From assembly GCF_003576645.1 (NCBI RefSeq), contig NC_044920.1:4164692-4228691 (forward strand): DNA of 64,000 bases, written 5' to 3'. The DNA is from Ipomoea triloba (lineage: Eukaryota; Streptophyta; Magnoliopsida; Solanales; Convolvulaceae). The notes beneath the pieces are model-generated. The model was given only the letters and a program-made list of their open reading frames with translations. It made no database searches and was not told where the DNA came from. The position numbers and the translations under genes were made by a program. Below, piece by piece: positions 1 to 64,000 of the stretch (the stretch's first letter is position 1; every line of letters starts with the position of its first letter).

Positions 1-212
1 CCTTGACTTTTAATTCCACCCAAAGTGGTCTTACTTGGCACAAACTGCTAGTTGATTAGTTATTACAAACTGCTACTTGGCACAAACTGGGTTGGTGGTC
101 ATATATAGTCAAATGCCTCTACATAATAATGATACGTGAGGATAATATAGGAATTCATGTAATAACTTTTTTCACAAAATATGTGAAAAATAAAATATCA
201 AAAGAGTGGTCA

Positions 213-306
213 AGACCTTGTGGTTTAGTGGCATTCGGTTGCACTCCCATATGAAGGGGAGTAGGTTTGAGATTCAGTGGAGGTGATAATGACTCTTTGT
301 GCTTAA
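213..306 (+). mobile_element. tRNA-derived SINE, degraded copy
   Basis: The segment shares order and wording with the better SINE at 59488-59599. It has an A-box-like TGGTTTAGTGG near its start, then CTCCCATATG, a degraded B-box around GGTTTGAGATTC, and a tail ending CTTTGTGCT. No poly(A) tail or target duplication is visible, so this is an old copy. The assignment rests on comparison within the window only. Confidence 0.55.
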
Positions 307-681
307 TTTTGAAGAATTCATTATCAATTAGAATAAGTTCTTCATCAACCAAACAATGTGAAATATATCTTTTTTAATCAAATTTGAAAAAAAAAATCCC
401 ATGGAAATATTTTTATGTGAACCAAATAGACTAGATGTATCTAATAGTCAAGAAGAAATAAAAAAAAAAAATTAAGTTTCATTTAAAAAAATTATTAAAA
501 AAATTGGTTCAATTGTTTGATTGGTGAAATAGAAATTACTGTGAATATTTTTTTTTTTTTGAAAATGAGGTGGATTTTTTTTTTGTTTTTTTTTTACTTA
601 TTATTATTTGTTGTTTTTGTGGCTCTTGGTACCACCTAGACCTCAGCTCCTGGGCTCTTCATTATGCATAGACCTTGGTTC

Positions 682-751
682 CTGGATGAACTTGGAACCA
701 AGTAGAGGCTCTACTTGGTCCCTTGCTCCACTTGGTTCCAAGTTCACCCAG
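682..751. repeat. Imperfect inverted repeat (hairpin)
   Basis: The 22-base left arm at 682-703 is nearly the reverse complement of 730-751, with a second internal pairing of CAAGTAGAG with CTCTACTTG. Together they could fold into a branched hairpin. No terminal target duplication was seen, so the origin is unclear. Confidence 0.6.
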
Positions 752-1060
752 TCCTCTCAGGACCATTTTACCAAATTATTCCGACTTTTATTTGGGATGA
801 GATTTGATTCTTAGACCTTCCATATGGAAAACAGCAATTATGCCATCAAATAACAACCGCCCCCGTCCTCGTCCCCATCTCGACAGTGAATTAAAAATAG
901 TCTCCATCCTTTCCCTCTCGCGGGAAATTAAGCGGGGACGGAGATTGCCCATCCCCGATCAATTCTTAGTCAAAATCTTAAATTAGTGTAAATTTTAATT
1001 TTAAAAATTAAAATCTAAGTCTTAATATATATAATTTTAAAAAATCTAATTTTAAAAATT

Positions 1061-1134
1061 ACTCCTCCCCTCCCTGTCCCGTCCCCACATATATATATAT
1101 ATATATGTGGGGACGGGACAGGGAGGCGAGGAGT
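1061..1134. repeat. Near-perfect 74-nt palindrome with (AT)n centre
   Basis: The two arms of about 27 bases are reverse complements with one mismatch (CCCC against CGCC), meeting in an alternating AT tract. The arms are GC-rich (CTCCC, GTCCCC) inside AT-rich DNA. It probably forms the core of a non-autonomous foldback repeat. Confidence 0.8.
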
Positions 1135-1563
1135 ATCTCCATTCCCGTCCTCGTTCCCTGAAAATTTTTCTTATCTCTGTCCTCATCAGGGACCGGACAA
1201 ATTGCCATCCCTATTTGAGAAATTACATGTTGGACAAGAGATTTAAATTATGAAATTACATGTTAACTCTTTTTTATTAAACAATTGAATGACAACATTT
1301 TAAATGAAAGACTAATTATGATAAACACATTAAAGTCAAGAATATAATTAAGCAAAATTAAAATATTTTTTTTGGTGAATAGGAGGGGCGAAAGGCCCGG
1401 GTGAATAAAATTAAAAGAATATGACTAAGTGTAATAATGTCATAATAATCAAAGACTATAAGTAAACTTTGTTCTTATCTGACATTTATTGAATATTACA
1501 TCTTAATCCATATTATTTACATATTAAGAACTAGTATTTTAGGTAAACTAAAGTCTTCAATAC

Positions 1564-1755
1564 TGCCAATGGCCTTGTGGCTGGTCTAATGGCACATTGG
1601 CACGAAGTGGCTCTGGGAGGTAATGGCTTCAAGCCTAGTGGGGCGCTATTGACTCTTGTACTTCAGTAGGTTGATAAAGTAACTATGAACGGCGACTACA
1701 TTCTACTAGAGTCAGTAATACTACAAAAAACAAAACAAAAAAAAAAAAACAAAAA
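1564..1755 (+). mobile_element. SINE with 13-bp target site duplication
   Basis: The element begins near GGCCTTGTGG, carries an A-box-like TGGTCTAATGG and a B-box-like GGCTTCAAGCC, and ends in an A-rich tail broken by C residues. It is flanked by the perfect direct repeat AAGTCTTCAATAC at 1551-1563 and 1756-1768. A Pol III promoter, A-rich tail and 13-bp duplication together identify a SINE mobilised by LINE machinery. The family name is not assigned. Confidence 0.85.
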
Positions 1756-2555
1756 AAGTCTTCAATACAAAAGTGGTAAATAATAATAGACTATTTTCAT
1801 TATGTAGACCGTAGAAAAGTGTTCTTACATCAAGAATTTGATACTGAAGTAGAAGTTGAGAGTACACACAATATTTTTCATAATTATAATTAAGGTCATA
1901 TTCACATTTGGCCATGGAGTATTATTTTTGTTAAGATATGGGAAATAAATGTAGCATGACTTGTAATCCAAAGGCTTGGATTTTATTGGCTTGAGAAAAT
2001 GTGTAGTATTTCTGGGTTTTGGTAGATAAATGTTCAGTATGGGCAGGGGGGCACGTCGAAGTCCATTAGTGGCCGCAGGATGTTTTGCCGGCGTCGTACG
2101 GCGGAGGGAGGGTGGGTGGAGGCTTGTAGACAGATTTGACGGCGAGACAAAAGGAGGACAAGTGGGCGTTGGCCGTCGTTATCTCCCCGTCACATTGGGT
2201 CTCCACCCAAACGCAACTGGTTGGAGTTTAGGTTCAAATTTCCTACGATGGGATATCAGAGATTTTGATGTTGGAACCTAGGAAATTATAAAAGATTCTA
2301 TGAAAATATTTTTAAAAATCCTTTAGAGATATTGTATTTTTTAATTAAAAAAAAAACAATGTGAAGAGGGGAAAAAAAGAGTTAAAGGGTTTATATTTTT
2401 TGAATTATTAGATTTGTGCATGGATTTTGATTGAAGATCGAAGAATTGATAGTTCGAAGATAGTAGGGGTCAGTTGAGCTAAAAGAGTACAAATTGTATC
2501 GTACACTTTGGAATTTATCGTAACACTTTGGAATTTACCATACGATGTAAGGTAT

Positions 2556-2673
2556 ACCCTGATATATGTTCATTGTTAGTATACTACAAGTTTATTTTGA
2601 TATATAATTATTTTTAATGCATTGCAAATCAAAATAAACTTATAGTGCACCAAAAATGTACTCATATCAGGGT
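2556..2673. mobile_element. Small MITE-like hairpin
   Basis: The segment starts ACCCTGATAT and ends ATATCAGGGT, and its outer 46 bases on each side pair with few mismatches around an AT-rich centre. The size (118 bp) and structure fit a miniature inverted-repeat transposon. I could not identify a clean target duplication. Confidence 0.6.
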
Positions 2674-2779
2674 CCATCTTGCTAGTGAATCATCATCTAT
2701 GGTATAAACATTGCTAAAAGAGTAACATGAGCAAAGGCATATGAAAGCCCATAGAAGCCTGGGAAGGCAAGTCCAAGGC

Positions 2780-4400
2780 TAGTGTGGTAGTTGATAAGTG
2801 TTTAATTTAATTGTCCATATTTTCACCTCTAAATTAAGTTATTTTATTTGTAAATCATTCCAAACTCATGGGATCATGACTAATTTGTGTTATTTTAAGA
2901 AGTAAGGAGTTGGAAAACTTTGGAAGTAAATTAAAGGAGCAAATCAAGGGAAATTAATTTGGAGCAAAAACTAGCCAAACTAATATAATTAGCCAATCCT
3001 TAGAGACAAAAGTCTGCTACCACAAAGGCCATCACGTCGTGAGAGACCTCGTGAAGTATGCCCTTGCGGACCAAGCTTGCTATCATGCGAACCGCCATGC
3101 CGTGAGGGGGCTCGTGAAACAACTCGATCTTAGCGATCAACTTCTACTATCATGAAGTGATAAGCTTCGTGAGACCAAGTTCCAACAAGTAAGCCAAGTT
3201 CTTTTATCACGCACCTTCGTCACTTCATGACACAATTCTTGAAGCCTAGTACACTGAGCTATCTTGGCCCATCACGTCGTGACGGGCTTCGTGATGCGCC
3301 AATTCCTATATGTAAATAGCAGAATTATGTCATTTCTCAAGGGTTTCGAACATCACACGAACCATGCATAGCTATTTCCTACTCGTTTTTTGTTTTTTTT
3401 TTTTTTCATATTTTTAGGTTTAGATTTATGTTCCTCTACACTTTTGGAACTTATATTGAAAGTTCAATTCCACATTTGGATTTCAATATTCTACCATCCA
3501 TTTCAATAGATAAGCTTTATTTTCCTTTTATCTCTTTATCTTGCAATGGTTATGATTTACACTTGTGCTTTTGTACACGTTCTTTATGCTATTGAATCAT
3601 GAGTAGTTAGTTTATGGGCTTGAGCTGACTATATGGTTGTTTTGTTTATCTTGATGCTTTATTTGTGATTAATAATGCATAATGGTAAATTTCTATCCTA
3701 TGTGTTTATCAGGGTGTTGTGAACATATCTTGTTAATGTTTGATGTACACATTCATTAGCATGTTTTTGGAGATCGAATTCTTGACTACAACAAGAGTTG
3801 GGTCGAGGATTCGAGCCACCCATTGCATAAACACAATTTCTCTCTATGAAAATAAGGGAAATTGTGAGCTCTTGGTGCTTTGTGTGATTGAAGAAGTTGG
3901 AGTTGATGAATCACGAGACTTGGACTATTCTTAGTTCTAATCTTTTTTTATTGATCATAAGAGTGGCTTGTAGACTAGGATACCTTAGTGCATTCTTGCT
4001 TGATTCCTTGGTTATTTGTTCTCCCTAATCCCATAGGCTATTGAAGCATCTAGAATATAATGTTGTCTTGCTTAAGTCCTAATTTTCTTGTTTAAAAAAA
4101 AAGTCCTAATTTTCTCATTATATGTTTAATTCTTGTTTATATGTGTTAGTCATATTTGTTTAGTTGTTATTGCTCCATTTGTGTTGTGAATTGCTTAGCT
4201 TCTAGTGAATTTCTTAATATTAGTGTCTAGATGCTTTTTCTTCTTTTAAAACAGTGTCTAGTTGCTTATTGTCCCATATCGTGTGCCATATCCCCCAATT
4301 CTTAGAGTACCGTAAAATACTTGTGCTTCCCTTAATTGTTTGAGTTCCGAATTCGCTAAGAAAGCGATATGGAATCATGTGAGTAGCTAAAATATAAAAG
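2780..4400. other. Unclassified repeat-like DNA, possibly a gypsy-type LTR relic
   Basis: No coding domain is seen. The stretch opens with TTGATAAGTGTTTAATTT and carries several imperfect repeats of ATCACGTCGTGA-like words at 3020-3300. It closes with a passage around 4260-4375 that resembles the U5 end of large plant gypsy LTRs. I saw neither a target duplication nor a second LTR, so this is a weak inference. Confidence 0.25.
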
Positions 4401-4416
4401 CTTAAATGTCTAATAA

Positions 4417-6020
4417 GAGTTTTTTCCCAAAATGATCCCTCGACTATTGCTCATTCTCAATTTTGTATTTTGACTTTCAATTGCACCTAATGTGGTCCCT
4501 TGACTTTCAAAAACTCACCCAATTTGGTCATCCGTTACATATTCCGTCAAATCAGTGTTAAAATGGAGGGCATTTTCGTCCATTTACCTATTGTTAGCCT
4601 CATAAACATTGAGAAATAGTTGAGGGACCGTTTTGAGAATAGTCAAGGGACCATTTTGGGAAAAACTATTTTATTTATTTCATTTTTGTTTATTTTCATT
4701 TTTTAGACTCTATAAAATTAGAATTTATATACATTTTTTTCTTACAAATATAAATACTTAAAATCATGCAATCCATCCTAAAAGTTTTTAACTTTTTTTA
4801 CAGACTTTTTCCCTCTATCTAAATATACAAACTATTCCTATGCAGATTTACAATAAGTTTCGTAAATTTTATAAATACTCATTTTTTAAGCACCGATTAA
4901 AATAATTCTTAGTCACATCCGTAATACTAAATATATTACTTTGGATTTTTTATAAATAAGATATAATATTATTAAACTCAAATAATTAAAAATAATGTGC
5001 GCACATCACAAAAGATTTTATGATTGACTTAAAAATTAACTATAAATTTTATTGTTGAATACAAATTGACAATTATTAAACATTATTTTTAATAATTATT
5101 GTGTCCCGTGTAATATACTAAAATTATTAGGTAGGATTTTTATAATTAAGGTATAATTTAATTAAATCAAAATTTTTTAAAATAATGTGTCCACATTACA
5201 AAATAAATTATACTTGCCTTAATAATTAATAATTAATAAAAAAAATAAGAAGAGGAAAACATATAAAAGATGTCATACAATATCTTAAATAATGTAAAAT
5301 AATATAAAATTTAATAATTACTTCGAAATCAAATACAGAAAATATTGCAGGAAACATTGACGAGATTTTACTTTCGGCTCATCTGAGAAGTTTACTAGAA
5401 AAATTTACCTTTCGGTTCAATATTTTCCCTACATTTTACACTCTTTGGGTGTCTACGCTTGAAAAAAATTATTATTTTCAATGGTAAAAGTAATATTTAA
5501 TGTGATACATAGTGATTGATTGTCTATGAACATAAGAAATTAAAAAAAAAAAAAGAAGTATATGAGTATTTATGAAATTTACGGAACTTATTGTAAAACT
5601 TCATAGGAATAGTTTGTATATTTAGAGGGGAAAAGTCTGTAAAGAAAGTTAAAAATTTTGAGGTTGGATTGCGCGATTTTAACTATTTATAATTGTAAGA
5701 AAAAATGTATAGAAATTCTATTTTTATAGTGTAAAAAATGAAAATAAACAAAAATGAAATAAATAAAATACTTTTTCTCAAAATGGTCCCTTGACTATCC
5801 TCAAAACGGTCCCTCAACTATTTCTCAATGTTTATTAGGCTAACAATAGGTAAATGGACTAAAATACCCTCCATTTTAACACTGATTTGACGGAATATGT
5901 AACGAAGGACCAAATTGGGTGAGTTTTTAAAAGTCGAGGGACCACATTAGGTGCAATTGAAAGTCGAAATGCAAAATTGAGAATGAGCAATAGTCGAGGG
6001 ACCATTTTGGGAAAAAACTC
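4417..6020. mobile_element. Non-autonomous Mutator-like element with long TIRs
   Basis: The element begins GAGTTTTTTCCCAAAATG and ends with its reverse complement. The left arm (4417 to about 4882) and right arm (about 5562 to 6020) are roughly 460-bp terminal inverted repeats. They are flanked by the perfect 9-bp direct repeat GTCTAATAA at 4408-4416 and 6021-6029. Long TIRs with a 9-bp duplication are the signature of TIR-type Mutator-like elements. The 680-bp centre is AT-rich with no open frame, so transposase must come from elsewhere. Smaller elements with related ends occur elsewhere in the window. Confidence 0.88.
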
Positions 6021-6106
6021 GTCTAATAATCATGGTATAACTACGAGTGAGGATGAATGGTCTCACCTTCTATAAATAAAGATCTTATAAATAAAGATCT
6101 TATTGG

Positions 6107-6393
6107 CACTGTTTGGTAAATAATCAGCCTATCAGTCAATTTTAACTTATTTTAACCACTATTAGTTGTTTGGTTAATAAGCTTTTTGTAACTCTAAAAT
6201 ACTAAAATTCAAAAGACTACTCAAATCAGCCTTTTCAATTAGCTTTTTGAGAAAAAAAATTATACCAAACAGCTATCAGCTAATAGCCAATCTATCAAAC
6301 AACTTTTTACAATCAGCTAATGTTATTAACAAATCATACTTTCTAACCCAAACAGCCAACCTAATCAGCCAACAGTCATTTACCAAACATGGT
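6107..6393. mobile_element. hAT-like MITE
   Basis: The left end contains ACTGTTTGGTAAAT and the right end ATTTACCAAACATG, a terminal inverted repeat with the internal word AATCAGCC repeated towards both ends. The length and the TGTTTGGTAAAT motif fit a common plant hAT-type MITE. The candidate 8-bp duplication is imperfect. A 15-bp tandem TATAAATAAAGATCT lies just upstream at 6071-6100. Confidence 0.6.
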
Positions 6394-7051
6394 CATTGTC
6401 TTCCATGATATAACGCATCCTTTATAGTAACGCAACATCTTTATTGTTCTTGCATTATTTGTGTGGCTCTTTTGGCTTATTTTGCAATCTAATCCCTATA
6501 TTATGAGTTAGTTCTCGAATTTGTCTTGCCCTAAAAAATTGAGTTTTATCATAAGATTTAGTCTCTAAGATAATAGTGCTTTGTAAATTCAGTTATTAAG
6601 ATATCAAGTACAAGTATTACAAATTTACTTTTTAATGCATCTTTTAAAGTGGTTATTATTGGAAAAATAGTACTAAAATGGTATTTAAGTGGCCATTTTG
6701 TGGTACAATTTAAAGTGGGGTCCACAACCGATTTGGGTCGGGTCGAAGTGGATTCGAGTTCTTCGTAGTGAGATGAAGAGATCCATATATTGTACGCTCA
6801 AAATGAATAATGTGTGAATGAGAAATTGGTTCTCAAAGTAGACTCATTTGAGATGGAATTTGAGGTGAGGAAAAGCTTGAGTAACTTTGTCTCACATTGG
6901 TTGGGAAGGAAGATTTGCCCCACTATAAATACAAGAGGCTTTTTAAGGCTAATTGACTTGTATGGCATAGAGGCTCTCTCTCGCGCGCAGAGGGGGGGGT
7001 GCAAATCAAATCCCAAATTGAGCCTGAAAAGGCTTGACTCGTGTACGCAGG

Positions 7052-7203
7052 TGCGGGCACGAATGTCGTCCGGAAAATTGGCTGGTCTTGCGGGCATAAG
7101 TTATGATCTCTCGTTCGAGACATCAACTGCGGGCACGAACGTCGTCCGGAAAATTGGTTGGTCTTGCGGGCATAAGTTATGATCTCTCGTTCGAGACATC
7201 AAG
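7052..7203. repeat. 76-bp tandem duplication
   Basis: Copy 7052-7127 and copy 7128-7203 differ at only a few positions. Each contains GTCGTCCGGAAAATTGG and ends in GTTCGAGACATCAA. This is a simple local duplication in GC-rich, repeat-like DNA. Confidence 0.9.
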
Positions 7204-7759
7204 GTGAACTGACCCCTCGAAGTGGCGTGCAATGTCTCGAAGCATGCACTTCTTGACGTCTCGCGGCGCGGGTGATGTCTCGATGGTTCGCAGACTGGAA
7301 CCATGTCTCGAACGCGACGTTTCACCTATTACGAAATTAATTTGATTAATTCCAATCATTATTTTCAGTGTTATTTCGTGTGTAATGGACTTGTTGTTAA
7401 TGTTGGTTAGTGGCAGAATTAATTTCTGCTAGTGGGTGGAGGTTACAAATGAATTATCAAATGCCATAATTAATGCTATGATCCATTCTCCTCTACTATA
7501 TATTCGTAGGTGAGCAGCAGGTTTTGGACACACCAAGAACTCACGAAAATACTCCGTTTTTCTCCTCAAAACACTGCTCATCATTCCTTCAAGCCACCTG
7601 CGTTGATCCCACGTCCTAGTTCGCCGGATACCTAGTTTGTGTGCTCAAACGCCGGTATCGTAGTACGTTTTATCTTGGGAAACCTAGACCGCAACGCTCC
7701 AGCACCCCGGGAGGCGGTAAATAAGGTTTTAAAGATAGTGGCAACACGACTCGTGCTTC

Positions 7760-8209
7760 CAACCACCCGAGATCGTCCAGTTTTTCATCCAAAGTTGTAT
7801 TCCAGGTTTATCTAGCCTTTGTGGTTTATTTCCTAGTGTATTTATCCTTCGTGGATATTTATTTATTTGTATTTTCCATCTTCTAGTAATTTTCGAGAAT
7901 CAATTTCCTTACCGTTATTGTGGCTTCTCATCTATAACTATAATAAAACCACATTTTTTTATAAATAAAAATAATGTTCAGTGGCAACCACATGAGATCG
8001 TCCCGTTTTTCATCCAAAGTTGTATTCTAGGTTTATTTAGCCTTTGTGGTTTATTTCCTGGTGTATTTATCCTTCATAGATATTTATTTATTTGTATTTT
8101 CCATCTTCTAGTGATTTTTGAGAATCAATTTCCTTACAGTTATTGTGGCTTCTCATCTATAACTATAATAAAACCACAATTTTTGATAAATAAAAATAAT
8201 GTTCAGTTT
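7760..8209. repeat. 225-bp tandem duplication
   Basis: Copy 7760-7984 and copy 7985-8209 share GAGATCGTCC near the start and AATAATGTTCAG at the end, with about 5 percent differences. The left copy follows a passage that resembles an element leader. The duplication itself is directly visible. Confidence 0.9.
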
Positions 8210-8429
8210 CCACCTACCCATTATATTAAAAACTACGTAGTTTTGATGAATTTGCACAACATTAAATTATAGTTGTAAATTAGAATTTTTTTCACATTTA
8301 TTGTTAACATTTTAATAAATTTGATAAATAATAATACTAAAGTTTATTCTAACGGGATGTGAGGTTATTTAAGGGAAGAAAATAATATAATAGAGGGTAA
8401 AGAATGAAAATCATAAAAGATTACTAAAA

Positions 8430-8996
8430 TCAAAATAATATGAACCATTCGTTCAATTCGAACCTAACCGGACACAACCTAAATAGTATGGACGGTTACG
8501 ATTATGATTCAGAATCGAAAAAATAAAATAAAATAATTGTTGAATTTAGACTATTTTAAAAATAAGAAATAAAATTATAAAATAAATAAATAAATAAGTT
8601 TTGATTGGCGGTTCAAAATCGAAATTGAAACTGAACTGATTTATCAAAATAAGTGTTTGATCATTTTCACTATATATGACTGAGGTTCAGTTCCGGTTCA
8701 CGGTTCACGGTTTAACAATTATTTTATTTTATGTTATTTTTTCGGTTCTGAATCGTAACCAGAACCATCCATACTATTTCGATATGATTGCTACAATGTC
8801 CGAGTAGGTTCGAACCAAATCGTGATTATCCATACATATAAGCAATAATTAGTTGGAGAAGAAAAATAAATGAAATAGTTATTTTTAAGGACAAAAATGT
8901 CAATTTAACATTACATGGGGAAAAACCGCCACTTTAGTAATTAAGGGGGAAAAAGTGCTATATACATATAACATAAGGGAAAATGTGTCAATTTTC
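8430..8996. mobile_element. Truncated inverted copy of the 45220-45839 element
   Basis: The right end reads GGGAAAATGTGTCAATTTTCC, and the inside contains words such as GGTTCACGGTTCACGGTTT and TTTTGATTGGCGG. These are the reverse complement of the complete element at 45220-45839. The left terminal inverted repeat is missing, so this copy is incomplete. It is another non-autonomous TIR transposon of the same family. Confidence 0.7.
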
Positions 8997-8997
8997 C

Positions 8998-9051
8998 ATT
9001 ATTATTATTATTATTATTATTATTAATTAATTAATTAATTAATTAATTAAT
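8998..9051. repeat. Compound microsatellite (ATT)n-(TTAA)n
   Basis: A run of ATT triplets passes directly into a run of TTAA units. This is simple sequence with no gene content, lying immediately after the truncated TIR element. Confidence 0.95.
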
Positions 9052-9590
9052 TTGAGATGCCGTGTAGGAAAGTGTGTAGGGAAAAAAGGAAAAAAAAAAA
9101 AAAAACAACAATTTTTTTTTTTGCTGGGCGTAGTAAGTGCGCTCAATGCGCATCTACAATGTTAATTTCTTATTTTTACACTTGTAGGAGTTCAATTTTC
9201 TTCTCTTCTCTCACATCTCTCTTCTACATTAGCTCAAAAGCTTGAAAAATATCCAAGAAAATTTCTTGGGGTTTCTATAACCTGAACTTTATTAGAGCAT
9301 ATCAAGATGAGTTTTTTTCCTTAGGTAGAGAGGAGAGAGAAGAAATTATATTACACATAAGTGACTTTTATGTAAAACTCACAAAACAGAGAGAGAAGAA
9401 ACATTGTTGGTCTGCTGCATTGTGTACACCAACAATGCCTAGTGAGCGTGTTTCAACAAAATTTAAATTTTATTTTTCTGTTTTTTTTTCTTCTCTTTCC
9501 CCCCTATTCTCTATCCAACTGGCTAAAATTGATAATATACCAATACTGATGGTGATGTTCTTAGTAAGGTTATTCACAATAATGTTTTTA
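9052..9590. other. Non-coding stretch with poly(A), poly(T) and CT/GA-rich tracts
   Basis: No gene is supported. Poly(A) and poly(T) runs at 9088-9122 are followed by pyrimidine-rich and GAGAGA-rich tracts up to about 9400. The 62-codon frame at 9057-9245 is a by-product of these runs. Confidence 0.4.
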
Positions 9591-9595
9591 GAGGG

Positions 9596-10274
9596 TGGGG
9601 GGTGGGGGGTGAGGGGGGGGGGGGGGGGGGGGGNNNNNNNNNNNNNNNNNNNNNNNNNNNNNNNNNNNNNNNNNNNNNNNNNNNNNNNNNNNNNNNNNNN
9701 NNNNNNNNNNNNNNNNNNNNNNNNNNNNNNNNNNNNNNNNNNNNNNNNNNNNNNNNNNNNNNNNNNNNNNNNNNNNNNNNNNNNNNNNNNNNNNNNNNNN
9801 NNNNNNNNNNNNNNNNNNNNNNNNNNNNNNNNNNNNNNNNNNNNNNNNNNNNNNNNNNNNNNNNNNNNNNNNNNNNNNNNNNNNNNNNNNNNNNNNNNNN
9901 NNNNNNNNNNNNNNNNNNNNNNNNNNNNNNNNNNNNNNNNNNNNNNNNNNNNNNNNNNNNNNNNNNNNNNNNNNNNNNNNNNNNNNNNNNNNNNNNNNNN
10001 NNNNNNNNNNNNNNNNNNNNNNNNNNNNNNNNNNNNNNNNNNNNNNNNNNNNNNNNNNNNNNNNNNNNNNNNNNNNNNNNNNNNNNNNNNNNNNNNNNNN
10101 NNNNNNNNNNNNNNNNNNNNNNNNNNNNNNNNNNNNNNNNNNNNNNNNNNNNNNNNNNNNNNNNNNNNNNNNNNNNNNNNNNNNNNNNNNNNNNNNNNNN
10201 NNNNNNNNNNNNNNNNNNNNNNNNNNNNNNNNNNNNNNNNNNNNNNNNNNNNNNNNNNNACCCCCCCCCCCCCC

Positions 10275-10300
<26 letters not shown>
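9596..10300. other. Assembly gap flanked by poly(G) and poly(C)/(CA)n
   Basis: Undetermined bases fill 9634-10259. The left side ends in a run of more than 20 G residues after GGGTGGGG-type repeats. The right side starts with 15 C residues followed by a (CA)n microsatellite at 10275-10300. The homopolymers probably stopped sequencing. Any open frame across the gap is an artefact of the unknown bases. Confidence 0.97.
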
Positions 10301-10305
<5 letters not shown>

Positions 10306-10893
10306 TCTTCCTTCTTTATTTTAGGTGGCAAAAAAATCTAACAAACTTTGATAACTATTGAGGATACTCTTATCTCTACAATTCTCTCTTCCTTTAAAAA
10401 GTCGACTATACTCCAACATAATCAAATTTGTAATTTTGTCACTATTTTTTCAACATATCTACAATTTCAACTCACTATCAAAAGCAAGTCAGGCTTTCAT
10501 ATTACATTCAGTAATAATAAATTAATTATAAAGTACGGAGTAATAATTTTTATTTATTTTTTTTTAAAAAGGTACAAAAGGCCACTCAAGTTTACAAGCT
10601 TTCAAACAAAGAAAGTTTTCAAACGAAGTGAAAAAAAAAAAAAAACAAAAGGAAAATGTCACCTCATCTTGCAAAGATAAAATTTGCTTAACATATTAAA
10701 ATGGACTAATTTTTTCTCTCTTTTTTTTTCTTTGATAAGTTCAAGTGCCTAATTAGAATTTTATTAATTTTCTAATAAATAAAATCTTTTACATTTCAGA
10801 CTTGGGCTCAGCAGCCATAATTTGATAGATTTTTCTCCAATGCAATTAACCTTTAAGTTACTAATTTTTACTGTTCAAAAGACTAACACAAAA
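10301..10893. other. AT-rich non-coding stretch
   Basis: I see no gene or clear element here. The 110-codon frame at 10348-10680 has AT-driven composition (many I, F, K) and no domain. It ends just before the tRNA-His gene. Confidence 0.4.
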
Positions 10894-10965
10894 GTGGCTG
10901 TAGTTTAGTGGTGAGAATTCCACGTTGTGGCCGTGGAGACCTGGGCTCGAATCCCAGCAGCCACA
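10894..10965 (+). tRNA. tRNA-His (anticodon GUG)
   Basis: The 72-nt sequence folds into a full cloverleaf. The acceptor stem GTGGCTG pairs with CAGCCAC, the anticodon stem CCACG/CGTGG encloses loop TTGTGGC with anticodon GTG, and the T arm contains GGCTCGAATCC. The internal A box (TAGTTTAGTGG) and B box (GGCTCGAATCC) are intact. A TTTTT Pol III terminator follows within about 5 bases of the 3' end, and CAACACAA-like motifs precede it as in plant tRNA genes. It looks functional. Confidence 0.97.
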
Positions 10966-11089
10966 AAATTTTTATAATTTTGCATTTCCCCAGACCCCAG
11001 TCCAGTTACGTACCCAATATCTGGGCACCAATACACTCATCTTTATTCACTCAGTATTTGTGCCCCCAGTTCACTCAAAATTAATTTAA

Positions 11090-11091
11090 AA

Positions 11092-11126
<35 letters not shown>

Positions 11127-11155
11127 TAGTATTTTCACCCGTGCGTTACACAGAA
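11090..11155 (-). mobile_element. ATT microsatellite next to a Helitron-like 3' terminus
   Basis: An (ATT)n run ends at about 11125 and is followed by CTAGT and the short hairpin CCCGTGCGTTACACAG. Read on the minus strand, this is hairpin then CTAG, followed by a flanking base, which is the classic Helitron 3' end. The matching TC end was not located, so only the terminus is claimed. Confidence 0.45.
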
Positions 11156-11159
11156 TGAA

Positions 11160-12082
11160 TTTGTTATAATATTTTAAGAATATTTGAATCGATATACAAT
11201 TATATAAATTATAACAATGGATATTATATATTGCAATTAGCCAAAATTGTTTAAACCAGTTGAAAAATGACTGATCAATCATTTAACAAACGCTTCCAAA
11301 AAGTACTTTTTTTTTTCTCAAAATATCGCACTATCATTACTTAGGCTGAATTTATCCCTGTAATATCCTCTCACTTTAGATACTGGTAAATAAAATAAGT
11401 CATGAGATATGTTTCCCTGAAAGTGAATTTTAAGTCTCTAACAATTGAGAGATGATCGCTTCTCTATCTAAGAAATAGAGCCAACGGCAAACCTTTAATC
11501 GGATGTCGTGAGAAGGCAAAAATATTCAATTTTTTTTTAGTACTACTAACTCTGTTACAATGTAGTATCTGTTCATGGCTCGAACCCACTCCATCATCCA
11601 TGTGAGAGTGTAAATCGGGACAACGAGTGCCATTAGACCACAAATTCTTTGCACAAAAATATTCAATTGATCCAATCGAACACACCTTCTTTGTGTCCTT
11701 CTCTCCTCAAACTTATTAATTTCATCTCATTGTGTCACTAATTCTAGTTGGTGTTGGCTCATTGACACCATGAGTTAACTAACTCATCAGTTATTAATTT
11801 ACCTATTTAGGTTTTATACCTTTATAGTAGGACAAGTGAAATAAATATCAGGAATAATAATTCAATTTGTACCATCTTTTATGCAATTTTAAATATAAAA
11901 TAAAAACAAAATACTTATTAAAGATTATTCATCTCATTTTATGTGTCTAGTTCGATTAATAAAGTTTGACTGAAGTTATTTTTAATTCAACCTTTCATAA
12001 TATTAAGTTTAGTATTAGTATATATGGAGTAAAATTCATATATTTAGAAACTACATTAAAATTACTATTAAATTTAAAAATA
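11160..12082. other. AT-rich intergenic DNA around a SINE
   Basis: Apart from the SINE at 11532-11653 I see nothing definite. The composition is AT-rich with scattered homopolymers, and short frames have no domain resemblance. Confidence 0.4.
11532..11653 (-). mobile_element. SINE with 15-bp target site duplication
   Basis: Read on the minus strand, it starts near AATTTGTGGTCTAATGGCAC (A box), contains GGGTTCGAGCC (B box) and ends in an A-run. It is flanked by the perfect duplication CAAAAATATTCAATT at 11517-11531 and 11654-11668. It belongs to the same family as the copies at 213, 1564 and 59488. Confidence 0.88.
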
Positions 12083-12475
12083 GAGCTAATTTTATTTTTG
12101 GTCATAGATTTATATGTAGCAGTCCATTTTTAGTCATTCTGTTTTCATAACATCCCCCATCGGTCCGAGTATTATTGTGGCATGACCATTTTTATCATTC
12201 GTCAAGAAAATTATTAAATTGTTGTTAAATACAAGGTTATTTTGATATGTTTTATACAAAGTGAGTTGACCCGTTATATTTTTATTTTTATTTTAAAAAA
12301 AATATAATTGAAGACCTAAATGCCTTTATATTTTATGAAATTTAAACGATTTTGTTGATGGGGGACTAAAAATGTCATGCCACAATAATACTAGAACCAA
12401 AAGGAGATGTTTTGAAAAAAAGTACTAAAAGTGGATTACCATATATAAATCTAGGACCAAAAATGAAATTAACTC
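12083..12475. mobile_element. Mutator-like MITE
   Basis: The left end GAGCTAATTTTATTTTTGG is inverted at the right end as ending AAATTAACTC, and the pairing continues through TCATAGATTTATATG. The flanks TTTAAAAATA and TTTAAAATAA are a slightly decayed 9-10-bp duplication. The inside has no coding capacity. It belongs to the group of elements here whose ends begin GAG. Confidence 0.75.
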
Positions 12476-12898
12476 TTTAAAATAATTAAAAATTAGTAAA
12501 AAAAAAAGCAAAGAAAAAAGAGTTGATTTAACAAAAGAATAGTAAACATGACAAGTAAAATAAAATAGCGGGGTAACTAATATGATTGAATGATATAATT
12601 AATTATCTAAGAACCATGAATGTCTAGCCAAAAAGTATTTTTAGTAAAGAAATTCTTTTTTTTTTTTTTTTTGGAATCTTCCAAGTATATAAGTATATTA
12701 CACAATAAATCCCTAGACACACAAGAAGTGCCTTCCCATCCTTTTTGAATTGGTTCTCTATTTCTATTATCCCCTTTATTTATTTATTTATTTGGGGTTG
12801 GGGTTGGGGGGAAGGAGGTTAAAAAAGATATTTATATTTGACAAAATATTAAAATATAACTATATGGTCATTTGAGTTTAGATCTTTAGTAATGTAAC

Positions 12899-13379
12899 CA
12901 TGGTTGCAGTAGGCGCTAGGCGCTAGTCGAGCGGTAGAGTAGTGCCTAGCGTCTAAGCGGTCTAGGCGGCGCCTAGGCGGTAACTAAGTGGTTCTAGGCA
13001 GCGACCTATAAAAACAAAAAATTAAATCATGTGTGTGGGTGTATGTCATATATTATATTATATACATTATATATATCTCTTACTTCTCTTACTTATATAA
13101 ATAAATAAATTTAAATATATATAAATATAATAATAAAATTAAAAAGACCGACTCGCTCGAGTTAACTCGGCTAACTCTGCCGAGTTGGGTGAGTTAACTC
13201 GGCCAAATTCGGCCTAGTCAGCCGCCAACTCGGCCCAGTCGGCCGAGTTAGGCGCTAGGCGGCCTCCTAGGCGGCCGGCCACCTAAGCGGACGCCTAGGG
13301 AGCAATTCGCCTCGATCTAGGAGCGCCTAGCGCATAGGCGGGTACCTAGGTGGTTTAGGCGGAGATTTTTGCATCAGTG
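12899..13379. mobile_element. hAT-like MITE with 8-bp target duplication
   Basis: The element starts CATGGTTGCAGTAGGCGC and ends TTTTTGCATCAGTG. The outer parts are GC-rich (AGGCGCTAGGCGC, GCGCCTAG) and pair with each other around an AT-rich centre. It is flanked by the perfect 8-bp repeat AATGTAAC at 12891-12898 and 13380-13387. The TAGGCGCC wording is shared with the MITE present in every unit of the tRNA array, so they are related. Confidence 0.82.
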
Positions 13380-13387
13380 AATGTAAC

Positions 13388-13984
13388 ACTAGGTTTATGA
13401 TGAAGTTGAACAAGATATAAAATAGTAAATGTAAATACAAATTTGTGACACTATCATAAGTCACATAAGTTGAGACATTTATATCATGTTTAGCAATTGA
13501 AAAAAAAAATCTACTTATCCGATAAAAAGAAAAAGAAAACAAAAAAGAAAAATGGAGTTGATTCAATATAAGATGAAATGCTCTTGAAATTCAAAAATAA
13601 ATAAAAACAAATTCTTCATTTTTCTAGCTTGAATAATACTTTTATCATAAAAATTGAATAATAAAAATAATAATTTCTTTGCATTTTTTTATTTACATAA
13701 TAATTATCTACACTTTTGCTTTCCAATTAGAAAAATAAAAGCTATAGAAAAAGTGAAATGTTGGAAACAATTCCATTACTAAACTAGCCCTATACTACTT
13801 TTTGCACATTTGAAAAGGGTGCTAATTTCATTAGCGCACGACTTATAATTTAATTTTAGAAAAAAATAAAAATCTATTCATCTATTGTAAGGTTGGTAAA
13901 CCTGACAATGCTATAAACGTTATTAATTAATGTTATATTATATTATATTTTGAAATTGGTTATGGGAGTTTAGTGAATATTGGT
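13388..13984. other. AT-rich intergenic DNA
   Basis: No gene or bounded element is recognised. The 79-codon minus-strand frame at 13327-13566 is mostly a shadow of the MITE and AT-rich flank. Confidence 0.4.
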
Positions 13985-14330
13985 CAAGCAGACAACTTTA
14001 TGGCAGAACGGTGGGCCTGAGGGAGGGCCTACGGTTCTGTTATAAGAGGAGAATTCGACGGGTTATCATGGAGATGGACTCAGAAGGGGTGATCGAAGTG
14101 ATGAAAAATGCTAAAGAGAGATGAGGTTTGACATACTTTGGTGGATGACTGTTTGCTTCTCACTAACAGCTTAGAAGATATTTCCTTAACCCACGTCTTG
14201 AGAGAAGGAAATAAGTGTGCAGATTTTCTTACCAATCTTGGTCTCTTAGAAGGGAGTGAGGGACTTCGATTCTTGATTTCCCTCAGAGGAGATATCGCTA
14301 CTTCTTGCGAGTGATGCTGCTTCGTAGAGT
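13985..14330 (+). pseudogene. Relic of a LINE-type RNase H domain
   Basis: In changing frames the DNA encodes pieces typical of the RNase H-like domain at the C end of plant LINE (non-LTR) reverse transcriptases. One piece reads MEMDSEGVIEVMKN and a later one HVLREGNKCADFLTNLG. Stops and frameshifts separate them (TGA after GTGGGCC, TGA after AAAGAGAGA). The reverse transcriptase part is absent. It is a dead fragment, although a decayed stand-alone RNase H-like gene cannot be fully excluded. Confidence 0.7.
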
Positions 14331-14719
14331 TCGGTAGTGCTGAAGCTTACCCTCTCGTAATTCACCAAAAAAAAAATTTGAAATTGAGTTGGAGTTACAA
14401 GGATGTAAGAAAAAAATATCAACGGATGCAATTGTGACGGGATAGTATTAAGATTCGATTTTAAAAATGGGAGAGTATTTCAGAATATAGATATCGTCTC
14501 ATTGTTTCTTTAATATGATATAAATAAAATTTGTTTACAATATTATAAATTAAAAAAAGTGATAATGACAATGTTATTAAACAATGAGAATAAAACCATC
14601 AAGCAATTTACAAAAACACAATGTGCTCTTCTCTACTTAGTAATAGGATATTAGGATTTCTCTATAACATATACTCCGAATAATCGAATATGCAACTAAA
14701 CTAACCTCCACTTCACTCT

Positions 14720-14820
14720 ATGGGCTTCCGACTTGGCCACAATCATATTCTCTCCTCTCGTTGGAGTTGCAGAATTGGCGACCATCTTCCCCGCTTTCTC
14801 CCTTTCCACTATAATCTCAG
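14720..14820 (+). CDS. Possible upstream exon encoding an N-terminal extension of the nucleotidase
   Basis: An ATG at 14720 opens a frame that stays open to a good donor (CAG|GTACTT) at 14820/14821. Splicing to an acceptor after TTGTAG (exon resuming at 15070) keeps frame into the ATG at 15095. The added residues are rich in Arg, Ser and Phe with few acidic ones until the junction, which would suit an organelle-targeting peptide. It could equally be a 5' untranslated exon. The splice is inferred, not observed. Confidence 0.4.
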
Positions 14821-15094
14821 GTACTTCAACTTCCAACAAAGCAACCATGAAAATTTTGTAAAGAATGCTTTTTTTTTTTTTTTTTTTTTGGATGCATTTT
14901 TGAGTTTTATTGATTTTCCGAATGATGGGGTTTGTGTATTTGTGGGTCTGTTCGTACCCATTGCCCGGAAAAGGAATGGGGCATCTTTTAAAATGCGTAT
15001 TATTTTTGGGGGGAAATTGTTTTCTTGATTCTGTGAATGGCCAGATTGTGTATTTGCTTATAGTTGTAGGTACAGTGGTAGAAATCAAGAGGAA

Positions 15095-18000
15095 ATGGAC
15101 CAAGTGGTTATTGATGGCTCAGAGTCAGAGGTGGTGGTGGGTAACACTGTGTCACTCCACAAGAAAATATGTGCTATTCGCAGTGCAGGACCTTCAAAGC
15201 TCCAGGTTTTCTTACATTTGTGTTTTTTATGGTATGAGTTACTTTAAAGAATTGATCAATGCATGTGATTTGTGGTCCAATTTCTGTTTGGTTTTCTTAA
15301 CTGGATGGTGTTTTGACAATTTTGTAGTTTTGTTAGTTGGGAACAAATTTTGCTGTTGTGTTGACGCGTGAACATGATTAAGTTTACTGTGATTTAAGGG
15401 TATAGTTTCCAAATGTTTGTTTAAGGAATGGCGGTGGAAGCTCATCGAAACATGAATGGCCTCAAACGGTTTAGGACAAACGTCAAAAAGCTTTCATCAA
15501 GAGTGGTAGAGGTGAAACAGAGCGGAGTAGCAAAGAGATACATATAACCCATAGGAATTAAGATAGCCCCAAAAATATACAACAATGATCACTTGAAGAA
15601 GAGGAACAATCTAGTGTAGGTAGTTTGACAGGAAGATTGCTGGAGAGAGAAAGAGAAATATGAGAAAAATTGAATGGAGTTGTGGCAGCGTAGGCGACAT
15701 TTGAGGAGGACTCTACTACGGGCTTCCTAGCGGTGGGTTGTGACAGGGTCCTGAATAGTGCAGTGGTTATAGTTTGCAAAGGCAGCCACTAGAAAGGTTG
15801 GAACCAAGAAGACAGTCACACTAAGCACTGATTACATTGCCAGAAAACATTGATTTTACTCAGAAAAATCGAAAAATGCCCTAGGATATGTAGGGTTTGA
15901 TACCATGTTGAGATTGAGGGAATGAAAGGCCTGGTAACGAATAGCCACCACTGGCTAGTTAGGCGGAAGCAAAATATGTGAGAAACCAATGAAAGAGATA
16001 ATATAACGAATATATTAGAATAAAGGATTACAATAGATTGCCTCTCTGTGTTTCTATGTATTGAATTGTATTGAGATCCTAAATATAGGAACTTTGGAGA
16101 TTAAACCCACTCCTACAGAAACCAAAGCTATTCCTACTAGGAATAGAACTAGAGTTTCCTATTATTTGACTTGAGCTACAATGCTACATGTAGTTTTTGG
16201 ATGGAAACATTGGTGAATTTCTTGATTAATATTTTATCATTCCACACTTGTACACACTTGAATGGAAGAAGAATAATACCTAATGCCTATTTGGTGACTA
16301 TGCTTTACAGCGGTGAGCATTGGGTAGTGAAGTAAAATGTCTGTAAACTTTAACTGAGATGAGAATGCTAAAAAAATTGTATAATTTCAAAAAAAAGGAA
16401 TATATTAGGAAAATAATTTATTTGTATAAGATGCGTATCCGTATTATTCTTTTTAATAGGAAAGGATGGGGAGCATGAGGGCAAGGGAAAGGATGTAGGA
16501 TATACATTTGTTGTACTCTGTATTTGTTTCTAGCAAGATGTGTACTTTTTATTCTTTTGGTGTTCTCCTTGGATCATCAGTGTAACTGAGAGTTGTTTTT
16601 AGTATTTCTGGACGGGAATACTGGCAGATTCTATGATTAATACTTTTAATTCTACATACATATATGTACACCCTGGTTTGCATTGTGAATTTTAATGTTT
16701 TACCATTCTATTGCTTCATCCACAATTCCACATACTGTTCATATGATGATTTATAAATCACTAGGTAATTGCGGATTTTGATGCAACCTTAACGAAATTT
16801 TGGATAAATGGATGTCGAGGGCAAAGTAAGTCACCAAGTTTGACTACTTTTTTTTTTGGGGCAATGAGATTATTAGGTATAAATATAGGCATTTTGATCA
16901 AAGGCGGTTTATTATCAAAAGAATGTATATTTTTATTTCCAGTCTCAAGTGAGTGACATGTTTAAAACAAAATCTGTAGGCAGTCATAGCCTTTTGCAAC
17001 AGGATGATCCGGGATACAATATCAAGAGGCAGAATTTATATGACTATTATCATCCATTAGAATTTAACCCAGCAATACCGCTTGATGAGAAGGCCAAGCT
17101 CATGGAAGAGTGGTATGTGTCTTGGCTACTGTAACCTTCCAATGCACTTTGCGAAACTCGCAAGCTTCTTTGAATAATAATGCTCTGTGCTGTAGACTCT
17201 CGTAAATTTAGTATCTGCATTCTCTATTAGCTCGAAGGCCCATCTTTTAATTTGATAATGTTTGAATAGAGTCTGCTTTGGTTTTAGTATCTGAAAGTTT
17301 GGACTCATTTCTGCAGGTGGGGAAAAACACATGGCCTTCTTATTGAAGGAGGTCTTACATATGACGCTATTAGGAATTCCGTTGCAAATGCGAATATTGC
17401 TTTCAGAGATGGCGTTGTTGAACTTTTCGAACTTCTAGAGGTGAATTTTTATCTATCGGATGCTGTTCTTTTGTTTTTGACTTTTGTAGATATATCTGCC
17501 ATGTACAAACCAAACATAATTTGATGCAAGAGGTTTCATTCTTTGATGTTAAACGAGTTAATACCCAATTTAGTCCTTGACTATAGTGTTTTTTCTCGAT
17601 TTAGTCCTAATTGACTTTTTGTGCTTAATTGAGTCTTGGACTTCGATGGTTTTACCTAATTGAGTCCTCTGTCAGCGTTCCGTCTGTTGGCTGTTAGAAT
17701 CAAGGACTAAATCGAGTAAAACAACTATAGTCGAGGACTACATTGGACAAAACCATTATATTCGGGGACTAAATTGGGTATTAATAGAGGGGAAATTACC
17801 AAGCTATCTTAACATAAGACTTAATAAGGTAAAACCATCAAAGTCTAGGACTCAATTAAGCACAAAAAAGTCATTTAGGACTAAATCGAAAAATCCCACT
17901 ATAGTTGAGGACTAAATTGGGTATTAACTTGATGTTAAACTAATGGTAAAATAAAAAATTTAAACATTTATTTGGTAAAACCACTTATGATGCCTAATTA

Positions 18001-19261
18001 TGTACAAAATGGAATGGATTGACAAATAAATTGGTGGAGTTTTTTCTGCAATAACTTGCAGGAGAGAAATGTGCCTGTTCTCATATTTTCTGCTGGTCTA
18101 GCTGACATAATAGAGGAGGTTAGTTCTTAAGGCCCTCTGATGAGTTGCTTGATAGTGTACAAAAACAGACATTGCTAGCAAGGCTGCCCAATTTGGTTTT
18201 ACGTGTGATGCCTTTTCGCTTTCTTTGCCAGGTGCTAAGGCAGAAACTACGTAGATCATTCAAGAATATCAGGGTTGTATCCAATCGGATGGTGTTCGAT
18301 GAGAATGGCAACTTACTGCGTTTTAAAGGTATCATTCTCGTTCAAAATGACCCCTTGTATTTCATAAAAAAGTCGCTTTTGCTATATTGGTGAATGTTTA
18401 GACTCACTTACTCTAAGCAACATTAGATGTGTTTTGCAGGTAAGTTGATTCATGTTCTCAACAAGAACGAGCATGCACTCGACATGGCTGAGCCTCTTCA
18501 CGATCAATTTGGTGAAGACAAGGGAATGTGTAACGAGGAATCTTCCCTAAAGCAGAGGACTAACGTTTTGCTTCTTGGTGACCACATCGGAGACCTGGGA
18601 ATGTCTGATGGTCTGAATTATGAAACGCGAATTTCTGTTGGGTTTCTGTAAGTGGAATCTGCCTTATCTCACCAATAAAACTTATATATCATATTTCTGC
18701 ACACATCCCTCTCCTCTACCTTCCAGAGCTCCGTAAATAAGAACATGAAGTTGGCTGATATTCGAAAAAAAATCATTGCAGCAACCACAACATTGAGGAT
18801 TCCCTCGATAGCTACAGGAAAGCATTCGACGTCCTCTATCTGGTATATCACTTATTTTTGCTTTTCTTGAGACTTGTTTTCACATCAGAACTGTTGGGCA
18901 GAGGCCGGTGAAGGGTCAAGTCCAGCAATTGGTGGCCAGGGGGATTGTTAGGCGGAGGCCGGTGAAGGGTCAAGTCCAGCAATTGGTGGCCAGGGGGATT
19001 GTTGGGCGGAGGCCGGTGAAGGGCCAAGCCCAGCAACCTGCCTCTCGAAAATGTGGCGGTATATAAAGAAATAAAGTTGCGGCTTCGCTGTGAGCTATAG
19101 CTTTTGACGTAGCGTTAAGCGCTTGATCCTAACAAGAGCATATCTAAATCCATTGCAAGCATCAATATCTTCCTTTTATCTGTTCTGATTTCATCGTGTC
19201 GCAGAACGATGCTTCCATGGATGGAGTAGTCAAGCTGGCCTCTCATCTCTGTTCTACATGA
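15095..19261 (+). CDS. HAD-family pyrimidine 5'-nucleotidase (UMPH-1/NT5C3-like), nine exons
   Basis: This predicted cytosolic-type 5'-nucleotidase would dephosphorylate pyrimidine nucleoside monophosphates. Exons with GT-AG borders and matching phases are 15095-15205, 16765-16825, 16980-17112, 17317-17440, 18062-18118, 18232-18328, 18440-18647, 18782-18842 and 19205-19261, giving 302 residues. That is the usual length for the family. HAD motif I is DFDATLT (Asp41, Asp43), motif II is FSAG at 152-155, and the late motif LLLGDHIGDLGMSDG (Asp242, Asp246) supplies the metal ligands. NKNEHALDM lies at 202-210. An upstream exon, 14720-14820, joined to 15070 would keep the frame and add about 42 Arg-rich residues. 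Introns carry a copia LTR relic, a MITE and a minisatellite. The family is firmly recognised; the true start is less sure. Confidence 0.9.
15440..16188 (-). mobile_element. Copia-type LTR plus leader relic inside the first intron
   Basis: Read on the minus strand, an LTR-like stretch (about 16188 to 15906) opens near TGTAGC and ends in CA. It is followed at once by TGGTATCAAACCC, which resembles the initiator-Met tRNA primer binding site used by Ty1/copia elements. A gag-leader-like passage continues to about 15440. No second LTR or pol is present, so it is an incomplete insertion. It is oriented against the host gene. Confidence 0.45.
17555..17930. mobile_element. Mutator-like MITE in an intron, 10-bp target duplication
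   Basis: The element runs from GAGTTAATACCCAATTTAG to the inverted end CTAAATTGGGTATTAACTT. It is flanked by the perfect 10-bp repeat GATGTTAAAC at 17545-17554 and 17931-17940. It lies in intron 4 of the nucleotidase gene and does not touch splice sites. A related copy lies at 51124-51386. Confidence 0.92.
18893..19046. repeat. 54-bp minisatellite in intron 8
   Basis: Units starting GAGGCCGGTGAAGGG occur at 18901, 18955 and 19009, an exact 54-bp period for about 2.7 copies. They are GC-richer than the rest of the intron. The repeat is entirely intronic. Confidence 0.93.
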
Positions 19262-20233
19262 ACAAGATCAAACTGCAGCCTGCAACCCTATCACAGAAAT
19301 GAAAAGCTTTTTATGTTGGTCTAGATGCATTTCCTGGTGACTGGTTTTCCTAATATAGCAGATTTTGGGCTACATTCTGTTAAAAATAATAGTGCCCTGT
19401 AAGTTTTCTCATTGTAAGGGCCCTGTTATAGGGCTCAATTTGTGAAATGAACAATTTTTTTTTTTTTTTTTGAAAACAAATGAACAAAATTATATCATGG
19501 ACCTAGTTCATGGTATTGTATGGATTTAGGCTCACATATATAATACTGTAAATTTATCACAAATTCAATAATACTGCTGGTTTATTGGAAATTTGGAATG
19601 ATACTAATTGATCAATCATCATTTCAATAAATTATTCTCTATTTTTTTTTTGTATAAATAAAATCCATGTATAAAAATATATTGCTAACAAATTTTGTTG
19701 GGATCTTTTAAATGATATCTGTAGTGATTTTTTTTTCTTCAAATATATGGTTTTAATAGTTGTGTGATGGACCTATGGACGGGGAATTGCCCAAATCGGA
19801 TCAGTTATTTCCTGCCTCATCTCTGCATGAAATTTCAGATGTCCGGAAGGTGTTGGCATTCTGTGAGGGGATGTCATATCTGCTCAGAAATGTTATGTCC
19901 GAGTGGGACCTCCAAAGTGAATACAATTTCAAAATGAAGGGATGAGTAGAAAAAGGAGCAACTCGAGCTTTCTGAGGAAGCGGAAGAGGTGCCTTTGGAT
20001 GAAGCCACCCTGATCATGTCATTAAGATCACGAAGGCGTTGAGTGTCGAGCTGCGAGATGCTGTTTTGGGAATATTAAGATAATATACCTACATCTTCGC
20101 TTCGCATGGGGACCGGATAATATGCTTGAGATAGATCGCTCGGTGATCTGCCACTGGTAAGCCGTTAACCCAATTACAAGACCGGTAAAGCAAAAGCAAC
20201 GTCATTTTTTGTTTGACTGACAAGAATTCGTCA
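19262..20233 (+). other. 3' flank of the nucleotidase gene and an unrecognised relic
   Basis: Bases up to about 19,460 are the likely 3' untranslated region. The 61-codon frame at 19760-19945 has gene-like composition (FPASSLHEISDVRKVLAF) and may continue in broken form to about 20,100, but I do not recognise a family. The rest is AT-rich with no element boundary seen. Confidence 0.3.
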
Positions 20234-20566
20234 AGGCGCTGATTAATCGCCGCCTTGACACCTTAGGATCTATACGCCTCCCGATCGCCTGATTAGCTCC
20301 TAGCGATTTTTTCAACAATGCTTGTAATATATGAATTTTAAAGGATCAAATTGCATTATTTTACTCTCTCAAGTGTTGTATGTGTATTGTTTCTGTTCAC
20401 TTAAAAACATATAATTATATGACAAATAATACAAATTCCTACAATGTCTTATAACTCCAAATGATTTTGGTTATGTTAAATAAAATAGTAATGTGTTTAA
20501 ATGATTTTTCTAATAATACTAAACGTACTTGAAAGGACTAAAATTCACAATTCAAAAAAGAAGGTA

Positions 20567-20640
20567 GCTTTTGTAGCTCAGTTGGTTAGAGCACCCGTTT
20601 AGTAAGCGGGAGATCTTGAGTTCAACTCTCAACAAGAGCA
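20567..20640 (+). tRNA. tRNA-Thr (anticodon AGU), array copy 1
   Basis: The 74-nt cloverleaf has acceptor GCTTTTG pairing with CAAGAGC (one G-T pair), a D arm with A box TAGCTCAGTTGG, and anticodon stem CCCGT/GCGGG with loop TTAGTAA. The T arm TTGAG/CTCAA carries B box GTTCAACTC. Discriminator is A. The AGU anticodon (inosine after modification) reads ACU-type Thr codons. It is nuclear in type, since plastid Thr tRNAs use GGU or UGU. No TTTT terminator lies close downstream. Confidence 0.9.
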
Positions 20641-21610
20641 ACTCGTAATCATAAATATAAGACTTGTTTGTTAAATCTAAATTGTATAATTTGCATAATA
20701 ATTCGTTGAATTATAAAAAATTTAATAGTTATTGTTTCAAATAATTATTAATAGTGTGCGAGGTCGGATATTATCCATGGAGCACACAACATCCTCTATA
20801 ACAATTCATCTTTGTTATTCAAACACACTTGTGAAACTCTTTTGATTTTGTTTTGTGATCCAATCTCGGTATTTTACACTAGTTACATCCTCGAATTTAT
20901 CATAGTATGAGATAGTCTAGTTCGATAACTTGTAGTCCCTAAAATAAAAATCCGTAGTGTTTTAAAAATTCATCATTTATTAAGAAAGTAGGTGTTACGA
21001 ATGTACCTCTTAATCATCATCCAAAGAGACTATTGCCTTCATGTCAAAAAATTGTAAATTCAATATGGGCAAAATAGTCATTTAGAATAACGAGATAGCC
21101 ACCTCAATATATATTTTAAAAAGTACACTTGTAATCAGTGTAGCAAAGATCTCGCCTAAACGTCGGCTGACGGCTTAGCGTATCACCATAGCTGGTGGTA
21201 TAAGCGGTCGGCCAGCTAGGCGACCGACAAGGCGTCATAATTGTTGATCGCATAATCTTCCTTGGCACCGACTAGGTCCCCTAGGCACCGATTAGGCCAC
21301 CTAGTCGACTGATGAGTTAGTGTTTTTTTAAACGAATAATTTCACTCAATGAAATCATTTTGAGCGAAATAACCCAAAATTGTTCAAACTCTAGATGTTT
21401 TTTTTGTTAATATTTAATGTTTTAGTATTATATATTTCAGTATTAAATAGTTTATAAATATCAAGTCTTAAAAATAAACAAATGTTTTAACCAAATATTT
21501 TTTAATAAAGGACACGGGCTCCTAGGCGCTGATTAATCGCCGCCTTGACACCTTAGGATCTATGCGCCTCCCGGTCGCCTGATGAGCTCCTAGCGATTTT
21601 TTCAACAATG

Positions 21611-21960
21611 CTTGTAATATCTGATGAGCTCCTAGCGATTTTTTCAACAATGCTTGTAATATATGAATTTTAAAGGATCAAATTGCATTATTTTACTCTA
21701 ATATATGAATTTTAAAGGATCAAATTGCATTATTTTACTCTCTCGAGTGTTGTATGTGTATTGTTTCTTTTCACGTAAAAACATATAATTATATGAAAAA
21801 TAATACAAATTCCTACAATGTCTTATAACTCCAAATAATTTTGGCTATGTTAAATAAAAGAGTCTTATAACTCCAAATAATTTTGGCTATGTTAAATAAA
21901 AGAGTAATGTGTTTCCAAATAATTTTGGCTATGTTAAATAAAAGAGTAATGTGTTTAAAT
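21611..21960. repeat. Staggered partial duplications in array unit 1
   Basis: Segments of about 40-80 bp are copied immediately after themselves in an overlapping way: GATGAGCTCCTAGCG... twice, AATATATGAATTTTAAAGG twice, CCAAATAATTTTGGC three times. They lengthen the unit from 1279 to 1458 bp. They could be true slippage or unmerged read ends. Confidence 0.85.
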
Positions 21961-22024
21961 GATTTTTCTAATAATACTAAACGTACTTGAAAGGACTAAA
22001 ATTCACAATTTAAAAAAGAAGGTA

Positions 22025-22098
22025 GCTCTTGTAGCTCAGTTGGTTAGGGCACCCGTTTAGTAAGCGGGAGGTCTTGAGTTCAACTCTCAATAAGAGCA
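22025..22098 (+). tRNA. tRNA-Thr (anticodon AGU), array copy 2
   Basis: Full cloverleaf. Compared with the common copy, the D stem has GGGC for GAGC and the T-side acceptor strand is TAAGAGC, each giving one G-T pair. Boxes A and B are intact. The copia insertion lies about 380 bp downstream. Confidence 0.88.
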
Positions 22099-22229
22099 AC
22101 TCGTAATCATAAATATAAGACTTGTTTGTTAAATCCAAATTGTATAATTTGCATAATAATTCGTTGAATTATAAAAAATTTAATAGTTATTGTTTCAAAT
22201 AATTATTAATAGTGTGCGAGGTCGGATAT

Positions 22230-22525
22230 TATCCATGGAGCACACAACATCCTCTATATTAGGACTCTCTGAGTTTGAGTCCTAATGAGTTTGAGTCACG
22301 TTAGGACTAATATCCATGGAGCACACAACATCCCCTATATTAGGACTCTCTCTCTGAGTTTGAGTCACGTTAGGACTAATATCCATGGAGCACACAACAT
22401 CCTCTATATTAGGACTCTCTCTCTGAGTGAGTTTGAGTCACGTTAGGACTAATATCCATGGAGCACACAACATCCTCTATATTAGGACTCTCTGAGTTTG
22501 AGTCACGTTAGGACTAGCTATCCTA
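22230..22525. repeat. Fourfold repeat of host flank plus copia LTR start
   Basis: The block ATCCATGGAGCACACAACAT plus CCTCTA, followed by TATTAGGACTCTCTGAG... to GTTAGGACT, occurs four times at about 70-75-bp spacing with small CTCT length changes. Each unit therefore joins array DNA to the first ~40 bp of the copia LTR. Only the last unit continues into the element. Confidence 0.88.
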
Positions 22526-25500
22526 GGTTTATTTACGGCTCTGTTAATTCTTCCGAACGGACCGTTTCTGATGCAGCTATTTCTTCTGCGGTTTCTTCAG
22601 CAGCCGCTTCTCTGTCTGCTGCGCATCACTATGTTAGCATTAAGCTAACGAACAAGAATTTCTTGTTTTGGAGGACGCAGGTTATTCCGTTTCTTCGTGG
22701 GCACGACCTCATGGGTTTCGTTGATGGCACGAACTCTTGCCCTAATCGTTTTCTTCCCGTTTCTGAAGGCTCCTCCGCTGTTGCTGCTCTACCCAACCCG
22801 CTGCATGCTTCATGGGTGCGCCAAGATCAGGCGGTCCTTAGCATGTTAATCTCTTCACTTTCGTCGGAAGTTATGTACCTCGCAATTGGTTGCACTACGT
22901 CGCGTGATCTCTGGTTGGCGCTTGAGCAGGCTCTCGCTTCTTCTAGTCAAGCTCGGATTATGCATATTCTTGGACAGCTGCAAACAATACGCCAAGGTGA
23001 TGCCTCCGCCGTCGACTACATTGCTCGTGCGCAAGTTATGGTGGAAGATCTAGCTCTTGCTGGCCGTGCGGTTCCTTTGGAGGATCAGAATATGTATATT
23101 TTCAGAGGTTTACGTTCAGAATATCACTCTGTCGTAGCCTCTTGAGGTCAGCCGGTGCGTCTTCCCAAACTCGCCGATCTCCTTGGCTCGCATGAGTTCG
23201 CTACCGGTGATAGTTATGGCAGTGTTCCAGCCCCTGCAGTTGCGGCTTTTGTTGGCCAGCGTGGTAGTGGAGGTCGTTCGCGGTCTTGGCGTGGCGGATC
23301 GAATCGCCGCGGTGGGAATCAGTCACGTGGCGGTGCTGTTTTCACCGACCAGCAGCAGCAGCAGGGCGGTGGTGTGCAGCGTGGACGTGGCTCGCATGGC
23401 GGTGGCAGGTCACGTGGGCGACGTGGTGGTAATTGGCAGCCTCAATGCCAATTATGTGGCAATTATGGCCATCTTGCACCAGCCTGTTTTTCTTTAATTG
23501 GTCGTGGACTCCAAGCTCATTTAACATATGCTGAGGATGAGCCGAATCTTATGTCTGACACGCATCTTTGGATTCCAGACACTGGGGCGACAAATCACGC
23601 GACCCCTGATATTGCTGCGCTCTCTATATTTGAAGAGTACACTGGTGGTGATGCTCTTCGAGTTGGTGATGGTATAGGTTTGCTTATTAGTCATACTGGT
23701 CATGCTTCTTTTTCTACCCCGTCTAAAGTATTTAGGATGTCTGATATTTTACATGTTCCTGGTTTGTCTTCCTCTATTTTATCTGTGCAACGCTTTGCAA
23801 AAGATAATAAAGTCTTTTTTGAGTTTCATCCATCCTTTTTTGTTGTGAAGGATATAGCAACCAAGGCAATTCTTCTTCGCGGCAATAGTTGCGGTGGTCT
23901 CTACACGCTGCCCATTCCGAAAAACAGTCCCCGTGCGTTTATCTCGTCCCGTGCTTCCTCTTCCGTATGGCATGATCGTTTGGGACATCCTCATCAACGA
24001 GTCTTAGATCGTATTCTTCCTTTTTGTTCTGTTAGTGGTTCTAGTCGCAATAATCGTTGTACTTCTTCTTTGTGTTCTGCGTGTCAATTGGGCAAGTCTG
24101 CTCGTTTCCCTTTGCCACATGTAGACTCTGTTAGTTCGAATATTCTTGATTTGATTTATACTGATATTTGGGGACCAGCTCCTGTTTTGTCTTCTTCTGG
24201 TTATCGTTATTTTGTTCTTTTTGTTGATGACCATTCTCGTTACACGTGGTATTATCCTATGAAATTGAAGTCTGACTTGTATGCCATTTTTGACAAGTTT
24301 CGTGCCTTAGTTGAACGGTCATTTAATCGCAAAATTAAGGCTATTCAGTCTGACTTAGGAGCTGAATACAAAAAGTTACATACTGTTCTTCTTCAGTTAG
24401 GGATTAATCATAGACAATCCTGTGCCTACACTCATGAACAGAATGGTCGTGTTGAGAGGAAGCACAGGCATATTGTCGAAACTGGTCTTACTCTTATGGC
24501 TCGTGCGTCTGTTCCATCTCGTTTTTGGGACTTTGCTTTTGAAACTGCTGTTTACTTGATTAATAGAATGCCATCTAGTGTTTTGCAGAAGTCCAGTCCT
24601 CATTTATTGTTACATAAATCTTCTCCCTCATACTCTTTTCTTCGTGTGTTTGGTTGTCTTTGTTATCCTCACTTGCGTCCTTATAATCGTCACAAAATGT
24701 CGTATCGGTCATCTCCTTGTGTCTTCTTAGGTTATCCTGAGTCTTTTAGGGGGTACAGATGCATGGACTTAACGACTAATAAGATTTATATCTGCAGACA
24801 TGTATACTTTGACGAGAATGTGTTTCCCTTTGTTAGTAGGGTTGCTGTGCCATCTCCTCCCTCTGTGCAGAAGCCGTGGGCTGAATCCGTTTTACAGGTA
24901 TTACCATCTTCTCTTGCTGATTCTGCTCAGGCTGCTTCTCCTGTCACCACCACTGCTGCTCCTACTCGTCAAAGAGGACGACCCCGTGGCAAGTCCACAC
25001 GTCCGACTGTTCGCTCCCATGCAATGGCTACGAGGAGTCGGTCTGTGGCTCCACTTTTGGCTCTCTCTGCTCAGGCCTGTCCTACCGAGCCCACTTGCTA
25101 CACTCAGGCAGTTAAATTTTCTGAATGGCGAGAGGCAATGGATCTGGAGTTCAATGCACTTTTGCACAATCAGACTTGGGTTCTAGTTCCTCCTCGCCCA
25201 AGTATGAATGTGATTGGGTGTAAGTGGGTTTTTCGTACTAAACGTAAAGCTGATGGTTCAATAGAGAGGCATAAGGCGAGACTTGTGGCGAAAGGGTTTA
25301 ATCAAGGTCCTGGTCAGGACTTTTTTGACACCTTTAGTCCGGTTGTGAAACCCACTACAGTCAGATTGCTTTTGAGTTTGGCTATTTCCTCAGGTTGGGT
25401 GGTTAGGCAGCTTGACGTACACAATGCATTTTTGAATGGTGATTTGGCTGAGACTGTTTATATGCGTCAACCACCCGGGTATGCTGATGCTCAATTGCCT

Positions 25501-26618
25501 GATCACGTTTGTCTGTTGAGGCGTTCCTTATATGGCTTAAAGCAAGCTCCACGAGCTTGGTTTAATCGGCTGCATACTTTTTTACTCTCTGTTGGGTTTA
25601 TAGCTTCAAAGACTGATGTGTCATTATTCTATTACTCTCGTGGTTCTGCATGTGTGTATCTTTTAGTATATGTTGATGACATTTTGGTAATGGGGACTGA
25701 TGAGCTACTAGTGTCTGATTTACTCTCTAAACTGTCTAATGCTTTCAAAATTAGAGATCTTGGTGAACCTGGTTTCTTTCTTGGAATTGAGCTAGTCAAA
25801 ACTAGCAATGGTGTTATTCTTTCTCAGCAGCGGTACATGTCAGACATCTTGAAACGGGCTGGAATGACTGATTGTAAACCTCTCGCCACTCCTATTTCTA
25901 CATCGAAAACTCCATTGCTTAATTCAGATTCATATGAAGATCCAACGAAATACAGGAGTTTGGCTGGTGCTCTCCAGTATCTCACAATTACACGGCCAGA
26001 CTTATCCTTTGCGGTCAATCAATTGTGTCAATATATGCATGCTCCAACATTGTCTCACTGGAGCAGCTAAAACGAGTGCTCAGGTATGTCAAAGGCACAC
26101 TCTCATTCGGCTTGCGTGTAACTCAGTCAAATTCTAGAGAGCTTCATGCTTTCTCTGATTCTGACTGGGCTGGTTGTCCTGAGGACCGTAAATCTACTAG
26201 TGGGTATGCAGTGTTTCTTGGCACCAATCTTATCTCTTGGGTGTGCAAGAAACAGAAGACAGTTGCAAGATCATCCACGGAAGCTGAGTATAAAGCCTTG
26301 GCTGATGTTTGTGCTGAGGTCATATGGATCATGTCCTTGCTGCGTGAGATCAAAATTGATGGCATCCTTACTCCCAAATTATGGTGTGATAATCTTGGTG
26401 CAACTTATATGTGTGCGAATCCAATTTTTCATGCAAGAACTAAGCACGTGGAGATTGACTACCACTTTGTTAGAGATAGGGTTGCCAATGGAGATATTCA
26501 GGTTAACTTTATTTCCACAAAAGATCAATTAGCTGATATCTTTACAAAAGCTTTGCCTAGTCCTAGATTTTCTTTTCTTAGGGACAAGCTTCAGGTTAGT
26601 AGTTTACCTTGCGCTTGA
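22526..26618 (+). pseudogene. Copia gag-pol polyprotein, disabled
   Basis: The reading frame is open apart from two breaks: an in-frame TGA at 23143-23145 near the end of gag, and a one-base frameshift near 26060 between reverse transcriptase and RNase H. Visible domains are the gag body (22570-23142), the CCHC knuckle CQLCGNYGHLAPACF (near 23446), the protease motif DTGATNH (near 23578), and the integrase zinc part and D-D-E core (23960-24520). The reverse transcriptase has its YVDD motif at 25669-25680, and RNase H (26100-26560) has DSDWAGC and STEAEY. The gag start codon is lost with the 5' deletion. Damage is light, so insertion was fairly recent, but this copy cannot make its proteins unaided. 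Confidence 0.93.
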
Positions 26619-26625
26619 GGGGGAG

Positions 26626-26758
26626 TATTAGGACTCTCTGAGTTTGAGTCACGTTAGGACTAGCTATCCTACTCTACCTGAGACTCCCCTTGTATATATA
26701 TCTCCTATTCCTCATCATTGTAATTGTTCAATTGAATCAATACAATATTCAGTTCTCA
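26626..26758 (+). repeat. 3' LTR of the copia element
   Basis: It begins TATTAGGACTCTCTGAG right after the purine tract and ends AGTTCTCA. A TATATATA tract and a short U5-like end are visible. Its first 46 bp match 22480-22525. At 133 bp it is short for an LTR. Confidence 0.88.
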
Positions 26759-27102
26759 TCCTCTATAACAATTCATCTTTGTTATTCAAACACACTTGCG
26801 AAACTCTTTTGATTTTGTTTTGTGATCCAATCTCGGTATTTTACACTAGTTACATCCTCGAATTTATCATAGTATGAGATAGTCTAGTTCGATAACTTGT
26901 AGTCCCTAAAATAAAAATCCGTAGTGTTTTAAAAATTCATCATTTATTAAGAAAGTAGGTGTTACGAATGTACCTCTTAATCATCATCCAAAGAGACTAT
27001 TGCCTTCATGTCAAAAAATTGTAAATTCAATATGGGCAAAATAGTCATTTAGAATAACGAGATAGCCACCTCAATATATATTTTAAAAAGTACACTTGTA
27101 AT

Positions 27103-27568
27103 CAATGTTGCAAAGATCTCGCCTAAACGTCGGCTGACGGCCTAGCGTATCACCATAGCCGGTGGTATAAGCGGTTGGCCAGCTAGGCGACCGACAAGGC
27201 GTCATAATTGTTGATCGCATAATCTTCCTTGGCGCCGAATAGGTCCCCTAGGCACCGATTAGGCCACCTAGTCGACTGATGAGTTAGTGTTTTTTTAAAC
27301 GAATAATTTCACTCAATGAAATCATTTTGAGCGAAACAACCCAAAATTGTTCAAACTCTAGATGTTTTTTTGGTTAATATTTAATATTTTAGTATTATAT
27401 ATTTCAGTATTAAATAGTTTATAAATATCAAGTCTTAAAAATAAACAAATGTTTTAACCAAATATTTTTTTAATAATGGACACGGGCTCCTAGGCGCTAA
27501 TTAATCGCCGCCTTGACACCTTAGGATCAATGCGGCTCCCGGTTAACTGATGAGCTCCTAGCGATTTT
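27103..27568. mobile_element. hAT-like MITE embedded in every array unit (representative copy)
   Basis: The copy starts CAATGTTGCAAAGATCTCGC and ends ATTTTTTCAACAATG, an inverted terminal pair, and is flanked by the 8-bp direct repeat CTTGTAAT. An 8-bp duplication and CA-starting ends fit hAT. The inside is GC-rich near both ends (CTAGGC-type words) with no coding frame. Equivalent copies start at 21136, 28382, 29661, 30940, 32219, 33747, 35141, 36436, 37656, 38935, 40141 (split by a solo LTR), 42106 and 43470, plus a cut copy ending at 20320. Since all share the same target duplication, the insertion preceded amplification. Confidence 0.88.
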
Positions 27569-27824
27569 TTCAACAATGCTTGTAATATATGAATTTTAAA
27601 GGATCAAATTGCATTATTTTACTCTCTCGAGTGTTGTATGTGTATTGTTTCTTTTCACGTAAAAACATATAATTATATGACAAATAATACAAATTCCTAC
27701 AATGTCTTATAACTCCAAATAATTTTGGCTATGTTAAATAAAAGAGTAATGTGTTTAAATGATTTCTCTAATAATACTAAACGTACTTGAAAGGACTAAA
27801 ATTCACAATTCAAAAAAGAACGTA

Positions 27825-27898
27825 GCTCTTGTAGCTCAGTTGGTTAGAGCACCCGTTTAGTAAGCGGGAGGTCTTGAGTTCAAATCTCAACAAGAGCA
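27825..27898 (+). tRNA. tRNA-Thr (anticodon AGU), array copy 3
   Basis: This is the common form of the array: acceptor GCTCTTG/CAAGAGC fully paired, loop TTAGTAA, B box GTTCAAATC. It is the first copy after the copia element. Confidence 0.92.
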
Positions 27899-29103
27899 AC
27901 TCGTAATCATAGATATAAGACTTGTTTGTTAAATCCAAATTGTATAATTTGCATAATCATTCATTGAATTATAAAAAATTTAATAGTTATTGTTTCAAAT
28001 AATTATTAATAGTGTGCGAGGTCGGATATTATCCATGGAGCACTCAATATCCTCTATTTGTTATTCAAACACACTTGTGAAACTCTTTTGATTTTGTTTT
28101 GTGATCCAATCTCGGTATTTTACACTGGTTACATCCTCGAATTTATCATAGTATGAGATAGTCTAGTTCGATAACTTGTAGTCCCTAAAATAAAAATCCG
28201 TAGTGTTTTAAAAATTCATCATTTATTAAGAAAGTAGGTGTTACGAATGTACCTCTTAATCATCATCCAAAGAGACTATTGCCTTCATGGCAAAAAATTG
28301 TAAATTTAATATGGGCAAAATAGTCATTTAGAATAACGAGATAGCCACCTCAATATATATTTTAAAAAGTACACTTGTAATCAGTGTTGCAAAGATCTCG
28401 CCTAAACGTCGGCTGACGGCCTAGCGTATCACCATTGTGGTATAAGCGGTCGGCCAGCTAGGCAACCGACAAGGCGTCATAATTGTTGATCGCATGATCT
28501 TCCTTGGCGCCCGCCGACTAGGTCTCCTAGGCATCGATTAGGCCACCTAGTCGACTGATGAGCTAGTGTTTTTTTAAACGAAAAATTTCTCTCAATGAAA
28601 TCATTTTGAGCGAAATAACCCAAAATTGTTCAAACTCTAGACGTTTTTTGGGTTAATATTTAATATTTTAGTATTATATATTACAGTATTAAATAGTTTA
28701 TAAATATCAAATCTTAAAAACAAACAAATGTTTTAACCAAATATTTTTTTAATAAAGGACACGGGCTCCTAGGCACTGATTAATCGCCGCCTTGACACCT
28801 TAGGATCAATGCGCCTCCCGGTCGCCTGATTAGCTCCTAGCGATTTTTTCAATAATGCTTGTAATATATGAACTTTAAAGGATCAAATTGCATTATTTTA
28901 CTCTCTCGAGTGTTGTATGTGTATTGTTTCTTTTCACGTAAAAACATATAATTATATGACAAATAATACAAATTCCTACAATATCTTATAACTCCAAATA
29001 ATTTTGGCTATGTTAAATAAAAGAGTAATGTGTTTAAATGATTTTTCTAATAATACTAAACGTACTTGAAAGGACTAAAATTCACAATTCAAAAAAGAAC
29101 GTA

Positions 29104-29177
29104 GCTCTTGTAGCTCAGTTGGTTAGAGCACCCGTTTAGTAAGCGGGAGGTCTTGAGTTCAAATCTCAACAAGAGCA
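29104..29177 (+). tRNA. tRNA-Thr (anticodon AGU), array copy 4
   Basis: Identical to copy 3 over the tRNA, exactly 1279 bp downstream. The first run of four T residues on the plus strand after it is about 187 nt away (29364). Confidence 0.92.
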
Positions 29178-30382
29178 ACTCGTAATCATAAATATAAGAC
29201 TTGTTTGTTAAATCCAAATTGTATAATTTGCATAATCATTCGTTGAATTATAAAAAATTTAATAGTTATTGTTTCAAATAATTATTAATAGTGTGCGAGG
29301 TCGGATATTATCCATGGAGCACTCAATATCCTCTATTTGTTATTCAAACACACTTGTGAAACTCTTTTGATTTTGTTTTGTGATCCAATCTCGGTATTTT
29401 ACACTGGTTACATCCTCGAATTTATCATAGTATGAGATAGTCTAGTTGGATAACTTGTAGTCCCTAAAATAAAAATCCGTAGTGTTTTAAAAATTCATCA
29501 TTTATTAAGAAAGTAGGTGTTACGAATGTACCTCTTAATCATCATCCAAAGAGACTATTGCCTTCATGGCAAAAAATTGTAAATTTAATATGGGCAAAAT
29601 AGTCATTTAGAATAACGAGATAGCCACCTCAATATATATTTTAAAAAGTACACTTGTAATCAGTGTTGCAAAGATCTCGCCTAAACGTCGGCTGACGGCC
29701 TAGCGTATCACCATTGTGGTATAAGCGGTCGGCCAGCTAGGCAACCGACAAGGCGTCATAATTGTTGATCGCATGATCTTCCTTGGCGCCCGCCGACTAG
29801 GTCTCCTAGGCATCGATTAGGCCACCTAGTCGACTGATGAGCTAGTGTTTTTTTAAACGAAAAATTTCTCTCAATGAAATCATTTTGAGCGAAATAACCC
29901 AAAATTGTTCAAACTCTAGACGTTTTTTGGGTTAATATTTAATATTTTAGTATTATATATTACAGTATTAAATAGTTTATAAATATCAAATCTTAAAAAC
30001 AAACAAATGTTTTAACCAAATATTTTTTTAATAAAGGACACGGGCTCCTAGGCACTGATTAATCGCCGCCTTGACACCTTAGGATCAATGCGCCTCCAGG
30101 TCGCCTGATGAGCTCCTAGCGATTTTTTCAATAATGCTTGTAATATATGAACTTTAAAGGATCAAATTGCATTATTTTACTCTCTCGAGTGTTGTATGTG
30201 TATTGTTTCTTTTCACGTAAAAACATATAATTATATGACAAATAATACAAATTCCTACAATGTCTTATAACTCCAAATAATTTTGGCTATGTTAAATAAA
30301 AGAGTAATGTGTTTAAATGATTTTTCTAATAATACTAAACGTACTTGAAAGGACTAAAATTCACAATTCAAAAAAGAACGTA

Positions 30383-30456
30383 GCTCTTGTAGCTCAGTTG
30401 GTTAGAGCACCCGTTTAGTAAGCGGGAGGTCTTGAGTTCAAATCTCAACAAGAGCA
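30383..30456 (+). tRNA. tRNA-Thr (anticodon AGU), array copy 5
   Basis: Identical to copies 3 and 4, 1279 bp after copy 4. All stems are paired and both internal promoter boxes are intact. Confidence 0.92.
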
Positions 30457-31661
30457 ACTCGTAATCATAGATATAAGACTTGTTTGTTAAATCCAAATTG
30501 TATAATTTGCATAATCATTCGTTGAATTATAAAAAATTTAATAGTTATTGTTTCAAATAATTATTAATAGTGTGCGAGGTCTGAGATTATCCATGGATCA
30601 CTCAATATCCTCTATTTGTTATTCAAACACACTTGTGAAACTCTTTTGATTTTGTTTTGTGATCCAATCTCGGTATTTTACACTGGTTACATCCTCGAAT
30701 TTATCATAGTATGAGATAGTCTAGTTGGATAACTTGTAGTCCCTAAAATAAAAATCCGTAGTGTTTTAAAAATTCATCATTTATTAAGAAAGTAGGTGTT
30801 ACGAATGTACCTCTTAATCATCATCCAAAGAGACTATTGCCTTCATGGCAAAAAATTGTAAATTTAATATGGGCAAAATAGTCATTTAGAATAACGAGAT
30901 AGCCACCTCAATATATATTTTAAAAAGTACACTTGTAATCAGTGTTGCAAAGATCTCGCCTAAACGTCGGCTGACGGCCTAGCGTATCACCATTGTGGTA
31001 TAAGCGGTCGGCCAGCTAGGCAACCGACAAGGCGTCATAATTGTTGATCGCATGATCTTCCTTGGCGCCCGCCGACTAGGTCTCCTAGGCATCGATTAGG
31101 CCACCTAGTCGACTGATGAGCTAGTGTTTTTTTAAACGAAAAATTTCTCTCAATGAAATCATTTTGAGCGAAATAATCCAAAATTGTTCAAACTCTAGAT
31201 GTTTTTTGGGTTAATATTTAATATTTTAGTATTATATATTACAGTATTAAATAGTTTAAAAATATCAAATCTTAAAAACAAACAAATGTTTTAACCAAAT
31301 ATTTTTTTAATAAAGGATACGGGCTCATAGGCGCTGATTAATCGCCGCCTTGACACCTTAGGATCAATGCGCCTCCCGGTCGCCTGATTAGCTCCTAGCG
31401 ATTTTTTCAATAATGCTTGTAATATATGAACTTTAAAGGATCAAATTGCATTATTTTACTCTCTCGAGTGTTGTATGTGTATTGTTTCTTTTCACGTAAA
31501 AACATATAATTATATGACAAATAATACAAATTCCTACAATATCTTATAACTCCAAATAATTTTGGCTATGTTAAATAAAAGAGTAATGTGTTTAAATGAT
31601 TTTTCTAATAATACTAAACGTACTTGAAAGGACTAAAATTCACAATTCAAAAAAGAACGTA

Positions 31662-31735
31662 GCTCTTGTAGCTCAGTTGGTTAGAGCACCCGTTTAGGAA
31701 GCGGGAGGTCTTGAGTTCAAATCTCAACAAGAGCA
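31662..31735 (+). tRNA. tRNA-Thr-like gene with anticodon AGG (Pro-reading), array copy 6
   Basis: The body equals the neighbouring Thr genes, but the anticodon loop is TTAGGAA. Base 31698 is G where the other copies have T, turning AGU into AGG, which would read CCU/CCC proline codons. All stems remain paired. Anticodon bases are recognition elements for both the Thr and Pro synthetases, so charging is uncertain. It may be an anticodon-shifted gene, a decaying copy or a sequencing error. Confidence 0.8.
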
Positions 31736-32739
31736 ACTCGTAATCATAAATATAAGACTTGTTTGTTAAATCCAAATTGTATAATTTGCATAATCATTCG
31801 TTGAATTATAAACAATTTAATAGTTATTGTTTCAAATAATTATTAATAGTGGGCGAGGTCGGATATTATCCATGGAGCACACAATATCCTCTATTTGTTA
31901 TTCAAACACACTTGTGAAACTCTTTTGATTTTGTTTTGTGATCCCATCTCGGTATTTTACACTAGTTACATCCTCGAATTTATCATAGTATGAGATAGTC
32001 TAGTTCGATAACTTGTAGTCCCTAAAATAAAAATCCGTATTGTTTTAAAAATGCATCATTTATTAAGAAAGCAGGTGTGACGAATGTACCTCTTAATCAT
32101 CATCCAAAGAGACTATTGCCTTCATGGCAAAAAATTGTAAATTCAATATGGGCAAAATAGTCATTTAGAATAACAAGATAGCCACCTCAATATATATTTT
32201 AAAAAGTACACTTGTAATCAATGTTGCAAAGATCTCGCCTAAACGTTGGCTGACGGCCTAGCGTATCACCATAGCCGGTGGTATAAGCGGTCGGCCAGCT
32301 AGGCAACCGACAAGGCGTCATAATTGTTGATCGCATGATCTTCCTTGGCGCCCGTCGACTAGGTCTCCTAGGCATCGATTAGGCCACCTAGTCGACTGAT
32401 GAGCTAGTGTTTTTTTAAACGAAAAATTTCTCTCAATGAAATCATTTTGAGCGAAATAACCCAAAATTGTTCAAACTCTAGACGTTTTTTGGGTTAATAT
32501 TTAATATTTTAGTATTATATATTACAGTATTAAATAGTTTATAAATATCAAATCTTAAAAACAAACAAATGTTTTAACCAAATATTTTTTTAATAAAGGA
32601 TACGGGCTCCTAGGCGCTGATTAATCGCACACCTTAGGATCAATTCGCCTCCCGGTCGCCTGATGAGCTCCTAGCGATTTTTTCATAAATGCTTGTAATA
32701 TATGAAATTGAAAGGATCAAATTGCATTATTTTACTCTC

Positions 32740-33330
32740 TCGAGTGTTGTATAAAGGATCAAATTGCATTATTTTACTCTCTCGAGTGTTGTATGAAGGA
32801 TCAAATTGCATTATTTTACTCTCTCGAGTGTTGTATGTGTATTGTTTCTTTTCACGTAAAAACATATAATTATATGACAAATAATACAAATTGCTACAAT
32901 ATCTTATAACTCCAAATAATTTTGGCTATGTAAAATAAAAGAGTAATGTGTTTAAATGATTTTTCTAATAATACTAAACGTACTTGAAAGGACTAAAATT
33001 CACAATTCAAAGAAGAAGGTAGCTCTTGTAGCTCAGTTGGTTAGAGCACCTGTTTAGTGAGCGGGAGGTCTTGAGTTCAAATCTCAACAAGAGCAACTCG
33101 TAATCATAAATATAAGACTTGTTTGTTAAATCCAAATTGTATAATTCATAAATATAAGACTTGTTTGTTAAATCCAAATTGTATAATTTGCATATATAAG
33201 ACTTGTTTGTTAAATCCAAATTGTATAATTTGCATAATCATTCGTTGTTTGTTAAATCCAAATTGTATAATTTGCATAATCATTCGTTGAATTATAAAAA
33301 ATTTATGTATAATTTGCATAATCATTCGTT
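32740..33330. repeat. Staggered partial duplications around array copy 7
   Basis: AAGGATCAAATTGC... through GAGTGTTGTAT is present three times at 32700-32840. On the far side of the tRNA, TAAATCCAAATTGTATAA occurs four times at 33130-33270 and ATAATTTGCATAATC three times up to 33330. The remainder of the unit is normal. Confidence 0.85.
33022..33095 (+). tRNA. tRNA-Thr (anticodon AGU), array copy 7, altered anticodon arm
   Basis: The anticodon is still AGU, but the stem starts CCTGT (base 33051 T, a T-G pair) and position 37, normally A, is G at 33059. A37 is the usual site of t6A modification in tRNA-Thr, so decoding could be weaker. Other stems are normal. Confidence 0.8.
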
Positions 33331-34448
33331 GAATTATAAAAAATTTAATAGTTATTGTTTCAAATAATTATTAATAGTGTGCGAGGTCGGATATTATCCA
33401 TGCAGCACACAATATCCTCTATTTGTTATTCAAACACACTTGTGAAACTCTTTTGATTTTGTTTTGTGATCCAATCTCGGTATTTTACACTGGTTACATC
33501 CTCGAATTTATCATAGTATGAGATAGTCTAGTTCGATAACTTGTAGTCCCTAAAATAAAAATCCGTAGTGTTTTAAAAATTCATCATTTATTAAGAAAGT
33601 AGGTGTTACGAATGTACCTCTTAATCATCATCCAAAGAGACTATTGCCTTCATGTCAAAAAATTGTAAATTCAATATGGGCAAAATAGTCATTTAGAATA
33701 ACAAGATAGCCACCTCAATATATATTTTAAAAAGTACAGTTGTAATCAATGTTGCAAAGATCTCGCCTAAACGTCGGCTGACGGCCTAGCGTATCACCAT
33801 AGCCGGTGGTATAAGCGGTCGGCCAGCTAGGCAACCGACAAGGCGTCATAATTGTTGATCGCATAATCTTCCTTGGCGCCGACTAGGTCCCCTAGTGGAC
33901 TGATGAGTTAGTGTTTTTTTAAACGAAAAATTTCTCTCAATGAAATCATTTTGAGCGAAATAACCCAAAATTGTTCAAACTCTAGTCGTTTTTTGGGTTA
34001 ATATTTAATATTTTAGTATTATATATTACAGTATTAAATAGTTTATAAATATCAAATCTTAAAGACAAACAAATGTTTTAACCAAATATTTTTTTAATAA
34101 AGGACACGGGCTCCTAGGCACTGATTAATCGCCGCCTTGACACCTTAGGATCAATGCGCCTCCCGGTCGCCTGATGGGCTCCTAGCGATTTTTTCAATAA
34201 TGCTTGTAATATATGATCTTTAAAGGATCAAATTGCATTATTTTACTCTCTCGAGTGTTGTATGTGTATTGTTTCTTTTCACGTAAAAACATATAATTAT
34301 ATGACAAATAATACAAATTCCTACAATATCTTATAACTCCAAATAATTTTGGCTATGTTAAATAAAAGAGTAATGTGTTTAAATGATTTTTCTAATAATA
34401 CTAAACGTACTTGAAAGGACTAAAATTCACAATTCAAAAAAGAACGTA

Positions 34449-34522
34449 GCTCTTGTAGCTCAGTTGGTTAGAGTACCCGTTTAGTAAGCGGGAGGTCTTG
34501 AGTTCAAATCTCAACAAGAGCA
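34449..34522 (+). tRNA. tRNA-Thr (anticodon AGU), array copy 8
   Basis: Like the common copy except that the D stem ends GAGT rather than GAGC, making one G-T pair. Anticodon loop and B box are unchanged. Confidence 0.88.
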
Positions 34523-35011
34523 ACTCATAATCATAAATATATGACTTATTTGTTAAATCCAAATTGTATAATTTGCATAATCATTCGTTGAATTATAAAA
34601 AATTTAATAGTTATTGTTTCAAATAATTATTAATAGTGTGCGAGGTCGGATATTATCCATGGAGCACACAATATCCTCTATTTGTTATTCAAACACACTT
34701 GTGAAACTCTTTTGATTTTGTTTTGTGATCCAATCTCGGTATTTTACACTAGTTACATCCTCGAATTTATCATAGTATGAGATAGTCTAGTTCGATAACT
34801 TGTAGTCCCTAAAATAAAAATCCGTAGTGTTTTAAAAATTCATCATTTATTAAGAAAGTAGGTGTTACGAATGTACCTCTTAATCATCATCCAAAGAGAC
34901 TATTGCCTTCATGTCAAAAAATTGTAAATTTAATATGGGCAAAATAGTCATTTAGAATAACGAGATAGACACCTCAATATATATTTTAAAAAGTACACTT
35001 GTAATCAGTGT

Positions 35012-35150
35012 NAATTGTAAATTTAATATGGGCAAAATAGTCATTTAGAATAACGAGATAGCCACCTCAATATATATTTTAAAAAGTACACTTGTAATCA
35101 GTGTCACCTCAATATATATTTTAAAAAGTACACTTGTAATCAGTGTTGCA
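35012..35150. repeat. Partial duplication beginning at a single N
   Basis: At N35012 the spacer restarts from AATTGTAAATTTAATATGG and repeats about 85 bp. It then restarts again from CACCTCAATATATA. The N marks an uncertain join, so this duplication may not exist in the genome. Confidence 0.85.
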
Positions 35151-35866
35151 AAAATCTCGCTTAAACGTCGGCTGACGGCCTAGCGTATCACCATAGCCGG
35201 TGGTATAAACGGTCGGCCAGCTAGGCAACCGACAAGGCGTCATAGTTGTTGATCGCATAATCTTCCTTGGCGCCCGCCGACTAGGTCTCCTAGGCACCGA
35301 TTAGGCCACCTAGTCGACTGATGAGCTAGTGTTTTTTTAAACGAAAAATTTCTCTCAATGAAATCATTTTGAGCGAAATAATCCAAAATTGTTCAAACTC
35401 TAGATGTTTTTTGGGTTAATATTTAATATTTTAGTATTATATATTACAGTATTAAATAGTTTAAAAATATCAAATCTTAAAAACAAACAAATGTTTTAAC
35501 CAAATATTTTTTTAATAAAGGATACGGGCTCATAGGCGCTGATTAATCGCCGCCTTGACACCTTAGGATCAATGCGCCTCCCGGTCGCCTGATTAGCTCC
35601 TAGCGATTTTTTCAATAATGCTTGTAATATATGAACTTTAAAGGATCAAATTGCATTATTTTACTCTCTCGAGTGTTGTATGTGTATTGTTTCTTTTCAC
35701 GTAAAAACATATAATTATATGACAAATAATACAAATTCCTACAATATCTTATAACTCCAAATAATTTTGGCTATGTTAAATAAAAGAGTAATGTGTTTAA
35801 ATGATTTTTCTAATAATACTAAACGTACTTGAAAGGACTAAAATTCACAATTCAAAAAAGAATGTA

Positions 35867-35940
35867 GCTCTTGTAGCTCAGTTGGTTAGAGCACCCGTTT
35901 AGTAAGCGGGAGGTCTTGAGTTCAAATCTCAACAAGAGCA
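35867..35940 (+). tRNA. tRNA-Thr (anticodon AGU), array copy 9
   Basis: Identical to the common array tRNA. The unit upstream contains the single N at 35012 and a partial spacer duplication. Confidence 0.92.
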
Positions 35941-37150
35941 ACTCGTAATCATAAATATAAGACTTGTTTGTTAAATCCAAATTCTATAATTTGCATAATC
36001 ATTCGTTGAATTATAAAAAATTTAATAGTTATTGTTTCAAATAATTATTAATAGTGTGCGAGGTCGGATATTATCCATGGAGCACACAATATCCTCTATA
36101 GCAATTCATTTTTGTTATTCAAACACACTTGTGAAACTCTTTTGATTCCGTTTTGTGATCCAATCTCGGTATTTTACACTGGTTACATCCTCGAATTTAT
36201 CATAGTATGAGATAGTCTAGTTGGATAACTTGTAGTCCCTAAAATAAAAATCCGTAGTGTTTTAAAAATTCATCATTTATTAAGAAAGTAGGTGTTACGA
36301 ATGTACCTCTTAATCATCATCCAAAGAGACTATTGCCTTCATGGCAAAAAATTGTAAATTTAATATGGGCAAAATAGTCATTTAGAATAACGAAATAGCC
36401 ACCTCAATATATATTTTAAAAAGTACACTTGTAATCAGTGTTGCAAAGATCTCGCCTAAACGTCGGCTGACGGCCTAGCGTATCACCATTGTGGTATAAG
36501 CGGTCGGCCAGCTAGGCAACCGACAAGGCGTCATAATTGTTGATCGCATGATCTTCCTTGGCGCCCGCCGACTAGGTCTCCTAGGCACCGATTAGGCCAC
36601 CTAGTCGACTGATGAGCTAGTGTTTTTTTAAACGAATAATTTCACTCAATGAAATCATTTTGAGCGAAATAACCCAAAATTGTTCAAAGTCTAGATGTTT
36701 TTTTGGGTTAATATTTAATATTTTAGTATTATATATTACAGTATTAAATAGTTTATAAGTATAAAAATAAACAAATGTTTTAACTAAATATTTTTTTAAC
36801 AAAGGACATGGGCTCCTAGGCGCTGATTAATCGCCGCCTTGACACATTAGGATCTATGCGCCAATCGGTCGCCTGATGAGCTCCTAACGATTTTTTCCGC
36901 AATGCTTGTAATATATGAATTTTAAAGGATCAAATTGCATTATTTTAGTCTCTCAAGTGTTGTATGTGTATTGTTTCTGTTCATGTAAAAACATATAATT
37001 ATTTGACAAATAATACAAATTCCTACAATGTCTTATAACTCCAAATAATTTTGGTTATGTTAAATAAAAGAGTAATGTGTTTAAATGATTTTTCTAATAA
37101 TACTAAACGTACTTGAAAGGACTAAAATTCACAATTCAAAAAAGAAGGTA

Positions 37151-37199
37151 GCTCTTGTAGCTCAGTTGGTTAGAGCACCCGTTTAGTAAGTGGGAGGTC
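37151..37199 (+). pseudogene. Truncated tRNA-Thr, array copy 10
   Basis: The 5' half is intact through loop TTAGTAA, although the anticodon stem has GTGGG for GCGGG. The T arm and 3' acceptor strand are deleted: after GGAGGTCA the sequence jumps to spacer. Without a B box it cannot be a normal Pol III gene. Confidence 0.92.
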
Positions 37200-38377
37200 A
37201 GAAATTCAAATTGCATATTAATTAGTTGAATTATAAAAAAATTTAATAGTTATTATTTCAATTAATTATTAATAGTGTGCGAGGTCAGATATTATCCATG
37301 GTGCACACAATATCCTCTATAACAATACATATTTGTTATTCAAACACACTTGTGAAACTCTTTTGATTTTGTTTTGTGATCCAATCTCGGTATTTACACT
37401 AGTTACATCCTCGAATTTATCATAGTATGAGATAGTCTAGTTCGATAACTTGTAGTCCCTAAAATAAAAATCCGTAGTGTTTTAAAAATTCATCATTTAT
37501 TAAGAAAGTAGGTGTGACGAATGTACCTCTTATTCATCATCCAAAGAGACTATTGCCTTCATGTCAAAAAATTGTAAATTTAATATGGGCAAAATAGTCA
37601 TTTAGAATAACGAAATAGCCACCTCAATATATATTTTAAAAAGTACACTTGTAATCAGTGTTGCAAAGATCTCGCCTAAACGTCGGCTGACGGCCTAGCG
37701 TATCACCATTGTGGTATAAGCGGTCGGCCAGCTAGGCAACCGACAAGGCGTCATAATTGTTGATCGCATGATCTTCCTTGGCGCCCGCCGACTAGGTCTC
37801 CTAGGCATCGATTAGGCCACCTAGTCGACTGATGAGCTAGTGTTTTTTTAAACGAAAAATTTCTCTCAATGAAATCATTTTGAGCGAAATAACCCAAAAT
37901 TGTTCAAACTCTAGACGTTTTTTGGGTTAATATTTAATATTTTAGTATTATATATTACAGTATTAAATAGTTTATAAATATCAAATCTTAAAAACAAACA
38001 AATGTTTTAACCAAATATTTTTTTAATAAAGGACACGGGCTCCTAGGCACTGATTAATCGCCGCCTTGACACCTTAGGATCAATGCGCCTCCAGGTCGCC
38101 TGATGAGCTCCTAGCGATTTTTTCAATAATGCTTGTAATATATGAACTTTAAAGGATCAAATTGCATTATTTTACTCTCTCGAGTGTTGTATGTGTATTG
38201 TTTCTTTTCACGTAAAAACATATAATTATATGACAAATAATACAAATTCCTACAATATCTTATAACTCCAAATAATTTTGGCTATGTTAAATAAAAGAGT
38301 AATGTGTTTAAATGATTTTTCTAATAATACTAAACGTACTTGAAAGGACTAAAATTCACAATTCAAAAAAGAACGTA

Positions 38378-38451
38378 GCTCTTGTAGCTCAGTTGGTTAG
38401 AGCACCCGTTTAGTAAGCGGGAGGTCTTGAGTTCAAATCTCAACAAGAGCA
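38378..38451 (+). tRNA. tRNA-Thr (anticodon AGU), array copy 11
   Basis: Identical to the common array tRNA, lying between two deleted copies. Both promoter boxes are intact. Confidence 0.92.
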
Positions 38452-39656
38452 ACTCGTAATCATAAATATAAGACTTATTTGTTAAATCCAAATTGTATAA
38501 TTTGCATAATCATTCGTTGAATTATAAAAAATTTAATAGTTATTGTTTCAAATAATTATTAATAGTGTGCGAGGTCGGATATTATCCATGGAGCACACAA
38601 TATCCTCTATTTGTTATTCAAACACACTTGTGAAACTCTTTTGATTTTGTTTTGTGATCCAATCTCGGTATTTTACACTAGTTACATCCTCGAATTTATC
38701 ATAGTATGAGATAGTCTAGTTCGATAACTTGTAGTCCCTAAAATAAAAATCCGTAGTGTTTTAAAAATTCATCATTTATTAAGAAAGTAGGTGTGACGAA
38801 TGTACCTCTTATTCATCATCCAAAGAGACTATTGCCTTCATGTCAAAAAATTGTAAATTTAATATGGGCAAAATAGTCATTTAGAATAACGAGATAGCCA
38901 CCTCAATATATATTTTAAAAAGTACACTTGTAATCAGTGTTGCAAGGATCTCGCCTAAACGTCGGCTGACGGCCTAGCGTATCACCATAGCCGGTGGTAT
39001 AAGCGGTCGGCCAGCTAGGCAACCGACAAGGCGTCATAATTGTTGATCGCATAATCTTCCTTGGCGCCGACTAGGTCTCCTAGGCACCGATTAGGCCACC
39101 TAGTCGACTGATGAGTTAGTGTTTTTTTAAACGAATAATTTCACTCAATGAAATCATTTTGAGCGAAATAACCCAAAATTGTACAAACTCTAGATGTTTT
39201 TTGGGTTAATATTTAATATTTTAGTATTATATATTTCAGTATTAAATAGTTTATAAATATCAAGTCTTAAAAATAAACAAATGTTTTAATCAAATATTTT
39301 TTTAATAAAGGACACGGGCTCCTAGGCGCTGATTAATCGCCGCCTTGACACCTTAGGATCTATGCGCCTCCCGGTCACCTGATGAGCTCCTAGCGATTTT
39401 TTCAACAATGCTTGTAATATATGAATTTTAAAGGATCAAATTGCATTATTTTACTCTCTCAAGTGTTGTATGTGTATTGTTTCTGTTCACGTAAAAACAT
39501 ATAATTATATGACAAATAATACAAATTCCTACAATGTCTTATAACTCCAAATAATTTTGGTTATGTTAAATAAAAGAGTAATGTGTTTAAATGATTTTTC
39601 TAATAATACTAAACGTACTTGAAAGGACTAAAATTCACAATTCAAAAAAGAACGTA

Positions 39657-39666
39657 GCTCTTGTAG
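39657..39666 (+). pseudogene. Remnant of tRNA-Thr, array copy 12
   Basis: Only GCTCTTGTAG remains before the sequence jumps to the 3' spacer (TCATAAATATAAG). The rest of the tRNA is deleted. The spacing from copy 11 is still the standard 1279 bp. Confidence 0.9.
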
Positions 39667-40203
39667 TCATAAATATAAGACTTGTTTGTTAAATCCAAAT
39701 TGTATAATTTGCATAATCATTCGTTGAATTATAAAAAATTTAATAGTTATTGTTTCAAATAATTATTAATAGTGTGCGAGGTCGGATATTATCCATGGAG
39801 CACACAATATCCTCTATTTGTTATTCAAACACACTTGTGAAACTCTTTTGATTTTGTTTTGTGATCCAATCTCGGTATTTTACACTAGTTACATCCTCGA
39901 ATTTATCATAGTATGAGATAGTCCAGTTCGATAACCTGTAGTCCCTAAAATAAAAATCCGTAGTGTTTTAAAAATTCATCATTTATTAAGAAAGTGGTGT
40001 TACGAATGTACCTCTTAATCATCATCCAAAGAGACTATTGCCTTCATGTCAAAAAATTGTAAATTTAATATGGGCAAAATAGTCATTTAGAATAACAAGA
40101 TAGCCAACTCAATATATATTTTAAAAAGTACACTTGTAATCAGTGTTGCAAAAATCTCGCCTAAACGTCGGCTGACGGCCTAGCGTATCACCATAACCGG
40201 TGG

Positions 40204-41774
40204 TGTTGGTTTTATCAACCACGGGTGGTCGTACGGCAGGCCAACACAACCGAAAAATCGACTTAACACTTGATCAGAAAACTAGAGTGACTTTTCAGCC
40301 GTCTTTTGTATTACGAATTGCCTTTTAGTACAATATATTGCTTATTCCTCTCTCAAGGCTTGGAACCTCTATTTATACATGCTAGGAGGGATCTTTCCCT
40401 TTGGAAACTCTAAGTTACCATATTTAAGTTTAGAAACTCTTTCCCTATTATATTTAGACACTTACCTATTCTATCTCGACCTTACTTCCCTATCTTCGCC
40501 TTTTGCCTCCTGACTCCTTTAGGAAACTCCCATAACCGCCTTTCTCACACCTCTCTTTCTCACACCTCCTTATTTCCCTCAGCCTCGGCTTTTAGGTCGG
40601 TCCAAGCCGACTCATCCCTTTTGATCCATCTTTCCTTCCATGGTAATTAACTGTTTCAATAGCACTTGTTCAATCACTCTGAGTCTAAGATCTTCAGCTG
40701 CCTTGTCACAAACCTTCGGCCGGCCGACTCATCATCGACCGGTCCACGCCGCATCATCGCACCTTCCTCTGAGTCTTTCAAGCTCATCAGTTTCTCTTCT
40801 TGTCACATTTCATTGGTCGTCCTTACTACTTTTTCCGAACTATTAGTACCGAGCTTTAATCCTTCCCCTATCATGTAGTCCCTCAGTTTTCCAAGTCACG
40901 TAGAGCACGACTTGGGGAACTATCTTATTTTCGCCAACTACCTTACAGTCTGCTTCTTACCCCTATCCAACCGATCGTTCCTCTATCCTTCTAACTCGAC
41001 CCTTCCTTTGTCTTCCAGTTTAAAAGATTTTTTTACTCCCCCCCCCACCCACCCAGGTTCCTCACTTTCCTTTGTTACGCGAAGCACGACATAGAAAAGT
41101 ACAGTGCTGCAATCCGTAGTGAGCTTAACACCATTCACCATACTTTGTGTTGACTCTTTTACTCCCCTATTTCAAGGAAGAGTGAAGGGATTCTTTTGCC
41201 AACTCCTTTTTCAAGGAAATATAAAAGGCTTTTATGGTTGAGTCTTTTTTCAAGGACGAGTGAAAGGCTTTTTATGGCCGAGTCCTTTTTCAAGGACGAG
41301 TGAAAGGCTTTTTATAGCCGAGTCCTTTTTCAAAGACGAGTGAAAGACTTTTCATAGCTGAGTCCTTATTAGTGAAAGACTTTTTATAGCCGAGTCCTTA
41401 TTAGTGAAAGGTTTTTTATAGCCGAGTCCTTTTTCGAGGACAAGTGAAAGGCTTTTTATAGCTTACTCCTTTTTCAAGATAATATTAGTCAGCCGTCGCG
41501 CGTCAGAGGGATGACTCATCCCTTTTGATCCATCTTTCCTTCCATGGTAATTAACTATTTCAATAGCACTTGTTCAATTACTCTAAGTCTAAGATCTTCA
41601 GCTGCCTTGTCACAAACCTTTGCCCGGCCGACTCATCATCGACCGACCCACGCCGCATCATCGCACCTTCCTCCGAGTCTTTAAAGCTCGGTTTCTCTTA
41701 TTGCCGCATTTCATTGGTCGTCCTTACTACTTATTCCGAACTATTAGTACCGACCCTTAATCTTTCCCCCATCA
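40204..41774 (-). mobile_element. Solo LTR inside an array MITE
   Basis: It starts TGTTGGTTTTATCAACC and ends CCCCCATCA, flanked by the 5-bp duplication GGTGG at 40199-40203 and 41775-41779. On the minus strand a TATAAATAG box (40369-40377) lies about 165 bp from the 3' end, as in a U3-R-U5 layout. There is no internal domain, so this is a solo LTR of about 1.57 kb left by LTR-LTR recombination. It splits the MITE that starts at 40141. Confidence 0.82.
40609..41774. repeat. Internal duplications of the solo LTR
   Basis: Bases 40609-40873 recur at 41513-41774 with about 10 percent differences (both start GACTCATCCCTTTTGATCC). Between them, 41158-41480 holds 40-bp tandem repeats with the wording AGTCCTTTTTCAAGGACGAG. 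Small open frames here are repeat-derived. Confidence 0.85.
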
Positions 41775-42851
41775 GGTGGTCTAAGCGGTCTACTAACTAG
41801 GCGACCGACAAGGCTGCCAATGCGCCACCTAGGCGTCATAGGAGCTGATCGCATAGGCTTCCTTGATGCCGACTAGGCCTCCTAGGCACTGACTAGGCCA
41901 CCTAATCGAGATGATCTAGTTTTTTTTTAAATGAATTATTTCACTCAATGAAATCATTTTGCGCGAAATAACCAAAAATTGTTCAAACTCTAGATGTTTT
42001 TTAGGTTAATATTTAATATTTTAGTATTATATTTTAAAGTATTAGATAGTTTATAATTATCAAGTCTTAAAAATAATAAAATATTTTAAAAAGTACACTT
42101 GTAATCAGTGTTGCAAAAATCACGCCTAGCCACCGACTGACCGCCTAGCATATCACCATAATCGATGGTCTAGGCAGCCAACAAAGCTGTCTAAGCCTAC
42201 TAAGCTCTGATCGCCTAGTCCTCCTAGGCTCCATCTAGGCCTCCTAGGCGCCGACTAGGCCGCATAGTCAATTGATTAGCTAGTGTTCTCTTTTCTTTTT
42301 TTTTTTTAAACGCATTGTCTTACTCAATGACATCATTTTTCGCGAAATAATCTAAAAATTTTCAAACTCTAGATGTTTTTTTAAGTAAATAATTAATATT
42401 TTAGTATTGTCTATTAAAGTATTAAATAGTTTATAATTATCAAGTGTTACAAATTTTAAACAAATTTTTTAAAAGTAAAAAAATAAAATAAAAAAAATAC
42501 CCAGGCTCCTAGGCACCGATTAATCGCAACCTAGTCTCCTTAGGCGTTATGCGCCCCACGGGCGCCCGATGAGCGCTTAGCGATTTTTTCAACCATGCTT
42601 GTAATGTATGATTTCTAAAGGATCAAACTATATTATGTTACTATCTCAAAAGCTGTATGATGTGCTTTGTTTTTGGTCGTGTAAAAACATAGAAGTATAT
42701 GTTATCATATATGAGAAAAAATACAAATTGCCTACTATATGTTATAACTCATAATAATTTTGGTTATGTTAAATAAAAAGAGTAATGTGTTTAAATGATT
42801 TTTCTAATAATACTACACTTGAAATGACTAAAATTCACAAATTAAAAGCTA

Positions 42852-42925
42852 GCTCTGGTAGCTCAGTTGGTTACAACACTAGTTTAGTAAGCAGAAGGTC
42901 TTGAGTTTAATTGTCAACAAGAGCA
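42852..42925 (+). pseudogene. Diverged tRNA-Thr, array copy 13
   Basis: Length is 74 nt and loop TTAGTAA is kept, but the D stem reads CAAC for GAGC, the anticodon stem is CTAGT/GCAGA with mismatches, and the B box is GTTTAATTG. It lies in the old right part of the array and is probably inactive. Confidence 0.82.
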
Positions 42926-43880
42926 ACTGGTAAATATAATTTGAAAGTTCCATTTAAATAGTATAATTTATGTTTCGTTAAATTTTAAAAATTATTCTAA
43001 AAAAAACTTAAAAATTATTATATATTTTAAATAATTAATAGTGTGTTCTAGGTTGGGTTCGTATCTAACTAACTTGTGTCGGTCTTATGTTCTGCAAATA
43101 TTGATATTGTTATCCATGGAGCACACAATATCCTTTATAACAATACATCTTTATTATTCTTAAAGTTGTGAAGGTCTTTTGATTTTGTTTGTGATCCAAT
43201 CTCTATATTATATTTTAGATTAGCTCTCGAATTTATCTTAGTATGAGATAATCTAGTTCGGTAACTTGTAGCCCCTAAAATAACACTCTGTAGTGTTTTG
43301 AAAATTCATTTATTAAGAAAGTAGGTGTTACAAATATACCCATTAATCATCATCCAAAGAGGCTATTGCCTTCATGTATAAAAAAGTGTCATTTTAATAT
43401 GGCCAAAATAGTCATTTAGAATACTAAGATAGCCCCCTCAAAAGATATTTTAAAAATTACACTTGTAATCAGTGTTGCAAAAATCCCGCATAGACGCAAA
43501 TTACAAGGTGCCGACTGGCCTCCAGCATATCACCATAATCGGTAGTGTAGGCGGCCAACAAGGCCCCCTAAGCACCACCTAGGCCTCCTAGGCACCGTTT
43601 ATGCCGCCTAGTCAATTGATTAGCTAGTGTTCATTTCTTTCTTTTTTCTTTTTAAATGAATTATTTCACTCAATGACATCGTTTTGAGTAAAATAATTCA
43701 AAATTGTTCAAGCTCTAAATGTTTTTTTTAGGTTAATATTTAATATTTTAGTATTATCTATTAAGTATTAAATAATTTATAATTATAAAGTCTTAAAAAT
43801 ATTAACAAAATTTAAACAAATTTTTAAAAAAATACACGGGCACCTCGTCGCCGATTAATCATCGCCTAGCCATACTTAGC

Positions 43881-44573
43881 ATAGTGTTTTAGGTTTATAT
43901 TTCTCAATTGTCATTTTCAACTCTACGCCTTATCCATTCTTCAAGTCAGATTTGTTTTCTTCACGATGTCATAATCACAAGTTCAACATTGCGTTAGAGA
44001 TGAATGAAGGTTTGAAAATGAATGAAGATTTATAAATTATTTACATTTAAAATTAATTATTTGTATTTTAAAATTAGATATATATTTTTTTAATGGTATG
44101 CTTGATAATTTGTGATTTTGATTTTTAAATTTTTGAAATATTGTATTATAATTCTATTTGCATCTAATCCGTCAAATCCGCTATTAACAAACCAGATTTA
44201 ATGGAATATGCACCGCTAGTATATGTGGGTGTGGATAGGATTTTTCAAATACAACTTTAGCAGATTCGATACGAATTCACCCCAAATCTACTCCAATCCG
44301 CTCCGCGTTCACACTTTGTCACAATCAATGATAAAATATTTTGGTTATTTAAATGATATTCATTTTCTATCTCTTGTCCAATCAAACACAAGAATATATA
44401 TGATTCCTCCTACAATTCAATATTTATTCCCTTTGTGAACCAAAGTATAATAGAATTCATATTCTATTCCTTTCTTATTCTATTCCTATTAAAATTCTAT
44501 TTTATTCACTTTATTTTTATTCTTTGAACCAAACGCCACATTAAGGTTTACCTAAAGTTTAAGTTGAAGATTT
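43881..44573. other. AT-rich intergenic DNA right of the array
   Basis: No gene or bounded element is recognised. The 71-codon frame at 44223-44438 has no domain. A passage with TCTATTCC-type words at 44455-44540 may be part of an old MITE. Confidence 0.35.
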
Positions 44574-45025
44574 AGAAAAAATAGTCAAATAGGCACCTAA
44601 ACTTTACATAAAAAAATCAATTAGACCTCTAAACATTAAAAAAAATACAATTAAACCGTCAAACATATTATTTTCGTGCAACTAAATCCACCAACCTGTT
44701 ATAGGCGGTCATTCCTATTCCGGCGAAAAATCCGACGAATCTCTGGCCACAATCACTTCTGGTCACCTTCTCCCGGGAAAGGTGACTAGAAATGTTATGG
44801 CCGCCTTCTCTAGGAGAAGGCAATCATTTGGTCAATTGTCAATTTTTCTAATAAAATTCCTCCAGAACGAGGCTGATTGAAAATAAATGCCGGTCAACGG
44901 CAAAAGTGACGGTCAACTGCGTAATTTTACTGGTTACCTATAAATTTGACTTATTTGACAAAAAATAACATGTTTGATGATTTAATTGCACTTTTTTTAA
45001 ATTTTAGGAGCCTAATTAATTTTTT

Positions 45026-46174
45026 GAGTTAATTCCAGCAATGGTCCTCCGACTATATTGATTTTCTAAAATTAGTCATCGACTTTTAATTTGGACAATT
45101 TAGGTCCCTTGACTTTCAAATTTTTTCCAATGTTAGTCTTTTCATTAAATTTTGGTTAAGTTGAGGTCAAATGAAGAGGTAAATTGTCCGTTCACCTATT
45201 TAGGGTATTATTACTCATAGGGAAAATGACACTTTTTCCCCCTATGTTATGTGCATATAGCACTTTTTCCCTCTGTGTTATTAAAGTGGTAGTTTTTCCC
45301 CCCTAAAATGTTAAATTAACATTGTTACCCTTAAAAATAATTATTTCATTTATTTTTCTTCTCCAACAAATTATTACTTATATGTATGGATGATCACAAT
45401 TCGGTTCGAACCTAACCAAACACTATAGCAATCATACCGAAATAGTATGAACGGTTTTGGTTACGATTCAAAACCGAAAAATAAAATTAAATAATTGTTG
45501 AACCGTGAACCAGAACTTAACCACAACCATATATAGTGAAAATGATCAAACACTTATTTCGATAAATCGGTACGATTCGGTTCCAATTTCGATTTTGAAC
45601 CGCCAATCAAAACTTATTTATTTATTTATTTATTTATATAATTTTATTTCTTATTTAAAAATAGTCTAAATTCAACAATTATTTTATTTTATTTTAAGGG
45701 CAAAAATGTCAACCTAACATTACAGGGGAGAAAACTACCACTTTGAAAATAACTTAGGGGGGAAAACTGCCACTTTAATAACATAGGGGGGAAAAGTGCT
45801 ATAAGCACATAACATAGGGGGAAAAAGTGTCATTTTCCCTTACTCATATTTCTCCAATCCTATACCCTGTATATATGAATATAATCTCAGTCGAAGTATC
45901 AATCGAAGCCATATAATCACAGTCGAAGAGACTTCGACTAAGATTATATTCGTATATATAGCGTATAAGACATGAGAAATACGAGTAATAATACACTAAA
46001 CAGATGAACGAGCAATTTTACCCCTTCATTTGACATCAACTTAACCGAAATTTGACGAAAGGACCAACATTGGAAAAAATTTGAAAGTCAAGGAGCTTAA
46101 ATTGTCCAAATTAAAAGTCGGAGACTAATTTTTGAAAATCAACATAGTCGGAGGACCATTGCTGGAATTAGCTC
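45026..46174. mobile_element. Middle Mutator-like element of the nest, 10-bp target duplication
   Basis: Ends are GAGTTAATTCCAGCAATGG and its inverse finishing AATTAGCTC. The perfect 10-bp repeat TTAATTTTTT flanks it at 45016-45025 and 46175-46184. The arms pair over about 180 bp. The inner element at 45220-45839 was inserted into its left arm. Confidence 0.87.
45220..45839. mobile_element. Innermost TIR element of the nest, 9-bp target duplication
   Basis: It starts GGGAAAATGACACTTTTTCC and ends with the inverse, flanked by the perfect repeat TTACTCATA at 45211-45219 and 45840-45848. The 620-bp sequence pairs with itself over most of its length and contains no frame. A truncated inverted copy lies at 8430-8996. 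TTTA-type microsatellite sits near 45608-45636. Confidence 0.9.
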
Positions 46175-46223
46175 TTAATTTTTTTGTGTAAAATTTAAGC
46201 GCCTATTTAACCCTTTTCTCAAA

Positions 46224-46395
46224 GGAAAATTATTGTGTGGACCATGGTCCACACAGTGCTATGTGGAATTGTGGATCACAACAAAATGTACATGTTTAAT
46301 ATACTAAAATTACATTATTTGTGTACTGAATGTATATTATTTGGTAGTATGATCTATACAGTTATATAAACCATGATGCACACAATAATGATTGT
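46224..46395. mobile_element. MITE with GTGTGGACCATGG ends
   Basis: The left end AATTATTGTGTGGACCATGG is inverted, with mismatches, at the right as CACAATAATGATT. The size is about 170 bp. The next element (46471-47367) has related ends. Confidence 0.6.
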
Positions 46396-46470
46396 TTCTC
46401 AAGAGTTACTTTAATCCTTTCGATTATTTGATCATAATAAGCCCAACCTATGGGCCAATTTGGCAATTTA

Positions 46471-47367
46471 GAAAATGGTTATTGCGTGGACCGTGGTCCA
46501 CATAGCTGTGTGGACCACGGTCTCAAAACAACGTTGTTTTGCTTAATTTTATTTTTTTGTGCCCCCAGCTGCAACAATAACTCATAATATACATTATTTT
46601 AAAACATAATATACATTATTCTAAAGTTTAATGTACATTATTCTAAAACATAATGTACATTATATTTCCCAAGATGTTTTGTTATTCTAACACGTAATGT
46701 ACATTATTTTAGAGTCATTTCCATTTTTGGTCTTACTGTTATTGGGGCATTGTCAATTTTAGTCCACTTCATTACAGTCTTATTTAGTCATTGCCACTTT
46801 TAGTCCACCGTTAAAATTTTCGTCAAATAACCGTCCAAAACAGGGATATTTTGATCTTTTCATGCTTTGATCATCTCATTTACCTTTTGTAGTGGTTTTC
46901 CTTACAGATTTTCATCCAATAAAGAGGTCCGGCGAAAGCCATGACTTTGTAATGTGGCTCACATGGCTTTCGCCGGACCTCTTCAATGGATGAAAATGCG
47001 TAAGGAAAACCACTGCAAAGGGTCAAGGAGATGACCAAAGCATGAAAAGACAAAAAATACCCCTATTTTGGAAGGTAATTTGACAAAAATTTTAACGGTG
47101 GACTAAAAGTGGCAAGGACTAAAAAAGACTGGTCACAATGTGGCAAAAATTAATGAAGTTGACTAAAATTGGCAATGCTCCAATAACAGTAGGACAAAAA
47201 ATGGAAATGACTCATTATTTTAACACATAATATACATTATCCTAACACGTATTATATATTATTCTAAAACATAATGTACATTATTCTACAATATAATGTG
47301 CATTATTTTTATTCATAATATTCATGACGATATTTTAGATCGTGGTATGTGTGGACCATAATTTTCC
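46471..47367. mobile_element. TIR element with 22-bp internal repeats, split by another element
   Basis: The left end GAAAATGGTTATTGCGTGG is matched in inverse by GTGTGGACCATAATTTTCCC at 47348-47367. The inside contains degenerate tandem copies of ACATAATGTACATTATTCTA at 46575-46710 and 47214-47310. The Mutator-like element at 46712-47213 interrupts the repeat run. Confidence 0.68.
46712..47213. mobile_element. Hairpin-type Mutator-like element, 9-bp target duplication
   Basis: It begins GAGTCATTTCCATTTTTGG and ends with the inverse, flanked by ATTATTTTA at 46703-46711 and 47214-47222. The whole 502 bp is one long inverted repeat. At the centre AGAGGTCCGGCGAAAGCCAT pairs with its complement across a short loop. 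Confidence 0.9.
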
Positions 47368-48885
47368 CAATTTAAATGCCCAAATAATAAACTTAACAGA
47401 CAAAAAAAAAAAAGGAAAAACTTATAAGTCCGTACATCACTTCTCTATTTTGTCTAGTTTTACAAAATTTTCACTCCATTTCATTTTATATATTTAGTTT
47501 AATTAACAAAATTTGACTAAATTATTTACATTTTAAATTCTCATATGATATTAAATTTAAAATAATATATAAAAGTTATATATTTAAAAATTTCATTTAA
47601 AATACTATTAAATACAAAATATTAAAATATTCTAAAAAATGCAAAAAAAAAAAAGAAATATTGACTAACAAATACTCATAGTAAATAAATGAATTTTACT
47701 ATCATGCCTCTAATTTGTACTCTCTCATTTTTATTGCCTCCTTTGACAAGTAACAGTAAATGAAAAGATATTTTCGTTGCGTAAGTCCTATCAAAAAGTG
47801 TTTATGTCAAGAATTTGAGTGCGGAAAAAAATTAGATAATAATATGAGATTGAGGAACTGCAATATTATTTTTTTGTTTTTTCTTCATTTTCTTACAGGC
47901 TGTAACTGAAGGGTTGCAACCAAGAAGACAAAGAAAACACAGACACCTTAAACAGCATTACAGCAATGCCAAATGAATCTAATGCATTTGCATAGGTGTA
48001 CATTGCTGATGCTCTCTCTCTCTCTCTTTCTCTCTATCCACCCCCTACAGCTCCTTTGCGGTAACCCCAAGTACCACTTTTCACTTTTGCATACATAAAC
48101 CTCTATCTCTCTCTCTCCCTCCCTCACTAGTCACTAATCACTGCCCAGTTTCACTTTTGCGTAGACATTAGACAAAGTGTTCTCTTTCTCTCTCTAAAAG
48201 TTTGCCCTTTCTGTTTTTATTTTCTTCTTTTTCTTTTTCTTTTTTCTCTTGGTATATATATATATGATATTTTGTTCAGTATTACAGTATGCATTATTGA
48301 GTGGGTTGGTCTTCTTGCTCTGGTAGCGGCTGTCTTTACACCCTTGCTTATTCTCCCTCTCTCTCTGTCTCTTTCTCTCTACTCCTCAAATAACACCCTA
48401 AATTACTAAAAAAAAAAAAAAAGAAGAAGTTTTTTTTTCCTAGTACTTTTCTTCCCAAGAGGAGAAATTTTAAAGTTATTTTCAGATATCTTGTCTTAAT
48501 AAAGTCTTTTTCATTGAGATATTTTGGTTTTATTATGTTTGTTTTTATTATGTCCTAGCTACCAGATTTACTTGTTCATTTATTATCATTACTATACTCA
48601 TTTTATTATATATTTCCATCTCAGTTTCTTCCTTCTTCATAAGTTGATTTGCTGCTAGCTCCAGTTTAATGTTGCTTTCAAACCCTATCTCTTTTATTTT
48701 CTGTTTAATCTATCACTAGTTAATAACTGCTGGATTAAGTTTGTTTAATATCAAGATTCAGCTTTTCATTGCTTCTCTGTTATTGGGTTGTTTGGAGATG
48801 GTGTTTTCTTGAGTTGGGATTCAATTGATTGCAAATTTTGGAAAAAAAAAAAAAAGATTGGGGCTTTGTTGTTACATTACCAAGT
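47368..48885 (+). other. Upstream region of the GH17 gene with CT-rich leader tracts
   Basis: The first part is AT-rich and holds nothing recognised. From about 48,010 to 48,400 the plus strand has several CT microsatellite runs, common in plant promoters and 5' leaders. A TATATATATA tract lies at 48252-48262. The transcription start cannot be set from sequence, and a 5' leader intron is possible. Confidence 0.4.
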
Positions 48886-50649
48886 ATGAACATTAGTTGT
48901 AAGCTAGGTAGTTGTTCAAGAAGGAGATTGGGATTGGGGTTGTATGGGGTGGTTTTGTTTCTTGTAGGTTTTGGTTCATTGATTTGTGAGGTGAGTGGGA
49001 TAGGTGCCAACTGGGGCACACAGTCGTCGCACCGTCTTCCTCCCGAGATAGTGGTGAGGATGATGAGGGAGAATGGGATCCAAAAGGTTAAGCTTTTTGA
49101 TGCAGATTATGACACCTTGAGGGCTCTGAGCAAGTCTGGCATTGAGGTCATGGTTGGCATTCCGAATGACATGCTCTCGACCATGGCTAGCTCAAAGGCT
49201 GCTCAGAAATGGGTTTCTGAAAACGTCACCACCCATCTCAAGAACAATGTCAACATCAGGTTCGTCTCATCTCGCCCCCTCGCCTCCGGGTTGTTGTATA
49301 ATCGTTTTGTTTGAATGCCTCAACTTAACTATTACGTTATATAGCTACATTGATTAGTATAGACAGGACCTTCGTTTGGATTTTTAGGTATGTTGTTGTT
49401 GGGAATGAACCTTACTTGAAAACATACAATGGAACGTATATCGCTTAGTTTGAATGCCTCGACTTAACTATTACGTTATATAGTTACATTGCTTAGTATA
49501 GACAGGACCTTTGTTTGAATTTTCAGGTATGTTGCAGTTGGGAATGAACCTTACTTGAAAACATACAATGGAACGTATCTAAGAACTACTTTCCCGGCTC
49601 TCCAAAGTGTTCAATCTGCGCTCATAAAAGCCGGGCTTGGCAATCAAGTGAAGGTTACTGTCCCTCTCAATGCTGATGTTTATGACACTTCTAGTGGGTT
49701 ACCATCTGGCGGTGATTTTAAAGCCGATGTCCATGAATATGTTCTTCAAATGGTCAAGTTCTTGAGTGATAACGGCTGCCCATTTACTGTTAACATCTAT
49801 CCGTTTATAAGCCTTTATAACGATCCCAGCTTCCCAGTTGATTATGCATTTTTTGATGGGGATGCAACACCTTTAAACGATGGGGGGACATCCTATAACA
49901 ACATGTTTGATGCAAACCATGATACGCTCGTGTGGGCTTTACAAAAGAATGGGTTCGGGAACTTGCCTATTATAGTCGGAGAAATTGGTTGGCCAACTGA
50001 TGGGGACCGAAATGCGAATGTGCAATACGCGGAGAAGTTCAACCAAGGATTCATGGCTCACATAGCCGGTGGGAAAGGCACCCCAATGAGGCCTGGACCT
50101 ATAAATGCCTATCTCTTCAGTTTGATCGATGAGGATGCCAAGAGCATTGCTCCCGGGAATTTCGAACGCCATTGGGGAATTTTTTACTACGATGGACAAC
50201 CCAAATATTCGCTCAATCTTGGCACCATAAGCACGGGATCTTTACTTCCTGCAAGAGGAGTACAGTACCTGGAGAAAAAATGGTGCGTGTTTAAACCAAA
50301 TGCGAGGCTTGATGATGGTGAGGTTGCCTCGAGTGTGAGTTATGCGTGTAGTCTTGCAGACTGCACAAGCCTCGGGTTTCAGACGTCCTGTGGGGGTATG
50401 GATGCACGGGCAAATATCTCCTATGCTTTCAACAGCTTTTACCAGATAAACAATCAGGAAGACGAGGCCTGCAAGTTCTCGGGACTTGGAGCAGTAACAA
50501 GGTCAGATCCTTCTACCGGAACTTGCAGGTATCAGGTCATGATCCAGCCATACTATGGAGGCGCTGAACGGAGGACATTAGGCTGTGCCCTGAAGACACG
50601 GGGTTTAGTCTTGGGGTTATTAATTCTCTCCCTGTGGACGATTTTGTGA
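48886..50649 (+). CDS. GPI-anchored GH17 glucan endo-1,3-beta-glucosidase-like protein with X8 domain
   Basis: This is a predicted cell-surface beta-1,3-glucanase acting on callose or cell-wall glucan. Two exons (48886-49259, 49527-50649) join with phase 2 and give 498 residues. A signal peptide ends near residue 39 and the GH17 domain follows from IGANWGTQS. The likely acid/base Glu132 is in VGNEPYL and the nucleophile Glu277 in [11 protein letters not shown] Cys-rich X8 (CBM43) domain runs from about Trp377 to Cys478. A hydrophobic tail from about 480 after a small-residue stretch suggests a GPI anchor. Layout and wording resemble the glucan endo-1,3-beta-glucosidase 8-like clade, which includes the atypical ZERZAUST proteins. 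The start is the first ATG before the signal peptide. Activity is inferred only. Confidence 0.93.
49309..49586 (+). repeat. 139-bp tandem duplication with a duplicated splice acceptor
   Basis: Copy 49309-49447 and copy 49448-49586 each contain the end of the intron, the acceptor and the first ~60 bases of exon 2. The first copy offers an acceptor at 49386-49387 (TTTTTAG) and a decoy exon that stays in frame until a TAG at 49446-49448. The second copy is the true exon 2 start. Use of the first acceptor would truncate the protein after about 144 residues. Confidence 0.9.
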
Positions 50650-51672
50650 GCTCTAGTTATCCGTCTAGCGATCTAATTCACTTTTTAGTGCTAGTTCTTG
50701 ATGCTGCCATGTCACATCATCCGATTTTTGCAACCTGGAAGATCCAATTGCAGGAGGAATCGAGATCCTTCCTTCCTTAACCTTAACTGCGGGATTGATG
50801 CCCAAAAAAACCTGTTTTTTTTTCGTTGATTTGCTAATTCTGGTGAACTGATGATGATGGATTTGAGACATTTCGGTTTCTGAAACTGCTGCTAAGGGCA
50901 GTGTAATGTGAGACTGTTTATCTATGTTGTTTTCTATACTTTCCTTGATTTATCAGTTAAATGCTACTCTGAATGTCTCATTGTTGAGTCACAATAATTG
51001 GTAGTCATAAACCGGACTCATCCAGGTACACTCTCTGCCTCATCTCTTAATCTTTTATCTGAGACTAATCTAATTGATGTTGACTTGATTATGATCTTTT
51101 TCTTAGCTCGACGGTAATGTAGGGAGTTAATATCCAATTTAGTCCTTGACTATACTAATTTGTCTCTATTGAGTCCTAAATGATTTTTTGTGCTTAATTA
51201 TATTAGGTCCTCAATTGACTCTTTGGCTGTTATAATCAAGGACTAAATCGAATAAAATTAGTATAGCAGAGGACTAAATTGGGTATTAATAGAGGTAAAA
51301 TTACGAAGCTAGTTAAGCACAAAAAGGCATTTAGGATTAAACCGAGAAAAATCACTATAGTTAAGGATTAAATTGGGTATTAATTCGTAATGTATGTGTT
51401 TTTTATATTGTGTGGGTGTAGTAGCATGGTGTTTTCATCATGAAAACCACCATGAAAAAGAACCCAAAAAAAAAGAAAAAAGAAAAAAGAAGACAATAGT
51501 GCAAGATATTTGGGGCAAAAATGATTTTCTTCATAGAAACCAACGAGTATAAATAGAAGCAGCATGCAATATGCATGCCTACAAATGTATTTTGCATCCA
51601 TATGTAACAAAATATCTCTCCCTTGAGGTAGATATTGCAGAAATTAGAATAATCACCTATAGGACATTGGTT
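50650..51672. other. Convergent intergenic region
   Basis: This contains the 3' untranslated regions of the GH17 gene (plus) and the myosin gene (minus), whose stop codons are about 1.02 kb apart. A Mutator-like MITE lies between them at 51124-51386. Short frames here have no domain. Polyadenylation sites cannot be fixed. Confidence 0.5.
51124..51386. mobile_element. Mutator-like MITE between convergent genes
   Basis: It starts GAGTTAATATCCAATTTAG and ends with the near inverse CTAAATTGGG-type sequence finishing ATTAATTC. The flanks GTAATGTAGG (51114-51123) and GTAATGTATG (51387-51396) are a 10-bp duplication with one change. It is closely related to the intronic element at 17555-17930. Confidence 0.85.
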
Positions 51673-54600
51673 TCAGTCTGTGCCTGGAAGCAAAAAGCTA
51701 AAGCCTGAGTTTTCGCGGAGAGGAGGAGGAGGTCCAACATCAGCTATGTCTATTTGTAACATTGATTTCGACATATCGTCTACAGAGAATGGTATACTGC
51801 AGAATCAAAGACGAGCATCAGCCATTGATTGCCTCAGAAAATGCGTGGGAATTTAGATGGATCAAAGTAAAATCAGAATGTGGAAGGATGAAAAAATGCT
51901 GGGTGCTGCTAATAACCTCGAATCATCATCCAGGAGAAATGAGTTGTTGACAGCATGATTTGAATCTTCGGTCATCAATGCTCTCATGCTGGATATAACC
52001 TGAAGGAAGAATAGCATAGAAAAAACCTCAGTTGTTTGAGACAAATGATCCACCACAGTACAAGATGACTACTAAATGCAACTGAATCCCTAAAATCTTA
52101 CATCAGAGGACACACTTTGTGTCCCATACTTGTCATCCCAATACATTGTACTGATCCGGTACAGTTGCTGAATGCTAAGCACCTATTGGACAAAAAGTTA
52201 GTGGAGGAATGGAGGTGAATAGGAAAATATTACATGGATTCTCATTTCTTACTCCTAACTCCTACTCCATCTCACAAATTCTTGATGTAAACACTTTTCT
52301 TGGGACCCACATGATGAAAATATCATATCTTTGTTTGTCCACATCATGGAGTAGAAGTGAGGAAGTAGGATTTGGGAGTACGTGTAGTAAAACTCAGGTG
52401 AATATTACAGTACAATGCCTCATTCTTTGATGAACAGAGAGAATATTGCTTACTGGGCAAAGGTCATGGCTAATTTCATGCAGAGATTTTTTGTGCTTTT
52501 GATGCATGACCTGAAAAGAAACCATAATTTTGGCTAAATTGTATTTGCAGTGAGGCAAACATGGTTTGAGGAGTATATGGAGGGAGGGTAAGGTTTTACC
52601 AGAAATGCAATGGCCTGCCTGATATGCTTTAGCTCATCCCAAGATTGACCTGCATACTGTTATTTTTCTCATTATTACACTGACTTCACCAGAATTGCGA
52701 AAAATATAGAGTAAAATAACATTGGATTGGGAATACCTCATCAGTTGCAGTGTAGCACCAATGCTCCAATTCAGCCAGCCCTGCTTTCACATATTCACCA
52801 TTGCTAAAGGAACAACATTCCCGCCTTAATAGCAAGCTGTGAAAGAACATTAAAAACAAAAGACATGAAAAAAATTTATCGGTTATTTTAGAAACTCAAT
52901 AATGTGCAAATACAAGCAAGCAATTTGTACCTGTTAAATAGTTGAACATTGATGAATGAAAATATCTGTGTGAAAACTTTACGAACCAAAAATGGGGGTA
53001 CCTGGAAAAGTCAAGACACACAGCAAGTTAGGCAATAACTCTTGACGGGAACTTAATAAATGAAAGGATAAGTACGAATTGTACATATATTATTATAGCT
53101 TACTTCACAATCAATACCAATACAGCATAATTACAAATTATAATCATAAGCTTTACCAAACAAGACTGGTGTCCGTGCTAGAAGACAAGAAGAGATGGCA
53201 TGAATTGATGTAATAAAAATAAAAAATAAAATAAAATAAAATAAAAGCATCATCAAAGTCACTAACATGATTCCCTTTTAAAGTTTTGAGGAAAATCCCA
53301 AGGCTCTTCACAATTCCCTGCCAATGAGCTATCAAAGCTTGCTGTGCTGCACTATTGGCGACTGAACGTGATGATCCTTTGACTAAGCTTGCTCTTGAAG
53401 TTCGTGGTGCCTATTAATATACCAAAAAACAAGAAAAGGCAAAGGTATCATAAAATGTTTGGCAATTTGCCTTTCAGATACCTAAGTTTGAAACAAACAT
53501 GCCTATTATAGATAACAAGTTCAGATACCTGGATACACAGCCCAAGCAATGGAGAAATCTCTTTCTTCAAATTATCTCTAATCAATCCATAAATTTTCTC
53601 AACATAAGCCGTAAGCTGCTGCTTGAAAAGCAAGGCAGGGTACTTTGCTTCCACTTGGTGAATAGTATCAACTCCACCAGACAGCCCACCGTTTCCAAAC
53701 GAGAGATTGACTCCATGAGGAGTTCCACGGAAACTCTACATCAATTTATATAAATTCTTATAAGAATGTATCCAAAGTTTTCCTGAAGTGCCAAAGAAGA
53801 GGTTGAATAGAAACAATTTTCACCTGGGACACTGTCATCCTTGCAAAAAGACTAGTTGAGGATCGACGACGTTGAGGAGCCATTCCTGCAGCACTACTAG
53901 CTTTCAGTGTGCGTTGAAGAAGCAGTAGAAGAGTTGAAGCATTTGACAACCAATAAGCCAGTATATCATTGTTATCCTGAGCTTTCTGTGTAAACATAGG
54001 ACAACTGTTTTAAGAAGCATTAAATGCTTGAAGTGAGGATAAGATTGCATCAATATCATAGCTCAAACCTCAACAGCATGACCAATAGTCTGGATAATTC
54101 GGTCAAACACACTGGTCCTCTCAACCTCAAAAGATCTCCACTGCAGAAGGCACTTGTAAATGATGCAGGCTGCAATTGGTTTATTCCCCGAAAATCCCAA
54201 GTTTTGTGCAATACAACGAACAAGCAGATCCTGATTCTCTTGCTGTTGATCGTTTAGTGATTTTTGTGGTTTGTCCTCAACTTCAGGAAAATCTCTTTGG
54301 TTCATCGATGGGCTATGCAATTCCTGATGCAATTGAGAGCACAAGAACCAAAGGATATGTGAATACAATCAGGCTTAAACAACCCAAGTCAAAAGTATAG
54401 AAGACCAATTACCACGTGCATTCTTGTTTCTCCAAAACTGTGACTGCTTTCACTGCTTCTCTATTGAAGGAAAAAGAAAACTTTTCATAACAAGTCACAA
54501 TTTACATCAAAAGAAGCTCTACTTGTGCAAAAGAAATACCTGGATAAATGATCTAGAGCGACCAGAGAGGAACTTATTGGGTGTCATTGAAACTGCTTGC

Positions 54601-57600
54601 TGACGAAGAACTTTATTCTCCGACTCCATATTTGTCAATTTCTCTTCTAACCTGATTGCACATAAAGAGTTCAATTATAGGATGCAAAAAATGCAAACCA
54701 AATCAAGCTTTCAGTGTGGATAGAGATACAATCCCATTACCTCATCATCTTTAATTTTGTTTTACCACTAACAGCGCTTATCTATTTCACCAAGCATCAA
54801 AAGAAAAATTTTCTTTTGAACAAAAATATACTTGACTATTGTTCTGGTGATGGCACCAAGTATGTCATGAAAAGGACTAGAACTTATTATTTAGAAGTTC
54901 CAAAAGTTTCATACTGAATATCACAATATCACTATAAATGTTTCCCCCACAGAAGCTCTTTTGATGGTCAACTCTGAACTGCATTATAACGCAAGATTTA
55001 TTTGTATTTATTTTTTTGGGAGGGTACATTTGATGAGGGACGAGTGTGATGAAATTCCTTGGTGTGTAATTCATATCAAGACAGCTGCACACTCTTCTTG
55101 GCTATTAAAGTGATGCAGATACAATCAATAGAGAAACAGTGTTTCTATAAGCTGGAAAAAAGATACTGAATACCAGAGTACCTGTTCACAGATTCCTGGA
55201 GTTGATTATTTTTCTTTTCTGTTTCTTCTAATTTTGTACGGTATTCTTCATTAGATTCTTGCGCCTCAGCATATTTTCTCCGCAAGTCATCAGAATCCTG
55301 CTTTTCATGCTCTAAAGAAGCCTAAATAAAAGATGCAATATTAACTAACATATCCATTTACTTCAGAAGGTACACTGGGATTCTAAAGGAAAGAAAAAAT
55401 ATTGTTAAAGATCAAATGGTAATTAAAGAATTCACATTTTCTGAGCACCAGGATACATGTGCATGCTTCCTAATTTCAATATCTCAGAGATCATGGATGA
55501 AGTTTACACTAACCTAATGCTAAAATGCATGTATACCATCAAATTTCCTCTGGTTTTGGATTTGACAGATAAAGATATTCAGTTATTTTACTGTCAAAAA
55601 CAAATTTTGATTTGATTCAGGCAGTTGGCTTTGTGATCTACATCACTATTGGTTAATATTTGGTTTTAACGTTTGATCACCCTTTTCGGTAAATTCTTGC
55701 GCTAAGCCTTGTTCACTGCATGATGATAGGCATTAGTTGAGGGTGATCAGGCCTCTCTTGTACATAAAGGTAGGCACAATTGTAAATGCAAACCAGGTGA
55801 CAAATCTATAACATAGACATTGGATTCCAACACTGCAAATTTGAAACTTAAACGTCTTCTCTGAAGCATCTATAGGGCATTGGCATTCACCTAAAATCCA
55901 AAACCTGAGCATACAAAATGTTGTTCATGAAGATTCATCATTATCATGCCAAATTGTTTAGCAAGTTGTCAAAGTTGTGTTTCAAAGTTAATACAACATA
56001 TGAAATAATCATTCAGCCTCTTTACCTGTAAACTTTTAACTTCTTCTGTTAAAGATTCTAATTTTTCAGTATCTTCAACATAGACTGGGGTTTCCTGGAC
56101 AACTGGAGGTGCTTCATCAATAGCTTTCTTTGCAGCTTCTTGTTCCTTGACAGCTAAAGCTTTTGCCTCATCAACTTTCTTTTGCATAGCTTCCAGAGAT
56201 TCCTGCAACTTTGCTATCTCTTGTGTTTTTGCTTCTTCCAGGTCAGTCTGTGCCAAATATTTGAACAGTATATTAAAAGATTTTAATAAAGAAGCTTAAC
56301 TCTATTAGGTTAAGAATTGAATAAACCAGAGTTATAAAGTTCAAATTCCACTTCACTGCAACATATCAAGACGCATCTTTTAATGCAGTTTGGATACTTG
56401 TATATGCACACAAGTAACATTTTTTCCACGGTTCTCAGACTTCAAAATCAGCTTTTTATTTTAAAATTCTTATAGAAGTTGTACATAAGCAAAAATTATA
56501 TTACCCTTAAACGTTTTTCTAGTTGCAATCGCCAAGTAAGTTCCTCCAATTCCTTTTCCAGTTTGTTTTTTGCCTCTTGGAGTGCACCTGTGTCCCTTGC
56601 AGCCTGCAGGTAATACCAATTAGTGCCTCAGAAAGGCCATTTTCCTTGCAGTTTGGAAGAAAAAGATGAGCTGTCAAAGTAATTGAATGACCAAATGTCT
56701 GAAGCATGCTACTCTTCTAATTAAAAGTATGCACATTGCATTGAGGAAGCCAAAGTTAGCAATAGAAAGTCCAGATTTTTTCCTTTTCAATGGTGAGGAA
56801 ATTTAACCTATTACTCTACTAGTACATGCTTGAATATTCTTTCAAGGTGAGCACATGCTCCCGCATGAACTTACTGTTATCAGTTCAGGCAGTGACAAAA
56901 AGCTTGTTTGATAAGTCTTTATGGATTAGCACCTCCATATTAAACCAGACTAGGCCATGACATTTTCAATAATAGTGAGAGTTTTTTTTTTTTTTTTAAA
57001 TACAAGTATTTGAGTTTAAACTTCTATTCCAAATAAAATTGGCACTGACCATTTTTAGCTTTCTTAACTCTCTTCTGGCAACTTTTCCCCTCCATCTGCA
57101 CTGTGCAAGTATAGTTGCTCTTTTAAGCCTCTTATAAAGCCTAAAAGTTTTATGACAACGCCACTGTGCCTGAGATCAAAAGAACCAAATTATAGAATTC
57201 AGTAAAGATGAAGACATGTTACCCAAACTATGCAGAAAATAGATTGCATACCTGAATTAGAGTTGCTGCTTTAGTTTGTTTCCTAAATCTAAGTCTTTTA
57301 TGGGCATCCATTGAACGCAAACCTGTCTGCACCACAAGCACTGAGTTCCGTAGTCTGACATAGGACTTCCTCGCTTGGTGTCGACGTGTATGAGCTTGAA
57401 TTCTCAATGCAGCTGCCTCCTTCTTCAGTTTCTCAAAAAGTTTGCCAGCTACTCTACCTAAAAGTCATATAATGCAACTATGTGACTAGGAATGAGATTC
57501 AAGCTTGAATCACCAGTTTTTCAATTCATTTTAATTCCTTGAAGAGACTTTAAGAGATCAATGGCAGAAACATCTTTTTGATGCAAGGACATCTCATTCA

Positions 57601-60600
57601 AGGCTAATCATTCCTTTTGTTTATTTTATTTTCTGTGCATGTTACTTGGATAACATATTCCTTAAATACTTCAATAGGTCATAGGTAGCTAACCTCGGCA
57701 CAATGCTTGCATAGAAACTGCAGCCTTTCTAATAGCCAAAAATAATTTACGAGCATTATGAGTTCTTATTCGTCCTTGTATAACTTTTGCTGCACTATTA
57801 AGGACCTCTGCTCTTCGTGCATCCAACTCAGCCATCTGCCCTGCTCTAAGGAATACTTTTGTTTTGCCTATCTGTGAAGTCAAAAGAGCAGTAAATAAAT
57901 ATGAGCAGCTGCTAAATCTGTGGCTTAGATATGAATATATGATCCTGAGGCAATTTGCAGTAACAGGTTTTTTTTCCCCACTAGAATTCTACAGATTTGA
58001 TGGTGTGACCTTATATATATACTACTATACTAGTCGTAAATGCGCACCATGTGCGATTGAGTAATGTCCAACGAACAACAAAATGATAGTAAATTTAAAT
58101 GATCGAAATAAATAAAGAAACATCTAAATCTTATAAATATTAGAAGATCGAACTTTAATTTTTTATGATAAGAAATATTAGTATCTAGCATTACTTTTTT
58201 AAAAAATGTATTGAACTTAGTAGGCATTATTTTTTTTGGGTGTAATCCAGGATTTCCACCGTCGGACACAGTGACTTAGTAGACATTATGTTTCAAAAAA
58301 GATTAGATTTAGCTTTTAGCAAATGCAATTAGTTTTTCTTAATAATTTTTTCTATTATAATTAAATTTTAACATTGTTACCATAATAAATGAAACGGAAA
58401 TGTTAGGTTGATAATAAGCCAATGATGCTTATATTCCACATCAAATAAGATACAAATGAAAAACATAACTCTTTTACTAAAAAAATGAATTTTTAATTAA
58501 AAAAAGAAGTTAAATAAATAGACGTTAAATTTTCAAATAAGAAAATCATACTGAAATAGATACACATTATTAATTAATTAAAAATTATTATCAAATTAAA
58601 CTATATTTATAGAAACTACATATACGCATATGTATGCACATGCTTGTATTTTACATAGTGAGGGTAAAATTTATAAAATAAAAAAATATTGAGGGTAAAC
58701 TTGGTAAGAAAGCATAAATGTACGACATAAAGAACACTAAAGAAAAGTACACTAAAGAAAAGTACTGAGTATTTAATACCACTTATACTACTAACAAATT
58801 TTTAATTCCAATTAAAGACTAATGTTAAAATAAAGGTCAAAAAGTAAAATGTGAATAGTAAATTAGAAAGAAAGTGTAAAGGAACAACACACATAACACA
58901 AAGAACAAACACTGATAGAACTTATACTACTAATACAATTTTCATTCAAGTTAAAGGACTAACATTATTGGCTCTTATTAAATTTTATATTATATACGTA
59001 GTATTTATTTACTAGTGGTAAATATGCACCATGTGCGATTGTTAAAAAATATTTAGCTTTTAGTAAACGTAATTAGTTTTTCTTATAATTTCTTTTATTA
59101 TAATTAGATTTTAATACCGATACCATAATAAATGAAATAGAAATATTTTGTTAAAAATAAGCTAATGATACATATATTTTTAAAATAGTGAATTTTAATT
59201 AAAAAAAATAAGTTAAAATAAATAGAAGTTAAATTTTCATATAAGAAAACCATATAAAAATAGATTCACATTATTCATTAATTAAAATTATTATTAAATT
59301 AAACTATATTTATATAAACTACATATACACACATGTATGCATGTGTTTATATTTTACATAATGACCGTAGGACTGACAAAAGAAAAAACAATATTGGGGG
59401 TAAATTTGGTAATAAATTATAAATGTACAACGCAAAGGTCACAAAATAAAAGCATTTAATGCCACTTATAAATTTTTAATTCTAGTTTTTTTTTTTTAGT
59501 ACTAGCACAAAGTGTCAATACCACCTCTACTGAGGCTCGAATCCACAACCTCCCATATGGGAGAGCAATTTGGTGCCACTAGACCACAATGTCCTTGGCT
59601 TTAATTCTAGTTAACGACTAATGTTAAAATAAAGGTAAAAAAAATAGAGTTAATTACAGAAATGGTCCCTTGACTATAGCGAAATTACCAATTCGGTCTT
59701 TGACTATTTTTTTATTTTTTTTGCTTAATTGAGTCTCTCAACTTTAAAAATCTTAACCAATTTAGTCCTCCGTTTGTTTACCCGTCAAATATCCATTTAC
59801 TTGGGACCAAATTAGTAATTTCGCTATAGTCAACAGACCATTTCGATAATTAACTCTTCGGTTTAATAAGAGAGGAAATGGTGCATGTGATGACCGAAAT
59901 GGTCCATTGACTATAACAAAATTACCAATTTGGTCCAGAGTAAACGGATGTTTGACTGCTAAACAAACAGAGGAACAAATTGGTTAAAATTTTTTAAGTT
60001 AAGGGACTTAATTAGGCAAAAAATATAGTCAAATACCAAATTGATAATTTTGCTATAGTCAAGGGATCATCTCTATAATTAACTCTAAAAAATAAGAAGG
60101 ATAAAATTGGGAAAAAAAAGTGCAAAGGAACAACACAAAGAACAAAAGAACAAACACTTAATATAACTTATGATACCAACACAAATTTCATTTAGTTAAG
60201 GACTAACATTATTGACTCTTATTAAATTTTAGATTAGATAGATATTTTAGATAGAGATATAGGCTGTATTCTAGGAAATGCATACTTAGTTTCAATACCA
60301 GTGAACCCAAAAGAATATAAAAGTAAATAAGAGACATAATTTCTATCCTTCTATAATGGGTAAACATCATCTATCTGAAGCGACAAAGTACTGGCTTTAC
60401 CTGGAACCCTTTGAGTCCCCACTTTTCCAAAACATTCCTACAAGCAACCTTTTCATCATAGCTGCTCACCACCAGGAAAAACAAAGTTTTAGATTCACAA
60501 AAGCTGTACAAATATGCAATCATTTCTTTACAAAGTTAATAAATTGCATGTTGTATATTTTTTTTTTTTAAAAATCAAAATTATACACAGGTTCATATAT

Positions 60601-63600
60601 ACAAGAGAAAAAGACTTACTTCCCTACCAAACCCTCTGGTGCAAGGAGCCCAAATCTATTTATGAACTCAAAGAAAGGACGGCGAGTAGGGAATCCAGCA
60701 CAGCTTATTCTAATTGCCTCCAAAACACCCTTAAGAAAAACAAATTGCACAATGAACATAATGTAACAGGAACTAGAGAAAGTGCATATGACCATTAAAC
60801 ATTTTCACTTATTGTATCCTTTTGTTTTCATTATTTTTTATTTTGTATTGGTGAGAGCAGTACTTACACCACAACGCAGTTGTTGCAAAATGTTTTGATT
60901 TTCAAATATGCCAGGTTTAAGAAGATTATTAGGCTTAATACAACGGATGTAGTGGGGCTCTGTAGCATTCAGCGTGTCCATCAATGATTGTAGTTGTAAC
61001 TGCATTATAAGATTGTAATCACCAATGCACAAAGTGTCAGTTCCCACAATTGAAATTTTCTTTTTGTAGTAGATGCATAATGGTGATTATAAAATTGCAG
61101 AGTTAGACTAACACCATTGCGCATGGAAATCTACACAAAGATACCTTGAAACGTGAACCAATCGACGAGAATTTTGAAGATTTATTAGACTTGGACTCTT
61201 CAGGTAGGGGAGGGAAAAGGCCCTTCACAAAAGAGCAATTGGAAGCACTTAGGAGGTCTTGGTGCTCAGGAACCACATAGTCTTTGTTCTTGTCTAAAAA
61301 TTGGTCTGATTGGTATAGCACCTGAAAATTTATGGATATTAGATTTTCAAGAAGCCCCTAGTATACAGGATGAGACATTACAGCCATACTCACTTCCCCT
61401 GCATAATGTGATACAATGAAGTCTGTGCGAGACAGTTTTGGCTTTATAAAACGCTTATGATTCTTGAAAGTCTGATACAGTTTGTTTGAAAATGTCTCAT
61501 GCGTCGACTTTGGGAACATACTGAAATTAGAAGATCTAAGTATATGAGAACAAAAGTATAGTCAAATGGCTTACAGAATCTCAGCATGGAAGCTGCAAAC
61601 AGATTGAATGTAAAGAGAAGGAAAACAATCTATTAGAAACCAAGGGCTGAACATCAAAGAATGGTAAACTCCATCATACCAAGCTTCATCAAGCAAAGCA
61701 ACAACACCACCTGGTTTCTGCAAAAAGGAAAAATCATGAGTCACAGATATACGATGCAAACCTACTAGATCCAATAGTTGGAACATGCTACACCCAATAC
61801 ATCATGATTGCAATAAGGATATATGTGCCCGTTTAGGGGAAAGGATTACCAGCAAATTGTGAGCACAGAATTGAGAGGCTCCAACAGGATGGAAGGAAAA
61901 GGGGAAAAATCATGATAATCAATGTTCAAACATGTCAATATGAAATTCTACAAGAACCAGAGTAAATAATTTTTTTTTTTCAAAGGAACTGATATGCTAC
62001 TTCTGAAGTCTTATTTTAGATTCTTCGTGCATCTAAAAACATCTATATGAAGATCAATTGTTCTAGTTTCTGGCAAATGTTAGGAACAGCTTTGTTCCTA
62101 AAATTGTTAGCTTTTGCATTACATGGTCATATAATTTTAATATGGGTAGGATAGGAAAATGACAAGGTCCAAGACTTATTACCACCGATTGACCAAAATA
62201 TACTTAGCCATTCAGCCTAAGCAGCAAAGAACTAACAGAATCCGTTACAAAATCTAGCTAACAGGGGTATTCATGTGTATGTGAACAAAGAAAATAGCTG
62301 AAATAGGATTTGTTGATTGACTTGATTCAACTACCAAGGAGGGGCATATGCAAGGAAAAAGAAAATAATTCTGTTTCCTTCTAACAATCAGTTCTCTCAA
62401 AGTGTAGTAATACAGTTCAATAGATAATATACATGAGCCATTTTTCAAAGAGAATAATCTCCCTTCCACCACTCCAAACCCCCATCCAACCCCCCCACAA
62501 AAGAAAAAGGAAAAATACAGATTTACTTTGTTGTCATTCCAGTGTGATGCCAAAAACATCACTACTTTACTGTTCAGTTTTCTTTACAACTAATACATAT
62601 CTCCCTTTTATTGTTTCCTTAGGCCAGGAATATGATAACAGGTCTAAGCCTCCTTAAAAGTTTGCATAGAAACAAAAATGTATTTTTTGCATTCACCAAT
62701 CACCTCATAGCTTCTAAGTCCAGCTGGTAGAGTAAAGCATGTTCATGGTGAAGGCTGCAGAGTGCAGATAAAATTGCCTCCCTAAACTCTCAACATTGTC
62801 CTGGCCATTGGAGGACTTGCTAGTCAAGCAATACTCTTAACACTGAGGTTGGAAAGACAAAGTGCCTGATAAAACCACTACTAAAAGTTCACAGCAACAT
62901 ATATTTCAACCTTAGCTGTAATGATTACGAAAAATGAAGATAGCCTTTGAACAACTTGAGCACAGATCATCTCACTGGAAGATAGAAGACACTTGACATA
63001 CAAGCAAAAAGTTTCTGAAATCTATGCTCTAGCATGTTAAATAAGAATCCTAAAGATGCTTTAAATAACATGAATTGGAAGGCCACCCGTTACCAACTGT
63101 TCATAGTACAAAAAACAAGAATAATCAACTAAAAGGAAAGTAGAATTACCTTTTCAATAAGATCTAGAACATCCTGATTATCAACAAATTCAATGTAGCT
63201 CCAATCAATGGCCTCCTTTTTGTATTCTTCTTGTTCCATCTTGAAGACATGCTGTAAAAACATGCTGTGGATTCAGAAAATAATGCATGGCATATCTCTG
63301 TCTATATGGTTAATATTATCCAAAACTACCTGATTAAAGTGTTGCTGCAGCTTCTCATTTGTAAAGTTTATGCAAAATTGCTCAAAGCTGCAAATCATGA
63401 TATGTTTAAATTGAAATAACAGAACTAGAGAACCTTTAAATCATCTATACATTCAACTCTTTAAAATCTAATTACAGTTTGATAGGAACACCACTTATCT
63501 CTAGCTACCTGTTGACTTTAAAGCTTTCAAAACCATAGATGTCAAGGACTCCAATGATACACTTCGAATTCACATCTTGCCCAATTGAAACATTGATCTT

Positions 63601-64000
63601 GTCTACTAACCTGCATATTCTAGTAGGACATGAGTAACTTCACCCCTCACCACATGTATAAAAACTGTAAAACACTATTCTTGATAAAGACTATTAATGA
63701 AAGTTACTAAGTTCTTTACCAGTCAAATAACCTCGAATATATTGTCTTAGCCAGTGCATCCCTGCTCAGTGCTGCACTATGTGGATCAAGACTACGTTTT
63801 ATAACTTCTTCAGGGGTTACCATCACACGTTTACACAAAGCATCTTCTAGAGCCACAGGGTTACACCTAATGTAGGAAGAAATGGAGATACACGTCTTTA
63901 ACAACAAAGAATTTCCAGAGTTACACTGTAGATGTAAAAGAGATTCGTACATGAGAAGTTCTGCAGCAGTTTTGAGGTGGAATTTGGCTTTGTCATCCTT
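51673..64000 (-). CDS. Class XI myosin heavy chain, C-terminal ~1,190 residues (5' end outside window)
   Basis: An actin-based organelle motor. Thirty exons with GT-AG borders and matching phases are visible, minus strand: 63951->64000, 63720-63866, 63509-63610, 63330-63387, 63150-63251, 61680-61717, 61394-61520, 61145-61321, 60868-60999, 60620-60729, 60401-60461, 57694-57871, 57252-57457, 57050-57169, 56505-56603, 56026-56247, 55182-55321, 54540-54651, 54413-54460, 54069-54323, 53824-53985, 53529-53735, 53267-53410, 52931-53001, 52737-52836, 52600-52656, 52454-52510, 52102-52182, 51917-51999, 51673-51796. Motor motifs include [17 protein letters not shown] and [11 protein letters not shown]. 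Six IQ motifs (57050-57871), coiled coil (55182-56603) and a DIL-type globular tail follow, ending [11 protein letters not shown]-loop and switch regions lie off the edge. No frame damage is seen. Confidence 0.95.
58030..59011 (-). mobile_element. Helitron-like element A in a myosin intron
   Basis: The left edge is CTAGT followed by the hairpin-forming GCGCACCATGTGCG. On the minus strand this is a Helitron-style 3' end (hairpin, then CTAG before T). The other end has the AT-rich TAATATAAAATTTAATAAGAG typical of plant Helitron 5' ends. No helicase is encoded. It lies head to tail with a diverged relative (59012-60250). Confidence 0.55.
59488..59599 (-). mobile_element. SINE with 13-bp target duplication in a myosin intron
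   Basis: On the minus strand: A box TGGTCTAGTGG, CTCCCATATGGGAGG, B box GGATTCGAGCC, end CTTTGTGCTAGTAC and an A-run. The perfect repeat TTTAATTCTAGTT flanks it at 59475-59487 and 59600-59612. Element A gives an empty-site version of the same target, supporting insertion here. It is the best-preserved copy of the SINE family in the window. Confidence 0.92.
59647..60085. mobile_element. Pair of Mutator-like MITEs in a myosin intron
   Basis: The first unit, 59647-59856, begins GAGTTAATTACAGAAATGG and ends with the inverse ATAATTAACTC. A second, related unit fills about 59900-60085 and shares the same right end. Flanks AAAAAAATA and TAAAAAATA suggest a 9-bp duplication of an A-rich site. Neither unit encodes protein. 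Confidence 0.75.
61718..63149 (-). other. Long myosin intron without recognised content
   Basis: This 1.4 kb intron lies between the exon ending VLDLIEK and the one beginning KPGGVVALL. Its composition is AT-rich, and the 102-codon minus frame at 62254-62562 has no domain. I see no clear transposon ends. Confidence 0.6.

What the first reader, a model, noticed from the sequence alone, without database searches (positions are those of the whole stretch)
20234..43880. Satellite-like tandem array of tRNA-Thr(AGU) genes
Thirteen tRNA-Thr sites, ten of them full length, recur in one orientation with an exact 1279-bp period in the best-preserved parts. Tandem tRNA clusters are known in plants (for example the Pro and Tyr-Tyr-Ser clusters of Arabidopsis). 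I do not know of a described Thr array with a unit this long that also carries a MITE. The array could be a dosage reservoir for tRNA-Thr, a passive satellite that captured a tRNA, or an insulator-like Pol III locus. Which of these holds is inference; the repeat structure is seen directly.
Basis: partly seen in the sequence, partly recalled or inferred. Interest (0 to 1): 0.88.

Follow-up and report, generated by a model that had tools for sequence, protein, structure and literature searches.

The report
Passive tRNA-Thr satellite array in Ipomoea
A stretch of what is likely a sweet-potato-group (Ipomoea) genome holds ten near-intact threonine-type tRNA genes in head-to-tail units of about 1.28 kb, probably a passive satellite that carries a tRNA gene along, and its copy number is uncertain because eleven exact 42-bp duplications inside it are likely unmerged assembly joins.

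Summary
The array is real in the sequence: 13 tRNA-Thr-derived sites on the + strand between 20234 and 43882, ten full length, spacing exactly 1279 bp in 4 of 11 intervals. Three corrections. (1) Much of the length irregularity is likely an assembly artefact: eleven exact 42-bp tandem duplications lie inside the array and none in 40 kb of flank, and 7 of 11 sit at k-mer branch points between units against 1.2 expected. That fits unmerged overlaps of a short-read graph assembly. A single N at 35012 separates contig ends sharing 92 bp. Unit number and order are not established. (2) The tRNA genes look like passengers: they diverge as fast as the spacer (10/740 vs 203/12022), none has a T4 run within 168 nt downstream, one has anticodon AGG and one has lost A37. 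(3) No terminal inverted repeats of a MITE were found; the clear mobile elements are a Copia element and a 1.57-kb LTR-like insert. A flanking gene is 99% identical to an Ipomoea batatas protein. Tandem plant tDNA arrays are known; this is a new member.

The parts
20234..43882 (+). whole tandem array, 13 tRNA-derived sites
   Evidence: self-BLAST, unit consensus against window
20567..20640 (+). tRNA-Thr(AGU), 3 differences from the commonest copy
22025..22098 (+). tRNA-Thr(AGU), 3 differences; Copia element begins 159 bp downstream
27825..27898 (+). tRNA-Thr(AGU), commonest sequence
29104..29177 (+). tRNA-Thr(AGU), commonest sequence
30383..30456 (+). tRNA-Thr(AGU), commonest sequence
31662..31735 (+). 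tRNA-Thr body with anticodon AGG (called tRNA-Pro), one base from the commonest copy
33022..33095 (+). tRNA-Thr(AGU) with the base after the anticodon changed from A to G and one anticodon-stem change
34449..34522 (+). tRNA-Thr(AGU), 1 difference
35867..35940 (+). tRNA-Thr(AGU), commonest sequence
37151..37211 (+). tRNA-Thr remnant, 3' part deleted
38378..38451 (+). tRNA-Thr(AGU), commonest sequence
39657..39666 (+). first 10 nt of tRNA only, rest deleted
42852..42925 (+). diverged tRNA-Thr copy (64/74) in an old edge unit; not called by ARAGORN or Rfam
22257..26758 (+). Copia LTR retrotransposon inserted in unit 2, direct repeat TCCTCTA at both ends (exact boundary ambiguous by a few bases), 5' end rearranged into a 69-73 bp repeat
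   Evidence: Pfam RVT_2, gag, pre-integrase; ends
40204..41774 (.). 1571-bp LTR-like insertion, TG...CA ends, 5-bp direct repeat GGTGG
21579..21956 (.). four exact 42-bp tandem duplications (starts 21579, 21657, 21820, 21872): likely unmerged contig overlaps
32711..33347 (.). six exact 42-bp tandem duplications (starts 32711, 32754, 33104, 33152, 33203, 33264): likely unmerged contig overlaps
34920..35146 (.). assembly gap (single N at 35012) between 92-bp overlapping contig ends (91/92), and the eleventh 42-bp duplication starting at 35063

Best explanation
This is a long-unit tandem repeat with a tRNA-Thr gene inside each roughly 1.28-kb unit, and it likely spread as a passive satellite by unequal exchange rather than by selection for more tRNA. 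Shown: ten near-intact tRNA genes in one orientation, units 95.7-99.5% alike, no T4 run within 168 nt after any of the ten, older decayed units at the right edge, two LTR-type insertions. Inferred: expansion by unequal crossing-over or gene conversion; the A and B boxes (intact by eye) may still recruit TFIIIC, but transcripts would run on past the missing close terminator, so the copies are likely poor or silent tRNA sources. Also inferred: eleven 42-bp duplications and one N-joined overlap are leftovers of a short-read assembly, so the true number and order of units is open.
For: tRNA and spacer differ from the unit consensus at about equal rates, 10/740 and 203/12022 (ten units; the truncated 37151 unit, the partial 39657 unit and the left-edge fragment were left out of this count). 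In the old edge unit the tRNA is not significantly better kept: 10/74 against 317/1587, Fisher P 0.23. The first T4 starts 169-356 nt downstream in nine genes (the 356 includes four of the 42-bp duplications) and is absent within 400 nt, mostly Copia sequence, in the tenth; the tRNA-His gene at 10894 in the same window has T5 at +4 and CAA at -5. Anticodon AGG at 31662 and G after the anticodon at 33022. Two sites have lost part of the tRNA (37151, 39657). Joins: of twelve primary exact tandem duplications in the main array, eleven have lag 42 and the twelfth is the 93-bp-lag N join; no lag-42 run in either flank (20,233 and 20,118 bases), in Copia or in the old edge stretch. Smallest piece between neighbouring joins is 43 bp. 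7 of 11 joins lie at branch points against 1.23 of 11 expected; 0 of 20000 random draws reached 7.
Against: Five of ten genes are identical, which active genes would also show. In the old edge unit the tRNA does differ less than the spacer (13.5% against 20%), though not significantly. T4 absence is weak evidence by itself: in first-order resampled spacer a distance this long arises in 15% of 5000 trials, all copies share one ancestor, and PMC11700998 reports T4 within 50 nt for only 72.77% of dicot tDNAs. Similarity does not fall significantly with distance between units (Mantel P 0.22), so local unequal exchange is not shown. Four of eleven 42-bp joins are not at a branch point visible in this window, and the random draws did not imitate the clustering of the joins in three stretches. 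No published assembly setting giving a 42-bp overlap was found.
Confidence: 0.68

Rival explanations
1. A conditionally used tRNA-Thr reservoir, silent in most tissues and switched on where demand is high, as described for the Arabidopsis Ser-Tyr-Tyr cluster.
For: Five identical copies with Rfam 71.2 bits; precedent in PMC12308677 (abstract and passages), where the mostly silenced cluster is expressed in root tips and transgenic copies outside the array are active in roots.
Against: No close T4 and no CAA within 10 nt upstream in any of ten genes; no significant excess conservation of the tRNA; one of ten has a Pro anticodon.
Confidence: 0.14
2. The long array is largely an assembly product: a few real units, or units from several haplotypes of a polyploid, were strung together.
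For: Eleven 42-bp joins and one N join within the array, none of the 42-bp kind in the flanks; if the source is hexaploid sweet potato, the review PMC6797701 notes misassemblies reported in its first assembly (passages).
Against: Units carry 0-18 private differences each, the exact 1279-bp steps from 27825 to 31662 contain no 42-bp join, and old diverged units and two insertions with flanking repeats fit a real aged array.
Confidence: 0.14
3. The 42-bp duplications are real, made by a local process that copies a fixed length of about four helical turns.
For: Exact lag of 42 eleven times at different places in the unit.
Against: Seen only inside near-identical repeats, 7 of 11 at branch points, only 0-3 matching bases beyond 42, and one beside an N join.
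Confidence: 0.03

Closest known systems
Arabidopsis SYY (tRNA-Ser/Tyr/Tyr) and tRNA-Pro tandem clusters (PMC12308677, PMC11700998, PMC10701932; passages)
   Same: tandem tDNA units in a plant nuclear genome; SYY has intact copies in a core and pseudogenes at its edges; unit length is comparable (SYY: 27 units in almost 40 kbp, so about 1.5 kb)
   Different: here tRNA-Thr, a single tDNA per 1.28-kb unit, no close T4, two LTR-type insertions; silencing not tested here
Arabidopsis tRNA-Cys cluster, chromosome 5 (PMC10701932; abstract and passages)
   Same: repeating units with one tDNA each, a pseudogene at the edge, transposable-element annotation in the cluster
   Different: 0.4-kb units with Pol III termination signals reported present, four to six copies
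Human 1q23.3 tRNA variable-number tandem repeat (PMC4041453; abstract)
   Same: tRNA genes inside a large satellite-like unit repeated many times (9-43)
   Different: 7.3-kb GC-rich unit bound by CTCF; here about 1.28 kb and 33% GC
Maize 28-copy tRNA-Ile cluster (PMC11700998; passages)
   Same: many copies of one isotype in tandem
   Different: found by a rule of three tDNAs per kb, which this array would fail

Membership tests
Plant tandem tDNA array | three or more tDNAs of related sequence, same strand, in repeated units | tested here: met
   ten full-length copies, units 95.7-99.5% alike
Plant tandem tDNA array | within the survey distance rule (three per kb, or neighbours under 1 kb); a search rule rather than a biological feature | tested here: not met
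   smallest start-to-start step 1227 bp, so more than 1.1 kb between tRNA sites; rules from PMC11700998 and PMC12652284
Plant tandem tDNA array | epigenetic silencing as in Arabidopsis | not testable with these tools
   no methylation or expression data
Active plant nuclear tRNA gene | cloverleaf and A and B boxes | tested here: met
   Rfam RF00005 61.4-71.2 bits for 10 of 10; boxes read by eye against recalled consensus
Active plant nuclear tRNA gene | T4 or longer close downstream | tested here: not met
   none within 168 nt in 10 of 10; 72.77% of dicot tDNAs have one within 50 nt
Active plant nuclear tRNA gene | CAA within 10 nt upstream | tested here: not met
   0 of 10; CAA lies at -14 and/or -19; only about 45% of dicot tDNAs have it
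MITE inside the unit | terminal inverted repeats | tested here: not met
   best arm alignment between unit positions 521-800 and 801-1130 scores 20, shuffled mean 19.2, max 28 of 200; no long distant arm pair in the consensus or in 28250-29000; strongly decayed ends are not excluded
De Bruijn unmerged-overlap artefact | exact duplications of one fixed length, at repeat branch points | tested here: met
   eleven of length 42; 7 of 11 at branch points, control mean 1.23

The most novel reading that the evidence does not exclude
Plant genomes hold a class of long-unit tRNA satellites that current surveys miss because they require spacing under 1 kb; in this one the tDNA, lacking a close terminator, would drive a Pol III transcript of about 262 nt (tRNA plus a 188-nt spacer tail) instead of a plain tRNA, and one member would put a proline anticodon on a threonine tRNA body.
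Probability: 0.15. Interest if true: 0.6.

Novelty: new member of a known kind. Interest (0 to 1): 0.35.

Why it matters
It extends tandem tDNA arrays to tRNA-Thr in what is likely Ipomoea, and shows that the 1-kb spacing rules of the two published plant surveys I read in part would overlook such an array. It also gives a simple sequence test (exact duplications of one fixed length at repeat branch points) for spotting unmerged short-read joins before copy number or unit variants are interpreted.

Tried and rejected
tRNA-snoRNA dicistron or other RNA in the spacer: Rfam at E up to 5 on 26757-30500 gave only tRNA above gathering score; the other matches (a plastid ycf2 5'UTR model on the minus strand of the tRNA, RNA-OUT, CLRN1-AS1) were far below theirs. 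MITE in the unit: no inverted termini. Selection on the tRNA body: not visible or not significant. Local unequal exchange shown by nearer units being more alike: not significant. T4-free downstream stretch as a selected feature: 15% by chance. A published Ipomoea assembly setting that would give the 42-bp overlap: PMC6444543, PMC4401327 and PMC6797701 (passages only) name Platanus, SOAPdenovo2 and other programs but I saw no such value; which assembly this window comes from is unknown. PMC5368935 (passages) uses odd SOAPdenovo2 -K values that equal the overlap length, so an even 42 does not fit such a setting; that SOAPdenovo2 takes only odd values is recalled. This counts against SOAPdenovo2, not against other graph assemblers. 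Paper searches for false duplications and k-1 overlaps were seen as listings, and only PMC5368935 was opened. The first branch-point test (3 of 11, P 0.11) used join starts one base too high; one search repeats it with verified starts and replaces it. Positions printed, used and written in the first notebook entry are also one base too high; interval lengths are unaffected. A described tRNA-Thr array with such a unit was looked for (listings, plus passages of PMC11700998, PMC12652284, PMC10701932 and PMC12308677 and the abstract of PMC4041453) and not seen; supplementary tables of the surveys could not be read, so an unlisted one may be in print.
Full report
What is there. ARAGORN and Rfam each report eleven tRNA genes in the window: one tRNA-His(GUG) at 10894 and ten array genes between 20567 and 38451, all on the + strand. 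Nine of the ten read AGU; the one at 31662 reads AGG. BLAST with the commonest copy adds a 61-nt remnant at 37151, a diverged copy at 42852 and a 10-nt match at 39657, and reading the sequence around 39657 shows a tRNA start followed by a deletion. Self-comparison puts the array at 20234-43882.

Unit structure. Unit spacing is exactly 1279 bp in four of eleven intervals as assembled. When duplicated joins are removed it lies between 1227 and 1300 in all eleven (Copia excluded from one). Pairwise substitution identity among the eleven units U01-U11 is 95.7-99.5%. The right edge, 42081-43882, is an older stretch at about 70-75% identity in BLAST. One unit is split by a Copia retrotransposon at 22257-26758, and the last good one by a 1571-bp insertion with TG...CA ends and a GGTGG direct repeat.

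The 42-bp duplications. A scan for exact tandem repeats of at least 18 bp at lags 8-299 gave, in the main array, eleven runs at lag 42 with lengths 42-45. The other lags there were 84 and 126, multiples of 42, and 93 and 135, which come from the N join at 35012. Neither flank (20,233 and 20,118 bases), nor Copia, nor the right-hand old stretch had any lag-42 run. They lie at different places in the unit, so they were not inherited from one duplicated ancestor. The shortest piece between neighbouring joins is 43 bp. Seven of eleven 42-mers have different neighbours in other units, against 1.23 of 11 for random array positions; 0 of 20000 draws reached seven. The draws were independent and did not imitate the clustering of the joins. 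This is what concatenated, unmerged contigs of a k-mer graph give, because such contigs share k-1 bases and break where repeats diverge (graph definition: PMC5368935, passages). The N at 35012 lies between contig ends sharing 92 bp with one mismatch. I infer that this part was pieced together from short reads, that the units starting at 20567, 31662, 33022 and 34449 are longer than they should be, and that the number and order of units cannot be trusted. I could not identify the assembler, and the even overlap length does not fit the odd SOAPdenovo2 settings used in that paper.

Are the genes working? Internal A and B boxes look intact by eye (consensus recalled). The upstream 60 nt are A/T-rich. 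No array gene has T4 within 168 nt downstream, and none has CAA within 10 nt upstream, whereas the tRNA-His gene in the same window has both features. PMC11700998 (section 3.2) reports T4 within 50 nt in 72.77% and CAA within 10 nt in about 45% of dicot tDNAs, so each lack alone is not rare, and the ten genes are one ancestry, not ten tests. The tRNA changes about as fast as the spacer: 10/740 against 203/12022 (ten units). In the old edge unit the tRNA has 10/74 differences against 317/1587 in the spacer, which is lower but not significantly so (P 0.23). One copy has a proline anticodon on a threonine body and one has G in place of the A after the anticodon. The need of threonyl- and prolyl-tRNA synthetases for anticodon bases 35 and 36, and of the t6A modification for A37, is recalled knowledge; on that basis both variants are likely impaired.

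Source. The second reading frame (49519-50646) of the GH17-X8 gene is 99% identical to an Ipomoea batatas protein over its full length; other close named hits are a second Ipomoea batatas protein (83%) and Cuscuta europaea (83% over 93%), with an Acer protein (73%) ranking second by score (best 120 of 3458 listed). The window is likely from Ipomoea batatas or a close relative. The genome-wide search did not complete in six attempts.

Comparison with what is known. Tandem tDNA arrays in plants are known: Arabidopsis tRNA-Pro, Tyr-Tyr-Ser and Cys clusters, and 28 tRNA-Ile in maize (PMC11700998, PMC10701932, PMC12308677; passages). The Ser-Tyr-Tyr cluster has 27 units in almost 40 kbp, so about 1.5 kb each; a unit of 1.28 kb is not unusually long, and what differs is one tDNA per unit. 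That cluster is silenced in most tissues and expressed in root tips. PMC12652284 finds tandem tRNA genes in many of 50 plants and reports that about 77% of similar neighbours keep their anticodon (passages), so an anticodon change is not unheard of. A tRNA satellite with a much longer unit is known in human at 1q23.3 (abstract). Both plant surveys demand neighbours under 1 kb apart or three genes per kb, which this array fails. I therefore rate it a new member of a known kind, most likely a passive satellite, with a copy number that awaits long reads.

Noticed in passing
10894-10965: Dispersed tRNA-His(GUG) gene with T5 at +4 and CAA at -5, used as an in-window control for an ordinary plant tDNA.
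   Followed up: yes
48829-50649: GH17 plus X8 beta-1,3-glucanase gene in two reading frames; the second is 99% identical to an Ipomoea batatas protein. A 139-bp tandem duplication (49296-49578) spans the gap between the frames.
   Followed up: partly
22257-22516: 5' end of the Copia element is rearranged into a 69-73 bp tandem repeat that mixes array sequence and LTR sequence.
   Followed up: partly
40204-41774: LTR-like insertion with two direct repeats of about 270 bp near its middle and right end (40609-40880 and 41513-41781, 91.5%) and a 40-bp tandem repeat (41166-41478) between them.
   Followed up: partly
7760-8207 and 7052-7202: Tandem duplications of 225 bp (94%) and 76 bp (97%) outside the array, not of the 42-bp kind.
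   Followed up: no
9634-10259: 626-bp run of N, an assembly gap flanked by G-rich and CA-repeat sequence.
   Followed up: no
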